DNA of 64,000 nt, taken from contig JAKCPI010022072.1 of assembly GCA_023213315.1 (NCBI GenBank), positions 1 through 64,000 of the forward strand, written 5' to 3'. Below the pieces are notes generated by a model. The model worked only from the letters and a program-made list of their open reading frames with translations. It was not told the origin of the DNA and ran no database searches. The position numbers and the translations under genes are program-made. This DNA is from Euborellia annulipes (taxonomy: Eukaryota; Arthropoda; Insecta; Dermaptera; Anisolabididae). Below, piece after piece: positions 1 through 64,000 of this stretch. The first letter of the stretch is position 1, and each line of letters begins with the position of its first letter.

Positions 1-120
1 CCCTGAGTGCACCTGCCCCTTTTAAAGACAAATATTTGGGGGCCATGCTTGCTCGAGGCCTCCCCCCCCCCCGCCTCCTCGGTACGCCTCTGGGTTCTTG
101 CCAGTATAGCACCCCAAGGG
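1..120. mobile_element. Right end of a G/C-run hAT-like MITE (partial)
   Basis: A poly-C run and the terminal phrase GGTACGCCTCTG resemble the ends of the CAGGGGCGTA-type MITE at 34486-34740. The left end is beyond the window. Confidence 0.4.
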
Positions 121-863
121 GAGTCCTTGAAAAAATTTTGTTGGGTACTGTAGAATATTAATCTCTTATTTAATTTAAATGAATAGAAATTCATCCAATT
201 TACATAACATATATTTTCCTCTATCCCCAAGTCAGGGATAGAGAAGAAAGATAGAGGAAGGGCTGGAGTCAAACTACTTAAATGTTATTTAATTTTGAAA
301 AGGGCAGAGACACCAAAAATAAATTATTCTTAATACTATATATATATATATATATATATTTACTATTTATCCGAAAAAATTTACATAAAGAACTCATTAT
401 TTATTTATTTTCCATTGAAAATCGAAACCAAGATTAATAAACTATTTTTAAATTAACCTCCAACTGACCTCAAGGGCCCCTTGCGCTCTATTAAGAAACT
501 ATACAAGCGTCATTTATATTTGAAGGCGCTAAACTAATATTGAAGTTGAGACTATTTTAGACAAATCATGCGTGTTATTGAAAAATTCCTTTCTCAGAAC
601 TTCATCAAGGCTTTTTTAGATGGATAAATCCTAAATATTGCAATTTCATGTTTAATGTTCTATCCAAGGTAATTTGCCATTTAGAATTACCTTGAATCTT
701 CCAACCTAATTTATTTAAATATTTAATATATATATTTATTATTCTCACTTTAGCTCTATTATCCTTTATCCCAGAACATCAACAGTTAAAATATATATTC
801 TGCAAAAAATAGAAACCTGGTAATAGGTTGAATATTTTGGTTAGGCATAAAAATCTATCACTT
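121..863. other. A+T-rich intron sequence without recognised content
   Basis: Only an (AT)n microsatellite at about 339-358 stands out. It is intron of the katanin gene by position. Confidence 0.5.
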
Positions 864-1075
864 TCATTTACACCCATACACACAGTCTTTTCGGCAACTC
901 AGACCATATAAGACTTTGACGATAACCGTTATATTAATAATATATATAATTGGGGTCCAAGCATTCTTATTTAAGCCATTTGTATCCTAATGGCTTAAAT
1001 AAATTCATCGGATTGCCTCGAACCCGCGACCCTTGATATACATGGTATACAAGGCCAGGACGCTAACTATTCTAG
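864..1075 (-). mobile_element. tRNA-derived SINE, type S1
   Basis: On the minus strand a tRNA-like head with B box GGGTTCGAGGC is followed by the S1 body (TTTAAGCCATT.., GGGGTCCA..) and the tail phrase GCCGAAAAGACTGTGTG. Same family as 6412-6655, 33350-33600 and 58239-58490. It ends about 25 bp before a coding exon. Confidence 0.75.
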
Positions 1076-1101
1076 TTACTTATTTTGTTTTCTTTTTTTA
1101 G

Positions 1102-1226
1102 AGTTGATGTTCGACCAACAATTGAAGAATCAGATCGTTCAGGAACCGACCCTGAAGATGAAACATTTTATGCAGATATTCAGAATGTTAAGGATTACAA
1201 AGCAATATTTCAGCCCAATCGAATAC
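1102..1226 (+). CDS. KATNB1-like: Katanin p80 exon A (first exon in window)
   Basis: Polypyrimidine tract plus AG at 1100-1101, donor GTGAGT at 1227. Encodes 41 full codons, acidic, ending in [11 protein letters not shown], which matches the stretch just after the WD40 domain in animal p80. The first base completes a codon begun in an exon outside the window; an alternative acceptor AG two bases downstream would change the phase. A Met-starting frame over this exon is a shadow. Confidence 0.88.
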
Positions 1227-4200
1227 GTGAGTGGCTATATAATTAATTTTTATTTTTTATTCATTAGTATCTTTTTTATGAGCTTCAGCTTAGTTCAGTG
1301 TAAGAAATCTTTCAAAATGCTTTCTCCTATGCTTTATTTTTTTTATTTTTAAAATAAGTCATCCCAAAAAAAACCCAACATTTTAAATGAAATAAATTAT
1401 TTATAAGATTTTACTTAAATGTAAAAAATAATTTGGCTAATGTCTAGAATACGGCCAATGATTTTTTACTATTTTAGTAAACTTTTTAAAGTTTCTTTCT
1501 TTATCCATTCTCTCTAAGAGCGCGAAAAGCCAATTTGGACCAAATCAGTTAGAAGCGATTGGATATTACTTAAAAAATAAAAATGATAAGCCTTCGGCTG
1601 CTCATTTTTTTAAAGTGGTATCCAATCGCTTCTAACTGAATGGTTTTGGACCGTTCTAACCGAGTCGAAGGCCGACACTAGGGAACTTTCTCGGTTGGCA
1701 AAAAAAGGCTGCACATACAAAATATTTGATTAATTTTCACTATAATTAATATGTTAATAAAGCATAGGGACGATTAAAAATATTTTTAAAAATAAATTAG
1801 ATTTGTCTACAATATTATCCTTTCTATGAATCGACTGGTATTAAAAAAAATACTCTACTTAGTATTCTATGTAATGTTCATTTATATTCTTGAGGATTGC
1901 AACTTTATTATTTTTTTGTTTTTGTTGTATTTTTCTTAATTGCTTTGCTTCACATTTGCACGTGGCATGCTTATTTCTTGTGTTTCAGTTGTGCGAACAC
2001 CTCCACCTTTTCCCGCCCCTGAGGATGAAGATGGTAAGCAGAAATGAATATGTTTAAACATATTCTTATGTTTATCCTAAATTGACCTTGCTTTTACTTA
2101 CCTCAATTATTACTAACTATTTAAATAAAAACTTAAATATAAATCTTAATGGTGGTGAAATTAAATTATTATCTAGAAATCTATTAAAATATTTAGATGA
2201 AAAAATGTAAATAAATTTTATTCTACTCTGAAATAACTGTTTTCTAAACTTCCACTTCGAAGTTTCCTTAGCTGGGTGTCAATAATAAAATAAAGGAGGA
2301 AAGAACCAGCCTCACCAGCTCACAACATCAATATATTGCAAATATTTTGATCTCTCAATAATGTTTAAATAAAATTTAGAGGTTTGTCATTGAACTCACC
2401 TAGTGAGTATGAACTATCAATTTACTCTATAATTCGACAGATTCGTGGCACAGGGCAGGTCCCTGAAAAATCATGTGAGAGAGGAAATAAGGCCGGTTTT
2501 TTTCTTCTATTTTGTTAATATTTTAAACAAAAATTGAAATTCTGCTCCATAGAAAAAAATTTTTTTTTAGAATATTTTAATTAAATTTTTTTTATTTAAC
2601 AGTCCCAAACTTTAATTTTAGTTTAACAAGATTGAGATGTTAGTATATTTTTTATTGGCGAGGCCAAACGCACCATGGCTCCCGGAATTGAACCCAGGAT
2701 CTCAAGCCTTTCCGGAGCATCGGTGTGCTGTCCAGTTCACCAGGGCTCCGGACCCTCGACCTACTTCAATAAAACTCACTTCCCCTTAAATGCAAGTTAA
2801 ACGTGCAGTTTACATAACTACTGGTTTAAAAAGTGGCGGACAAGTGAGACATTTTCTTTAATGTTTCACACTTTGTTAGTTTGTTTGTGTTGCACACTCA
2901 ACTTGCATTTAAGGCAAGTGATTTTTATTGGTGTGGGTCGAGGGTCCGGTGGTCTATTGCAATAGTCAGCACCGGAAAGGCTGGAGATCCTGGGGTCAAT
3001 TCCTGAGGGTCATAAGGCGTTTGGCTTTGCCAATAAAAACACATCTGAATCTTGTTAAATAAATCTATGACTCAGTTAAAGTCCGAATCAAGGTATTTTG
3101 AATACTAATATCTTACTCAAATCAAGGGCGGATACAAAGGGGAAATGGTCAGCACCCCCCCCCCCCCCGAGATTTATTTAGGAATAAAATTTTATTTTCA
3201 ATGTAAAATTTTAAAAATTAATACTTAAAAATTTGATTTGTATATATATTCTGGTAAACAAGTATAGAATGCAAATTTAAATTACCGAAAGTAAGGAAAA
3301 ATTGTGCGCTGTGCGACCAGTCACACCAGATTACTCCCCCCCTCCCCCGAGAAACTTCTCTGAATCCGCTGTTGATTCAAATATATAGATCTCGAAAAAT
3401 ATTTATCTCTATTTTAGTGTTCATTTTTTTAAAGCTTTTTTTTCCTCTTTGCATATTTAAAATTTTCACAATTGCCTTTTTTTAGATTCTTCTAGAGAAG
3501 TATTCTCTACTCAAGTAATAACTATATATAGATATATATATAAATTTTACAAATTAATAATAATTTACATAAAATCTAATTTCCTCTAATAATATAGTAA
3601 TTTGACAAATATTTTATTTATAATGCCAATTTTTGATTACAGATGCAATGTTACCTCAAGAAATTCGGTTAAGTGAATCTCCAGTAAACGATGCTGATTC
3701 AACTCCAATTACTCCTTATGCAACCCCACCTCGCAGTCTTGAATCTACATTGCCCGAAACGGGAAATTCTCGACAAACAAGCATACAGCCTCCACCTGGA
3801 CCCCAAAGAAGTGCTACCACACTAGAAGGCAGGGAGCATACCAGGCGGAAAAGTGCTTGTTCTAAGGAAGAATCAGACTTCATGGAACTAGATTTCCCTG
3901 TGAAGTCAGTAAAATATACATAATTTTTCAAAAATAATAAAATATTAATGGAAAAATTTTTAATTCTTTTAGATTAAACAATTTGAGGCATTGCCCCAGC
4001 GAGCCGTCTCTTAACAGAACACAACAGAGTTCAACGTTATCGCGAAACACTAAAACAATTAATAAAATCGAACCAATAAAACCTCAGGTAAACTTATTCC
4101 TATAACATTTTTTTCAAGTGATTTTAGGGATGATAATCAAACATTTTTAATTTGAGGACTTTATATTCTAAAAAATCTGATGTGACAGGTTGTACAGCAC

Positions 4201-7200
4201 ACACCTTACGTTTTGAAAGTTATGTACTGTGCTTGTCACACCAAATTTTTTAGTGTCCAAATATATTTAGGTTATGGAGAAGAAACAACTAGCGACTGCT
4301 CTATTTGCAAATATTTCGGTATGCCTATCGCAAACCATCTACAGTGCATCAAATTATATAATAGTGGAGCGTTTTACAAAATACATGTAATAAAATGTAT
4401 GAGAAGCCATTCTACATGTGGATGGGACATCTGATAAGCAAGTCACTGATAGAAAAAGTAACTATATATAAAGTATATAAATAATTGTATTATATACTTT
4501 ATATATAGTTACTATTTTTCTCTCAGTGACAGACGTCTCATCCACATGTAGAATGGCTTCTCATGCATTTTATTATTTTGTAAAACGTTCCACTATTATA
4601 TAATTTGATGCACTGAGGATGGTTTGCGTTAGGCATACCGAAATATTTGCAAATAGATTATTTTGACGTGGAAAGCAGTCGCTGGTTGTTTCTTCTCCAT
4701 AACCTTAATTCAATCGTCCCAGTATACGTGAAATATATTTAGTTTCCCATAGCACCTTAGTTCCAAACTTGTGTTTTAAATGTTGACCACTTGAAATAAA
4801 CTATGATTATTTTGCAAAATTTTATTCTCATATCTGGATATTTTATATACAATAGAGAATCTTAAATAAATACAAAATTTCATAGAGACCCCCTTGTGAA
4901 TCGAAATTAACATAAAAATCCCATAGGGATTTTACATTGGTTCTATGGAAGGAAGAACCGAAAAATGAATTTGAAAAATCTGAAATACCACATCAGTAAA
5001 GTGTGCTTCATACGATTTTCAGGGCCAAATGGGAATATACATTTTAAAGAGAACCTAAAACATAATTGATTTATGAATTTCAATCAAAATTGTTAGAGCT
5101 TATTTTGACATATTCGAAAAAATTTGAAAAACTACTTTAGTAAAGTACTAGTACTTTATGGCCGATTTTGTTCAAAAGCTTATTTTGAATGTCTGGTAGG
5201 GTACCTAGTTTAAATATAAAATTTCAATTCCTTCTTGCGTTATACACAGGCAAAAAGACCAATTGCGGGGCCCACTTTTTTAGACTCAGAGGACCTCAAA
5301 ACATGTTTATCCATCAAATCAATACGTCAAGAGAAAGTAAAAAAAATTTAAATTATTTTTGAGAAAAATTTTCCGAAGTGTGATTCAAAATTTTGCCTTA
5401 TCCATCTTTTTTGGCTACTTGGATTCCATCCTTTTAAATAACTTAAAAAATTAAACATATCAACCATTCTTTTCTTTTTTTTTTACCTCTTATTAATGAT
5501 TATTGAAAATCTATTTTTAGAGAAATTCAAGAGCTCCAAGTCCTTCAAGGCAACCAACAGAATCAAATCGGACTTCTCGAAGAGATATTGGAGTGTCTGT
5601 GCAACAACAACAAACACAGTCAACAATACAACAACGACAATTCAAGACGACAAAACAACCACTTTCTTATGTTCGACCTACAACACCACCATCACGTCCT
5701 GACCCACCTCAGTCTCTACGAATCCAACAAAGTCCACCGCCGACATTTCGGGAACGTAATCGTTTAGAAGGAGAAAGTGGAATGATGAACTCGCCAAGTC
5801 CAACAGAACCTGAAACTATTGTACCTATGTGTGGTGACCGCCCAGCAGGAATTGAAATTGAAGATTTCCTTCCGGTATATATTTGAAATTAAAATTTTAT
5901 TTACTTATATTTGAATTTTAATTATTATTATTGCTTAGCAACCTAACTCTTTTCGTAGCTGAACTTTTTTTTTTTTTTTTTTTTAATTAAATAATTACTA
6001 AACTATAATAGGCTAAAAAAGTCTACAAAAAAATTTATCAAAAAGGAATTTTTCAGCAAGAAAAATAAAAAAAATGAAGGTAATCAAAATTTACACTTCC
6101 CGTCTTTTAAAGTTGTGTTAAAGGGCTTCATAATTTACCAATCAGTGCCTGATTGTTTCTCCTAATCATATTTAAATTTCTACTATTAATTTAAAAAAAA
6201 AATATAGGATAACGGTTCAAAAGGATTTAAATAAAGTACCACTTTAGTTTGGCCTATTTTGGTCTAATTAAAAAATTATTAATTATCATAAAAAAATGAC
6301 CTGTAAATATCAAATTTCACACCTCTAGCTCAATGTGAAGTGTCTTAAAAAAAGACTAATAGTTAGTGACTTTGAAAAAGTAAGTTCAATAAAAGCATTT
6401 AAAGTCCTCGGGCCTTGGTGTAGTGGCTAGCGTGCTGTCCTTCTATACCAAGGGTCGATGGTTCAGATCCCAGGCAGTTTGATGATTTTATTTAAGCCAT
6501 TTGGATACCGAAATGCCTGGACGCCCAATAATATATATATTAATACAAATACGTTTTTTAGTTTTTTTTTTTTTTTTTTAATGTTTTTTAGTCTCATATG
6601 ACCTGAGTTGTCGAAAAGACTGTGTGGATGTGTGTGTGTGTGTGGAAAAAGAAAAATTTAATTAAAAATGCCCTAAGTAGTATTAAACTAATTTAGATTT
6701 TGTATTTCAAATTGGATTAATTAATTTTTTTGATCTTTTCAGAATCATTCGCGATTATTAGGATATTCACCTTCAATGGTCAATCTCTCTGAGGCAGAAG
6801 CATTAGGGTCTCTTTCTAGGCAACATGAATCCATGATGACCGTTTTTACCGTCCGACACCGTTCTTTACAAATGGCATATCAACTATGGCAAGACAAAGG
6901 TCCATTGGTAAGATAAATTTTATTTTCATTTTTGTATATGAATGCATTAATTTAAGAAATTAAGAAATCATACCAGAATTAATTTGAGAAATTAAATTAC
7001 ATTTGTTTTTTGACAATATAATAAAGATTTATTTTTTTTTCAGTTTGCTGTTAATTCCGTTCTTTCTATGAACGATAATGCGGTTCTTATCGATTTACTT
7101 TCTTCTATCCAACTTAACCAGTGAGTATTTATCTTTAATTAGAGCTTAATCTTTGAAAGATTTTTTTTAAAATATGAAATTAATTAATTTTTATTTCTTT

Positions 7201-10200
7201 ACAGCCCTGTATGGAATCTCGATCTCTGCTCTGCTATTTTGCCTCGAATCATCGAATTGTTCCAGAGTAAATACGAAACGTAAGTTGTATTTTTTTCACT
7301 ATCTTCCCATTGCAAAAATGTAATTACAATGCCCTTTGTTCCCTTATGTAGTCTTTTACCTATTTTTTATTTTTCTCCCACATAATTTCATTCCATGTTG
7401 CATTGGTAGTAAGTAATAAGAGCCAAATATTTTTTATTCTTTTAAACTTTAAACACCAAACAATACTGAAACAATTACCTAATCGGCTGATGAATTTAAT
7501 TTAGGTAAAAATGCGTTTTCAACTGAAGTGCATTTAAATTTTGGTTTTGGGGACTTATTGGTCGATATGTTATAATAACTTATAAGGTGTGTACCTCCGA
7601 ATATCGACAAGATCAAAATAAATGTATAATGCTGAAAAAAAATTCTTTTCTTTATGGACTCTTCAAACTATATGGACTTACTTAAAAAATTCTATTTCGA
7701 AATTTTGATGGAAATATATGTTTTGAGGTCTCCTGAGTCCAAAAAAGTGGGTCCACAAATTGGCCTGTGTGTAACGATTTTGAGCATGAAGGAATTGAGC
7801 TACTGGATTGAAATTTTATATTTGAGTTAGGTACCCTCCCGCACACTCAAAATAAGCTTTTGAACAAAATCGGCCAAAAAGTACTAGTACTTTACTGAAG
7901 TACTTTTTCAGTTTTTTTTCGAATTGCTCAAAATCGGCTCTAACGATTTTGATTAAAATTCAAAAATCAATTATTTTTTACATGTTTTTTAAAAAGTATA
8001 TCAGTAATATTTTTCGTGAAAATTGTTTGAAATACATTTTACTGATTTACTTTTTCATTTTTTTCGATTTTTTCAAAATTGACTATAATGATTTTGATTA
8101 AAATGCATAAATCAATTATTTTTTTAGATCCTCTTTAAAATGTATATTCTCATTTTTCTCTGAAAATTGTTTGATGCAGTCTTTACTGATGTAGTATTTA
8201 TGATTTTTCAAATTCATTTGCTGCTCTTCCTTTCATAGAGCCAATGTTAAGTTCCCTATGGGAATTTGCATGTAAATTTCGATTCAAAAGGGGGTCTTCA
8301 TTACATTTTTACATCAAAAGATTAGTTTTTTAGTTGTATATAATTGAAATAATGCAGCAAATTGTGTTAGTTTGTCAAAATTTCAAGTTTTCTTGTTTTT
8401 AAGTCACCATAACTCAATTATTTATTTTAAAGAAATTTTATTATGGTCTCGTATATTCGTATATTCTCTCTGATTAATGATAAATAACAAATTACATATC
8501 TTGACTACAACAAATGAGAGACAATTTATTTTATTCACATCTAACTGCAAGATAATAGTTGAGTTGACGGAAAGGGAGGGAGGTGAAAAATTTGGACATC
8601 CTCAGGAAATGAACAAGATGTATAATAGTAATAGATAATAATAACAATACTAAGAGGGTTGCTTTGTGAAATTGTACATATTCAGTGACGCTTAAATTTA
8701 TATAAATTGACATCAATTTGTTGATGTCATTATTTTCATCTTTGATTTGGATAGTACTAATAGTCAGAATGCCATATGCTTTTGGAAATTATATTTTTAT
8801 ATAGCTTATAAATAATTAAGAGAAACGTTTTTAATATACAAACGATTTTTACAAAAAATATTGTAGTTGAATTCAACTTAATATAATAATTATATGATAA
8901 TGACTGACTATATTGTAACTATGATTTAACATAAAAATAGGTCAATGAGAGAAAAAATTAATTAATTTCGAAATAAATAAGACTTACCTTCTTGGAAAAC
9001 CAACCCTTTGGGAGAGATCGACAACCATTGCCAATTTTAGCCCCTTAAATGCGGATATCCTGAGAGGAAGAAAATTTATTAAATGCCCTGAGAACTTCTT
9101 GTTCTCTTTATAAGCCGCAAGAGATTACATTAGGTTTTATAATTTTTATCTTAAATGACTATATACAATTTTATTTAGATTTTAACGCTTTAAAAATTAG
9201 CTATTCATACACATACACATACATCGTTATATATTAATACATATTGTACGGTACATAACCATGCATATCTGAATGAATCAACACATCATTATTATTATTA
9301 TCATTATTATATACATATTTTTTTATTTCATTCAAGGACTTTTTCGGCAACGAAGGGCATTTTTATTGTTTCTATTTATTTCACATGGATTGGTAGCGTA
9401 TCCAATTAAAACAGTAGCATGAGCATGGGCGTAACTAGGGGGTCCCCCCAGAAAGCTCCCCAACCCAAGAAAAATTGAGTCAATATGGGGCCTTTCAGGC
9501 CCCCGGAGGATGGCTGCTCCCAGGGCTCTACCCCAGTCAAATTCCCTAATGAGACGGGATGAGAATTCACGACCCTAGGTATAAAAGGCCAGCACGCTGC
9601 CCACTACACCAAGGCCCGAGGGCATATACATATTTATCTTTTGATGTGGAGTAGTACAAATGAATGTATTCAATAAAATTTGTGGAAGTTTATTGTGTTT
9701 GGTTCAGATGGAGACGAAACGAGGATAAAACAATATGTTTTTTTATCTAGGATTTATTTGCTTGCAACTGTAGCTACCTCGAAACTGTAGCTGCATTCGC
9801 AAGCAAATAAGCCTAGAATAAAAAACATATTGTTTTCTTCTCGTTTCGTCTCCATCTAAACCAAACACAATAAACTTCTACTAATTTTATTGAATATCTT
9901 TTACCATTTTGAATTTCAAGGGGATGGTCTCTCAATTTCCCAGAGGTGGCTCAGGGAAGAAGGGGTAGTGCAATCAGGATCTGTTTCCGAAAATCTGTAA
10001 ATAAATGGAATAAAAAACTGCCAGGACAATATCTTGACATGGTGATCATAGGCATTTTTCTTTGGAGTTTTAGTATCAATAAAAAAATAATCAATCTAAC
10101 ACTTTGAGACATGTTCTGGGTTTTGAAAGACAAACAAAGATATCCTTATACTAAATGCAAATACACTTTTCTCTCTCTCTCTTTCTCCCTATTCAATTCA

Positions 10201-13200
10201 GCAAAAATTAGATTACAATTAAAAATTTTTATTCTTGTATTCAAAAAACTCATTTCTAAAGACTATTTACATTTAAAAGAGGTTTATTTGACACTGAACT
10301 GAATCGCACAATAATAATTTAGATTGCCGCTGCCCTTTCAAATAAAGAAATAAATAAAAAGCAGTGAAGATGAGAGGCTTTTTTTAATGGATTATTTAAA
10401 TTTTCTAACGTAACACTAGACACACCAGGGACCATCTCTTTCATTCAAATAGAATGAATGCCAAGTGGTTATTTGACATCGGTTAAACTCATCACATTTT
10501 TTTTTTTATTTTGTTACATTTAAAGTGGATAAAAAAGGGGTGAAATTTTAACCGATGCATATTCATAGCCGAGACCCCACACACTTCCCATTAAGGGCGC
10601 TAATTTGGCGCAAGCCGCAGCTGCATGGACACAAGCGCAGACAAGCTGACAAAAATCTCATGCATACTATTGATATATTACAATAAAAATTCATTATTGT
10701 TATTATAATCGATTTGTTGAATTTAAGATCTGTCTTGTTCAAACAAACAATTCCAAAATGCCGAGAATCGTCATGTTTCAAGAACGATTTTTTTGTGGAT
10801 TACAATATTTTTTCCCTACAAGAAAGTAAAAAATCTGGTGTATCAGTCGCAAAACACACCAGATTTTTTTGTGTCTAGAGTATAAGTTTCAAACTTGACT
10901 ACGCGATTCATAGATCGAGCTGAGCTACGAATGCTTCCACATCAGTAAAGTGTACTTCAAACAATTTTCATAATAAATTCCACTGATATACTTTTTAAAG
11001 AGCATCTAAAAAATCGTTGATTTATGAATTTTAATCAAAATGAGAGCAGTTAGAGCAAATTTTGAGTAAATCGAAAAAACTGAAAAAGTACATCAGTAAA
11101 GTTTACTTCAAACGATTTCGACGAAAATTTCACCGATATACTTTTTAGAGAGCATCTAAAAAATAGTTGAATTATGAATTTTAAATCAAAATTGTTGGAG
11201 CGAATTTTCAAAAAATCGGAAGAAAAAAACAACTGAAAAAAGTACATCAGTAAAGTACTAGTACTTTTTGGCTGGTTTTGTTCAAAAGCTTATTTTCACC
11301 CCTTGGGGGGGGGGGTGCCAAACTCAAATATAAAATTACAATTATAAGTTTTTCTCTGGATCACATGTATAAAGAAAGGACCGGAGAATAAAAGCCAGCA
11401 TTTTATGGACCCCACATCATCTTTAATTCGTAGATATTTCTACCGGTCATCATCTGTACAAAGAAATGATTTTATGGAGGGCCCGAGTCATTTTAAAATT
11501 TTTCGAGAAGCAGGGAACTGACGTGAATTCGAGCGAGCGTTTTGTCAAAAAAATTTTAAAATAATTACACATTGTATGACACGGGCCCTCCATCAAATCA
11601 AATATAAAATTTCAACCTCCTTTTTTCATTCCTGAGATATTTTTTCACAGACATACAGATCAATTTACGGGACCCACTTTTTTGAATTCAGGGACCTTAA
11701 AACAACCCAAAACCCATTTTAAAAATTCTCCATTTTAAGGAAGAGAAAGTAAATGTTTTTTTTTTTAAATTAAATTTATATTAAAACCGTCTCATTGGTA
11801 GAACAAACCGATTATTCATTATCCTACCTGGTATACATTCCTATCTGTATTAAATAAATAAATAAATAAAGTATACCTCAAAAATAAAATTAGGGACGTT
11901 TATTGATTTTTTTCTTAATTTATATTAGCATGCACTTATCACACGCCTTCTCTTTATATTTTTCCATTATATTGGTTTTTGTTATTTTTAAACAGTTGAT
12001 TAAAATATTCTTTTTTTTTTGTTTTTATTTTAGAAGAAACTTTTTTTTTCACACCCGACTGAATTTTTAATTAATTTTTAAAGTCATAACGCTTGAGACA
12101 GATTTAAATTAAACTTCTAGTATAGAAGTTGACTTAATTATCTACCCTACAAGAGAGGGGGGCCAACAGGTGATTCAGTGGGTGAGCAAAGGTCGCCAAC
12201 TGTGCAGGGGTAAACTTGTTCCCTTGTACAATTCTCTAATTTCCGACACGGTGGATAAAATGGTTCATTTCCTGACTGATTAAACGGCAAACCTTGGACT
12301 TTAGGGGAACTTCACCTATTTCACTCTTGGACACCCGACTGGCTTGTAATTCAAACCCTTTCTATCTTTTAAGGTTGCAAAGTTATTTAGATTACACTTC
12401 AAATTGTCATTAGAATTAGATTATAGTCAATGGTGTCTGTAAAGTCTTTATGAGGTGGGTGAGGGATGATGGTTTGGAACGGACCTCCGGAAAGCAAGAC
12501 AAAGAAAAGGCGACAGACTGACACACTGTTAAAAGCAAAAAAAATATTTTATTCACAAAAATTTTAAGATTCTAATTTTACAAAGACCCGTTCTGAATTG
12601 TAATGGTCGTATTTACGAAGAGGTGGACTAGGCGCGCGCCTGAGAGGGGGGGGGGGCAAAATTTGTGAAAAAAACTGCTTATTTCTATACGTATAGATTC
12701 TTTTGAAAATAGTCGTTAAAAACCTAAAGGAACACAGTCTTTTTTTTAAATTAAAATTAAATATATATATATATATTAAACACTTATTATTTGTTTATTA
12801 ATTAAAAAATCAACACTTGAAACGTTTTTTGACAATTACTTGTCATCATCTTGTTTGTAGATGGCCTTAAGGATGATTAATTATAAGGACCGTCGGCCAA
12901 AAAATAAATACTTTTGCTTATTATCCGTTTATTTGTAAATATTTCGACTCCAGTGATATGGAATCATCTTCAGTACAATCAACAGATGTTTTGCAAATCG
13001 TTACTTTCTCCCATCCAATATGACAAAATAGCTGACTGAGCATTCCATGAATGCAATTTTTATAATCAAAAATAAATAAAAATAATAAATTAATTTTAAA
13101 ATGGTAACCGTTGGCTCTAGTTAAAACATGCTTTAATAGGAGAATTAAATTCAAGTATGATACACAAGGTTTTTTTTTTTTTCATTGATTTATATGACCA

Positions 13201-16200
13201 TATGTGTTAAAATACGTATAAAGTGTTAATGTTAAATAAATAAATCATTGAAACAAAAAAACCTTGTGTATCATACTTGAATTTAATTCTCCTATTAAAA
13301 ATAATAAAAATTGCATTCATGGAATGCTCAGCTATTTTGCTTGTCACACCAGATTTTTTGTGTCAGGATATATATTTTTTTTTATTTAATTTAAGACCTT
13401 TATCGGCATCGGAGGCCCGCTCCCTTTTTATTCAAATTGAGTGGTATCCAATAGAATTGAAATAAATTTTGTGGTTAAAACCAATTTTGGATGGTTTTAA
13501 CCACTTTTGACCTTCGCTAAAACTTTGAATATTCCACCATCAACGCTGTAAACAATTCTGAAGGAAAAAGAAAAAATTTTCTAATGTCATTTGCACAGAA
13601 GTCACAAGCAAGCTAAATTCCTTATTCTCGAGGATTCGTTAATTAAGTGACTCCGACAATGTAGATAGCAAAACTCATTTGTTGGAGGCGCTTTCCTCAA
13701 AACGAAAAAGCAAAAGACTTCACATTGAAATTGGAAAAAATAAAAACTCATTATAATTCGAATTTTTTTTTTCTTTGATCTTGATAATTCAAAAACTCGA
13801 ATTTTTCTTGTAGTCCCTTGGCTTTCGAATTATCGAGAGTCAAGTGTATCTATTGGAAAAATCATATTGCTTAGAAAAACTCCAAATTAAACCTTTTTTT
13901 TTTTTTTTTAGATTTAGTTGAGGTGTATAGCTGATATGATTTATTTGAGGTTCAGGAATTCTCCAATGAGCAACGCAGCTAGTTTTTTTTTTCTTTCAAT
14001 TTTTATTATTAAATGTAAAGTGCCAGGGCCAACGTTTCGGTCGCTAATAATTTGGTCATTGAGTCTATTGCATTGTTAATAATTTCTTTGACCAACATGA
14101 CTATGAGGAATAATACATTGACAATGGCTTGGCCCTGATGATGGTCCTATATGCGACCGAAACGTTGGCCCTGGCACTTTACATTTAATAATAAAAATTG
14201 AAAGAAAAAAAAAACTAGCTGCGTTGCTCATTGGAGAATTCCTGAACCTCAAATAAATTTTTTTTTTTAACAGAAACTTATTAATTAAAATTTCCTAAAC
14301 ATATCAATATTACAAAATATCGGATCCCATCTCTATATATGTCCGATATTATATTATTATATTTTATATATCACACAGTGTAATATCATATTTTTTTTAA
14401 TTAATTTTTTTTTTCACTTAAAAAAAAAAATATTGTCGGATGTCTCTGACAGCTTTGCAATTAGCCCATGACAGCACCATTTATTTATCCTGACACACCT
14501 CTACATTCGCTTTGAAGGTTTTATAAGTTCCCAACTGTGGAAACCAACACTCACTTTCATATATATTGTTTTATTAAAAGCTCACTTCCTTTTTTTCAGT
14601 TAGCCTGACAGACTCTTCCCTTCAACTCCTTCCCTCCCCTTCTGAAATGTCACCTAACAAATTATTATCTTATTTACCCAATTTTTTTTATAATTCACCA
14701 TGTGTCTTTAGGGATGCGAAGTAAAATATTTTTTTGACTCAAACGTCGTATATGAACATAAGAATTTTTTTTCATATCTAATTTCCAATAAGAACGTTCG
14801 TTTGAATTTTTGAAGGATTCAACATAGTTTTATTTATTGGAAAAAAGTAAAATTTTCTAAACATATTTTTATTTTTTACTTTCTCATATATTGAGAGAAA
14901 GTATTGGATTCATGTCAAAAATTCGAGATTTTGCTGCAAATACACGTTTTGAGGTCCCCTGAGTCCAAAAAAGTGGTTTTTGCAACATGGTCTGTCTGTG
15001 TGTGTGTCTGTCTGTGAACAAAATATCTCAAGAACGAAAAGAGCTAGGAGGTTGAAATTTTAGATTTGAGTTAGGCACCCCCCTTGGCATATGACATGAA
15101 ACTTTTGAACAAAATCGGCCAAAAAGTACTAATACTTTACTGATGCACTTTTTCAATTTTTTTTCGATTTTCTTAAAATTGACTTCAACAATTTTGATTA
15201 AAATACAAAAATCAATTATTTTTTAGATACCCTTTAAAATGTATATTCTCATTTTGTTCTCAAAATTGTTTGAAGCACACTTTTTACTCATTTTACTCTT
15301 GTACTTCATAGGAAAGTTAGGAGAAATTGTTGCCATGATAACAAAATATAAATATTTTCTCATGTCTATGATTTTTACATCTTGAATATCTCTCGACCCA
15401 AAAAATCTGGTGTGACAAGCACAGAACACAACTTTCGATTACCGAAGGTAATCAGAAAGTTCGACCACATACCAGATTTTTAAAATTTGATTTTAAAAAT
15501 GATAACACTTCAATTCTAAATAAGAAAAACTTTCACACCAATTATTTTTTAAATAATAAATTTTCATAGCTCTATTCATATATTTCCCCAAGTGTAAACT
15601 ACTTCAAAAGTCTAGATTAATCTCTACGCATCAATGTTATTTATAATATGGAAAATTGCTTCCGAACATTATATGAATATAAACTAGAAAATTTAACGAA
15701 ATTTTGAATAAACTATAGAAATGATTTTAAATCTAATTTGTTCAATGAAATATATATCATTGTACCCTATTATGACCCGTTTAGGGCGTAACTAAATTCC
15801 AATTGTATCCAACTGTAATAAATTTCATATAGACCGAATGTGAGAATCTCCGTTTGTCGATTAGGAATGTATTTATTTAAACAAGCGCTAAGACATTTTG
15901 ACCATTGTGTTATTGTAACTTGACGTTCTCATTTCAACTCTTTTTTTATGTTGGTTAATTTCGGAATAACGAGACCAATCGGTTCGTCCGAATCGGCCAT
16001 CAGTCTATTATCTGGTAGAAAGGATAATTTTTCAATGAGCCGTGAGGGACGCGTGTCTCAAAAGGCCTTTAAGGGTTGAGTTACTGGAAACCCTTCTCAC
16101 CCTTCGGACCCGATCATTTCCCTACCCCATGTGTTCAAGTTTTATTTTATCGATTTTATTTACATTAATCCTGACTCTTCCTCCAAAAACCTAAATATTT

Positions 16201-19200
16201 TTATTCAATTTAATTAAATTCTCATCTAATTATAGATAAATAACACTAGGTTAAGTTTAGCTTATGCGCATTACTACGTTAATACGTCATCTTCAGAGCT
16301 ATGACACAAACGATTACATTATTTATTAACAATCTAATTATAATTTAGATAGTTAATAAATAATGTAATAATTTTTGCCATAGCCCTGAAAGTGCACAAA
16401 AGCTAAAAATAAAAACCTTTTGAAACTTAACCTAGTGTTATTTATTTATCTATAATTTGATGAGAATTTAATTAAATTTAAGAATTTTTCACCTAGCACC
16501 AAAGGTGAATTTTTTACTTTCTCTTATCTCTATATATGTTAATATATTTTATATATAGAGAGAAAGTATTGGATTCATGTCAAAAATTCGATGTTCAGAT
16601 TTTGATGGATATACACTTTTTGAGGTCCCCTGAAATCCAAAAAAGTGATTTTCGCGACATGGTCTGTCTGTGTGTCTGTTTTAAGTATCAACGAATTGAG
16701 CTATAAGGCTGAAATTTTATATTTAAGTTACACCCCCCCCCCCCCCCCGGGAGCGTGAAAATAAGCTTTTAATCAAAATCAGCCATAGTGTACTAGTACT
16801 TTACTGAAGTACTTTTTCAATTTTTTTAGATTTTCTCAATATTCGCTGCAACGATTTTGATTAAAATTCAAAAATCAATTATTTTTTAGATGCTCTTTAA
16901 AATGTATATTCTCATTTTGCTCTTGAAATCTCATGAAGACCACTTTACTCTTGTACTTAATAGAAAAGATAGTAGAGTAGTATGTCGAAAATCATGATAT
17001 CTGTTTTTCTTTTTTAATCTTTTGAGGTTTTATCATATAATTTGTTATAATTATCCATCCCTTTATCTTCAGAAAATAAATCTCTTCAAAATTTTCTGTT
17101 TCTCTCACTTCCCCTATTTATTAATTTCTCTAACTGTCTCGTCGATGATAAATTGCCACACGCCGGCTGTTATCAGTAACAACTGTGTAAAATTAGTTGA
17201 ACTGATAATGGATCTCGGAGAGACCATTATTTAATTCGGAACAGTTCAATAAAAAGCCGGTCGAGAGAGAGAGGAAGGGGTTCAAGTTAATTAAAAGTTG
17301 CAATCGATCGAGAATCAGCCTGATAAATCGTTTTATGTCACCCACCATTATCTATAATGCAACTGAATTTTTTATTTCGATTAAAAAAAAAACTCGTCAA
17401 CTAAAAATAGATTTAAATATTCACTTTTCAATTTATTTATATTTGAAAATCTTTTGTACAGTGAGCGCCTCAATTAAGCCCCACCTGAAAGCTAGAGCCT
17501 TAAGTATATGTGAAATAATTTTAAATTTTAAAAATCTACCAGATTTTAACTTTTACCTCTTTGGTCATTAAAATTCACTATACACCTTATACTATACCAT
17601 ATACTTAAGGCTCTAGCTATCAGGTGGGGATTTAATTGTGGCCCTCACTGTACCATCTCGTTGTTCTTGGGATATAAGATTCCCAACTAAACTTTAAGCC
17701 ACGGGCCACTTGTTACACTTCACACTGCTACGCTCCGCACTTGTAGCTAGTTTTTTAAATATTAATTTTTAAAATTTTATATTAAAATTAATTACCTCCT
17801 TTATCCCCCCCCCCTCCCTTTTGTATCCGCCATTGTGATGAGTAGAAGTTGCTTATGAGATGCTTTTTTTTTCAAATTCTATACTTAAAGTCGTTGAAAT
17901 TTTATATTTAAGTTAAGCACAACTTTCGATTACCGAAGGTAAGAGAAATTTGTGTACTGTGCGACCAGTCACACCAGATTTTTATATATAATTTTGTATA
18001 TGTAAATATATAACAACTCTCTTTGCATCTCGATGGTATATTCATTGAGATTGCCAATATTCTCATAAGAACTGAAGATGGCATTATCTAATTAAAGCCG
18101 AAACGTTTTCTTGATAGAGGCTATCCTGTTTGACATCCTCTCTTCCTACGTCTTAGGACATCCACTTCTCTCATCGACATAATCTACCTCCATTTTACAG
18201 AACAGTAGCAATAATGTATGTTTATAAAAAAAATCTCAAATAAGTTTCTTGGACTGTCCCCCGATGGTTTTTTAAAATCAGGATATATTGGATAAATCTA
18301 AATCCATGAATTTGGTGAATTCTTTTTTTTAGATTTGTTAAAATATCAAAGCACTAATCCTGGATTATGAATGGTGATGGGCCGTTAAATAGAAACGTTA
18401 TCGGTTGCTCTTTGAAAATTGAGTTCAAATGGGTTGAGTGGGGGGTGGCACGCGTGTGCACGTGACTTGGCCCATTTGAATACACACATAGATATATATG
18501 CATGCAAGCAGTGTCAAATATTGACACAGGAGGCGTGTGAAAGGCTTAGTGGACTTTAGTGTCATAAAGGGGAAAGGGTTTTCATTCACCCTTAAGGCCG
18601 ATGGAAAATCACCTTTATGTAAAAATCTTGCCTTTGTGTTTAAATGGTAGGCTATAAAAATTTTGTGGCTTGTACTTATTTTTTAAATAAATTATTATAT
18701 TACCCCGTTCGCTGCTTGCTAGACTAAATTCATCAATAGAAATACAGAAATCATAATAAAATCAAATTTTTTCTCTTCTTTTCAGATATGTAACTGTAGG
18801 CTGTTCTACTCTTCAGTTAATTTTAAGAAATTTTGCACCTTTAATAAAAACAAACATCCAAGCGCCGATCCAGACCGTAGGTGTGGATATCAGCCGTGAA
18901 GAGAGGCAAGTTTTATTCCCATAAAAAAAAAAATTTTATTAAAATTAATAAATAATACGCCAAATATTAAACCACATTTATTTTAAACAATAAAATATAG
19001 ATAATTTTTTTTACTTTTTCTCAATTATCTATTATATATATTTGTAATTATATTTAATATTATTAAATTTTTGTGGTTTTATATCAACGTAATAACATTC
19101 CAGTTTTTAATGAATTTTATTTATTCATTTGGAGACACAAATTTTAATTAATAAACAGTATTTATCATTGAAAATTAATTATTTTTTCTAACCATAATTG

Positions 19201-20496
19201 CATTTTTATCTCTCTGATGGGCTTAACATCCTATGTTGGGGTCAGAGTAGAGACTGGATCTTCTTCTTTCTTTGCCGTTATTAATCCCGCAGTGCGGGGT
19301 CGGCGGTAAAGGAATCGGTGGAATGGTTTTTTTTTTTGCGACCGAAAGAAATAGAACAGGCCGGCCCGTCGCACGGTCTGACGCCTGTTGAAAATATAGA
19401 AGGAAGAAACTGACATGTAAGGAATAGGACTGCCAGTCCAAACTCGTGTAGCTCGTGGTCGCCATCCACGTACCCACAAGATGTGGGCCCCTGAGCAAAG
19501 TGTAGAGACTGGATAAGGGTGTTTATTCTTCAAAAGACCGCTGGGAGGAATATTGTAGGTTCAAATTCCGATGCACCTTGTAGGGATATTTTGAAAATAA
19601 TTACCTTTCTCTATATATTTCATGCCATCCTCTATCTTGGGCAGAATTTTCCAGATTTTCCAGTAGAGTAGCTAATTCGGCTTAAACGGGGACCGGCCCT
19701 ATGACTGATTACCCGAAACGTATAATATAATGCAAAATGTATTCTTAAAAATCTGAAATGACATCTAGTTTTCTTAAATTAACCCTTTTTTGTACTTCAA
19801 TATCCCAAAGAAGTGGCTTTTCAATACTCCAGATTAGGCGGTATGCCGGAGTATCGAAGGCCGGATTAGCAAGACTCTACTGTATTTGTAGTAACAAAAA
19901 TGGCAGTTTTTAAGAAGTTTATTAAAAGTGAAGGAGGAATGAACCAAAATTTACCTGCATGGTTCTAAAACAGATCAAATTGCCTGCTCAAAAGAAGTCT
20001 AACCTTGACATGAAATCTCTCAGCTCTATTACCGGAATATTCTTTATTTCAAATATCTCCATTTACTAAATTAATTAATTGGACCGGCGTCTTAGGATAA
20101 AGGTAGTTCGCCCGTGGCGAAAGCGTGGAGATCCTGGTTAGACTCCAGGGGGTGCAATTTTAGCCCAATCAAACACAAACTCATCTTACAAATTTGTTAT
20201 CTTAAACGATATATTAACTGGCTTATTTACAGTCTATTACGTTGATTGAAAAAAATTCCATCTTTTTTCACTATCTATTATGTAAATAAACTAATATAGT
20301 CAATAAGAAAAAATTTTTTCTCTTGTTCTTTTAAATAATTAATTTAATTTCTATTTTCAGGTACAATAAATGTCGCAAATGTTACGACTCGCTGCTTTCC
20401 ATCCGAGCGTTATTACTCAAACGGCAAACAGTTCAGGGCAAACTGGGCCACACATTTCGAGATTTGGTCAGCGTTATGGCGACGGTCCTAGACTGA
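1102..20496 (+). CDS. KATNB1-like: Katanin p80 WD40-containing subunit B1, C-terminal exons (partial gene)
   Basis: Ten exons (1102-1226, 1989-2033, 3643-3904, 3973-4087, 5521-5874, 6743-6907, 7044-7120, 7205-7279, 18786-18905, 20361-20496) join in phase into 490 residues ending at TGA 20494. Katanin is the microtubule-severing AAA ATPase; p80 is its targeting and regulatory subunit at centrosomes and spindle poles, and its con80 domain binds the p60 catalytic subunit. Recognised by match to the known family: [11 protein letters not shown] followed by [11 protein letters not shown] (residues about 31-55), a Ser/Pro/Gln-rich linker (58-290), GIEIEDFLP (about 292-300), and con80 from QHESMM to the C-terminus, including [31 protein letters not shown] and [10 protein letters not shown]. 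Length from this point to the end is similar to vertebrate KATNB1. The WD40 repeats are outside the window to the left. All introns are GT-AG except intron 9 (GC-AG). Family assignment is near certain; exact ends of exons 1 and 3 have nearby alternatives. Confidence 0.95.
1534..1655. repeat. Foldback hairpin in intron
   Basis: Arms containing CAGTTAGAAGCGATTGGATA and its reverse complement face each other across about 50 bases. MITE-like, no hammerhead core seen. Confidence 0.7.
1989..2033 (+). CDS. KATNB1-like: Katanin p80 exon B (45-bp microexon-like)
   Basis: Acceptor TTTCAG ends at 1988, donor GTAAGC at 2034. It carries 14 whole codons, [14 protein letters not shown], matching the conserved RTPP...PFPAPPEDD motif of p80, so this very short exon is supported by protein similarity and by keeping phase on both sides (C+TT in, G+AT out). 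Confidence 0.92.
2626..3062. repeat. Inverted pair of tRNA-like SINEs (type S3)
   Basis: The left arm (minus strand, about 2629-2762) and right arm (plus, about 2935-3062) both read CCGGAAAGGCT.GAGATCCTGG then GGTTCAATTCC-like B boxes and end near AATCTTGTTAAA. About 170 bases lie between. Could be two SINEs inserted head to head or one foldback built from a SINE. Confidence 0.7.
3125..3345 (+). repeat. MITE end and family A terminal fragment
   Basis: AGGGCGGATACAAAGGGG plus a C run at 3125-3170 resembles a hAT-type MITE end; 3285-3335 has TGTGCGACCAGTCACACCAGA, the right terminus of family A. Confidence 0.5.
3643..3904 (+). CDS. KATNB1-like: Katanin p80 exon C (linker)
   Basis: Acceptor TTACAG ends at 3642; donor GTCAGT at 3905 (alternative GTGAAG at 3901). 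86 whole codons rich in Ser, Pro, Thr and Glu, consistent with the disordered linker between WD40 and con80. The GTCAGT donor is preferred because the split codon AA+A then continues in frame into the next exon. Little of this stretch is conserved between phyla. Confidence 0.9.
3973..4087 (+). CDS. KATNB1-like: Katanin p80 exon D (linker)
   Basis: Acceptor TTTTAG ends at 3972, donor GTAAAC at 4088. 38 whole codons, polar and Ser/Asn rich. Separated from exon C by only a 68-bp intron. Chosen because it is the only frame that links exon C to exon E without stops; no specific motif is recognised. Confidence 0.82.
4170..5341 (-). repeat. Family A copy (reverse) with foldback nested
   Basis: Begins with the terminal hairpin (AAAAAATCTG..GTCACACCAAATTTTT, 4170-4250) and ends at AGAGAAAGTAA. 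The inner body, including the ACTAGTACTTTA and GGACCTCAAAAC stretches, is recognisable but diverged, and it belongs to a longer subfamily shared with 7697-8320 and 37088-37346. Interrupted by 4269-4705. Confidence 0.75.
4269..4705. repeat. 437-bp near-perfect palindrome
   Basis: Arms of about 210 bases (AGGTTATGGAGAAGAAACAA.. and its complement) meet around 4487 with almost no spacer; the centre is TATATACTTTATATATAG-like. It sits inside the family A copy. No hammerhead core found. Confidence 0.9.
5342..5520. other. Intron remainder before exon E
   Basis: A+T-rich sequence with the polypyrimidine tract of the exon E acceptor; nothing else seen. Confidence 0.5.
5521..5874 (+). CDS. KATNB1-like: Katanin p80 exon E (Gln/Pro-rich linker, start of con80 lead-in)
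   Basis: Acceptor TTTTAG ends at 5520, donor GTATAT at 5875; phase 0 on both sides, 118 codons. A glutamine run (QQQQTQ) and Pro-rich segments lead to [14 protein letters not shown], equivalent to the conserved NEPIGLKASDFLP segment before con80 in vertebrate p80. Confidence 0.93.
6412..6655 (+). mobile_element. tRNA-derived SINE, type S1
   Basis: Head GCCTTGGTGTAGTGGCTAGC (A box) and GGTTCAGATCC (B box, 6460-6470), S1 body TTATTTAAGCCATTTGG, tail GTCGAAAAGACTGTGTG and a TG run. It lies in intron 5 in the sense orientation. Confidence 0.85.
6743..6907 (+). CDS. KATNB1-like: Katanin p80 exon F (con80, helix 1 region)
   Basis: Acceptor TTTCAG ends at 6742, donor GTAAGA at 6908; 55 codons, phase 0. 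Contains [18 protein letters not shown], the beginning of con80 (vertebrate equivalent GHDTMCVVLTSRHKNL), which contributes to p60 binding. Confidence 0.95.
7044..7120 (+). CDS. KATNB1-like: Katanin p80 exon G (con80)
   Basis: Acceptor TTTCAG ends at 7043, donor GTGAGT at 7121. 25 codons with [15 protein letters not shown], matching the AINDLSVVVDLLNIV segment of con80. Ends in a split His codon completed by exon H. Confidence 0.95.
7205..7279 (+). CDS. KATNB1-like: Katanin p80 exon H (con80)
   Basis: Acceptor TTACAG ends at 7204, donor GTAAGT at 7280. 24 codons including [15 protein letters not shown] and ELFQSKYET, among the most conserved con80 residues. The following intron is 11,506 bp. 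Confidence 0.96.
7697..8320 (+). repeat. Family A copy (diverged, long subfamily)
   Basis: Shows TTTTGAGGTCTCCTGAGTCC, AAGTACTAGTACTTTACTGA, CAATTATTTTTTA and, at its right, CCCTATGGGAATTTGCAT. Both terminal hairpins are missing. Confidence 0.7.
9545..9622 (-). mobile_element. tRNA-like SINE head
   Basis: Minus strand reads GGGCCTTGGTGTAGTGGGCAGC and then CCCGTCTCATT, the head and first tail bases of the S2 type seen at 25324-25500. Confidence 0.65.
9668..9895. repeat. 228-bp foldback element
   Basis: Arms of about 110 bases, including TTATTGTGTTTGGTTCAGAT and AACAATATGTTTTTT, almost touch at 9781. A GACGAAACGAG phrase sits in both arms, but no CUGANGA box precedes it, so a ribozyme is not called. 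Confidence 0.85.
10828..11755 (-). repeat. Family A copy, rearranged
   Basis: Starts with AAAAAATCTGGTGTATCAGT..CACACCAGATTTTTTTGTGTC, holds two tandem versions of the TCAGTAAAG inner block (10940-11130 and 11100-11280), then a foreign stretch 11345-11590, and resumes to AGAGAAAGTAAA. The internal block duplication is unusual. Confidence 0.7.
12933..12978 (-). ncRNA. Hammerhead ribozyme candidate a
   Basis: Minus strand: stem I UUGUA/UACAA, core CUGAAGA, extra U, stem II GAUUCCA/UGGAGUC (one G-U) with loop UAUCAC, GAA, stem III AUAU (self-complementary), cleavable U. All required core bases are present. It lies about 40 bases outside the left arm of the inverted repeat 13021-13346. Confidence 0.62.
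13021..13346. repeat. Foldback element a, asymmetric
   Basis: Outer parts ATAGCTGACTGAGCATTCCA.. and inner parts AAGTATGATACACAAGG.. are repeated in inverse on the right; the right arm lacks about 60 bases present on the left. The right end abuts a family A fragment (13340-13375). Confidence 0.8.
13940..14257. repeat. Foldback element b
   Basis: Arms of about 115 bases begin TTTATTTGAGGTTCAGGAAT and contain AAAGTGCCAGGGCCAACG. The right arm carries a complete ribozyme motif; the left keeps only its CGACCGAAACGTTGG half. Confidence 0.88.
14131..14170 (+). ncRNA. Hammerhead ribozyme candidate b
   Basis: Stem I GGCC/GGCC, CUGAUGA (14135-14141), extra U, stem II GGUC/GACC with an 8-base loop, GAA, stem III ACGU, cleavable U at 14166. 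Core fully canonical apart from the extra base. Stem III is too short for one molecule and is self-complementary, as expected for a dimeric hammerhead. Confidence 0.75.
14877..15481 (+). repeat. Family A copy, full length
   Basis: From TACTTTCTCATATATTGAGAG to the terminal hairpin AAAAAATCTGGTGTGACAAG..ACCAGATTTTT. Contains a TG/TCTG run and the ACTAATACTTTACTGATG block. No open frame is preserved among copies. Confidence 0.85.
16207..16479. repeat. Foldback element c
   Basis: Arms contain AATTAAATTCTCATC and GATAAATAACACTAGGTTAA with their complements; middle AATAATGTAATAA. A related single arm lies at 59195-59310. Confidence 0.85.
16258..16301 (-). ncRNA. Hammerhead ribozyme candidate c (one core base changed)
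   Basis: Minus strand: stem I UAGCU/AGCUA perfect, CUGAAGA, extra U, stem II GACGU/ACGUA (outermost pair broken), GUA where GAA is expected, stem III AUGCGCAU (8-base palindrome), cleavable A. The GUA change probably inactivates this copy. Confidence 0.6.
16515..16979 (+). repeat. Family A copy, right-truncated
   Basis: Left hairpin ACTTTCTCTTATC..AGAGAGAAAGT intact; body to TAATAGAAAAGATAG; right hairpin absent. A C/G run replaces the usual CCCCTTGGG stretch. Confidence 0.8.
17457..17652. mobile_element. Tc1-type MITE
   Basis: Terminal inverted repeats TACAGTGAGCGCC..AATTAAGCCCCACCTGA, CTAGAGCCTTAAGTATAT, starting and ending in TA. Another copy is at 52643-52881; outer bases are shared with 41930-42143. 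Confidence 0.8.
17905..17985 (+). repeat. Family A deletion derivative
   Basis: TTATATTTAAGTTAAGCACAACTTTCGATTACC..CACACCAGATTTTT joins the middle of the element directly to one half of the right hairpin. Confidence 0.65.
18067..18112 (+). ncRNA. Hammerhead ribozyme candidate d
   Basis: Stem I AAGAA/UUCUU, CUGAAGA (18072-18078), extra U, stem II GGC/GCC with a 14-base loop, GAA, stem III ACGU, cleavable U at 18107. No inverted partner arm nearby, so this is a solitary unit inside intron 8, sense to the gene. Confidence 0.7.
18786..18905 (+). CDS. KATNB1-like: Katanin p80 exon I (con80)
   Basis: Acceptor TTTCAG ends at 18785. 39 codons with [19 protein letters not shown] and [11 protein letters not shown], strongly conserved in p80. 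The donor is GCAAGT at 18906, a GC donor; no GT site nearby keeps the SREER-Y-NKCR junction. Confidence 0.95.
18906..18911 (+). other. GC-type 5' splice site of katanin intron 9
   Basis: The exon ends GAGAG and the intron begins GCAAGT. AG|GCAAGT is the strongest known GC-donor consensus, able to pair with U1 at every other position. The protein reading across the junction (SREER-Y) is family-conserved, so the donor position is firm. Confidence 0.9.
18912..19246. other. A+T-rich intron 9 sequence
   Basis: No repeat or coding signal recognised. Confidence 0.5.
19260..19501 (-). mobile_element. Retroposon with 13-bp target duplication
   Basis: Flanked by GTAGAGACTGGAT at 19247-19259 and 19502-19514. 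On the minus strand it ends in a hairpin CCCCGCACTGCGGG, then AATAACGGCAAAGAAAGAAG, a purine-rich tail, as in LINE-mobilised elements. No clear A/B boxes, so SINE or short LINE end. GC-rich against its surroundings. Confidence 0.7.
20082..20200 (+). mobile_element. tRNA-like SINE head, type S3
   Basis: GGACCGGCGTCTTAGG..AAAGCGTGGAGATCCTGG with B-box-like GGTTAGACTCC. Minus-strand relative at 52395-52475. Confidence 0.6.
20361..20496 (+). CDS. KATNB1-like: Katanin p80 exon J (terminal coding exon)
   Basis: Acceptor TTTCAG ends at 20360. 44 codons plus TGA (20494-20496): [18 protein letters not shown], then [16 protein letters not shown], matching the p80 C-terminus ...GSTFRELHLLMASLD. The stop lies exactly where the family ends. 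Confidence 0.96.
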
Positions 20497-21734
20497 TCCT
20501 TTCCTCCATTCGTTCTCCGAATTTGCATATCATTTTATCGTTGGTGATATTTCTAAGAAATATTTTTCCATTGTTTAAAAACATCTTTTTTTTTTATTTA
20601 AAAACTAGATTTTATTAGAAACGCTTCTCACTATTTTTTTTTTATCTAAATCGACTTTTTATATAATTCTACAACTATTTATTTTTTTTGATCTTCATAA
20701 ATTTATTATAATTTATTAAATGAAAAAAAATATTAAAAACTTTCTAAAATCATATCACTTGCGATTTTTTAAAGGCGTACATAGCTTATTAGAAAATTTT
20801 AATGCGGATTTTATTCATATTTTATGTAAGGTACTGGTCGATCGCGAATGTATATTTGATAATTGGGCAGAGACTGAAATCCACATATAAGATTATTATT
20901 CTTAAATTTTAAACATATATTAATATAATCATCGATACATATAATTAATCAATGTCTAATATCTATAATAATCTTTTGCTCTATTGTCTTAACGCCCAGT
21001 TATCGCTTCAAAATTAAAAAAAAAAAAATACAAAAAATTTTACTTTTCTCTATAACAATTAAACAAAAATCTTATTTAACTATCACTAATATATTTTAGA
21101 ATTTACAATTTAAATAACTAAACAATTAGAAAAACATCTCGTAGCAAAATTAGAAAAACAAACAATGTGTCTTTAAGATTCCGTCCTTAAGAATAAAGAC
21201 AAAAAAAAAGTAATACTTAATTCTCTCCCATTTTTTCGAGTCTCTTCATTCTCCCCATTTGTTGCTCATTCTTTGAGTGACTTTGTGATAATTCTTTTTA
21301 TGAAAAAGAAAATGATATATTTTCCTTCCGAAAGACTCAAAAAATAATTTTTTCAAAGTTTTATATACACAATAAGTATTTTTAATGCTCATCTAACTTT
21401 TAAATCACTGTACTTAATTAAACGGGCCATCTTCCAAAATAATTTATATACAAATAGCCCGATATTAAGTGAATAATACTAAAGTTTCATTTATTTAATA
21501 AAAAAAAAATGCTGGTTTGAAATTTATACCCAACATTATAAATAAAACAATAAGGTACTTACACATAAATTAACTATTATTCTACTTAAAAATTAGCCGA
21601 ATTAAATAATGGTTTTTTAATCTATCTCATTAAATAATAAAATATGAATTTTTTAATTTTTTTTTTAAATTTTAGAATATAATCGATTGAAATTAGAATA
21701 AATTTATATTTAATATAAAATTCCTGAACTTTAG
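20497..21734 (+). other. Katanin 3' UTR and downstream A+T-rich sequence
   Basis: Very A+T-rich, several AATAAA-like hexamers, no ORF and no recognised repeat. Confidence 0.5.
21192..21197 (+). terminator. Possible katanin polyadenylation signal
   Basis: AATAAA followed by a short A run, about 700 bp after the stop. Other A+T-rich hexamers occur nearer, so the 3' end is not settled. Confidence 0.3.
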
Positions 21735-22150
21735 CACAGTAGTAGAGATCTCTTGTGTTAGGAATCAGGATTACTCGTCCCAAGCGACAAAAATTTATTC
21801 ATTGTAATAGTTAGTGGCTCAACGCGATGATCAATAATGAAGGCATCCACAAGCAAAATGCTTTATTTAAAAACTGTTGAAGTTTCTTCAGGACAAATAT
21901 TGTGTTCGCCTCTAGTTTAAACAGATCTCTTGGCGTCTCCTGACATAATTTTATGATTGTCAGGAAATGCCAATGGATATGAACGCGGCGAAAAGAATAT
22001 CAGTCGTGAAAATCGGCCGAAACTTCAAAGTGGGTTTCTACAATAAATTAAATACTTTGCTTTTAGTTGTCTAATTAATAAAAATAAATAGGGAAGGGAG
22101 CTAAAGATACTGAAAAAGACCTTAAAAATAAATGGTCGGACTAAGCCGAG
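21735..22150 (+). mobile_element. SINE (type S2) split by a decayed foldback
   Basis: The head GTAGTAGAGATCTCTTGTG..GTCCCAAGCGACAAAAATTT is at 21735-21800 and the tail AAATAGGGAAGGG..AAAAAGACCTTAAA at 22080-22130. Between them (about 21835-22035) is sequence related to the middle of foldback g (CTCTTGGC.TCTCCTGAC) with GAAGTTTCTTCAGG and GGCCGAAACTTC in inverse positions. Confidence 0.6.
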
Positions 22151-22451
22151 GGAACAACTTTTCTAAGAAATAATTGTATATAGTATTTTATTAAGAAAAA
22201 TCAAAACAAATAAACAAATGCAACGCTATGTGCACAATTTTAAATCAAATGAATATATAGTTTTTGAGTTTTCGTCGACTAAAAAAATTACTACAGACTT
22301 ACACACAAATCTCATTCCTAAAACTACTTAAATAGATTCTGGGGACCTTAAAATCCATTTTGACAGCTTCAGATTACATAAACTTTACCTACTCTTGGTA
22401 GGCAATGTTTAGAATGATGAATTTCTTTAATCTCATTTTACTCGAAATACC

Positions 22452-22719
22452 ATCTATTGCAATAGTATTGAGACTAAAGCCCGTTAGTTAGGCAGCCCAA
22501 ATGGCAGCTTGTCTCTGTGAGAAATACCTTTTTTCAAAGCAGATTATAGATCTAATTACAAAAGAATAACCATAAAAATTTATTTTTTTAATATAAATTT
22601 CAAGATATATCTAAATAAAAATTATCTGAATGTTTTAATCAGAAAAAAAGTTAAGTGAACGTCTCCCATTTGGACTGCCTAACTACCGGGCTTTAGTCTC
22701 AATACTATTGCAATAGATG
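22452..22719. mobile_element. MITE with about 53-bp inverted ends
   Basis: ATCTATTGCAATAGTATTGA, GACTAAAGCCCG, TTAGGCAG.CCAAATGG at the left return as the complement at the right. No class assigned. Confidence 0.8.
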
Positions 22720-23494
22720 TGGCGGATTTAGCCATTACTAGCCCTGAAGATTTTGGGATTTTCATGACCTTTTAAATTATTAAGTTATAAACAACTCCTT
22801 TCAATTAAAAAAAAATATTCATAAATGCACAATGCATACACATAGGTAATAATATTTACTTCACGAAATTTTACAAATTTTTTTATTAAAATTGTTCAAA
22901 CAAGTAAAAAAACATCATTATAGAAGCTTTAATTAATTATAATTGCAATAATATCTAATACTATTAATGATATTACCATTTAATAAATACAGTTTTATTA
23001 ATAATGTTGGTGTAAAACATTTCAATAAGAAAAAATAAAAACTTGTATTAGTCAATCTTAAAAGCCGGCTAATTTTTATGGGGCGTTTAAAGAGAAAACA
23101 ATCTACTTAAACACTTTTTTAAACTTTTTTTTCTATTGTCTGATTAAAACTAATTTTTTCTTTTTTAAACTAATAAACTAGAGAAGGAGGTGGTCTTTGA
23201 AGACCTACCGGACCTTCGTTCCAGGCCCTAGCGTGCCATTAAACAACACCACTAAATCTTTTTGGGTGCGAAATGCATGCATTTACTGCCACTTAGAGAA
23301 AAAGGCATTCCCAAACTTTTTTTTACACTCGATTTGTTAATTTATATTAATTTAGCGATTAAATTATGTAATATATATATAGTGTATAATTAATTATAAT
23401 AATTAATAAAATTAATTTAATTATACATTTTTATTAATTTCTTTTTATTTTTCAGAGAATTTTATTTTTAAGAAGGCTGGAACTGGTCTCTACC
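22720..23494. other. A+T-rich intergenic sequence
   Basis: Nothing recognised apart from a short GC-richer patch at 23185-23300. Confidence 0.5.
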
Positions 23495-23497
23495 TTA

Positions 23498-23930
23498 AGA
23501 CGGCTACACACGTAACTGCAAACTTGATAAGCATGCATGTGCAATCTTTTTGTACCAGCATGCACAAATTTCCTTCGGCATCCCACGGCACAAGAATGCT
23601 TGTGCAAGAAACAGCTTATGCCGAATATTAACCTAAAAATGCCAAATTCGGAAGTTTATTTATTCGAAGATAACAAGTCACTTGCGACACAATTGAGACA
23701 CAATAAATATTAATATTTAAATTGCAATATCAACTGTCAAGAAGTCTATAAAATGGCGGAGAGTTTTGCTTGCGCAAAAATGCTTGTGCATGATTAAATT
23801 TCAATCGAGCATCAAGCGGCTTGCACAATTAAAATGCTTGGGCAAAATTCTTCTACAGACGCTAGTTTGCTTGTACAAAAAGATTACTCGTGCATGCTTG
23901 TTAAATTTGCACTTACGTGTGTAGCCGCCT
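23498..23930. mobile_element. PIF/Harbinger-type MITE
   Basis: Ends AGACGGCTACACACGTAA and complement AGGCGGCTACACACGTAA, with TTA duplicated at 23495-23497 and 23931-23933. The inside is crowded with GCTTGTGCA / TGCACAAGC variants, at least seven, in both directions, which look like transposase-binding repeats. No ORF; moved in trans. Confidence 0.82.
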
Positions 23931-23933
23931 TTA

Positions 23934-24950
23934 AAATTCAAATCTCAAAAATCATGGACCTCTTTCTCTCCTAATCGAAAATCCTGCCTACACTTCTGGA
24001 ATTGATTTAAAAACAATGTCAGGAATATAGTGTGACAAAATAGCAACAAAGTTCAAAAGATTCAAAAACTGTATTACTGAATTTGTAAAAGTGTATTTGT
24101 GTTTGTTTGCGCCTAGACCCCCGAAAGCTTATGCCTCTAAACTCGTCGTTAATAAATTTATTTATTTATTAAGGGGGTCAGGCTAAGCTCTACACGATTC
24201 GAAATTTGCTAGAATGTTTTAAAGAAAATACTTTTTACATTCTTTAAATTTCCTTATATATTTTTGAAATTTTGATATTAAATAATAATGTTATTGTTAA
24301 TAAAATTAATCATTTTATTAGATCTTCTCCAGAATATATTAAAGAGTAGTTTTTTATTTCCCCTTCGATTTCACACCCTTTTTTGTAGCAAGTATGATTG
24401 ATCTTATTTTTTTTTAAATCATGTGCAACTTATACAATTCATGTACCTAATATCTCTCCTGTGATCTACTGTTGGGTATTTTGTTAAAAAAAACAGCCAC
24501 GTGGCAATGAAGACTAGAATCAAAGTCATCCTGGAGATTCATTCAACAAATGATGGATCGTTCGTTGTGTACGGCTTGTTGTTGAGATGATTATATCACG
24601 CCTGTAGAGGATCGATTAAAAGCCGTAAAATATGGAAACCCACTTTTTTTTATACCTCTCCCTTTTTTTCTCCCCATCCCAAGGGTGATTTCAACTTTTT
24701 CCTGGCTCGGGGTAACTTAGGCCATGAGCTGAGAGGGCAGGCAAAAGGGTAACATGTATTCAATTCCACCTTCATCAACACATATGCACGACACTCATTC
24801 ATTTATTGAAAACCTTGGAAGTTAGGGGTTGGTGACAGGAAAAGAAGGGGGAAGCTAAGCCGATCGGTAAACATTCGACTTTTTCTGTTATTTTATTTTT
24901 TATCTTAATTTATTTTTGACTCCTTTATAAGCTTATAAGTTTAGTGAATT
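23934..24950. other. Non-repeat intergenic sequence, possible regulatory island
   Basis: 24480-24880 is base-balanced complex sequence (CAGCCACGTGGCAATG with an E-box CACGTG, AGGATCGATTAAAAGCC) unlike the repeats around it. No ORF or splice pair recognised. Confidence 0.35.
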
Positions 24951-24954
24951 TTAT

Positions 24955-25215
24955 GCTGTGCCGCAACAAGGGGGGGCCCGAGGGGCTACGGCCTCGGGCG
25001 TATTTAGGAAAGGGGCGCTGGCAACGAATATTTTTCAAAAAAATTTATTATTCATAATAATGGTTGTAGCAGCGCTCTCTATGGTGGCGGGGGGGGGGGG
25101 GGGGCTTTAGAATTAGTCCAAGGGCGCCATAATTTGGAGTGGCATAAATATATAAAAAAATATATATTTTTTTTTTTGTAGAGGGGCGCAAATTATAATC
25201 TTTGCCCCGGGCGCA
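24955..25215. mobile_element. G/C-run repeat, hAT-MITE-like
   Basis: Poly-G runs, GGGGGGCCCGAGGGGC and GGGGCGC..TTTGCCCCGGGCGCAAG at its two ends. The duplication is not resolved. Confidence 0.4.
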
Positions 25216-25323
25216 AGTTTTTCTTGATATGAGTACATCACAATTTTAAACTTAATTGACCATTAAAATTAAATTTAAAAATGTGAATTTTATTTCTTTT
25301 ATATAAAATCAAATTTTTAAATT

Positions 25324-25500
25324 GCCCTCATGCTTTGGTGCAGTGGTTAGCGTGCTGGTCATCTGTACCAAGAGTCGCGGGTTCCCATCCCGTCTCATGC
25401 GACAATTTATTTCAATTACATTGACTACCAATCTAATTAAAATAAATAGAGACAGGGTCTAAATTCGATGCCTAAAAAGACCTTAATGAAAAAAAAAAAT
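25324..25500 (+). mobile_element. tRNA-derived SINE, type S2
   Basis: Head GCTTTGGTGCAGTGGTTAGC, B box GGGTTCCCATCCC, then CTCATGCGACAATTTATTTC, AAATAGAGACAGGGTCT and AAAAAGACCTTAATG ending in an A run. Confidence 0.85.
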
Positions 25501-25883
25501 TAAATTGAATGGTATAATTACGTCATCAGCTTGCCAAGCGATCACGTGACTAGTTGCCATCTCGATTTCAAAGAGTATATCGAATCCTGATCGCGCCATA
25601 TTCTTTTCTAATCTATTGATGATGTATCCATCTTTAATTGAATATTTTGTCTTCTTTAATTTGATCTTCTTACAATATAATCTTGAAAACCTTTAGTTGT
25701 TCTCATCAATTAGTAATACCAGGTAGGCCTAATAACTATTATTAATATAACCTATCATTAGTAGAGTCAAAAAAAATTTGTTAAATGTTTTAAGATTCTT
25801 TCATTAATTCTTTCATTCAGAATTATACAGTATTACTATATTTATTCATATGCTGATTCAGACGAGGTTTTTATTAAATTATG

Positions 25884-26012
25884 TTGACTTTGCGGCTTCT
25901 TCGCCTAACAAGTTTACTAGTATCAGTTTCGATGCAATTTAAAATAAAAACAACGTTTTTATAATTTTTTGACCGAACATCGGTCTTAGGCGAAGAAGAT
26001 GCAAAGTCAATT
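25884..26012. repeat. Foldback hairpin
   Basis: TTGACTTTGCGGCTTCTTCG and its complement, 25-base arms about 78 bases apart. Confidence 0.7.
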
Positions 26013-26118
26013 TAATTTACTATATTTATTTCATAAATATAGAATTTTTAATATCAGAATTGGAAATAAAGTTTCAGACTCATAAAAAAAATTTTCAAAT
26101 TTTATTTATCTCCACCTA

Positions 26119-26974
26119 TAACGAGGGCTGTATGATAAATATCCGTGTTTACCGACTGGTGGGATCACTGACGCAAAATGTGTATACCATCATTTAGCTC
26201 TATCTGTACAACGAGTCAAAATTTCAGAGAGATTTATCGAGTAGTTTTGATTTAACAGCTCTTAAAGTCATCAAGTCCGTGTATATTTGCCCCGATTCGA
26301 TTTCTTTTTTTGGATAGGACGACGTGTGAGGAACTCAAAGTGCTGTTTCTAAGGACCATGCACCTTCGATGACTACCATCAGATATTGGTTTAATGAATT
26401 CAAGCGTGGCCGAACATCCGTTTTTGATGAAGAGAGCCCAGGCCGTCCGATTGAGGTGACTTCGGAGGATATGGTCAATAAAATCCATGATATCGTGTTA
26501 GCAAGCAGATCGTTAGGCGAAGATCATTGTACACATCTCAATTGAACGCATACAAAATCCTATACGAAAAATTGGGCATGAGAAAGCTAACGGCGAGATG
26601 GGTGCCGCGTGTGGTGAAGCACACACACCAGATCACTCGTCCGCAATCGCCATAGCAAAACTGGTCGAATTACGCTACGAATTGCTGCCTCACCTGCCCT
26701 ATTCTCCAGATTTGGCCCCATGCGATTTCTTTTTGTTTCTAAACATGAAAAAATGGCTTGGCGGAAGACGATTCTCGTAAAACGAGGAAATCATCGCCGA
26801 AACAGAGGCATATTTTTCGGAGTTCGACAAATCATATTTTTTGGATTGCTTGAAAAAGTGGACTACCAGGTAAATGTATCGAGCTGAAAGAAGATTATAA
26901 TGAGAAATAAATAAAAACAAATATTTTTAATGACTTTTCTTGCCTAACACGGGTACTTATCATACAGTACCGTA
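26119..26974 (+). mobile_element. Internally deleted mariner element
   Basis: Terminal inverted repeats CTGTATGATAAATATCCGTG and complement CTGTATGATAAGTACCCGTG, ends at TA. About 855 bp, some 450 bp short of a full mariner. Confidence 0.88.
26345..26875 (+). pseudogene. Mariner transposase pseudogene lacking its catalytic centre
   Basis: Remains of the N-terminal DNA-binding region (WFNEFKRGRTSVFDEESP, GRPIEVTSEDM) and of the C-terminal catalytic part (HLPYSPDLAPCDFFLF, KKWLGGRRFS) are visible with stops and frameshifts. The last catalytic Asp (of the mariner D-D34-D triad) is in YSPDLAP; the first two Asp regions are absent, deleted between VPRVVKHTHQ and AIAIAKLVEL. The full-length family is about 345 residues. 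It cannot encode active enzyme but its ends could be moved by a related transposase. Subfamily not decided. Confidence 0.85.
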
Positions 26975-26989
26975 TCAGTTTTTCAATAA

Positions 26990-27540
26990 TGTAAACTAAC
27001 TACTTCTATTAACTATGAAATAACTTGAAAGTAATAATAATTTCTTGTTTATAGGTTTTGAATGTTTTTTTTTTTTACCTAATTTGGAATTAACAGAACC
27101 CAAGAATTTAAAAAATTTGTTGAATTTTATTTTCTGCACATTGATATCACTTGCATTAAAAAGCACACATGAGAAACCATCTTCAAGAAACCAATTTGGA
27201 TGCATTTGCAGGCTGCAATAAAAAAGTCTCCGAACATTTATAAATGTCTCTACTTATCTGGTCTACTTACGTCAGAGAAGAGAGAAGAATCCAATGCTGG
27301 AGGTAAATAGCATAAATTAAATCAATACTAGCATTTCATAAAAAAATTTTTATCACACCTAATGAAATAATTAATAATAAATTAATTATGAATCCCTGTC
27401 GGTAATTTTTTTTGTTTTCAAAAAAAAAAAAAAATTCATCCCTCAAGAAAAACTAGGTAAATGCTTTTGAATTACGATTATGTCAAGAGGCAATCTTATT
27501 TGTTAATTGATAAAATAGAAGCTCAGCACTAAGAAAAAAG
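26990..27540. other. A+T-rich intergenic sequence
   Basis: No coding or repeat structure recognised. Confidence 0.5.
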
Positions 27541-27586
27541 AAATAAAATGAGAGACTTCCTTTTGGCCCGAAGTATTTTAATTTCT

Positions 27587-27632
27587 CTTGTCAACGTTTC
27601 GGGTGCTAAACGTCACCCATCTTCAGGACAAA
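27587..27632 (-). ncRNA. Hammerhead ribozyme candidate e-left (best formed)
   Basis: Minus strand: stem I UUUGUC/GACAAG (6 bp, one G-U), CUGAAGA, extra U, stem II GGGUG/CACCC perfect with an 8-base loop, GAA, stem III ACGU, cleavable U. Nothing in the core is missing. Confidence 0.8.
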
Positions 27633-27741
27633 GGTGTTAACAAATTCTTGGTTCTACCTCCTTCTAAAATAAGACTATTAGTAAATTCCAAAATATATAC
27701 GTATAGCAACTATACTACTATACGTATAATAACTATACACC

Positions 27742-27788
27742 TTTTTCCTGAAGATGGGTGACGTTTAGTCCCCGAAACGTTGACGTTG
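27742..27788 (+). ncRNA. Hammerhead ribozyme candidate e-right (weakened)
   Basis: CUGAAGA at 27748-27754, extra U, stem II GGG/CCC with a broken outer pair, GAAACGUU. Stem I is poorly paired compared with the left arm. Confidence 0.55.
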
Positions 27789-28044
27789 CTAAAATGATTT
27801 GGGCCGAAAGCAAGTCTCATTTTATTTCATCTTCTGTCTGTATTAGCTACCTTTCTCCACATTTTCTTTAAACACAAATTATGATTTTTTTGTCTAAATT
27901 TTATTTAAACTATCAATTTTAAGGCTTAAATCACCTTAATGGTACTAGTATTTGAAGGTATTATTTATTTAAAAAATTTTCATCCCCAGAGAGGCCTTCC
28001 TGTAAATTTAATCTTCCAACCAACCGCCCCCACCGAGTTGGCAT

Positions 28045-28150
28045 ACCGTCCCATGCGACAAAAACTTATTTAAATTGAATTGGCTACTAATCAATTAAAT
28101 AAAGTAAATAGGGAAGGGGTCTAAATGGCCTCTGATCCCGAAAAAAAAAT
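28045..28150 (+). mobile_element. SINE tail, type S2
   Basis: GTCCCATGCGACAAAAACTT, AATTGAATTGGCTAC, AAATAGGGAAGGGGTCT and an A run; the tRNA head is missing. Confidence 0.65.
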
Positions 28151-28955
28151 CCGCCTGCATTAATCCCTTCTACTGATTTGATCTCAATAGGCTATATATT
28201 TAAAAATCTGGTATTTTTGAATAAGAAAAAATTTGATCAACTCTGTTTTTCTTTGATACCCAAAAGTGTAGAGCATTCAAAACATTCATGAACTAACACC
28301 AATGCCACTGAATTAGAGCAAAAAAAAAAAAAAAAAGGAATAGGAAATGTGTGATCAGCGTAGGGCTTCCGCCTTGTGTCAGTTGCTTGGCTGGCCCCTC
28401 TGATAGAGCTGTCCGCCCTCTGGCCTCCGCCCCAGGCTTGTAGGGACTTATTCCGATTTGCAATTCGATTTAGCACGTCGGCGGGGGGCTAGTCGGGGTG
28501 GGTGCCCCCGAATACGAATGCCTTAGCACCCAGCACCCATCCCTTGGGGTCCTTTTGGACTATAATTTGACCCAGCAGGGTGGCCACTGCCCCTTTTTCC
28601 ATATTGTAACAGTTGCTTTGTTCTATAGGGCGTTTAGGGTGCACCCTTTCATACGAAACGGCAATAGAAACATAATAAAGAGAAAACATGTTTCAAAGTG
28701 AAATCTTTTGTTCTATTTTTTTTTTACTTCTTCAATAATAAAATAATTCAATTGACGCCAACAAATGATTGATTATATATTAATTTTTATATATTTTTAT
28801 TTTTATTTTTTTATTTCTATTTATTAAGAAAGAAAAAAAAAAGTATTTTTTGCCAATTTCTATAAAACATGTTTTTCCTTTTTTATTTATTTTACAAATC
28901 ATTAAATTAAGGTATTCAGCAATTTTTACCGCATCTATTTTTACTTCTTTAGAAA
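28151..28955. other. Intergenic sequence with a GC-richer island
   Basis: 28340-28660 is GC-richer and non-repetitive, with no supported ORF; the rest is A+T rich. Confidence 0.4.
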
Positions 28956-28971
28956 TATTAATATTTTAACC

Positions 28972-29237
28972 ATAAGTGCTGGAGCAGGCAGCCAGGAAGT
29001 AAGCCTCTACGAAATGAAATTCAAGTGTAGTGGAGACTTTAATTAAATAACGCCATCCTCAGTCCATTTTCGAGAGTATGCCAGTGTATTGAGCCAGATG
29101 CACACTGGCATTTGAGTACATACTCTCGAAAATGGACTGAGAATGGCGTTATTTAATTGAAGCCGAAACTGTCTCCATTACTCTTGAGTTTCATTTCGAA
29201 GAGTCTTATTTCCTGGCTGCCTGCTCCATCACTTATT
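28972..29237. repeat. Foldback element f
   Basis: Arms begin TAAGTGCTGGAGCAGGCAGC and run inward to ATACTCTCGAAAATGGACTG, about 115 bases each with a 20-base loop. ATATTAATATTTT lies outside both ends (about 28956 and 29270) and may be a target duplication. Confidence 0.9.
29131..29179 (+). ncRNA. Hammerhead ribozyme candidate f (one core base changed)
   Basis: Stem I AAUGGA/UCCAUU perfect, CUGAGAA (G8 changed to A), extra U, stem II GGC/GCC, GAA, ACUGU, cleavable C. The left arm has the intact CUGAGGA but has lost the GCCGAAAC part. Neither arm should cleave alone. Confidence 0.6.
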
Positions 29238-29466
29238 GTTGAAATCAAACAGCCACTTCACAAATTGTCATATTAATATTTTGTCCAGATACTTGTCTTG
29301 TTAATTTTTACTTTCTCTTACCTCAATATAACTCAAAATAAGAACATATATTTTTATTATTTTTTATTTACATAGATAACTATTCATTTTTCCTTTTACT
29401 TATCTCTTTCTCTATCAATGTTTTAAAAATAAAAAAATTATTGATTTCAGGAGCATTGGCTGAATG

Positions 29467-29719
29467 TATATATAAAGAGCAGTGAGGAGATCAAGGCAGC
29501 CAAAACCAATAAAGAAAAAATATCTTTTTTTTTCAAACACTTGTCGACGTTTCGGCCGATATTCCGGCTCTCATCAGAACAATGTGCTGTTTGTCTCGAG
29601 CTTAAAGAGGCTCTTGGCAACTCCTGACGTATTGTTGGTGGGAACGTTGCCAAGAGCTCCTTTAAAAAAGATATTTTTTCTTTATGTGCCTTGATCTCCT
29701 CACTGCCCTTTATATATAA
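29467..29719. repeat. Foldback element g
   Basis: Arms TATATATAAAGAGCAGTGAG and GAGATCAAGGCA.. recur in inverse; the middle CTCTTGGCAACTCCTGACG is shared with 21920-21960. Confidence 0.88.
29541..29582 (-). ncRNA. Hammerhead ribozyme candidate g
   Basis: Minus strand: stem I UUGUU/GACAA (one G-U), CUGAUGA, stem II GCCG/CGGC preceded by GA, GAA, stem III ACGU, cleavable C. Confidence 0.6.
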
Positions 29720-29729
29720 AAAATTATTA

Positions 29730-30310
29730 TGATGCCGATTTCTTGATCAGTCAACTTGTAGATATTTTATCTTATAACTTGAATTTCTCAATTTTAATGT
29801 CTCTGTTTAATTCGTTTCCATCTAATATTGCCTAGCAAGCGAATTCAATTTATATCATTCTGAAGAGACATCAATTTTTCTCATATAATTTTTCCTTAAT
29901 CATTCATGACAATTTGACCATTTCAGGAGGGTCGGGCTCCGGATACTTTGCCTGTTGTTAAAAAAATATCCATCTATGATGATTAATTATTTTCTTTGAG
30001 GAGACTGGTAACCAAAGTAGTTTATTTTTTTTTTTAGAATGTCTGTCTTAATTCCTCCTTGCCACCCTCTGTTTACATATTCTGTCATGACCCAATTTCT
30101 TTCGTTTTGTAATTTTATCTGACCTTATTTATGAGTCATTTTTTACCTAATTCCCCTATACTGAGGGTCATGTCTCCCACTTCTTTTTTCTTACCGTATT
30201 CCTTGGTGCCCTCCTTCGAGAGCACTTCATACTCCCCTTTCTCTCTCTCTTTACCCTAGCTTATGTTGCACCCAAATAAGATAATAAAGTGAAATTTTGC
30301 ATTTTCAATA
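29730..30310. other. A+T-rich intergenic sequence
   Basis: Pyrimidine-rich patches at 30040-30250; nothing coding recognised. Confidence 0.45.
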
Positions 30311-30324
30311 AATATCTCTATATA

Positions 30325-30865
30325 TATATAATAACGGAGTGTCCGTCTGTACATCTGCCACGCTCTGTTTGACCAACTTCCCCTTGGAATTTTGAAACGA
30401 AATTTTGCATTCTTATAGAAGACATTATTGAGAGTCTAGGAAAAATACTCGGGTCCCGCAATTCCTATAACTTTTTGAGTTATTATTAATTCCTAAATTT
30501 ACGATTTCTCCCATAGGAAATGTATAGAAAAAAATTAATGTATTCTTTGCATTTATATATTCTATGAATGTAAACAAATCCTCAAGCAGGGTCTGAATTG
30601 GAATACGTAGTAATAATAATTTTCATTTCATAATTAAGAAAAGGCGAGGGTCCGCCGCAGATGGGCCCGAGCCAGCTGGAGGGAGGTCCAGGGGGACAAA
30701 GCCCCCCTGTCTAGACGCCAAGCCAAGGCTGCCGATACGGCTTCTCATAATCAAGAAAAAGCGAGGGACCGCCAGAGGCGGACCCGAGCTAGCTGGTGGC
30801 GTCCAGGGGGATATAGTACGGTACGAAGGCGGGCGGCGCGGCTATTTTATATTAATTAAATTAGG
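30325..30865 (+). repeat. Unclassified repeat with GC-rich right end
   Basis: Begins ATAACGGAGTGTCCGTCTGT and ends GCGGGCGGCGCGGCTA; holds a near-duplicate block (GCGAGGGTCCGCC / GCGAGGGACCGCC, GAGCCAGCTGG / GAGCTAGCTGG). The end phrase reappears in reverse at 33735-33790. A Helitron relation is possible but the diagnostic 3' CTRR was not found. Confidence 0.55.
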
Positions 30866-30938
30866 ATTGAATTGAATAAATACCATTATAAATATTTACA
30901 AGTCTGAATTGTTTTATGGAAATAGATTTCTATAATAT

Positions 30939-31645
30939 AAAAAATCTGGTGTGACTGGCGCACAGCACACAACTTTCTCTTACCTTCGGTAATCGAAAGT
31001 TGTGTACTGTGCTTGTCACACCAGATTTTTTGTGTCGACATGTATTTAGTTCCCGACAGTACGGAACATTTGAATTCAGATGTAAAATTTATAAGTATGG
31101 GAAAATATTTATATTTTGTTACCATGACAACCATTTTTCCTATCTTCCCTATGAAATACAAGAGTAAAGTGGTCTTCAGAAGATTTCAATCGCAAAATGA
31201 GAATATACATATTAAAGAGCATCTAAAAAATAATTGATTTTTGAATTTTAAAAAAATCGTTGGAGCAAATTTTGAGAAAATCGAAAAAAACTGAAAAAGT
31301 ACATCAGTAAAGTACTAGTAATCTTTGGCCGATTTTGATTAAAAGCTTATTTTTCCGGTCCCGGGGGTGTTTAAGTTAAATTTAGAATTTCAACCTCCTA
31401 GCTCAATTCCTTCATGCTTAAAATTGAACACAGACACACCCACCCACCCACCCACCCACACACCCACACACCCACCCACCCACCCACCCACACACAGACA
31501 GACCATGTCGCGAAAACCACTTTTTTGGATTCAGGGGACCTCAAAACGTGAAGATCCATCAAAATCTCGACATCGAATTTTTGACATGAATCCAATACTT
31601 TCTCTCTATATATATATTACATATATACATAGGTAAGAGAAAGTA
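30939..31645 (-). repeat. Family A copy, full length
   Basis: Complete terminal hairpin AAAAAATCTGGTGTGACTGG..CACACCAGATTTTTT at 30939-31030, CCGACAGTACGG, ACTAGTA block, CACCCA run, and left hairpin ending AGGTAAGAGAAAGTA. Confidence 0.9.
31434..31499 (+). repeat. CACCCA/CACACA simple repeat
   Basis: Inside the family A copy, where other copies have (TG)n or (TCTG)n. Confidence 0.9.
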
Positions 31646-31659
31646 AAAAAAAAAAAATA

Positions 31660-32180
31660 GAAGAAAGGAAAGAGCCTTGTTCATTCAAGGGTTGTTGAAA
31701 AAAACAAACAAAACTCTTGGTCTGAATAAAATTTTTCCCTTTATTGGTGTATCAGAAATATTTTTATAAATGAAATGACCCAACTTGAAAATAAATCAGC
31801 AATTCTAATTGGATTTAGAGAGACTGTGAATAAGGGCAGCTGCTGCCTCCGCCCTTTGGCAGAGGCCGAGTTGACCTGCTGATGAAATTGAGAGCTCTTT
31901 TTCGCCTTTTGTGTTGGAACACGAAACATCATTATGGAAATAAACTCGCCTAGGGAGAGAATTTGCAAATGCCTTGCAATTTTGATAAATATACATGAAA
32001 AAAAAAACCATGTCCCATGCGAATTAGATAATACCAGTTGGTGAATTTTTATGCCAATTGATGTTAAAGTCAAAGGGTAATGAGATTAGGGTTTTATTAC
32101 TCGTGTGTATATATATATATAACAAAAAAATCCTGACAACAATTTCACAAAACTTTCTTGTAACACCAGAAGTAGCCCTA
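31660..32180. other. Intergenic sequence
   Basis: 31780-31990 is GC-balanced; open frames on the minus strand have no recognised similarity. No feature supported. Confidence 0.4.
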
Positions 32181-32186
32181 AAGCAA

Positions 32187-32436
32187 AAATCTGGTGAGAC
32201 CGGTAGCACAGCACACAACTTTCTCTTACCTTCGCTAATCGAAAGTTGTGTACTGTGCTTGTCAGACCAGATTTTTTGACATATATTTAGTATCCGACAG
32301 TACGGTACATTTGAATTCAAGATGTAAAATTTATAAACATGGGAAAATATTTTTATTTTGTTACCATGGCTATGAAGTACAAGAGTAAAGTGGTCTTCAT
32401 AAGATTTCAAGAGCAAAATGAAAATATACATTTTAA
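32187..32436 (-). repeat. Family A copy, first part, split by a non-LTR insertion
   Basis: Hairpin AAATCTGGTGAGACCGG..CAGACCAGATTTTTT, then body to CATTTTAAAGA; the next expected bases (GCATCTAAAAAATAATTG) are found at 34150, after 1.7 kb of inserted DNA. Confidence 0.85.
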
Positions 32437-32440
32437 AGAA

Positions 32441-32703
32441 TTAACCACACCAGGTCAAATGCGCATCTATTTAGGTTCCACATTGTAAATTCACCGATAT
32501 GTAATTTCTGTCTGAATGAAGCCACAAATTATCACCTAATATTTAACTGTATACAGTTTATGGCAAGTAGAACAAACCTCATCGCAGCCATAGAACCTCA
32601 CTTCAGAGATCCAACAAATCTAATTCAAATCCTCCAGAACCCAAAAGAAGCAGTTATCCTGGCAATAGACTCATTTATCAAGGAAAACAAAATAATCCTC
32701 TAG
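32441..32703 (+). pseudogene. Non-LTR ORF2 C-terminal fragment
   Basis: About 87 codons open to TAG 32701. RSNAHLFRFHIVNSPICNFC followed by HLIFNC reads as the CX2C...HX4C zinc knuckle that ends the reverse-transcriptase polyprotein of many non-LTR elements, after the phrase T.SN.HLFRF. Only the tail survives; reverse transcriptase and endonuclease are gone. Confidence 0.75.
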
Positions 32704-32734
32704 CAATATGGACATAGACTGAACAATAGAATAC

Positions 32735-33165
32735 GCTTATACACTCTTTACATATTTTTTACTTTTTATGATATTTATATATACATGAAATTTATAGCAC
32801 ATGTATCTTATACTCTTTACATATATTTTACCTTTTATGATATTTATATATACATGAAATTTATAGCACATGTATCTTATACTCTTTACATATATTTTAC
32901 TTTTTATGATATTTATATATACATGAAATTTATAGCACATGTATCTTATTATACTCTTTACATATATTTTACTTTTTATGATATTTATATATACATGAAA
33001 TTTATAGCACATGTATCTTATACTCTTTACATATATTATACTTTTTATGATATTTATATATACATGAAATTTATAGCATGTATCTTATACTCTTTACATA
33101 TATTTTCTTTTTATGCTCTTTATACAGTATATACACGAAATTTTTAACACATGTACCTTATACTT
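32735..33165 (+). repeat. 69-bp tandem repeat, about six units
   Basis: CTTATACTCTTTACATATAT and GAAATTTATAGCACATGTAT recur with spacings 69, 69, 72 and 67. It lies right after the non-LTR stop codon. 69 is divisible by 3, so open frames appear on both strands by chance. Confidence 0.9.
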
Positions 33166-33349
33166 TATACATGTTTTTTTTTTTTATTTATCTATTGATA
33201 TGAAAGAAGTTTGCTGACAATACGAAAAAAAAAAAAAAAGCTGTAAAAAAAAAAAACTGTAAAAAAAGAAAAAAAATCATTGTGTGGTTTTATGAAACCA
33301 CGATGCAAGTGAAACTTTTTTCGGATCGTAGGCGTTTAACTGAAAATTT

Positions 33350-33600
33350 GCCCAAGGGGCTTGGAGTAGTTGGTAGCGTGCCTACCTTCTATACCGAACG
33401 TCTCGGGTTCGGATCCCAGGCAGTCCGATAATTTTATTTAAGGCATTTGGATACCAAATGACTTAAATAAAAATGCCTGGACCCCCCAATTGATATATTA
33501 AAACATACTGATTATCGTAAAAAGTCTTAAATGGCCTCAGTTGCCGAAAAGACTGCGTGAATGTGTGTGTGAATGTGAGGGTGAATGAGAAAAAAGTGTA
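33350..33600 (+). mobile_element. tRNA-derived SINE, type S1
   Basis: Head GGCTTGGAGTAGTTGGTAGC, B box GGGTTCGGATCCC (33408), body TTATTTAAGGCATTTGG, tail GCCGAAAAGACTGCGTG. Confidence 0.88.
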
Positions 33601-34146
33601 AAAAAACTGAAAATTTTCAGAAAATTATTCAATTAAGGGTATTAAAATCGCGTTTTTAATCTTAATTTAATAATTGGAAAATAGGAAATCAATAGACGCA
33701 TGTTAAAAACTGTGAACAATATTTATTTAGTAATTAGCCGCGCCGCCCGCCGAAGGCTAGCCAGGAGGGCTTCGCCCCCCCCCCTGGATTATATATATAC
33801 AGTATATATAGATTGAAGATTTGAATATTTTAAATTATTTTAAAAATTATATTTTATCAATTTAAAAATTGAATTATTAAATCTCACAATTATTTTTTTA
33901 TAATTCGTTATATATATTAAATTTCAACTTTCTTATTTTTGTCGTCACGGATTGTGACGTCATGGTCTGTAGCGTCATGGCTTTTTACGTCACCCCGTTA
34001 CAACGCGACATGCTGATAGAAGAACCAAAAAATTCGTAGTGATATAATAAAAGTTTCACTTTAAAAAAAAAAAAATACTGTATGTAGTTTTGGCGCGATG
34101 GCCGCAGGCTAAAAGCCAAAAATAAATAAAAAAAAAAAAAAAAAAA

Positions 34147-34763
34147 AGAGCATCTAAAAAATAATTGATTTTTGAATTTTATAATAGTTTCTGCGAATTT
34201 TGAGAAAATTGAAAAAAAAACCGAAAAAGTGCATCACTAAATTACTAGTACCTTTTGGCCGATTTTGTTCAAAAGCTTTCTGTCATGTCCCATGTGGGTA
34301 CCGAACTCAAATATAAAATTTCAACCTCCTAGCTCTTTTCGTTCTTGAGATATTTTGTTCGCAGTCACACACCACAGACAGACAGACACAAAACGTGTAT
34401 ATCCATCAAAATCTCGACATCGAGATTTTTTACATGAATCCAATACTTTCTATATATATATATATATATATATATTCATATATAGCAGGGGCGTATATAG
34501 AAATTTTTTTCGGGGGGGGCCCGAACTCAAAAATTTTACTTGCTGAAATTTTTTTTTAAGAAACTATATTTTTTTCACACGAAATTTTTTGCGGACCATT
34601 TTTTCTATTGCGGAACCAAAGTTGTCCATCCTGCGGAAAAATTTGTTGCGCTGATGTCTGTATATCCCTATATATGTATATGTGTTTGGGAAATTTCGGG
34701 GGGCCGGGCCCCCTCGCCCCCCCCCATAAATACGCCCCTGATATATAGGTAAGAGAAAGTAAA
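34147..34763 (-). repeat. Family A copy, second part
   Basis: Continues 32187-32436 from GAGCATCTAAAAAATAATTG to AGGTAAGAGAAAGTAAA; interrupted by the MITE at 34486-34740. Confidence 0.85.
34486..34740. mobile_element. hAT-type MITE with 8-bp duplication
   Basis: Ends CAGGGGCGTATATAG and complement CAGGGGCGTATTTATG, flanked exactly by ATATATAG at 34478-34485 and 34741-34748. G and C runs inside. No ORF. Confidence 0.88.
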
Positions 34764-34840
34764 AATCGATTTTTTTACAATGGAACTTCATTTGAAATAC
34801 CACTCAAAAATCAAAATATCAAAATAAATAAATGTTTCAC

Positions 34841-34905
34841 TTGAGTCGGAGCAAGTGCACAGTACTTGATAACGGCTGCAGAATAAGCAGTCGAAACGTT
34901 GTAGA
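34841..34905 (+). ncRNA. Decayed hammerhead-like motif m
   Basis: UUGAUAA in place of CUGAUGA, stem II GGCUGC/GCAGUC, GAAACGUU. Stem I not seen. Relic only. Confidence 0.3.
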
Positions 34906-35336
34906 GTATTAATATTTTTAATAAATAATTAATGAACAAAATGTGGTCTATAATTAATAAATTCCCCCAATAATATTAGTTAAAAACTTAAATTCATATC
35001 TTTAATAAGATTTTTTTTAAAGGGAGTAAAAAAAAAAATTTCAAGACATAAGCATCCAAAATTATTTCTTTTATTTTATTTTCGTCTTAATAATACTTCC
35101 AACCACAAAGATATACCTCCCAAATTAATTTGACTTTGTTTAAAGAAAATTTTGATTTTTTTTAGGTTTGTATTTGAAGAAATGCATCACTCGTGTCTAT
35201 ACACGGAGACGGGCCTTCTCACACAAACACATAAAAATTTGGAAACCTAAGTGCACACCATTCGGAGATATACTAAATTTATGTATTTAACATTATTTGT
35301 GAGTATATTTTTTATTTTCGAATGGAAAAGTGACCT

Positions 35337-35525
35337 ACTCTAAAGGGGCAATGTTAAAGCACGCCCATCTGTTTTCTCACTATGATTATTTCATATTTAT
35401 ATAAAATGTTTAATAGAAACTTTTGTGATTCAAACATGGAAGAAAATTTCAATAAAGATATACATCTTCTTTAAAAAAAAAAACAATGAAATAATCACAT
35501 GAGAAATTGCGCTATACTTTTATAC
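35337..35525. mobile_element. Decayed Tc1-type MITE
   Basis: CACTATGATTATTTCAT..ATGAAATAATCACATGAGAA and the middle resemble 41930-42143; outer ends are eroded. Confidence 0.5.
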
Positions 35526-35529
35526 AGGG

Positions 35530-35800
35530 TATTCCTCGTCGAAATGCAAATACTTGGGGAGTTCATACTACACCTGAGATTTAATAAAACAGGTTGCAGA
35601 ATTGTAACCTCAAAAGATTTTGAGAAAAATTTTTAATATTTCAAAATTAGAATAAAAATACACTTTTTTATGGGCATATCGAGGGAGGGCAAGGGGACAA
35701 CTGCTCTCTCCCCTTCCAAAAGTAAAAATAAAAAAAACAGAACAAAATAAATATAAATAAAAAACTGAGAAAATTCAAGCCAAAAGCTTTAATAAACGCA
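35530..35800. other. Intergenic sequence
   Basis: Nothing recognised. Confidence 0.4.
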
Positions 35801-35801
35801 A

Positions 35802-36158
35802 AATTAATTTATATAATTGGAGGTTTCTTTTAAATTCGTATGATGGGGTGCACGATAATTAAAACAAAGTATTTTACTTTATTATACAGGAATTTTATTC
35901 CAGACAACCGTTGTGTGCACATTCTCACAGTTTCGGTCCGATAAGGACCATCATCAGGCCTGAAACATACAAATTGTTCTCTTAAACTGCATGAAGCTGT
36001 TGCATGATTCTTTTCGGACCGAAACTGTGAGAATGAGGACACAACGGTTGTCTGGCAATAAAATTCCTATATAATAAAGTAAAATACTTTGTTTTAATTA
36101 TCGTGCACTCCATCATACGAATTTAAAAGAAGTAAACCTCCAATTATATAAATTGATA
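35802..36158. repeat. Foldback element h
   Basis: Arms of about 130 bases (AATTTATATAATTGGAGG.., TTCGTATGATGG.GTGCACG, AAAATACTTTGTTTTAATTA) nearly identical, with an 80-base middle. Confidence 0.92.
35915..35960 (-). ncRNA. Hammerhead ribozyme candidate h (probably inactive)
   Basis: Minus strand: CUGAUGA, extra U, stem II GGUCC/GGACC with loop UUAUC, GAAACUGU, but the next base is G where a non-G is needed, and stem I is not evident. The right arm keeps stem II 3' half and GAAAC but has lost CUGAUGA. Confidence 0.5.
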
Positions 36159-36159
36159 A

Positions 36160-37087
36160 TTTTTCTCTTTCGACTCTTTTTAATTCACAAAATTCAAGTC
36201 AACTTAACTGTTCTCTAATCTGACCGAAGAAAAAAATTAGAGCAAAACTTTTTCTTAAGCCGCATTTTAGGACCTGTAGTTTTTCAATATTGTCCCATCT
36301 AGTATTAGCTCTCAAAGTATTTACATTTTATTGGAACGCCCTGTATATTCAATTTAAAAAATTGTATAAATTTTAATCATATAGAATGAAGAGTAATTTA
36401 TCATTGATTTATTTTAGAATTTATCTACTAAACTTTCTCTTAAATTTTTCCGTACATGTTATTAGTAATTTGTTTTTTATTAATTTATGCGTTTCATCTA
36501 TATATAAAATTTCTACATATATTTATGGTTTCAAAACTTTATAATTTGCCAATTAAATGAATATATATACTATAATAATTTGTATGTGGAGTCAGCAGAA
36601 ATTGCCAAAATTTATTTTATGTTTTTTCTGACAATAAATGTTGGGGCATATTGGAAAATGAATTAATTAAATTGATAAAAATGAAAGGGAGAGGAGATAG
36701 CTTTTGTATTTATTAATTTGAATAGCAGAATTCATTAAAGCCAACATATTCCACCACAAATGAAAATTTTAATTTCCTTACCAGCAACATTAAGCGTTGT
36801 AAAATTTTTTAATTCATATATTGAATCCCCCGATTCTTTCATATCCTTTATAAAAAATATAGCCTTTCTAATGGAATGCATTAATATCCAATCTTGCAAA
36901 TACAAATACTAAGTTTTAGAAGTTAATTAGTTTAAAATTTGACTCAACTTTTTTTTCCTAATAGGTGAGCTTCGAGAACTTGAATATTTTCCATCACTAA
37001 AATAAATTTGCCTGCCACCGAGAGAAGATTTGATTATACCAGAAATCAGTGGACTTGAGGTTTGTATATAAAACTATCTAGCTTAAA
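36160..37087. other. A+T-rich intergenic sequence
   Basis: No repeat, ORF or RNA recognised. Confidence 0.5.
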
Positions 37088-37346
37088 TAAAAAATCTTGT
37101 GTGACTGGTCGCATAGCACATAACTTTCTCTTACCTTCGGAATTGAAAGTTGTGTACTGTGCTGAACAGATTTTTTGGGTCGAGATATATTTAGTTTCCC
37201 ATAGCACCTAAGTTCCAAATTGGCGTTTTAAATGGACCCTCCTAGGGATTTAACATTGGCTCTATGGAAGAAAGTTACGGAAAATTAAATTGGAAAATCT
37301 GAAATACTTCATCAGTAAGGTGTACTTCAACCAATTTTCATTTCAT
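37088..37346 (-). repeat. Family A fragment (long subfamily)
   Basis: Terminal hairpin AAAAATCTTGTGTGACTGG.. then TTTAGTTTCCCATAGCACC and TCTATGGAAGAAAG as in 4740-4960. Confidence 0.75.
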
Positions 37347-37559
37347 TATGAGAAATAAGGAAAATTCCTCCCATGGGTTAGGAATTGCCCAAAAATATCT
37401 GCCCCTCTTTAAAGTTTGAATCTACCCTTACCGTGATTTCTACTTTTTAGTTTATTCAAATTTATAAAAAAGATTTGTTCCATTTATTGATCAAACTCTA
37501 AGATCTCACTAGTAATTTTTGATTTCTACTATCATTTTCATTAATTCTTTAGAAATCCA

Positions 37560-37870
37560 GTTCGCTTTATGCCTCTATTTGGGGTGTCCAAAATTGATCA
37601 CAGGGTCCATTCGATCAACATTGGGAACTAATTGGCACAGGCATGTATTCTAATTGGCGTTGACCTTAGGGCCTTGCCTATTAGAGCCAATTGACCCCCT
37701 CCCTCTTTCTATATATATATATATTTGTAAAGCAGCCGCCCCCGCATTGTCCAAGAGCTTTCTGCTTTTCAAGTCTGCAAACAAATCGAAACGCCCCTTG
37801 GACCCATCCCCTCTGTTTGCCAGGAACAAAAGTCTTTGGACGACCATTGATTGATGTTAAGAACCTTCAA
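37560..37870. other. Complex non-repeat island
   Basis: Several CCAAT-like ATTGG/CCAAT phrases (37627-37690), an AT run, then GC-richer sequence. Possible regulatory DNA; function not shown. Confidence 0.3.
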
Positions 37871-38835
37871 TTACCATTCAACATCTGGATATTTTAATAA
37901 TAGCGTTGAAATCAGTTATTAAACCTAATCATAAATTTCCTACTCAATTTATTTTAGTAAAAACTATTAAAAATTTTATAATCTTTTTTAAGGTGTACGC
38001 TTTCCTCAAAATATTTTGCACACTTTTTTAGAATTCGCCAGGAATTTTGATCATCAGATAAATCCCGGTTTTATAATCATCTTATCTCACTTTATTTTGT
38101 TATTTTTTGAGTTTTTAATCTCAAACGTTAAAGCTCACGTAACATTTTCTTGTAAAATATTGTAAAAAAGTTAACGGATCTTAACTACTTCTCTCGGTCT
38201 TATCTTTTTATGTGATGATATTTAAATAATCATTTTATGCAAATTAATATAAATTATTATAAACTCATCTTTGAATCAGTGTCAACATTTTCAAAAATAT
38301 TGGTTCTTTCTTTTAATTGTTAACATACACAGATATGAATTTAGGTCGTTTGAACGTCACAATGTCATGATTGACGTATGGTATGTAATTTTCAGAGTCT
38401 CATTCACTCCCTGTCTATATTGCATAGGGCAATGTTTCCCCAGCTAGGGTCAAAATTAATGAGTCTGTCAAAGCCTTCAATGTCTGCGATTCGTCCATTG
38501 ATCGACAATGTCGAGAATGGAGAGGGGGCACCTGAATTCAGAAGAACACAATGGACCAGATGAATTATATGGCCATTAGCAAATTTTAATTATCGTAAAA
38601 TTAATCCTTTGCAAGAAAATCAAATCCTATTGAATTATATTTGAAGACTATTTTTATTTTTAGTCCTTTTACTTCTAAATTCTTTCTATCTTTGTAGGGT
38701 CGATCCAGCGTTTTATGATTTTACTTTGGAGTGAACTCAATAAATATTTCAGAATAATAAAATTTTTTGAAAATTAATATAGATATACGATATTGTTTCT
38801 CTCTTAAGATTCCTGAATATTTTTTTTTTTTTTTT
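37871..38835. other. Intergenic sequence
   Basis: A+T-rich with a balanced stretch at 38360-38580; no supported gene. Confidence 0.4.
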
Positions 38836-38839
38836 TTAC

Positions 38840-38990
38840 ATTCACACTTTTTTTCCTCACACACACATACACACAGTCTTAGCTACTTAGGCCATTATAC
38901 GATAACCGTTATTTTATGAATATGTCTATATGTATTTGGGGTCCCAGGCATTCTTATTTAAGCCATTTGGTATCCCGGTATTAAGATTTA
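38840..38990 (-). mobile_element. SINE tail, type S1
   Basis: Minus-strand tail with ACTGTGTGTATGTGTG, GTCCCAGGCATT complement and TTTAAGCCATTTGG; the head is missing. Confidence 0.65.
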
Positions 38991-39542
38991 AAAAACACCT
39001 AATACCGGTATTGCGATCCCTAATACCGAGGGCTGGTTCTCTTCAGGTCCACCAGCTATCTTTTCAAATTTAAGGCTTAATTTGAAAAATTAGACTACTT
39101 GCAATCTTAAATGTCAGATAATGTGTATATTTCGATTGTTTCCCACCACTTGTCTGATAGCTTCTTTTTTATGTTCCAGAAGGCAATAGCCTGGGCACCA
39201 TGCAGATCACTGGCGCAGGCTAGGAGCAGAAGAGTACACTCATCTCGAGCCACACTTGAATCCATCCAACTTGATAGATGACATTAACATCGCCTTTACT
39301 CCTGGATTTTTCTAATTTTCCAATTTACAATGAATTCCAACCTTTCCAGGTATTTTCCTTTTTGTTTTTTTTTTTTTTTTTTTTTTCCCGGTTATTCCGT
39401 TTTATTTATTATTTACCTAACAATCCTAAATACCTAATCGAAAACAAATTTTTTCTCTGACTGGACTCTGACGGATGGACCCTAAAACCCTCATGACAAA
39501 GGACAATATAGGCCTATTAAAGAAAATATTTTCATTAAATCT
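38991..39542. other. Intergenic sequence
   Basis: A T run at 39365-39387; otherwise unremarkable. Confidence 0.4.
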
Positions 39543-40187
39543 TTACTTTCTCTTATTGATATGTATATGTTAATATACATATATATATAAAGAGAGAGAA
39601 AGTATTGGATCCATGTCAAAAATTCGATGTCGAGATTTTGATTGATATACACGTTTTGAGGTCCTCTGAATCAAAAAAAGTGGTTTTAGCGACATGGTCT
39701 GTCTGTGTGTGTCTAGTCTGTCTGGGTTCAATTTAAAGCATGAAGGAATTGAGCTAGGAGGTTGAAATTTTATATTCAAGTTAGACACCCCCCTAGGGCG
39801 TGAAAATAAGCTTTTAAACAAAATCGGTCAAAAAGTACTAGTACTTTTACTGATGTATTTTTTCAGTTTTTTTCGATTTTTCAAATTCGCTCAAACGATT
39901 TTAATTAAAATTCAAAAATCAATTATTTTTTAGATGCTCTTTTAAATGTATAGAATATACATTTAAAGAGAACATAACTTACATGAGAATCATTTTGCCA
40001 TCCATGGTAACAAAATATAAATATTTTCCCATGTTTATAAATTTTACATCATGAATTCTAATATATCAGAGGAAATTAAATTAATGTCGACACGAAAATC
40101 TTGTGTGACAAGCACAGAACACAACTTTCGATTACCGAAGGTAAGAGAAAGTTGTGTGCTGTGCCACAGTCACACCAGATTTTTTTT
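39543..40187 (+). repeat. Family A copy, full length
   Basis: Left hairpin TACTTTCTCTTATTGATATG..AGAGAGAAAGTA, all inner blocks, right hairpin with TTTCGATTACCGAAGGTAAG and CACACCAGATTTTTT. Confidence 0.9.
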
Positions 40188-41683
40188 CTCTTCTGATATA
40201 TTCAGATTTAAAATATAAACTTTTTTTAGGGGAAGGGATGAGGCCATTAAACTCGGTTCGTATGACTCACAGTTTGAGTAACAATTAAGAATACTTTTAA
40301 CTATTTGTCCCCAGTATATTTTGGCCGGGAGATAACGCCTTGCCTAATAATGTTATGAATTTTTTCACTTTATTTTATTCTTAAATAGCTCTTTTTTACA
40401 CAAACAAAAGTTTTTCCCCTTTCTTTCCTTAATTTTTTGTCTTATTCAGGATATAATAAATAAAAAAAGTTCTTTAATTAACTAAAGTGCATGCAAGCGC
40501 AGCTTTGTAGCAAGTAGCAAACGGGCATTTGGGCTTAAACCAAGTGAATATGCAAAGAAGGGCTGCTATGCTAATCCAGGCTCAATTAAGGGCTCCGTTC
40601 CCCCGACGTTCCCATTGGTTGGATCCTATCAAAACTATCTACTCTTACCAGGATCGCTACACACACATACACACTCATGCTGCTACCTTTTAACATTTAG
40701 GCTCGGAAACCCTATAAGCCCAGTTAATACAAGGAGGCGAGTAAGGGCACCATAGTTCTCCCTTTTAATAAATTAACATAAAATCTACATAAATCTTCAT
40801 CTAGGTGAATATTAGAAACACTTGTTAAGTCGTTTGAATTAATTTTATGGGATTAAACGCTTGACTTCAATTTCTTTTCAATATAAAATGTTCGGGTGAT
40901 AAAAGCGGCATGTAAAGTTATTATTTTAATTAATTAAAGAACATTCGATTATGTTTAGACTTTAAAATTCTATTCATTAAACAAAAAACACTCTTTATTT
41001 ATGTGAATAAAAAAAAATATTAGAGTGGGATTAGGGTCTTTATCCAAATATAAAGACTTCAACATAAAAGTTTTATTAAATTAATGTGGATATTGCCCCG
41101 TCCCTCCTTCTAACTTCTGAACATTCTCAAATGAAAATTTCAAAGCGAGAGCTTAGACCGAACTTTTTTCTTGTTCTGAATTAAATTTTTAATCACAACT
41201 TTATCACTTTGTTTAAAAGTACTCTGATTTTATAAATAAGAAAGGGTGTATGTATATCAATACACATATATATATATATATATATATATATTAAATTTAA
41301 TAAATTTTTTTTAAAGATATATCAGAACTTTTTTCCATTAGCTAATAACTTAAAACATGTGAATGTGAGGATATATTTTTATCTGAGTTGTAAGTGTCAA
41401 AATTGAACATCAATGGGGATGAGAAGAAAATCGTTTTTCATTTTTATTTCAAAATCATAATTTATTTTTTTTCTTCCATTACATCCAAGTGGATTTTTTA
41501 TTCCTTTTATTCCAAAAATACATTACCCATAAATTATTATTCCCTTCCAAAAAAGAGCTATTTAAGAAATAGGGTATCAATATTTTCTGTGATGGATTAT
41601 AGCTATTTCATTTATAATGTTTTTAATAAATAGTAAGGTCTATAACACAAAATATTTATAAACTTATCTTATTAGAAAAAGTA
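40188..41683. other. Intergenic sequence with a possible enhancer-like island
   Basis: 40490-40740 is complex sequence with ATATGCAAA (octamer-like), GCTAATCC and CAATTAA (homeodomain-like) and CCATTGG. The remainder is A+T rich with an (AT)n at 41267-41290. Confidence 0.35.
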
Positions 41684-42369
41684 AAAAATCTGATGTGATG
41701 GTCGCACAGCCCACAACTCTTCGGTACGAAAAATTTGGGTTCTGTGTTGCACATGATGTGTGAAAAAATACATTTAAATAAAACATAATTGATTTAAGAA
41801 TTTTAATCAAAATCGTTAGAGCGAACTTTGAGAAAATCAAAAAAAAAAAAAAAACTGAAAAAGTGCATCAGTAAAATACTACTTTTTGGCCGATTTTGTT
41901 CAAAAGCTTATTTTCCCACCTCATGGAGGTACAGTGAGGGACAATATTAAGTCCCACTCATGCGTTTTCTACTTGTGATTATTTCATTGTTTTTAAAAAA
42001 ATATTATATATTCTTTAATGGAAACTTTCATGGTTCAAACCTAGAAAATTTCCAATAAAGATTTTTCTTTTCTTTTATAAAAACAATGAAATAATCAAAA
42101 GTAGAAAACGCTTGGATGGGATTTAATATTGTCCCTCACTGTACCTAACCTAAATATAAAATTTCAAACTCTCAACTCTTTTCGTTTTTGAGATATTTTG
42201 TTCACAGACAGACACACACACAGACAGATCATGTTGCGAAAACCACTTTTTTGGATTCAGAGGACTCCAAAACGTGTATATCTCGACATAGAATTTTTGA
42301 CATGAATCCAATACTTTCTCTCTATATTTATATTACATATATACATATATTGCTAAAAGAAAGTAAAAA
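41684..42369 (-). repeat. Family A copy with nested MITE
   Basis: Reduced hairpin AAAAAATCTGATGTGATGG at left, AAAGAAAGTAAA at right; the MITE 41930-42143 sits within the CCTCATGGAGGTAC stretch. Confidence 0.85.
41930..42143. mobile_element. Tc1-type MITE
   Basis: TACAGTGAGGGACAATATTA ends in perfect inversion; TA at both borders. Outer 10 bases shared with 17457-17652 and 52643-52881 but the inside differs. Confidence 0.82.
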
Positions 42370-43273
42370 AGATTTATTTAGAAAAATTCAAACTCCACCC
42401 TCTTGCAAAAGCATAAAATTATAGCTGAATTTTATTTATACCAACTCAAACTGGAGAAAAATCTTATTATTTCCATTTCCCACTCTTCATTGTTTAAACT
42501 TGGTCAGCTTTAAATCTTATTGGACAAGTCGTGTTATACGGACAGTACCAGTGTTTCTAGTGTGTGCATTAATTATTTAGAATTTTTTATCATGTCAAAA
42601 AGTTATACTCCCAAAAGGATGCTGATTACATAAAGACGATTTGATTTTATAAAATTTAATTAATTAAATTCCATTTATTCATTTGTATCAATGTCAACAG
42701 CAACTGGGGGAATCATGTTTTTGAATTTTTAAATAAAATCTATTTTGTTCTCTGTTTTAATTTTTCAAATGACCAACAAATAATAAATTATTCATGAACA
42801 TGTTTTGTTTCGTTTTAATCAATATATGAGGAAATTTATTTTTTAAAACATTTTTAAAGCTTTTTATATATTCTGTTATATTACACACATCCACTCATTG
42901 TGTCTCTTTATTTTAGTATTTATTTGTTCAGTTATTTCAAATTTTATTTAAATAATTATTTGTTTATTAAAATGTTTTGTATCATTGATTTTGAAAAAAA
43001 AAAAAATGTTTAATTTATTTCATAAATTAAAAAGTATTATACTTCATTCATTGCAGAGCCAGAGAGTTGAAAATATTGGTCTGTTATTCAATCATTTGTT
43101 ACGATAAAGTATTATTAATATTTTACTTTTTGAATTTAAGTTTTAGACAATACTAATTTAACAAATTAAAATTTAAAATAACCTCAGAGTTGCTGCTCCA
43201 TCAATGATATAATGCATCATATTAAAAGCCTTTGAAAAAATTGCAATAATTGAACAAAGAAATAAAAGAAAAT
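42370..43273. other. A+T-rich intergenic sequence
   Basis: Nothing recognised. Confidence 0.5.
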
Positions 43274-43899
43274 TAAAAATCTGGTGTGACTGGTCGCACA
43301 GCACACCTTTCGGCAAGATGTGTACTCTGCTTGTCACACCAGATTTTTTTGCGTCGACATATATTTAGGTTCCGACAGTACGGTACATTTGAACTCAAGA
43401 TGTGAAATTTATAAGTATTGGAAAATATTTATATTTTGTTACTATGGCAACCATTTCTTTCATCTTTCCTATGAAGTACAAGAATAAAGTGGTATTTTGA
43501 AGATTTCAATGACAAAATGAGAATATACATTTTAAAGAGCATCTAAAAAATAATTAATTTTTGAATTTTAATCAAAATCGTTTAAGCGAATTTTTAGAAG
43601 ATCGAAAAAAAAACTGAAAAACTACATCAGTAAAGTACTAGTACTTTTTGACCGATTTTGATTAAAAGCTTATTTTCACGCCTCAGGGGGGGGGTCTAAC
43701 TTAAATAGAAAATTCGAACCTCTTAGCACAATTTCTTCATGCTTAAAATTGAACACAGACAGACAGACAGACCATGTAGCGAAAACCACTTTTTTGGATT
43801 CACGGTACCTCAATCAAAATCTCGACATCGAATTTTTGACATGAAACCAATACTTTCTCTTTCTATATATTAACATTAATAGAGGTAAGAGAAAGTAAA
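43274..43899 (-). repeat. Family A copy, near full length
   Basis: Shortened hairpin AAAAATCTGGTGTGACTGG..CACACCAGATTTTTTT, complete body, AGAGGTAAGAGAAAGTAAA end. Confidence 0.88.
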
Positions 43900-44149
43900 A
43901 AAGACTGCACACCGTAGGTCTATAGATGAAATATGTATATACCCGGGAAAGCAAAAATTAATTTAATAAATTTTGAAATGTGACATATTAATTTATACAA
44001 ATTAGATCCTCATCATGGTATGTTTATGAGTGTAACAAATCGATTTTGAAATTATTCGAGGTATATCGTATGTCTGCGTGCATGCTAGTATATATGTGTA
44101 TGATATATAAGTCTAATATGGTCGTGTCTAATAAGAAGTATTAGTTGGC

Positions 44150-44380
44150 AGCTCTGCTTGCCATTCGTCAATTGCAAACGCCAGCCTTCAACATATGCAA
44201 ATGGCAATGTTAATCGCTCTTGTATTCGCAGTCGGCCACCTTGCGCTCTAAATTTACGAGCGATCCAACCCTCCGGGGTTCCCCAAATTCAACGCCAATG
44301 GGGAGAATGGGGGTATAGAGCCACGGTTTATTCCGGAGGTTTAACAACCCAGAAACCCTGTGATTAACCGAATCCTTAAT
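44150..44380 (+). other. GC-balanced non-repeat island with a 69-codon open frame
   Basis: 44158-44367 stays open on the + strand but has no recognised similarity and starts without a convincing context. It could be an exon of an unknown gene or regulatory DNA. Confidence 0.25.
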
Positions 44381-44451
44381 ATTACTTTTTTTTTTTTTTT
44401 AATATACAAACAATATTAATTTTAATAAAAACAAGTTTCCTTGATTTTTTT

Positions 44452-44625
44452 TTTTGCTCCTGGCCGTGGCACACTGGTAAAACATTCACCCCTTGTACTA
44501 GAAGACAGAACATCATTTCCCATTCAAATTGATAAAAAATTTTCTAAATTATTTTGGAAATCAAATAGAAAAGGGTACTGTCACTAATTGGTCCTGAGAT
44601 GCCGAAAAAGGGCCTTAAATATAAA
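44452..44625 (+). mobile_element. Diverged tRNA-like SINE
   Basis: GGCCGTGGCACACTGGTAAA head and GATGCCGAAAAAGGGCCTTA tail; B box eroded. Confidence 0.5.
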
Positions 44626-44633
44626 TAAATTTT

Positions 44634-45009
44634 AAAAAAATCTGGTGGGATGGTCGCACCAGATTTTTTTTGTGTCGAGATATATTTAGTTTCCGCCGAT
44701 ATATTAAAATTCAAGATTTATCAAGATTTATAAACATGGGAAAATATTTATATTTTGTTACCATGGAAACTATTTCTCCTATCTTTCTTATGAAGTACAA
44801 GCAGGACCAGAACTACGAAATTTTTTAGGACGGGCAAAATTTAATTTGCCGCCCTCTCCTTAAAATTTTCTATACAAAATTCATATCCTTTTACTTTTTT
44901 TTAGTAAATCTTTCTTTAATTGCCGCCCCCTGATATCTGCCGCCCGGGGCACACGCACCCACCCACTCCCCCCCCCCCTAGATCCGGCCCTGAGTACAAG
45001 TGTGCTTCA
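44634..45009 (-). repeat. Family A fragment split by a hAT-type MITE
   Basis: AAAAAATCTGGTGGGATGG..CACCAGATTTTT, body to TGAAGTACAAG, resumed as TGTGCTTCA at 45001-45009. Confidence 0.8.
44802..44992. mobile_element. hAT-type MITE with 8-bp duplication
   Basis: Begins CAGGACCAGAACTACG, ends GATCCGGCCCTG, flanked by AGTACAAG at 44794-44801 and 44993-45000. Contains C runs and a GCCGCCC phrase. Confidence 0.85.
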
Positions 45010-45165
45010 GCCCGGGAACTTGCTTCTCGCGCCGGAGTCCCGGGTTCGCTTCCCATCCCAAGCGAGGAAAATTTATTTCATTTGATTTGACTACAAATCA
45101 TTTGAAATAAATAGGGATGGGGTCTAGGGGCCTTAGTTGTCGAAAAGGACCTTAAAAAAAAAAAA
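45010..45165 (+). mobile_element. tRNA-derived SINE, type S2
   Basis: B box GGGTTCGCTTCCC, CATCCCAAGCGAGG, ATTTGATTTGACTAC, AAATAGGGATGGGGTCT, tail GTCGAAAAGGACCTTAAA. Confidence 0.85.
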
Positions 45166-45429
45166 AAGTGTCCTTCAAAAGACAACTGGTCTCTGTTATG
45201 AATAAGAGAAGCGGAAAGTTTTGCAACTTTTTAACATTTATCATTACCCCTATCTATTCTCCCCATCCCCTTCTATTCTCGCCTTCACCTTTGAATAATA
45301 TATTATGAGATTAGAGAATGTTATATGTTGTTTTTAGTCACACCTCAAGGTTATATCCATTAAAAATATTTTTTATTTAAAAAAAAAAATTAAAATCACT
45401 TTCTCATTGAAAAAAAATTCATCATTGTT

Positions 45430-45720
45430 AGGGATATCCGACGGAGGATCAAGTGTTCTAACAATCACTCGTTCGTGAATGTTCGTTTTTATTCGGGTTC
45501 ATTCGGTGGGGGCGTCGGGAGGCGCCATCTTGCCTGTGTTGAAAGCCGTGGCTCACCGTCTCAGTCTGTGTCATGGCGGCTATCTATAAAGACTACGTCC
45601 AAGCCCTCATCATCGTTAACGACACCTCGGCCTTTCCTTTGCTCTGATACCTGTCCTTCTCTGCTCCTTTGATTCAACATCTTTTGAGGTATTTTTTGTT
45701 TTTTATTCCCTTTATTATAA
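45430..45720 (+). promoter_or_regulatory. Possible promoter and 5' exon of an unidentified gene
   Basis: CpG-bearing, non-repetitive. GCCATCTTG (45523) and ATGGCGGC (45573) match YY1/Pho sites, which often sit at the starts of housekeeping genes. A donor-like GAG|GTATTT is at about 45687. No coding exon could be linked to it in the following 18 kb. Confidence 0.35.
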
Positions 45721-46059
45721 GAGAGAGAGAGAGAGAGAATTGAATAATATCCCTCACTCTCTTTTTATATGAGATAAGGTAACAGAATACAGTTAGATTA
45801 AAAAACAAGTCAATCTTTTGTATTTCTTTTTGTTTGATTGTATCTGGCTCTTCTGGTTAATCTCTATATAATAAGTAGAATAATAAAAAATATAGGCATT
45901 TTCAGAGAGTCAATCTAAAACACATATTTATTAATAACATCTTAATTTTAATAGTCATGGCTCGCTTCTTATTGAGGCTTCGCCTTCCCTGGACTTTGCT
46001 GATGTAATTCAGTTTTTTTTTTTATTTTTATTAATTTAATGAATATTTTTTTTTTTTTT

Positions 46060-46200
46060 TTTTTGAAAAAAAAAACCACACTTTTTTCTCATTTAGACAC
46101 ACATTCACACAGTCTTTTCGGCAACTTAGGCCATTTAAGACTTTTAAAGATACTCATATGTTTGATATATCTATTGGGGGTCCAGGCCTTGCAGGCATTT
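46060..46200 (-). mobile_element. SINE tail, type S1
   Basis: Minus strand: GGGGGTCCAGG.. complement, GCCGAAAAGACTGTGTG, A run; head missing. Confidence 0.7.
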
Positions 46201-46399
46201 CAATTAATGAATATAATAAAAATAGAAAATAATTTTATTGTTTTTTTTTATTATTATTTTTTGCTAGACTTAATTGTTTCTAAGAATGGGTGACGTCATA
46301 CTCTTAAATCATGTTTTATCTCTTTCTATTTGGGTGAATAAATCCCAATACATTTTATTTACTTTTTACTTATGAAATGCAAGTTTGAAACTAAAGGGC

Positions 46400-46455
46400 T
46401 ATGGAAAACTAAATATATCTCGACACAAAAAATCTGGTGTGACAGGCACGGTCCA
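46400..46455 (+). repeat. Family A right-end fragment
   Basis: GAAAACTAAATATATCTCGA, ACACAAAAAATCTGGTGTGA, then broken. Confidence 0.65.
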
Positions 46456-46562
46456 CATATATAGTCCGAATTCAAATGAATTGCCAAGAGTTTCAATAAC
46501 TTTTTTCGTCATCTAGCTGCTTTTTCATTGCTACAGGAAGTAAATGAAAAAAGTAGTACTTT

Positions 46563-46912
46563 ACTGATGGCATCTGAGGCCATTTAGACCTCATTCCTAT
46601 TCCAAAGTGTTGGTAGTCTTTTCAATTGAAATATTTTCGCTTGGTTGGGAAGCAAACTCGGGACCCCAGACACGAGAATCCCTCCTTATGAAAAGCTAAT
46701 TAATTACTAACAAGTAAGAAGCCAGACCCGTGGCTCAGAAAGGAGACAATTATCATGACTGGGGACCCGGGTTCGCTTCACGTCCTAAACGACAGAAATT
46801 TATTTCAATTGAATTGGCTACCGACAATTTGAAATAAATAGTCATGGGATCTGAGATGCTGAAAAAATAAAGGGTCGGACTAAGCCGAGCGCACAACTTT
46901 GCCCACCCATTA
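46563..46912. mobile_element. Two S2-type SINEs, tail-out in opposite directions
   Basis: Minus-strand copy about 46563-46695 and plus-strand copy about 46722-46912 (GGGTTCGCTTCACG, AATTGAATTGGCTAC, AGGGTCGGACTAAGCCGAG), head to head. Confidence 0.7.
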
Positions 46913-47069
46913 TTCAAAGAAATAACGCAAGGCGTTTATTTATTTCTTTTGATTTTGCTCTGTTGCTATGCTAAATTTTCAAATTTAAATAATTTTTTAA
47001 CAAATGCATAACAAATTAGGCTACTAATATTATATATCATTTTACTCGGGAGAGATTCTACTTTCTGAA

Positions 47070-47120
47070 TATATAGGGGGCGAACTCCCCCTTCGCCCCC
47101 ACCTGGATACGCTACTGCCT
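47070..47120. repeat. G/C-run MITE remnant
   Basis: GGGGGCGAACTCCCCC and CCCCACCTGGATACGC, like the hAT-type MITE ends. Confidence 0.4.
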
Positions 47121-47301
47121 CTAGTTTATGTGTGCAGAATTTCAAAACAATTGATCAAATAGTTTTTAAGTTTTCGTTGACGAAAAAAATTACCAGACAT
47201 ACACAGACACACACATGTCTATGTTTTTTTCCAAAAACTACTTAAATGGATTCTGGGGACCTCAAATCGCATTTTGGCAGCTTCAGTTCAATTTCGATTT
47301 T

Positions 47302-47990
47302 TACTTTCTCTTACCTATGTATATATGTAATATATATATATAGAGAGAAAGTATTGGATTCATGTCAAAAATTCGATGTCGAAATTTTGATGGATCTTCA
47401 CGTTTTGAGGTCCCTGAAACCAAAAAAGTGGTTTTCGCGACATGGTCTGTCTGTGGGTGTGTGGGTGGGTGTGTGGGTGGGTGGGTGTGTGTGTGTTCAA
47501 TTTTAAGCATGAAGGAATTGAGCTACGAGGTTGAAATTTTATATTTAAGTTAAACACCCCCCGGGACCGGAAAAATAAGCTTTTAATCAAAATCGGCCAA
47601 AGAGTACTAGTACTTTACTGATGTACTTTTTCAGTTTTTTTCGATTTTCTCAAAATTCGCTCTAACGATTTTGATTAAAATTCAAAAATCAATTATTTTT
47701 TAGATGCTCTTTCAAATGTATATTCTCGTTTTGCCCTCAAAATTGTTTGAAGCATACTTTACTCTTGTGCTTCATAGGAAAGATAGGAGAAATGGTTGCC
47801 ATGGTAACAAAATATAAATATTTTCCCATACTTATAAATTTTACATCTGAATTCATATGTTCCATACTGTCGGGAACTAAATATATGTCGACACAAAAAA
47901 TCTGGTGTGACAAGCACAGTACACAACTTTCGATTACCGAAGGTAAGAGAAAGTTGTGTGCTGTGCGCCAGTCACACCAGATTTTTTTTT
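47302..47990 (+). repeat. Family A copy, full length (reference copy)
   Basis: 689 bp. Left hairpin TACTTTCTCTTACCTATG..AGAGAGAAAGTA; ATTGGATTCATGTC; AAAAAGTGGTTTTCGCGACA; TG/GTGGG run; AGTACTAGTACTTTACTGAT; TTACCATGG-like GGTTGCCATGGTAAC; CGTACTGTCGG-like CCATACTGTCGGGAAC; right hairpin AAAAAATCTGGTGTGACAAG..CACACCAGATTTTTT whose tip is TTACCTTCGGTAA on one strand. No coding frame. GGTAAGAGAAAGT at the right hairpin mirrors ACTTTCTCTTACC at the left end. Confidence 0.92.
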
Positions 47991-48029
47991 ACTGTTTGGT
48001 GTGATGGTCGCACAGCATATAACTTTCTC

Positions 48030-48838
48030 TTACTTCTTCCTCTCCTATCTCCCTCTAAATGAAATGTTCTTCTCTCTCCTTCCCGCGCCGCGGGGTCCAC
48101 GCTTACGAACTGAAATGAGCTTCTATTAATATATTATGACTGATTTTTACTTTTTTTATATAAAATATAATATCCCTTTTAGTGATTATATAATTTATTC
48201 ATTGATAAATTGAATAAAATAATTCCTATCAGTCTGAAGCATTGTATATCTAATCCGGACTATACAGTCGCTGCAAAAACAATATGGGGCGATAGGAATG
48301 AATTGGAAAGGGTGAACAAGAAGGACGAAAGGGGAGCGAATTTTACATAAATCACAGAATGAAGGGCTGCATTTGCGCACGCCTTTCCCTACCGTTTCCC
48401 TTTCCCTTTATTCTCTAACCCTTCTCTATTCTGCCTAATAAACATTACAACTATTCTCTTCAGATAAATCTAATCTATATTTTATTCCACAAAAATTTTT
48501 AATAAAAATTTTTATTACACACTCTGCTTTTTTAATTAAAATTCAAAATATCATATATTAAAAGACCAGATAAATATCCTTTATTAAGAAAATTTATTAA
48601 TAAAAAATTATATAATTGATTACAATTCCTCTTTAGGGTTAGGGGGAAGAACCGTAACCACCTGGAGTTAAGCGAGCTCTTATTTATTTCATTTGGACTC
48701 GTTTTAGGCAAATATATGAAAATAGTGTCCCTTTATATTTTTCTAACCAATGTTTTTTTTTACTAAAGAATTGTCAATCGATATTATTAAACCACCGTTT
48801 TGTGAAATATGAATTAATAAACGCATTTTACAAGTAAA
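48030..48838. other. Intergenic sequence
   Basis: A family A scrap (GTGATGGTCGCACAGC) at 48000-48035; otherwise nothing recognised. Confidence 0.4.
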
Positions 48839-48841
48839 CTG

Positions 48842-49485
48842 TACGGCTGCCCAATTTCAAAACACAGTAAGGGACAAAAAAAAAAAATATTTCAAGAAAC
48901 AAATAAAACATATTTTTTTTTCTTTAGCCGCGCTGAATGGTATTTTTTACTAACTTGATACTGGCGACCGTTGGCACTAGTTGAAACATATTTCCTATAT
49001 TCCTGTATTTTTCCGACAAATTAACAGTTAATTATTGTAATACGGGTATATTAGGATGATACTCGTAATATACCCTGGTATAGGAAAAAAAAATATTAGG
49101 CCTATTTTTAAATTTATTGCACTTCCTACAATAAAAAGTGAACCTTATTTAGTTTTAAATTTGTCAAATTAAAAAAAAACAATGCACTTACTAGGTTTAT
49201 CGAAATTGATCTAAATGAGCGTAACTATAAAATTTGGGTGGGGGGGGGACATGGGACCAGCCATCCTCGCTGGGGGGGGGGCGGGTAGGCACGAGCCTTC
49301 TGGGGGATTGAGCCCCTCCTCCCCGGCACCCACCTAGTTACGCCCATGTTGATCTATAAGAAAAAAATCAAATTTTTGAGAAATTTTAATTAAATTATGT
49401 TCTCAAGACTCCACTGGAACTAAAAATACTAAAAATCGATTTTAAAAAATTTGTCCCTTGTGTTTTGAAATTGGGCAGCCGTGTA
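48842..49485. mobile_element. DNA transposon derivative, about 640 bp, with a MITE nested
   Basis: Inverted ends ACGGCTGCCCAATTTCAAAA followed by CAC and an AAGGGACAAA stretch, TA at both borders. Inside, 49210-49350 has GCGTAACTATA..GG and complement GGGCGTAACTAGGTGGG with G runs, a second element. No ORF. Confidence 0.75.
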
Positions 49486-49679
49486 GACCTACTCTAAATT
49501 TATTATAAATGAATAATTAAACGGAATTTGTTCACATATATTTCTACATCTACAATGAAAATTAATAATTTTCATCAGAGCTAAAAATATATTTAAACTT
49601 GAAAATATCAATACTTGATTCCAATTAATATTTTAAAATACCTTTCTCTTTCATCCTCTATTTTTTTTATTTTGAAATT

Positions 49680-50110
49680 GTCAATTTTGCCAAGCGAATG
49701 ATTTGGAAATTGCCATTTAAATAGGACATCAATGTTATCTGGTTGGGATCGAGATGAGGGGGGGCACCCTGTGGCTGACATGGCCAGTTAAAAACCATTT
49801 CATGCTAAAAAAAAAACGCCTATCGGTACTGATCGCTTAGTTTGTGATGCTCGTATATTGTGTTGCAGGTGTTCTTGCTCTTTTATTCTAATCTGCATTT
49901 GAAATCCATTAAGGCCAAACAAAAGTCCTATCAGGGGATGGTGGATCGGGGTGAAAATTTAAAATATGATATTCAAATCACTTGCCTATAAAACGATGTT
50001 AAGAAAACCTATTCATGCAGCCATCAGGGGGCGATTAACCAAATCACCATCGTCATAGTTTCGAGCTTGATTTGCATAATCTGTGACATCTTAATCAAAC
50101 ATATTGGGTA
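49680..50110. other. Complex non-repeat island
   Basis: Balanced composition with GATTTGCATAATC (octamer), CCATTAAGG, GGGGGCGATTAACC. Enhancer-like; not proven. Confidence 0.3.
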
Positions 50111-51769
50111 TTATATTTTATACTTTAGACACTTGTTTGAGAAATCGGCTTTTAAATCTCCCCTCTTTCTTTCGGCACCTTTTAAATAATTTTAATGTCA
50201 TTTCCATATTATATGATAATCTGGATTATATTCATTGAAAATTTAAATTAAATTTTAATAAATTAGCTACTGCCTCCTAATTCAGAGGTAGATGATCTAA
50301 ATTAAAGGTTCTCTTTTTGCCTATAAATTAATAGCTAGTTTATTATTTATTTAAACTGGTTATCATTATTAGGGATTTTTTTACAAACAAACAATCACGC
50401 AATTTTTTCTTATTTTCGGTAATTTGAAGGTGCATTCTGTACTTGTTTACCAGATTATATATACAAATCTTATTTTTAAGTATTAATTTTTAAAATTTTA
50501 TATTAAAAATTAAATATTTTTCTCAAATCTCGGGTGGGGGTGGGATTAGCTTTTTAAACCCCTTATAACCCCCTGCCAGGTAGGGGGAAAAATTAAGGTT
50601 AAATACCTCCTTTCTCACCCTAGTGGTCCAAATAGCCCCGGATGCTGAAAAGACTTGAGTACTCTTAACCCCCCCCCCCCTCCCAGGAGAGAAATAATTT
50701 CTAGGGCTTGAATTTATGGCAATTTCATTGAAAATAATGTTGTTTGCACTTGTTTTATATATTATTAATCATTAAACCATAAAACCCCCCCGAAACGTCG
50801 TTCTTAATGCCAAACCGAAGAGACCGTATAAAACAACTCACAACCCCTTCTCTTCCCCAAGGACCTTCCTTAGGTGATTAGTGAGTGATTCACTGACATC
50901 GATCATAAGACATGAAACTCTAAATTTTTATTACGTCCACAATTACTTCGTCAAAGACCAAAGATCATCCCCGTTCAATAAAATAACTCCTCCCTTTTTT
51001 AATTTCTTTGTCTTATTTTATTTTGTTTGAAATAAAAAAAAAAAATTTAAACACTTTTTTTTTGTTTGGGTTACAAAGGTTTTCTTTTCTCTTTCAACTC
51101 AACGAATTCAAGTAAATAAGTTTAATTTAAAAATATAAATCTTTACAGAAAATCTGCCGACATGGCGTATTTTCATCACAGATGGGGTGAAAACTTTTGT
51201 AGTTGAACATTTCATTTAATTAATTGTTTCTGGGTCTGTTTGACTTACGAGAGAGAGCGGCGACTCTCACCCCTTTCTCTCACTCATTTCTCTTCTCCAG
51301 TTTAATTTTATTCAATCTGCTTTTACAGACCCCCTCCTCACTTTTACTCATTTTCGTTTTTCTGCCTATTTAAATCTCTTCCATATCCTGTGTCTTTTTT
51401 TCTCTGTTTTTCATTCATTGAATACTCCCCTCATTTTAAATGTACAAAAACTCGCTTCTGAATGTGTTTTTGTCTTTATCTTCTTTCTTATCTTTAGCTC
51501 ACTTTTTCTCTCTCCCTAAACGCCCGCCTCCCTCCCATTCTGCCTTTGGTAAGCTAACAACTTTCAAATATTTAAATCAGTTGTAATCAAAAAGTTTAAC
51601 CCCACTTTACTAGATAAAAACACAAGAGGCAATATTTGGAATGTTAATTTAATGAAATTTAATGAATTCTCCAATTTATTAATTAACATTTTACAAATTG
51701 TTAATTATCACCAATAATCGCAAAAGTTAAATAACTGTTAATATATGGTTTTTGATAAATGAATTATTT
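50111..51769. other. Intergenic sequence
   Basis: A family A scrap at 50415-50456; C runs at 50670; pyrimidine-rich 51250-51540. No gene supported. Confidence 0.4.
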
Positions 51770-52085
51770 TACTTTCTCTTACGTATAATGTATATACATA
51801 TATTAGATTAGATTAGATTAGATTAGATTATTTATTACTGTTTTTAAGATCCGCTCAATACAGGAGGATCAGAGTGATCAATACAAAAATAAAAAATAAA
51901 AAAGCAAAAAACAAAACAAAAAAAGTGACAGTAAATTTAAATACAAAAAAAATAACAGTATAAAAAAGTGAGAAAAAAAAAAATATACAGTAAAACATAT
52001 ATACATATATAGAGAGAAAATATTGGATTCATATCAAAAATTCGATCTCGAGATACAAGAAAGTACTCTCAAAAATTAAATATAT
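51770..52085 (+). repeat. Family A left end, split by a retroposon
   Basis: TACTTTCTCTTACG..TATACATATAT before and ATATAGAGAGAAAATATTGG after the insertion 51804-51997. Confidence 0.75.
51804..51997 (-). mobile_element. Short non-LTR 3' end with AATCT tail and 13-bp duplication
   Basis: Flanked by TATATACATATAT at 51791-51803 and 51998-52010. On the minus strand: GAGCGGATCTTAAAAACAGT, AATAAATAATCT and five AATCT repeats. It has landed in the loop of the left hairpin of a family A copy. Confidence 0.78.
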
Positions 52086-52119
52086 ATTGACACAAAATCT
52101 GTTATGACAAACAGCTTAT

Positions 52120-52375
52120 TTTCATGGGCGGGGGGGGGGCAGGAGTGGAGCAAATTTACCAACAGGAGGGGGGCGGACAATATACATATAGGCAATATTA
52201 ATAGAGACACAAAAATAAATTGGGGGTGGCATCCATAGGGGCAGATGCCATTGTCGGGGGGACGCATGCCCCCCTAGCCCCTTCATAGCGCCGTCACTGA
52301 TGACAAGCTTAAAACGGAACTTTCAATTACAGAAGGTGTGTGTGTCAGTGTGACCAGTCACACCAGATTTTTTTT
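52120..52375. repeat. G-run MITE-like sequence and family A right-end scrap
   Basis: Long G runs at 52129 and 52172, CCCCCCTAGCCCC near 52270; GTGACCAGTCACACCAGATT at 52350. Confidence 0.45.
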
Positions 52376-52394
52376 TTTTTTTTGTTTAATTTAT

Positions 52395-52475
52395 TTTATT
52401 TGCGATTTACCCTGGAGTCGAACCAGGATCTCCACGCTTTCGGGCGGTTGGACTACCCTTCTCCTAGGGCGCCAA
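52395..52475 (-). mobile_element. tRNA-like SINE head, type S3
   Basis: Minus strand GGCGCCCTAGGAG.., GAAAGCGTGGAGATCCTGG, B box GGTTCGACTCCAGG. Confidence 0.7.
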
Positions 52476-52642
52476 CCCAAAAGTTTAAATCCCTGTGTTA
52501 TTAGTTACGGTTTAATTGAATTATTCTTTTTTTACTTTTTCAAATTTGATTCCAATGATTTTTTTTAAATTTTTTATAAAAAAAAAAATAAAATTTTTTT
52601 TGTTTTTGTTAATTTTGCATTATTTAAGGCATTTAATAGATG

Positions 52643-52881
52643 TACAGTGAGCGCTACAATTAAGTCCCCACTTGATAGCTTTAGCCTTAAGTATATGGTA
52701 TAGTATAGGGCCTATGGAGTAAAGTGAAATAATTTTAATGACCAAAAAGGCAAAACGAAAAATCTGGTACAGATGATTTTATTTTACCTTTTAAAATTTA
52801 AAATTATTTCACCATTTACCATATACCATATACTTAAGGCTGAGGCTATCAGGTGGGGAGTTAATTGTGGCGCTCACTGTA
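52643..52881. mobile_element. Tc1-type MITE
   Basis: TACAGTGAGCGCTACAATTA, GCCTTAAGTATATGGTATAG and complements; TA borders. Same family as 17457-17652. Confidence 0.85.
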
Positions 52882-52889
52882 CTGGAACC

Positions 52890-53708
52890 AATTCCAAGTG
52901 CTTAAAAAATTAATAATCTTTAAGGAAATTTTACAAAATAAATATCCCATGGATTTTTAAAAAAGAATTAATTTTTACTTTCTATTACCCTATATTTTTA
53001 TATAAAAAACATCAATTAGTTTACGGGACAGATGAGATAAGCCGGGCAAAGGCGAAATTTCCCGAATTCTGAATTTTAATAGATTAATAGATGAAATATT
53101 AAATTAATATATTATTCTTGATTTCTAGTTTTTTTTTTTTTTTTTTTTTTTAATACTAACTTATTCATAAATAATTCACTTATTTTAGAAATCTTTATAC
53201 TAAAATAAGTGAGAGATATCCTAGAGAGAGAGATTGAGCTGGTAATAGAGAGACTGGTTGGGATTTCTCGGTGACATGTTGCCGATGTCATCCTTCGCAG
53301 GCGCACTGCCAATGAATTATTTCCTCTCTGAATCCCCCTCTCCATAACTCCAATGGCATACTCACGAGTATAGAAGTTACATGTTGTAAAGGCAGAGAGG
53401 GAATTTACTGTTTGTGTTTGTTCGCTCACCCATTCCCAAACCTCCCTTCAGCCCACTCAATCCTTCCATTTAGTTGTACGCGTAGGTAGTTTTTGTTACA
53501 TACTAACTTTATTATGTTTATAGTATTTTCAGACTTTCATTTATATTTTAACATAAATACTATTTTATTAAACAATCTATTTTGTATTCATATATATATA
53601 TATAACAATTACTATTTAAATAAAATTAATTATTTAGCTTTTTAGTATTGATTTCATTCATAAATTATATTTTAAATTTATTTTTATTTAAATAAATGAA
53701 CTTTGCTT
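52890..53708. other. Intergenic sequence with a GC-richer stretch
   Basis: 53255-53460 is complex sequence; a 105-codon minus-strand frame there starts in a poly-A derived Lys run end and has no recognised similarity. Confidence 0.35.
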
Positions 53709-54036
53709 TTTACTTTCTCTTATCTATATGTGTTTATATATAGAAAGAAGGTATTGTCATTCGTGTCAAAATTTCAATGTCGAGCTTTTTATGGTCTGTC
53801 TCAGTGTAAGTGTGTGTGTGTTCAAAATTAAGGATGAAGAAAATGTGCTACTAGGTTGAAATTTTATATTTAAGTTAGGTAACCCTCTGAAGCGCCTAAA
53901 TAAATAATAATAAATAAAATCGGCTGAAGACTACTAATAGCATACTTTTAAAATTTTTTCGATATTATCAAAATTGACAAATGATTTTAAAATTAGAAAA
54001 TTATCTGCTGTGCGACCAGTCACACCAAATTTTTTA
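53709..54036 (+). repeat. Family A copy, internally deleted
   Basis: Left hairpin TACTTTCTCTTATCTATATG, shortened body, right end TGTGCGACCAGTCACACCAA. Confidence 0.78.
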
Positions 54037-54539
54037 AAATAAATAATACTGTGATATAATAAAAATTATTTCATATTATCACAACGAGAAAGTTGTCAAT
54101 GCAGTACCATAGCTTGAAAACTTTTTCCTATGAGGTTTTGGACAATCCAATCGATTATTCCTCCTTCCTTCCCCAAATGAATAGATTTTAAATAATTAAT
54201 TAATTAAAAATAATTTTTCATATTTTTCTATGAATACATCTCCCTTTATTTTTTTTTTTTTGAATTTTTTTATTAGGAGGGGATTGAACCCCCTTATACC
54301 CCCTTATTCTAAGGCCTCGATTCTATGATAGCTTAATTTCTTTACTCGCCTCTAATTTTAATACTTTTATCAGAAGATAATATTCCTCATATGATTCACA
54401 TTTTCCAAGCAAAATAAAAATCTTGATCATTGGTTTATTTTATATTCTAAAATAAAAAAAGTTAAACAAAAATTAGCCAAATTTTATAGGAAAAGAGAGT
54501 AGGGAAAAGAAGACACCGATAGAATATCTAGTCTCTCTG

Positions 54540-54800
54540 GTTAATGTTTTGTAAGAGCAACTGGGGAAGGGTTGGGTTGGTTCCTTGGAGTAATGGCCGG
54601 CCCTGGTCCCTGCGCCCTTTGCGCCGTTGCGCCCTTAGCCCTTCATTTGCATCGCGGCTCGCCATTGGTTGCCTTGGGCGTCTTTGTCTTGCTTTTGCCC
54701 CGCCCCTCTTTTCGGCTCCTTCTAGCCACAGCCACCCTACCACCCTTACTACCCTTACCAGCTTTACCCTTCCCTAAAAGGGCTCAGCTGGCAATCCAAC
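54540..54800 (+). promoter_or_regulatory. Promoter-like GC-rich island
   Basis: ATTTGCAT octamer (54645), CCATTGG (inverted CCAAT, 54662) and CCCCGCCCC (GC box, 54698) within 62 bases. Overlapping open frames on both strands are side effects of GC richness. No downstream gene found. Confidence 0.35.
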
Positions 54801-54979
54801 TCATATATGCACGATACTCTCTCGAGCTACTTCTTCGAGGATTTTTTCCTTTTTTTTTCTCTCTTTTTCTCTTTTTAAAACCATCTATCAACTCTTTCCA
54901 TTTTCTCTCTTCTTTTAGGCAAAGGTTCTTAAATGGCGTTCCACAAAAACATCCCATATGTGTTGCTTAGAGAAAATGT

Positions 54980-55800
54980 AACAAATTGCTACACTAAAAA
55001 CTAATAATTCATATAAAATTAGGTTGATTTAAATTCACATTATTCATAAAATATTTTTTCTCACTATTTGTTGAAAAAAGAATTGGTGATGATTTCTTCT
55101 TTCTTCACTGATGCAATTTTTTCTCAATAATTAACAGTTGTTGCATTTATAAATTTTTTGTGCTTCTTCAAACCTGAGCATATTTTGAATTTTCCAAAGA
55201 TTTTCTCCACGGGATTTTAACAAAATGTTTTCATTCTCAGCCTGGTCGTTTGGATGTTCAAAATTGTCTGTCACATTTCTACTCCAGTATTCTTAAAAAA
55301 AATTGTCCAAAAATTCAACAAAAGATTTTTTATAAATTAATCTCAAATCAAGTGTAAGCTACTTAATAATTAGAGATTTTTTTTTTAATGAAAATAATTT
55401 TCACGAGTAGAAAAGCTTATATGATTGATCATTCTGATTTCGAGCTGGTATCGATCTCCGTTAAGCCGCCCGTCCCACTCTTGAGAGAAAGATGCCCCAA
55501 AAGGAACAGGAAGGATGGCCAAAATGGCCCGGGTCCTTATGAATACAAATCGAGTCGAGGGAACACCAAAGCAAAGATGGCTATCTCCCTAGTGACACAA
55601 TGTTAAAAGCTTCCTGCAACCTTATCTAACAAAACCTCCGTGTTACGGCCATGCAACCAAAATCCTCTTAAGTTTAAAATTTTTTTTTCCAAATTATAAT
55701 AATAATGTTAAGTATTCTATTACAAGAGAAAGATTAAACTTGTCAAAATTATCACCGATGTTTCCCACACTTGTTACATTTTCTTTCTTCCCAGAAAAAT
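54980..55800. other. Intergenic sequence
   Basis: 55440-55610 is balanced and non-repetitive; no supported gene. Confidence 0.35.
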
Positions 55801-55830
55801 GCTTTTTTTACTTTCTCTTGCCCTATATGA

Positions 55831-56081
55831 ACCTTGTTATGCATTAGTGTGTCAAGCGCCAAAAAATTAAAAATTGAGTTAAGCACGGAATATTGTTTCA
55901 AATGCTATAATTAATAATATTTTTTATGAAATATGTCCTAAAAAAATTTATATTTAATGTTACTTGCACAATTGACAAAAAAAAATTATATAAATATAAT
56001 CCAATGAAAACAAAAAACTTTGATGTTAATTTTCTCTAACTCGGTAGCTGGCGCTTGACACCCCAATGCATAACAGGGTCC
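55831..56081. mobile_element. MITE with GTTATGCATT ends
   Basis: CTTGTTATGCATTAGTGTGT..CAAGCGCCA and the complement from CCTGTTATGCATTGGGGTGT; TATATGA on both sides. A half copy is at 63230-63386. Confidence 0.78.
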
Positions 56082-56239
56082 ATATATGAAATATATATGT
56101 GAGCCTACGTCCCGGGCCTAAATGTGTTTTCACCCTGCTCATATTTATCAATTATACAGCCATCACCTCACCATTATTTATATTTAAGTACCCCTTTGAC
56201 ACGCAAAAATAAGCTTTTAAATAAAATCGCGCAAGAGAG

Positions 56240-56459
56240 TAAGTGGAGGCCACAAGTGCCTCATTTGCTTGAGAGTGAAGTCTTAAGTTTAGTCAATCAA
56301 ACCAATAATATTAAAATAAATAAATCATCTTTTTTTAATGCATCTAAAGGGGGAAAGTTACTTTTAAGACAACACGTTCAACGGCTAAGCATTTTGGTTG
56401 CCTAAGCTCAAGGCTCCACTCTCAAGCACACATCTGGCACTTGTGGCCCCGGCTGGACT
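56240..56459. mobile_element. MITE with GGCCACAAGTGCC ends
   Basis: GGCCACAAGTGCC..GCTTGAGAGTG.AG at left and its complement at right, inside the family A copy. Confidence 0.72.
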
Positions 56460-56584
56460 ACTACTTAAATGAAGTACTTCTTCAGTTTATTTTTATTTTT
56501 TAATTCTCTTATAAAAAAACATAATAGATGCTCTTTATCATTTTCTTTTTGTCCTCAACTCGTTTGAAGAAAAAGACTTAAAAA

Positions 56585-56810
56585 AAAATTTTTTTAGTCT
56601 TTTCGGCACATAAAATAGAAACGGTAAATAAAAAGTCACATATATTTGAGACGAAATAGCTTGTAATGATACAGACAAATTTATTTATACCATTTTGGTA
56701 TCCAAATATTCATAGACCTTCCGACATTCGAACCCACACTCCATGGCTTTTTGAGGTTACAAATATTGTTATTTCTTTTAACCGTTAACCTCTCGGCCAC
56801 CAGGTAGAGT
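56585..56810 (-). mobile_element. Probable decayed S1-like SINE
   Basis: AGTCTTTTCGGCA tail complement at left, ATTCGAACCC (B-box complement) near 56733, TTTGGTATCCAAAT in between. Confidence 0.4.
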
Positions 56811-57655
56811 CAAAAATTCATATTAATTATTCGGTTGTTATTTATTTTTTTCACAAAAGATAAAAACAATAAGTCTATAGAATCTATATTTTATTTGAAA
56901 AAATATTACTTCCATCCCTCTTTAATTCAATTATTTAAGAGATTATAAAATATTTTCATATAATTATAACAGAAAAATTTCCAGATGGAAATATGGTTCA
57001 TATTTGAAGTGCGAAATGAAATTTTGGAGGGTGTGTTACCCCCAGTGAGAGGGACAAGAGGGTCTCAATCTTTTGATTCCATTCATAAAAGCTGTCGTCT
57101 GATCTCAATGTCATTTGACACTTATCCAGCTTTTCAAATACAAATATCTATTATATGTAAGTGGACGCAAATATACACATATACATTGAGATTTATTCAG
57201 ATTCAAATTCATGTGACATTTGTTTGTCGTCAATGGAGTAGAGCATAAATATCGACCTATACGCCTCGAATTGTACTTTACAATAAATCAGAAATTGAAG
57301 CCTCTATTTAACGATACAACAAAAAGGGGAAGGAAATGGATTCTGAGTTTGGAAATGGATATTATCTATTTTCAATCATCTGGAAGAACCGTTTACAAAA
57401 ATATATAGGATATTTATTATTTATTTCAAGTAGATTATATAAAGCAAAATATGAAGGAAATTCCCTTATACATCATAAACTATTTTTTTTTAATGTTTTA
57501 AATAACGAACTCAGATTGAAAACAAGGAAGAAGTCATGAATAATCAAAAAATATAAATTTCAAATTCAAGGAAAAAAAGTACATTAGTAATTTAAAACCT
57601 TAAATATGTTTGAGGGCCCTCCGGGATATTCCCGGTATCCAAGTGGGCCAGTCCA
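56811..57655. other. A+T-rich intergenic sequence
   Basis: Open frames at 56985-57539 have no recognised similarity and no splice context. Confidence 0.35.
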
Positions 57656-57661
57656 GCACTG

Positions 57662-57926
57662 GCAGGATGACAGTCAGGAATGAATGAAAATTTTAATCAA
57701 TTTTTATCCAATTTTTTATTTCGATTGCCGACGTTTCGGACGCAAGTCGTCCTTCCTCAGGACCTAGGATCAATGCAACAACTTTTGTTAACTTTCATCA
57801 TACATATTTGTCTCAATGATAAGTCTTGAGGAAGGACGCGACTTGGGCTCAAAACGTCAGCAATCGAAATAAAAAATTGGATAAAGATTGATTAAAATTT
57901 TCATTCATTCCTGGCTGCCATCCTGC
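57662..57926. repeat. Foldback element i
   Basis: Arms GGATG.CAG.CAGGAATGAATG, AAAATTTTAATCAAT and TTTTTTATTTCGATTG with complements; middle near 57795. Confidence 0.9.
57728..57763 (-). ncRNA. Hammerhead ribozyme candidate i
   Basis: Minus strand: stem I GUC/GGC, CUGAGGA, extra A, stem II GGAC/GUCC, GAA, stem III ACGU, cleavable C. The right arm version (57828-57870) has UUGAGGA and AAAACGUC and looks dead. Confidence 0.62.
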
Positions 57927-57944
57927 TTCTTTTATCTTAAATAT

Positions 57945-58140
57945 AAAATTTCAACCATGTAACTCATTTTCTTTTTTTACTTTATTTTATACACACAGAC
58001 ACGATTTCGCGGTACTACTTTTTTAACTTAACTTAGAGGTCCTCAAAACATATATTTCCATTAAAATCTCAACATCGAATTTTTATCATGAATCCTTTCT
58101 CAATATTAACATAGGGCCTATATATAGGCAAGAGAAAGTA
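57945..58140 (-). repeat. Family A left-end fragment
   Basis: TATAAAATTTCAACC.., ATTTTTATCATGAATCC, AGGCAAGAGAAAGTAA. Confidence 0.7.
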
Positions 58141-58238
58141 ATAAAATTTTAATTAAAAAAAAACTAGATTTAATAAAATATATATATTTTTTTTCGATAA
58201 ATAAATAGAACTTCAGAAGGGCGAATTAAGTATGTAAA

Positions 58239-58490
58239 AGCCCTCGGGCTTGGTGTAGTTGGTAGCCTGCCTCCCTTGTATACCAAGGATCGCGGGTTCG
58301 GATCCCAGACAGTTCGATGATTTTATTTGAATACCAAATGGCTTAAATAAGAATGTTTGAACCCCCAATAGATAATTACTAAAATACTGAGTATCGTAAA
58401 GTCTTATATGGCCTAAGTTGCTGAAAAAACTGTGTATGTTTGTGTGAGTGTGAATGGGAAAAAAAGTGTGTTTAAAAAAAAAAAGAATGT
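58239..58490 (+). mobile_element. tRNA-derived SINE, type S1
   Basis: Head GGGCTTGGTGTAGTTGGTAG, B box GGGTTCGGATCCC (58294), body and GCTGAAAAAACTGTGTATG tail. Confidence 0.88.
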
Positions 58491-58519
58491 AAATAAAATC
58501 GAAGTCTAATTGAATGTCG

Positions 58520-58870
58520 TCTTGTAGTATATTTGGCCGGAGCTCTTGAGGGTGTTAAGTGCGCTTGTCATGTAGCTGTCACGTACGCTTTGTATGCATG
58601 TCGCCATTGGCAATAACGAGATATCTCCCTCCCATTCACTCCCCTTCTTCATGCATCGCAATACTCATCCCATTCCCTGATTTATACTCATTCTCATCAT
58701 CCTCCTCCCCCAGTTCAATCCCTTAAAAGATACATTTAGATTAGTATTTTGAGAGGATTATGGATGATACACTTTACTCAAAATCTTTGAAAGTGTTGAT
58801 CAACATATTAATTCAAGATGTTGTTGAGGGTATGTAAATATTTATTGAACCATTATTATTTTTGAATTTA
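58520..58870. other. Complex non-repeat island
   Basis: GGCCGGAGCTC, CACGTACG, GCCATTGGC; possible regulatory DNA. Confidence 0.3.
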
Positions 58871-58876
58871 AATTTT

Positions 58877-59115
58877 GCTTTCTCTTACCTATACTGTATA
58901 TGTTAATATATAGAGAGAAAGTAAGCTATTGGATTCATGTAAAAAAATCGATGTCTAGTTTTTGATGGATATTACCGGGTACGTTTTGAGACCCCCTGAA
59001 TCCAAATAAAATTGGGTTCCGTAATATGGTCTGTCTATGTATATAGGTGAGTGTGTCTGCTTGTATTCAATTTAAAACAAGAAGGAAATAAGCTTCGAGG
59101 CTGTAATTTTATACT
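58877..59115 (+). repeat. Family A left-end copy, truncated
   Basis: TGCTTTCTCTTACCTATACT..AGAGAGAAAGTA, ATTGGATTCATGT, ACGTTTTGAGACCCCC; stops after the AAGGAAATAAGC stretch. Confidence 0.78.
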
Positions 59116-59194
59116 ATATAAAAATGTATACTAATCCTTTTGTCTTTAATATAATCCAAAGTATTAAATATTCTTCAATTTAATTTAATTATCT

Positions 59195-59310
59195 CTAAAG
59201 ATAGACAAATAAATAACGCGAGGTTAAATTTCAAAAGGATTTTATTTTAGTTTATGTGCATTTCGACGTAATACGTCATCTTGAGAGCTTTGGCACAAAC
59301 CTTTTGTTCT
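59195..59310 (-). repeat. Solo arm related to foldback c, with decayed ribozyme
   Basis: Shares GATAAATAA.AC..AGGTTAA, GCATTTCGACGTAATACGTC with 16207-16479. Minus strand motif: CUCAAGA, extra U, stem II GACGU/ACGUC, GAA, AUGCACAU: core U4-G5 damaged but GAA intact, complementary to the damage in copy c. Confidence 0.6.
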
Positions 59311-59319
59311 TCACACAAA

Positions 59320-60200
59320 CACACATGCCATTCTCACTTATAGATACACTTTTCTACATTGCTTTTATACTTTAGTTGTTACAGGTTGACGACAGCTTCA
59401 AACCTGCTTATCCTTTGGACTTCATACATTAGGACTGTGAAAGCTGTTCCTGTTAGGCGTCGTCCGAGTTCTGGCTAGAAATCCTTCTTTTGGTGAGTAG
59501 CTCTTGAAATTTTTACAATTCCATATATGCTGACTTATAGAGAAGGATATTGGATGTTTAGAACATTTTTTTTTAAACAATATTATCAATTTCAATTTTG
59601 AATCCTCGTCTATTTGACTAGCTTCAGAGATGTAAATATTCTGATTCAAATTTTGGTATATTTTCATCTATACAAAAATAATCGAAATTAAATTACAAAC
59701 AAAAATGGTCTAGTACATAATCACGCTGATGTTAACGGTTCGGGAGATTTAGAGGGGTAAAATTTGATGGTTGTCAAGGTAACAAGGTATTAGAGGATAT
59801 TAGATCAAGAAATAAATATTTCTCTATCTCAGTGTCTCCTTTCATATTTGCGTGAATATGTACTAGACCATTTTTGTTTGTAATTTAATTTCGATTATTT
59901 TTGTATAGATAAATCTTTGCGGAAAGCTGCATAGTTTTCGAGATATTTGCGAAAAACCATCTTCCCGCAACTTTACCGGCTTATTTTATCTCGCCAAAGG
60001 ACCCGGTACTAAAAAGGAAACTCTTGCCAATTTTCGTCGCCAGCTCTTGGACTATTATGTTCCATCTTTTTGAAATAGCGATTAAATAATATTTTTCACG
60101 CTTGGTTATAGGCCCTACTAGGGTTTCTAATTTTGTAAAATGTTTTCTGAAAGATTCCAAATAACCTCCATCCAACATTCCAATCTTAATACTTTTCATA
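59320..60200. other. Intergenic sequence next to the solo arm
   Basis: Two minus-strand open frames (59422-59667, 59981-60199) have no recognised domain; the first has a weak H-rich pattern that could be a Penelope endonuclease tail but is not convincing. Confidence 0.3.
59666..59910. mobile_element. MITE with about 52-bp perfect inverted ends
   Basis: ATCTATACAAAAATAATCGA, AATTAAATTACAAACAAAAA, TGGTCTAGTACAT and exact complement. The perfect match suggests recent movement or gene conversion. Confidence 0.85.
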
Positions 60201-60349
60201 ATTTTACATTCAATATTTTGATGTATTTCGAATCAATTTAAGCCCTACTCTTTATAATAACGATCGATTTGTCTCCCAAATGTGTTGCATGCAAATCATT
60301 ACATGAGTTGATAAATTGCAAAAGTGAAGTGTGAAGGTAGATAGATTTG

Positions 60350-60600
60350 CGCTTGTTTCGGATGTTAACAAATAGACAACAGCCTGGGGAGAAATGAACG
60401 TTTCAAAATGGACCGGTAGCGTCTAACGAACATGTCACGGTAGTAAATCGAATGATTCCATGCCACCGATTGAGCAGGGATGGAAAGCTTCTAAAGAGGG
60501 GGGCCCATAAAGACCCTGAAGGGCTCAAAGGGCTTCTCAATAACTCTAACCAACTGGAAGATTATTCGCTCAAAACGCTACCTTACTGACACTTGTAGCT
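60350..60600. other. Complex non-repeat island
   Basis: Balanced, no ORF, no repeat recognised. Confidence 0.3.
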
Positions 60601-60680
60601 GTCATTGATTTACTTGTTATATTTTTCCTATTTCCCACATTGCTAAATTTTATTAGCGATAAAAATAAATTTTATCAATT

Positions 60681-61256
60681 AAAAAATCTGGTGTTACTGA
60701 CCGCACAGCACACATCTCTTACTCTTGGTAATTGAAAGTTGTGTTCTGTGCTTGTCACACCAGATTTTTTTGTGTCCACATATATTAAGTTTACAGCATT
60801 ACATTTGAATTCAAGTTGTGAAATTTATGAACATGTGAATATTGTTACCATGACAACCATTTCTCATATCTTTCGTATGAAGTGGAAAAGTAAGTCTTCA
60901 AACAATTTTAAGAGCAAAATGAGAATATTCATTTTAAAAAGCATCTAAAAAATAATTGATTTTTGAATTTTAATCAAATTCGTTGGAGCGAATTTTGAGA
61001 AAATCGAAAAAAAAAAAACTGAAAAATTACTTCAACAAATTACTAGCTCATTTTGGCCGATTTTGATCAAAAGCTTATTTTCACGCCTCAGCGGGGTGCC
61101 TTACTTAAATATAAAATTTCGACCACCTAGCTCATTTCCTTATGCTTTTGAATTGAACACACACTTCTAAACGTGTATTTCCATCAAAATTACGGCACCG
61201 AATTTTTTACATGAAACCAATACTTTTCTCTCTATATATTAACATATATAAGTAAA
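60681..61256 (-). repeat. Family A copy, near full length
   Basis: AAAAAATCTGGTGTTACTGA..CACACCAGATTTTTTTGTGTC at left, body shortened in the TG-run region, TATATAAGTAAAA at right. Confidence 0.88.
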
Positions 61257-62104
61257 AATATGATCAAACCCATTGATTATTGGGATTTCTATAAAATATT
61301 GTTTTACCTTAAAAGAAAAACAAATTTCATTTTCCTCATTAAATTACTTGAATTTCCCCCTTTTTATTTTTAAATCGCTTCTCTTTTTTTTCAATTGACA
61401 ATGTATTTGCCAAAAGGAATGTAAATCGTTTTTCCAATTGTTATTTTTTCTTCCCTTTCAATAAACAAACAACTTAAAATACCAAATGTAAGGATGGATA
61501 TAAACCTACTTATAAAAATGATTCGGCCCCTGGTACTTGAACGAACCCAATTTATTATTTGTCTGTCCCTTGGAGAGAGCATGAATCACGAGGCAAGGGG
61601 CTCGATGACGTCTCAAGCCGGGGCTGACCCTCCACCCCCGGGGCGAAAGGGCGAATGCAGAGCAGGAAGCTTTACTACCCACCCCCGCGTACTATACTCC
61701 ACCCCGAAGGGGTCTGTATAAATTCTCGATGCTCGTAGAACACTCAATGGTTCATGTTACTAAACCCTCTGGGATCAATTATTTATTTATACAAACTTTA
61801 AGAGTATTAAGTAAGAATGGGCCTTTAAGACAGGCATAGAAATAATGGCTTCATTTAAATTATTAATATTAATTTCTTAAGAAATTTTGTATGTTAATAT
61901 AAATTCATGTTGCTTTTAGATTTATTTCTAAATATTTTAATTAAAATTTGTAGTCAAAATGAAAAGGAAAAACAAATTGCTTACTTCCATTGTATATTAC
62001 ACTATTTTAAAATTTTCTTAACTTTCTCTTTATTCTTAGATTCATTCAAAACTGGGTGGTCGGATAGCTATAGAATGAGGAATCGAGGTTGTAGATGTTT
62101 CTTA
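61257..62104. other. Intergenic sequence with a GC-rich island
   Basis: 61530-61720 is GC-rich, complex, with GATGACGTCTC (CRE-like TGACGTC). No gene supported. Confidence 0.35.
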
Positions 62105-62415
62105 TAAAAAAATCTGGAAAAGTACATCAGTAAAGTACTAGTACTCTTTGACGGATTTTGTTCAAAATCTTAGTGTCACGTCCCAGACGGGTACCTTTCT
62201 AAAATATAAAATTTCAATATCCTAGCTCTTTTTGTTCATTAAATATTTTGTTCACACACACACAGACAGACAGACCATGTTGCTAAAACCACTTTTTTGG
62301 ACTCAGGAGAACTCAAAACATGTAGTCTATATCCATCACAATCTCGGCATCGAATTTTTGACATGAATCCAATATTTTCTCTCTATCTATATACATATAT
62401 AGGTAAGAGAAAGTA
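62105..62415 (-). repeat. Family A copy, internally deleted
   Basis: AAAAAAATCTGG is joined directly to AAAAGTACATCAGTAAAGTA; ends ATAGGTAAGAGAAAGTA. Confidence 0.8.
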
Positions 62416-62529
62416 CAAAAGATTTGTTCGATTTTATTTTTTTCCTTTGTCCTACATTCGTTTCTGAATTAGTTAACTCTCTTTCAACTTAATTATTTTT
62501 TTTTAAATTGATTAGTTAAACATTTGATA

Positions 62530-62755
62530 ATGAAATAGGTAGGTTAATTAAATTTAAAAATTAATTAAGACGTCAGATATTTAATAAAATATAAAATTTA
62601 ATCTCTTGGCGATCGATTTCGCTTACAAAGCATCCTCAGGCCAGCTGGAAGATGCTTTGTAAGCGAAATCGATCGCCAAGAGATTAAATTTTATATTTTA
62701 TTAAATATCTGACGTCTTAATTAATTTTTAAATTTAATTAACCTACCTATTTCAT
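62530..62755. repeat. Foldback element j
   Basis: 226 bp, arms of about 110 bases (ATGAAATAGGTAGGTTAATT.., AATCTCTTGGCGATCGATTT) separated by only a few bases near 62642. Confidence 0.93.
62607..62643 (-). ncRNA. Hammerhead ribozyme candidate j
   Basis: Minus strand, 37 nt: stem I UGGC/GCCA, CUGAGGA, extra U, stem II GCUU/AAGC with 3-base loop UGU, GAA, stem III AUCGAU, cleavable C. Core complete. The right arm version has CUGGAAGA, an altered core. Confidence 0.72.
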
Positions 62756-63074
62756 CATGTACACGTCAGAAATAGAAGAATATATTCAACATATTTGATA
62801 ATGGTTCTAATTTTCTCCTAAAAATTTTTGTTATTTTTTTCACCAATGGAGATTTTGATTTGTCTAAATCAAAATTTCTCAGGCTCCCACTCTCACTGTT
62901 CCCTTTTCAAAAATTTTTCTTTGAGATTTGAGAAAGTTAACATTAAAGTTTTTTGTTTTCATTGGATTATATATAATTTTTTTAATTCTCACTGAACAAG
63001 TCAATGAATAACACACCCATAAAGAGAATACATAATAAATGTATTGTGCCCTTTTAACAACTCCGGGACAGATA

Positions 63075-63129
63075 CAATTTGAAAGACTGATGATGAGAAA
63101 ATAAAGTTTTCTTGAAACGTCTCGAATTG
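63075..63129 (+). ncRNA. Hammerhead ribozyme candidate k
   Basis: Stem I CAAUU/AAUUG plus GA/UC with an internal loop, CUGAUGA (63087-63093), extra U, stem II GAGAAAA/UUUUCUU (one G-U), GAA, ACGU, cleavable C at 63121. Solitary. The internal loop in stem I is where active natural hammerheads make contacts to loop II. Confidence 0.68.
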
Positions 63130-63229
63130 TAATAAAATCGGAGGCTTTAATTTTTGGCTGCTCCTGGTTCCTTCCTTGTATATAAATCAACAGCCACGTA
63201 CTTCATTGGTTATAATTTTTTTTTTTTTT

Positions 63230-63386
63230 TTTGTCAATTGTGCAAGTAACATTAAATATAAATTTTTTTAGGAAATGACATATTTCATGAAAAATACTAT
63301 TAATTATAGCATTTGAAACAATATTCCGTGGTTAACTCAATTTTTAATTTTTTTGGCGCTTGACACACTAATGCATAACAGGGTCC
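63230..63386. mobile_element. Half copy of the GTTATGCATT MITE
   Basis: GTGCAAGTAACATTAAATAT..GGCGCTTGACACACTAATGC in reverse relative to 55831-56081; only one terminus is present. Confidence 0.72.
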
Positions 63387-63389
63387 ATA

Positions 63390-64000
63390 TAATACCGCTC
63401 ATTGCTTTGAACGGTTAAAGCTCAAAGTGCCTGGGCCCTCACAGGGCAAAAATCTCACCAAAATAATTTTTTTATTTTTTATTAGAATTTTAAATCAAAA
63501 TGATATTTTTATTATTAGAATTTTAAGGTTGGAGCTCAAAGGGTTCGGGCCCTCCTCTCTGCGGCCCTACTTACAGTCCCAGAAACTCTTATTTGAACCT
63601 ACTCAAATATCAACATTTATAATTTATTATATCATTTATAAAGCATTAAATTTGTTTTATTATTTCTCTTAAAATTAGTAATTCGTTTGACGCAATGAAA
63701 TTAATTAAATTTCTCATTTATTTTTTGTTTCCTCTATTTAATATCTATTTTGACTAAACATGAATGACTTTCAATTTATCTTTTCGAAAAATGTATTATT
63801 AGATTGCTTTAGAAGTCTTCTCGCCTTTATGCTTAAATGAGGTTCTGATAAATAAGTAGGGTGAAGTTGTTTACTCGTGTATAGCTTATTTTATACAAAT
63901 TAAATGCAAAATTGGAAAGTTGGATCCTGAGATCTGGCTAATAACTTTGAAACTTGTTTAATAAAATAGCTTTTGCCTTATTTGGTTAGTTACTCATATG
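63390..64000. other. Intergenic sequence to window end
   Basis: A direct repeat GCTCAAAG.G..GGGCCCTC (63419 and 63533) is the only structure noticed. Confidence 0.4.

Follow-up and report, generated by a model that had tools for sequence, protein, structure and literature searches.

Penelope-like elements (PLEs) with hammerhead ribozymes in their pseudo-LTRs (pLTRs) were reportedly described by Cervera and de la Pena in 2014, and Lunse, Weinberg and Breaker are said to have found, in 2017, small hammerhead variants with a diminished stem III, which are associated with Penelope-like elements and cleave as dimers. According to PMC6155905, PLE hammerheads are usually minimal and lack helix III. 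In the Penelope families of Adineta vaga, the pLTRs are inverted head-to-head, with a 31-bp tail on one of them and target duplications of 8-10 bp; how PLEs make head-to-head copies is left open there (PMC3846280). For the anole Poseidon element PAc, both DNA strands are cut and extended, two reverse transcription start sites flank a 30-40 bp tail, an AC-rich stem-loop is located 111-118 bp into the ORF, and stem II marks the beginning of the ORF (PMC11167929). Hammerhead mutants of a published PLE system still insert, so that insertion does not necessarily depend on the ribozyme, and validation of the late insertion steps is described as still pending (PMC11167929).

The sequence analyzed here (the window) is a stretch of 64,000 nt, positions 1-64,000 of contig JAKCPI010022072.1 from Euborellia annulipes (GCA_023213315.1). 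The initial annotation listed ten hammerheads and four weaker candidates in this window. A covariance model (R1) built from 30 sequences on other contigs of the same genome, none from the window, recovers 8 of the 10 at E<0.01 (E-values of this model are rough), namely those listed at 18067, 27587, 57728, 14131, 63075, 29541, 29131 and 12933; the sites at 62607 and 16258 fall above this threshold. Among the weaker candidates, the one at 27742 proved strong, those at 34841 and 35915 remain above the threshold, and that at 59258 has no match up to E 10. Together with 27742 and two additional sites, at 4603 and 4300, there are 11 window sites at E<0.01; up to E 10, the matches number 36, of which approximately 19 are otherwise unsupported, double the number expected from the E-value.

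A sequence-only anchor (CTGANGA...GAAAY, palindromic stem III not demanded) occurs 13 times in the window compared to 1.28 times per dinucleotide shuffle (100 shuffles), and a loopless, self-complementary stem III is present in 11 of the 13 anchors compared to 0.18 per shuffle; one of these 11, located at 49578, lacks pairing in both stem I and stem II and is probably a chance match. Across these 11 anchors, stem I forms 41 pairs with its own partner versus a mean of 13.4 with swapped partners, and stem II forms 43 versus 23.1; in each case, none of the 5000 swaps reached the observed value. A strict descriptor matches 6 window sites, the mean over 60 shuffles being 0.05, and a structural scanner that requires a palindromic stem III and permits 0, 1 or 2 bases after A9 yields 22 matches in 264 kb and none in each of 20 shuffles. 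Covariation is pronounced, with 76.4% paired cells versus 52.0% in shuffled and 27-46% in slid controls, 106 two-sided changes versus 49.6, and changes on both sides in all 7 stem I pairs. Genome-wide, a narrow hammerhead pattern has 41,412 exact matches and its reversal none; the copy number is probably on the order of 10^5. Judged by sequence, these are real hammerheads, an architecture with covarying stems for which cleavage is predicted, and the initial observations that divergent stems pair in each site and that the density is high both hold.

All 22 structural matches contain the CUGANGA and GAA core, and H17 following stem III is C in 16 and T in 6 of them. Exactly one base separates A9 from stem II in every match, confirming the extra base noted in the initial annotation, and the direct A9/G12-stem II junction was accordingly not found. 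Stem III is ACGT in 17 matches, ATAT in 4 and ATCGAT in 1; the palindrome was imposed by the scanner here but not in the anchor search, which bears out the initial description, and such a very short, loopless, palindromic stem III is that expected of the minimal PLE-type hammerhead.

The element at 4271-4730 is a head-to-head pLTR/pLTR PLE insertion with a tail on the right arm. It is flanked by a 12-bp duplication, AAATATATTTAG (4259-4270 and 4731-4742), and splits a repeat whose copies at 37150 and 46360 run uninterrupted through the site. Its two arms carry the hammerheads missing from the initial list, one at 4603-4657 (plus strand, right arm, stem III ATAT; R1 E 6.5e-5) and one at 4300-4354 (minus strand, left arm, mutated core CTGTAGA; E 0.0072). 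Three more head-to-head insertions have target duplications: 28968-29269, with a right-arm tail (CAGCCAC; tail stem TGGCTG/CAGCCA) and a 13-bp duplication ATATTAATATTTT (28955-28967 and 29270-29282); 29443-29717, with a left-arm tail (CAGCCAA; stem TTGGCTG/CAGCCAA) and an 11-bp duplication AAAAAATTATT (29432-29442 and 29718-29728); and 62533-62792, with a right-arm tail (stem CTGACGT/ACGTCAG) and an 11-bp duplication ATTTGATAATG (62522-62532 and 62793-62803). The first of these contains a hammerhead with a changed core, CTGAGAA, at 29127-29183 (plus strand; E 5.3e-4) and a left-arm remnant at 29025-29072 (minus strand; E 0.24), the second a hammerhead at 29536-29587 (minus strand; E 7.3e-5), and the third a variant at 62601-62649 (minus strand; E 3.6) with the 6-nt palindromic stem III ATCGAT and stems I and II of 4 bp each.

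Other palindromic pLTR insertions are found at 13912-14258, 16193-16489, 27540-27828 and 57662-57926. The first has identical 106-nt arms and a left-arm tail containing CAGCTATACACC (tail stem TAGCTG/CAGCTA); its left arm is truncated within the ribozyme, its hammerhead is at 14125-14176 (plus strand, stem III ACGT; E 1.7e-6), and its left boundary is uncertain because the duplication consists of a T-run only. The inverted arms of 16193-16489 include a decayed hammerhead at 16271-16306 (minus strand; listed as 16258; E 5.3) in which GAA is not in place, and a relative (83% over 100 bp) is the decayed arm at 59155-59300 (minus strand), the location of the unmatched candidate. The inverted arms of 27540-27828 each harbor a hammerhead, at 27583-27636 (left, minus strand; E 4.8e-9) and 27738-27791 (right, plus strand; E 4.5e-6); those of 57662-57926 contain a hammerhead at 57720-57770 (left, minus strand, stem III ACGT; E 2.8e-8) and a remnant at 57816-57868 (right, plus strand; E 0.095). 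The palindromic insertion at 35800-36163 has inverted arms and a decayed hammerhead at 35919-35967 (minus strand; listed as 35915; E 0.2), and the site listed as 34841 is a decayed hammerhead-like sequence at 34856-34910 (plus strand; E 0.029); several hammerheads in the window are decayed. As initially proposed, the majority of the listed hammerheads lie in foldbacks; no inverted arm could be located for those at 12928-12983 (minus strand; E 0.0015), 18062-18117 (plus strand; E 8.4e-10) and 63077-63131 (plus strand; E 2.6e-5), listed as 12933, 18067 and 63075. The second of these resembles the 28968 element (78% over 50 bp to 29120-29169).

The anatomy of these insertions was assessed in a set of 34 inverted elements. 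Duplications of at least 10 bp, the main threshold, flank 14 of the 34 and are 10-15 bp long and 90% A+T; no duplication of 10 bp was found for the other 20. In all 14, the tail is on one arm only, the pattern of inverted pLTRs, one-arm tail and short target duplications that is characteristic of PLEs. With a lower arm threshold, the tail is one-sided in 14 of 15 elements, the exception being C3:126179, which is extended on either side; when duplications of at least 8 bp are admitted, the count is 17 of 20, and with both relaxations 17 of 21. The window element at 35800, which is not part of this set, lacks the one-sided pattern despite its 10-bp duplication. Among 3000 random intervals, duplications were found in 122, of which 51 were one-sided, 54 had both and 17 none. 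In 29 of the 34 elements, the point where the shared arm ends lies 81-124 nt past C3. The elements also have in common a tail stem-loop, typically TRGCTG...CAGCYA. Support for this stem is modest: swaps attain the observed value in 5 of 2000 trials when anchored on CAG and in 1 of 400 when unrestricted, and the best helix differs from it in 3 of 15 tails. Neighboring hammerheads within 300 bp are arranged head-to-head in 12 cases, tail-to-tail in 1 and on the same strand in none; within 450 bp, the respective counts are 13, 5 and 0. Four copies of one family differ in their centers or truncation points, and in some elements the ribozyme is absent from one arm. The foldbacks are thus not unrelated, as the initial annotation had it, but share a common plan comprising the arm end, the tail stem-loop, the one-sided tail and the A+T-rich duplications.

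The same genome encodes at least one PLE (L076) whose ORF, open to the end of the sequence examined, spans 841 aa or more and in which RVT_1 (E 1.9e-12) and GIY-YIG (E 2e-5) domains are detectable. A hammerhead (E 4e-5) ends 8 nt upstream of its ATG and is followed by GCTGG...CCAGC. The hammerhead and the start of the tail align with the right arm of 4271-4730 with a score of 107, whereas the best of 200 shuffles reaches 53; with this single RT/GIY-YIG element as reference, none of the 11 remaining window arms that were compared scores above shuffles, so that an RT and GIY-YIG ORF is linked to the same pLTR for 1 of 12 window elements. GIY-YIG matches in the genome number 118 or more, with 150 of 710 candidates scored, and five lie within open frames of 822-852 aa. 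Given the one-sided tails, the duplications, the common tail stem-loop, the differing centers and this alignment, the foldbacks are identified by sequence as pLTRs of PLEs, mostly inserted head-to-head, and PLEs as very abundant in this genome. They are not, then, of an undescribed kind: hammerheads, tails, duplications and inverted pLTRs have all been published for PLEs before, and what is possibly new is the abundance of pLTR palindromes lacking an ORF and the near-constancy with which the tail is confined to one arm.

Like PAc, these elements have a hammerhead at the pLTR/ORF boundary with a minimal stem III, A+T-rich targets, a tail between two reverse transcription start sites in a stem-loop, and an RT and GIY-YIG ORF associated with such a hammerhead. 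In contrast to PAc, the copies examined here mostly consist of two head-to-head pLTRs without an ORF and are present in very high number, the tail motif is CAGCYA with the partner TRGCTG, and the ATG of L076 is located after the hammerhead rather than at stem II; given the PAc ORF start, an extra U between A9 and stem II would belong to an AUG. As described in PMC3846280, the Adineta vaga Penelope elements share the head-to-head inverted pLTRs, a tail of about 31 bp on one pLTR, short duplications and solo pLTRs, but bear ORFs and are present in few copies, whereas the elements here are numerous short ORF-less palindromes with duplications of 10-15 instead of 8-10 bp and a one-sided tail in nearly every duplication-bearing case. 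The variants of Lunse, Weinberg and Breaker reportedly share the tiny or loopless stem III and the Penelope-like link; for the present hammerheads, action as dimers is a prediction.

The most satisfactory account, which we consider highly probable as a whole, is that these are minimal PLE hammerheads and that each foldback is a single 5'-truncated PLE insertion. In the route proposed for it, the PLE RNA, with the hammerhead and, further downstream, the tail stem-loop, would be bound by the RT/GIY-YIG protein, which would cut both strands of A+T-rich DNA and prime reverse transcription at both ends, at one from a near site within the tail loop and at the other from a site past the stem, in most cases 20-35 nt farther downstream. 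Both cDNAs would run toward the 5' end of the RNA, halt at different points and join there, leaving two copies of the pLTR plus start head-to-head with no ORF in between. Two-ended priming, drawn from published biochemistry, with unequal stops and joining would yield the palindrome, the one-arm tail and the 10-15 bp duplication, and the unequal arm ends are a hint of two separate starting points on the RNA for each insertion. The loopless palindromic stem III implies that the hammerhead could be completed only as a dimer. A broader and rather doubtful proposal is that PLE insertion is inherently two-ended and two-site, with two RNAs held together via the palindromic stem III, that ORF-less palindromes are its commonest product, and that the conserved job of the ribozyme is RNA pairing and dimer cleavage, not self-cutting of the monomer. 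If the two-ended, two-site reading is correct, the tens of thousands of ORF-less palindromes would be the fossil record of the reaction. Truncation points, tail side and duplications can be counted across the genomic copies, probably about 10^5 of them.

Alternatively, the palindromes of the same elements could arise through self-priming (snap-back) of one cDNA or an antisense template, the scenario that the Discussion of PMC3846280 prefers for Adineta vaga PLEs because of palindromes at the junction. We regard it as unlikely here, although CCAGCTGG at the center of 62533-62792 and the 9-nt spacer of 4271-4730 fit it. Snap-back should yield equal outer ends, whereas a tail is opposed to no tail in 14 of the 14 elements of the set with a 10-bp duplication and, at the loosest setting, in 17 of 21; the nearly constant one-sided tail, albeit from a small sample, is not predicted by this model and favors priming at both DNA ends. 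Furthermore, many elements have long central spacers, and the anole PLE enzyme in vitro extends both strands and uses both start sites (PMC11167929).

The small size, lack of protein-coding genes, A+T-richness and interspersed distribution of these hammerhead-bearing elements are reminiscent of animal retrozymes, tandem hammerhead repeats that move via circular RNA, and retrozymes are indeed small non-coding hammerhead repeats; however, those described in PMC7229834 are arranged as direct tandem repeats, 150-450 bp in length, which the present elements are not. No same-strand neighbors were found among 13 pairs within 300 bp or 18 within 450 bp, stem III is loopless, and the ends and tail fit PLEs, so that a retrozyme origin is very improbable. 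The sole tandem array encountered, C3:64469-65609, is a satellite with a spurious anchor match. An origin from foldback or MITE-type DNA transposons with incidental hammerhead-like sequence in their inverted repeats is comparably remote: shortness, long inverted repeats and duplications are shared with such transposons, but symmetric termini and a constant duplication are not, as the outer ends are unequal in 14 of 14 elements, the duplication length varies, copies of a single family differ in center or truncation point, and the ribozyme can be missing from one arm. That the hammerheads are chance motifs in A+T-rich palindromes might be suggested by the only about twofold enrichment of CTGANGA by itself in the window (33 versus 17) but is refuted, practically beyond doubt, by the scanner matches with none in shuffles, the genome-wide count with none for the reversed pattern, and the covariation.

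The check proposed in the initial annotation was a search with the Rfam hammerhead models, the absence of hits above threshold being taken to count against the ribozymes. This is what was obtained, with no window match at the gathering score and none up to E 10, and yet the Rfam test looks blind to the present form, probably owing to the missing stem III loop and the additional base after A9. An Rfam scan can thus report zero hammerheads in sequence full of them; three-stemmed hammerhead look-alikes from viral contigs that share the extra base were likewise missed by Rfam in 5 of the 5 scanned.

The hammerhead-bearing foldbacks of the window are, with very high probability, mostly head-to-head pseudo-LTR (pLTR) insertions of Penelope-like elements (PLEs), for which priming at both DNA ends is proposed. 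Most hammerhead sites listed in the initial annotation, which had placed them in foldbacks, sit in palindromes of about 230-460 bp. A strict descriptor of the hammerhead architecture, written to accept anything from zero to two inserted bases after A9, finds 6 sites (0.05 per shuffle), all of which have the single extra base that had been noted. Sequence-only anchors number 13 (1.28 per shuffle), and in 11 of these stem III is self-complementary and lacks a loop (0.18 per shuffle). The claim that stems differ between sites yet pair within each holds for 11 anchors, with 41 own-partner pairs in stem I against a swapped mean of 13.4 and 43 against 23.1 in stem II; none of 5000 swaps matches the own-partner pairing of either stem. 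The motif CGAAACGT occurs 11 times (0.78 expected). The Rfam hammerhead models, the check proposed in the annotation, find nothing in the window at gathering score or at E up to 10. Relaxed anchors were discarded as they yield false positives, for instance a 160-bp satellite in which AAATTT poses as stem III. This satellite lies on another contig of the same genome (G000 C3:64469-65609, locus L062) in 7.1 copies, and its match is spurious.

A covariance model was built from 30 aligned hammerheads, all from other contigs and all picked by the pattern CTGANGANGG...CCGAAACGTY; these are not 30 independent cases because several elements supplied both arms. The stated structure pairs 76.4% of cells in this alignment compared with 52.0% when shuffled and 27-46% when slid, and 106 cells show two-sided changes (49.6 in shuffles); both partners vary in 10 of the 12 pairs, the remaining two being fixed by the selection pattern. 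In the window, the model identifies 11 sites at E<0.01. Among the ten sites originally proposed, eight (12933, 14131, 18067, 27587, 29131, 29541, 57728 and 63075) reach this level, whereas 62607 and 16258 score only E 3.6 and E 5.3. Up to E 10 there are 36 window matches, of which about 19 have no further support. For contigs C3 and C11 of the same genome (200 kb), 51 of the 61 listed matches have E <=0.01, some C3 matches having served to build the model. A narrow hammerhead pattern has 41,412 exact matches in the 903-Mb assembly and the reversed pattern none, which, together with the covariation of stems, leads to the rejection of chance motifs. The window, with 5 matches or 78 per Mb compared with 46 per Mb genome-wide, is thus only mildly rich. 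Because the model finds about twice the pattern's number of window sites (11 vs 5), the genome total can be roughly put at the order of 10^5.

A head-to-head inverted arm is present at 17 of 24 distinct pattern-chosen genome loci. Neighbouring model matches within 300 bp comprise 12 head-to-head, 1 tail-to-tail and no same-strand pairs, and within 450 bp 13, 5 and none, respectively; the lack of same-strand neighbours at either distance leads us to reject retrozymes. Window element 4271-4730 interrupts another repeat with a 12-bp duplication, the target being revealed by uninterrupted copies. This target is a dispersed MITE-like repeat (AAAATCTGGTGTGAC...) found in at least 8 places in the window (4225-4258, 13333-13373, 30939-31049, 40095-40183, 43318-43371, 46406-46452, 47877-47987 and 60740-60793). 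Across a total of 291 kb, roughly 27 kb of which came from motif-chosen loci, there are 34 distinct inverted elements; with 10 bp as the minimum, 14 of them carry duplications, which span 10-15 bp and are 90% A+T. In all 14, only one arm stops where the shared arm ends, and its partner continues for another 20-49 nt; random intervals show such duplications in 122 of 3000 cases (51 one-sided, 54 extended on both sides, 17 on none). Shared arm ends lie 81-124 nt after core position C3 in 29 of the 34. One-sidedness holds in 18/18 elements with the low-complexity filter off, in 14/15 with a lowered arm threshold (the exception, C3:126179, extends on both sides), in 17/20 with duplications of at least 8 bp and in 17/21 with both relaxations, so that the tail is nearly always, not always, one-sided. 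Nine palindromes of the window were examined, and a 10-bp duplication is present in five of them, compared with 3% of random intervals; four of the five are one-sided (4265, i.e., element 4271-4730; 28963, 28968-29269; 29467, 29443-29717; 62527, 62533-62792), the one at 35800 not. Upstream reach of tailed and untailed arms in the sampled elements is mixed and follows no rule.

Tails were compared for 13 of the 14 elements (L033, with a partial arm, was omitted) and two more window cases. As counted from the listing, 14 of these 15 contain CAGCCA, CAGCTA, CCAGC or ACGTCAG, usually partnered in the arm by TGGCTG, TAGCTG, GCTGG or CTGACGT across a 26-47 nt loop; TGGCTG/CAGCCA and TAGCTG/CAGCTA form a compensatory pair. 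Own pairing is equalled by 5 of 2000 CAG-anchored and 1 of 400 unrestricted swaps, and a different helix scores best in three of the 15 (29901, 4613 and 64230).

Genome-wide, with 150 of 710 candidates scored, matches to the GIY-YIG domain (PF01541) number at least 118, and five of them lie in frames of 822-852 aa; nearby opposite-strand pairs in the table run, by eye, minus-then-plus, i.e., head-to-head. The one element read, at locus L076, encodes RVT_1 and GIY-YIG domains in an ORF spanning at least 841 aa. Its hammerhead (E 4e-5) carries a single extra U, has ATAT as stem III, stops 8 nt short of the ATG and is followed by GCTGG...CCAGC. The alignment of this element with 4271-4730 begins upstream of the ribozyme, reaches the tail start and scores 107 (maximum of 200 shuffles, 53); none of 11 other window arms tried scores above its 60 shuffles. 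Judged by shared plan rather than by alignment, numerous distinct PLE families seem to have left pLTR insertions in the window. ORFs of at least 150 aa in the 200 kb of C3 and C11 and 30 loci number 18 with duplicates, none PLE-like by eye; C11 has paired zinc-finger exons that, by eye, we take to resemble insect lola, which would perhaps point to an insect host.

In the anole PLE, the protein is able both to cut and to extend the two DNA strands at A+T-rich targets, and reverse transcription begins within a stem-loop at two adjacent sites bracketing the tail (PMC11167929). Independent priming at both target ends would yield the head-to-head palindrome. The work on Adineta vaga PLEs (PMC3846280) describes head-to-head pLTRs, duplications of 8-10 bp and, on one of the inverted pLTRs, a 31-bp tail; it leaves the route open while favouring self-priming on an antisense template. 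Such snap-back, by self-priming of one cDNA or antisense template, appears unlikely here, being a poorer fit to the near-constant one-sided tails and to the differing centres, by alignment coordinates, in four copies of one family, both of which fit independent two-end priming better; since the threshold checks left tails only nearly always one-sided, snap-back becomes a little likelier and two-end priming a little less so. The same two observations argue against a palindrome moving as a unit, and foldback DNA transposons are rejected given the unequal outer ends, the 10-15 bp duplications and the differing centres.

Because stem III is loopless, a complete ribozyme needs two RNAs; under two-end priming, hammerhead dimerisation might, speculatively, link the two RNAs used at the two DNA ends. 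The dimer is predicted to be more stable than two monomers in 13/13 cases, which is no evidence for a dimer ribozyme because most of the predicted dimers lack the hammerhead shape. In the anole PLE, cleavage requires protein, hammerhead mutants still insert and the ORF starts at stem II (PMC11167929), so that the extra base there would be the U of AUG; in L076, by contrast, the ATG is not at stem II and the extra U is not part of it. The initial annotation took hammerheads in PLEs as established and such a density of foldbacks carrying them as not known to be described. PLE hammerheads and their minimal form are known (PMC6155905, PMC7229834), and so are inverted PLE pLTRs. In the titles, abstract openings and selected passages covered, head-to-head pairs of pLTRs without an ORF are nowhere described as the main product; we do not claim them as unpublished.

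A pattern scan of IMG/VR matched 25 contigs, 12 of which (L006, L007, L008, L009, L010, L011, L012, L016, L020, L022, L023 and L024) carry, by eye, hammerhead look-alikes that have three stems, stem III being looped, several of them just upstream of an AGGAG-like site; the pattern itself selected for the single extra U that separates A9 from stem II. Rfam missed all five scanned at gathering score (L006, L010, L012, L023 and L024) and all three scanned at E up to 10. They are a possible phage hammerhead variant, if the contigs are indeed phage. In the window, hammerhead-free palindromes sharing GTACAGTGAG near their ends (17456-17653, 41927-42146 and 52619-52910) are another foldback family, and further hammerhead-free palindromes lie at 2617-3063, 9667-9896, 22451-22719 and 59663-59913. 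The window also contains, by eye, a mariner-transposase-like fragment (26517-26777) and a non-LTR RNase H-like fragment (32437-32700), as well as a tandem repeat with 6.4 copies of a 69-bp unit (32743-33187).
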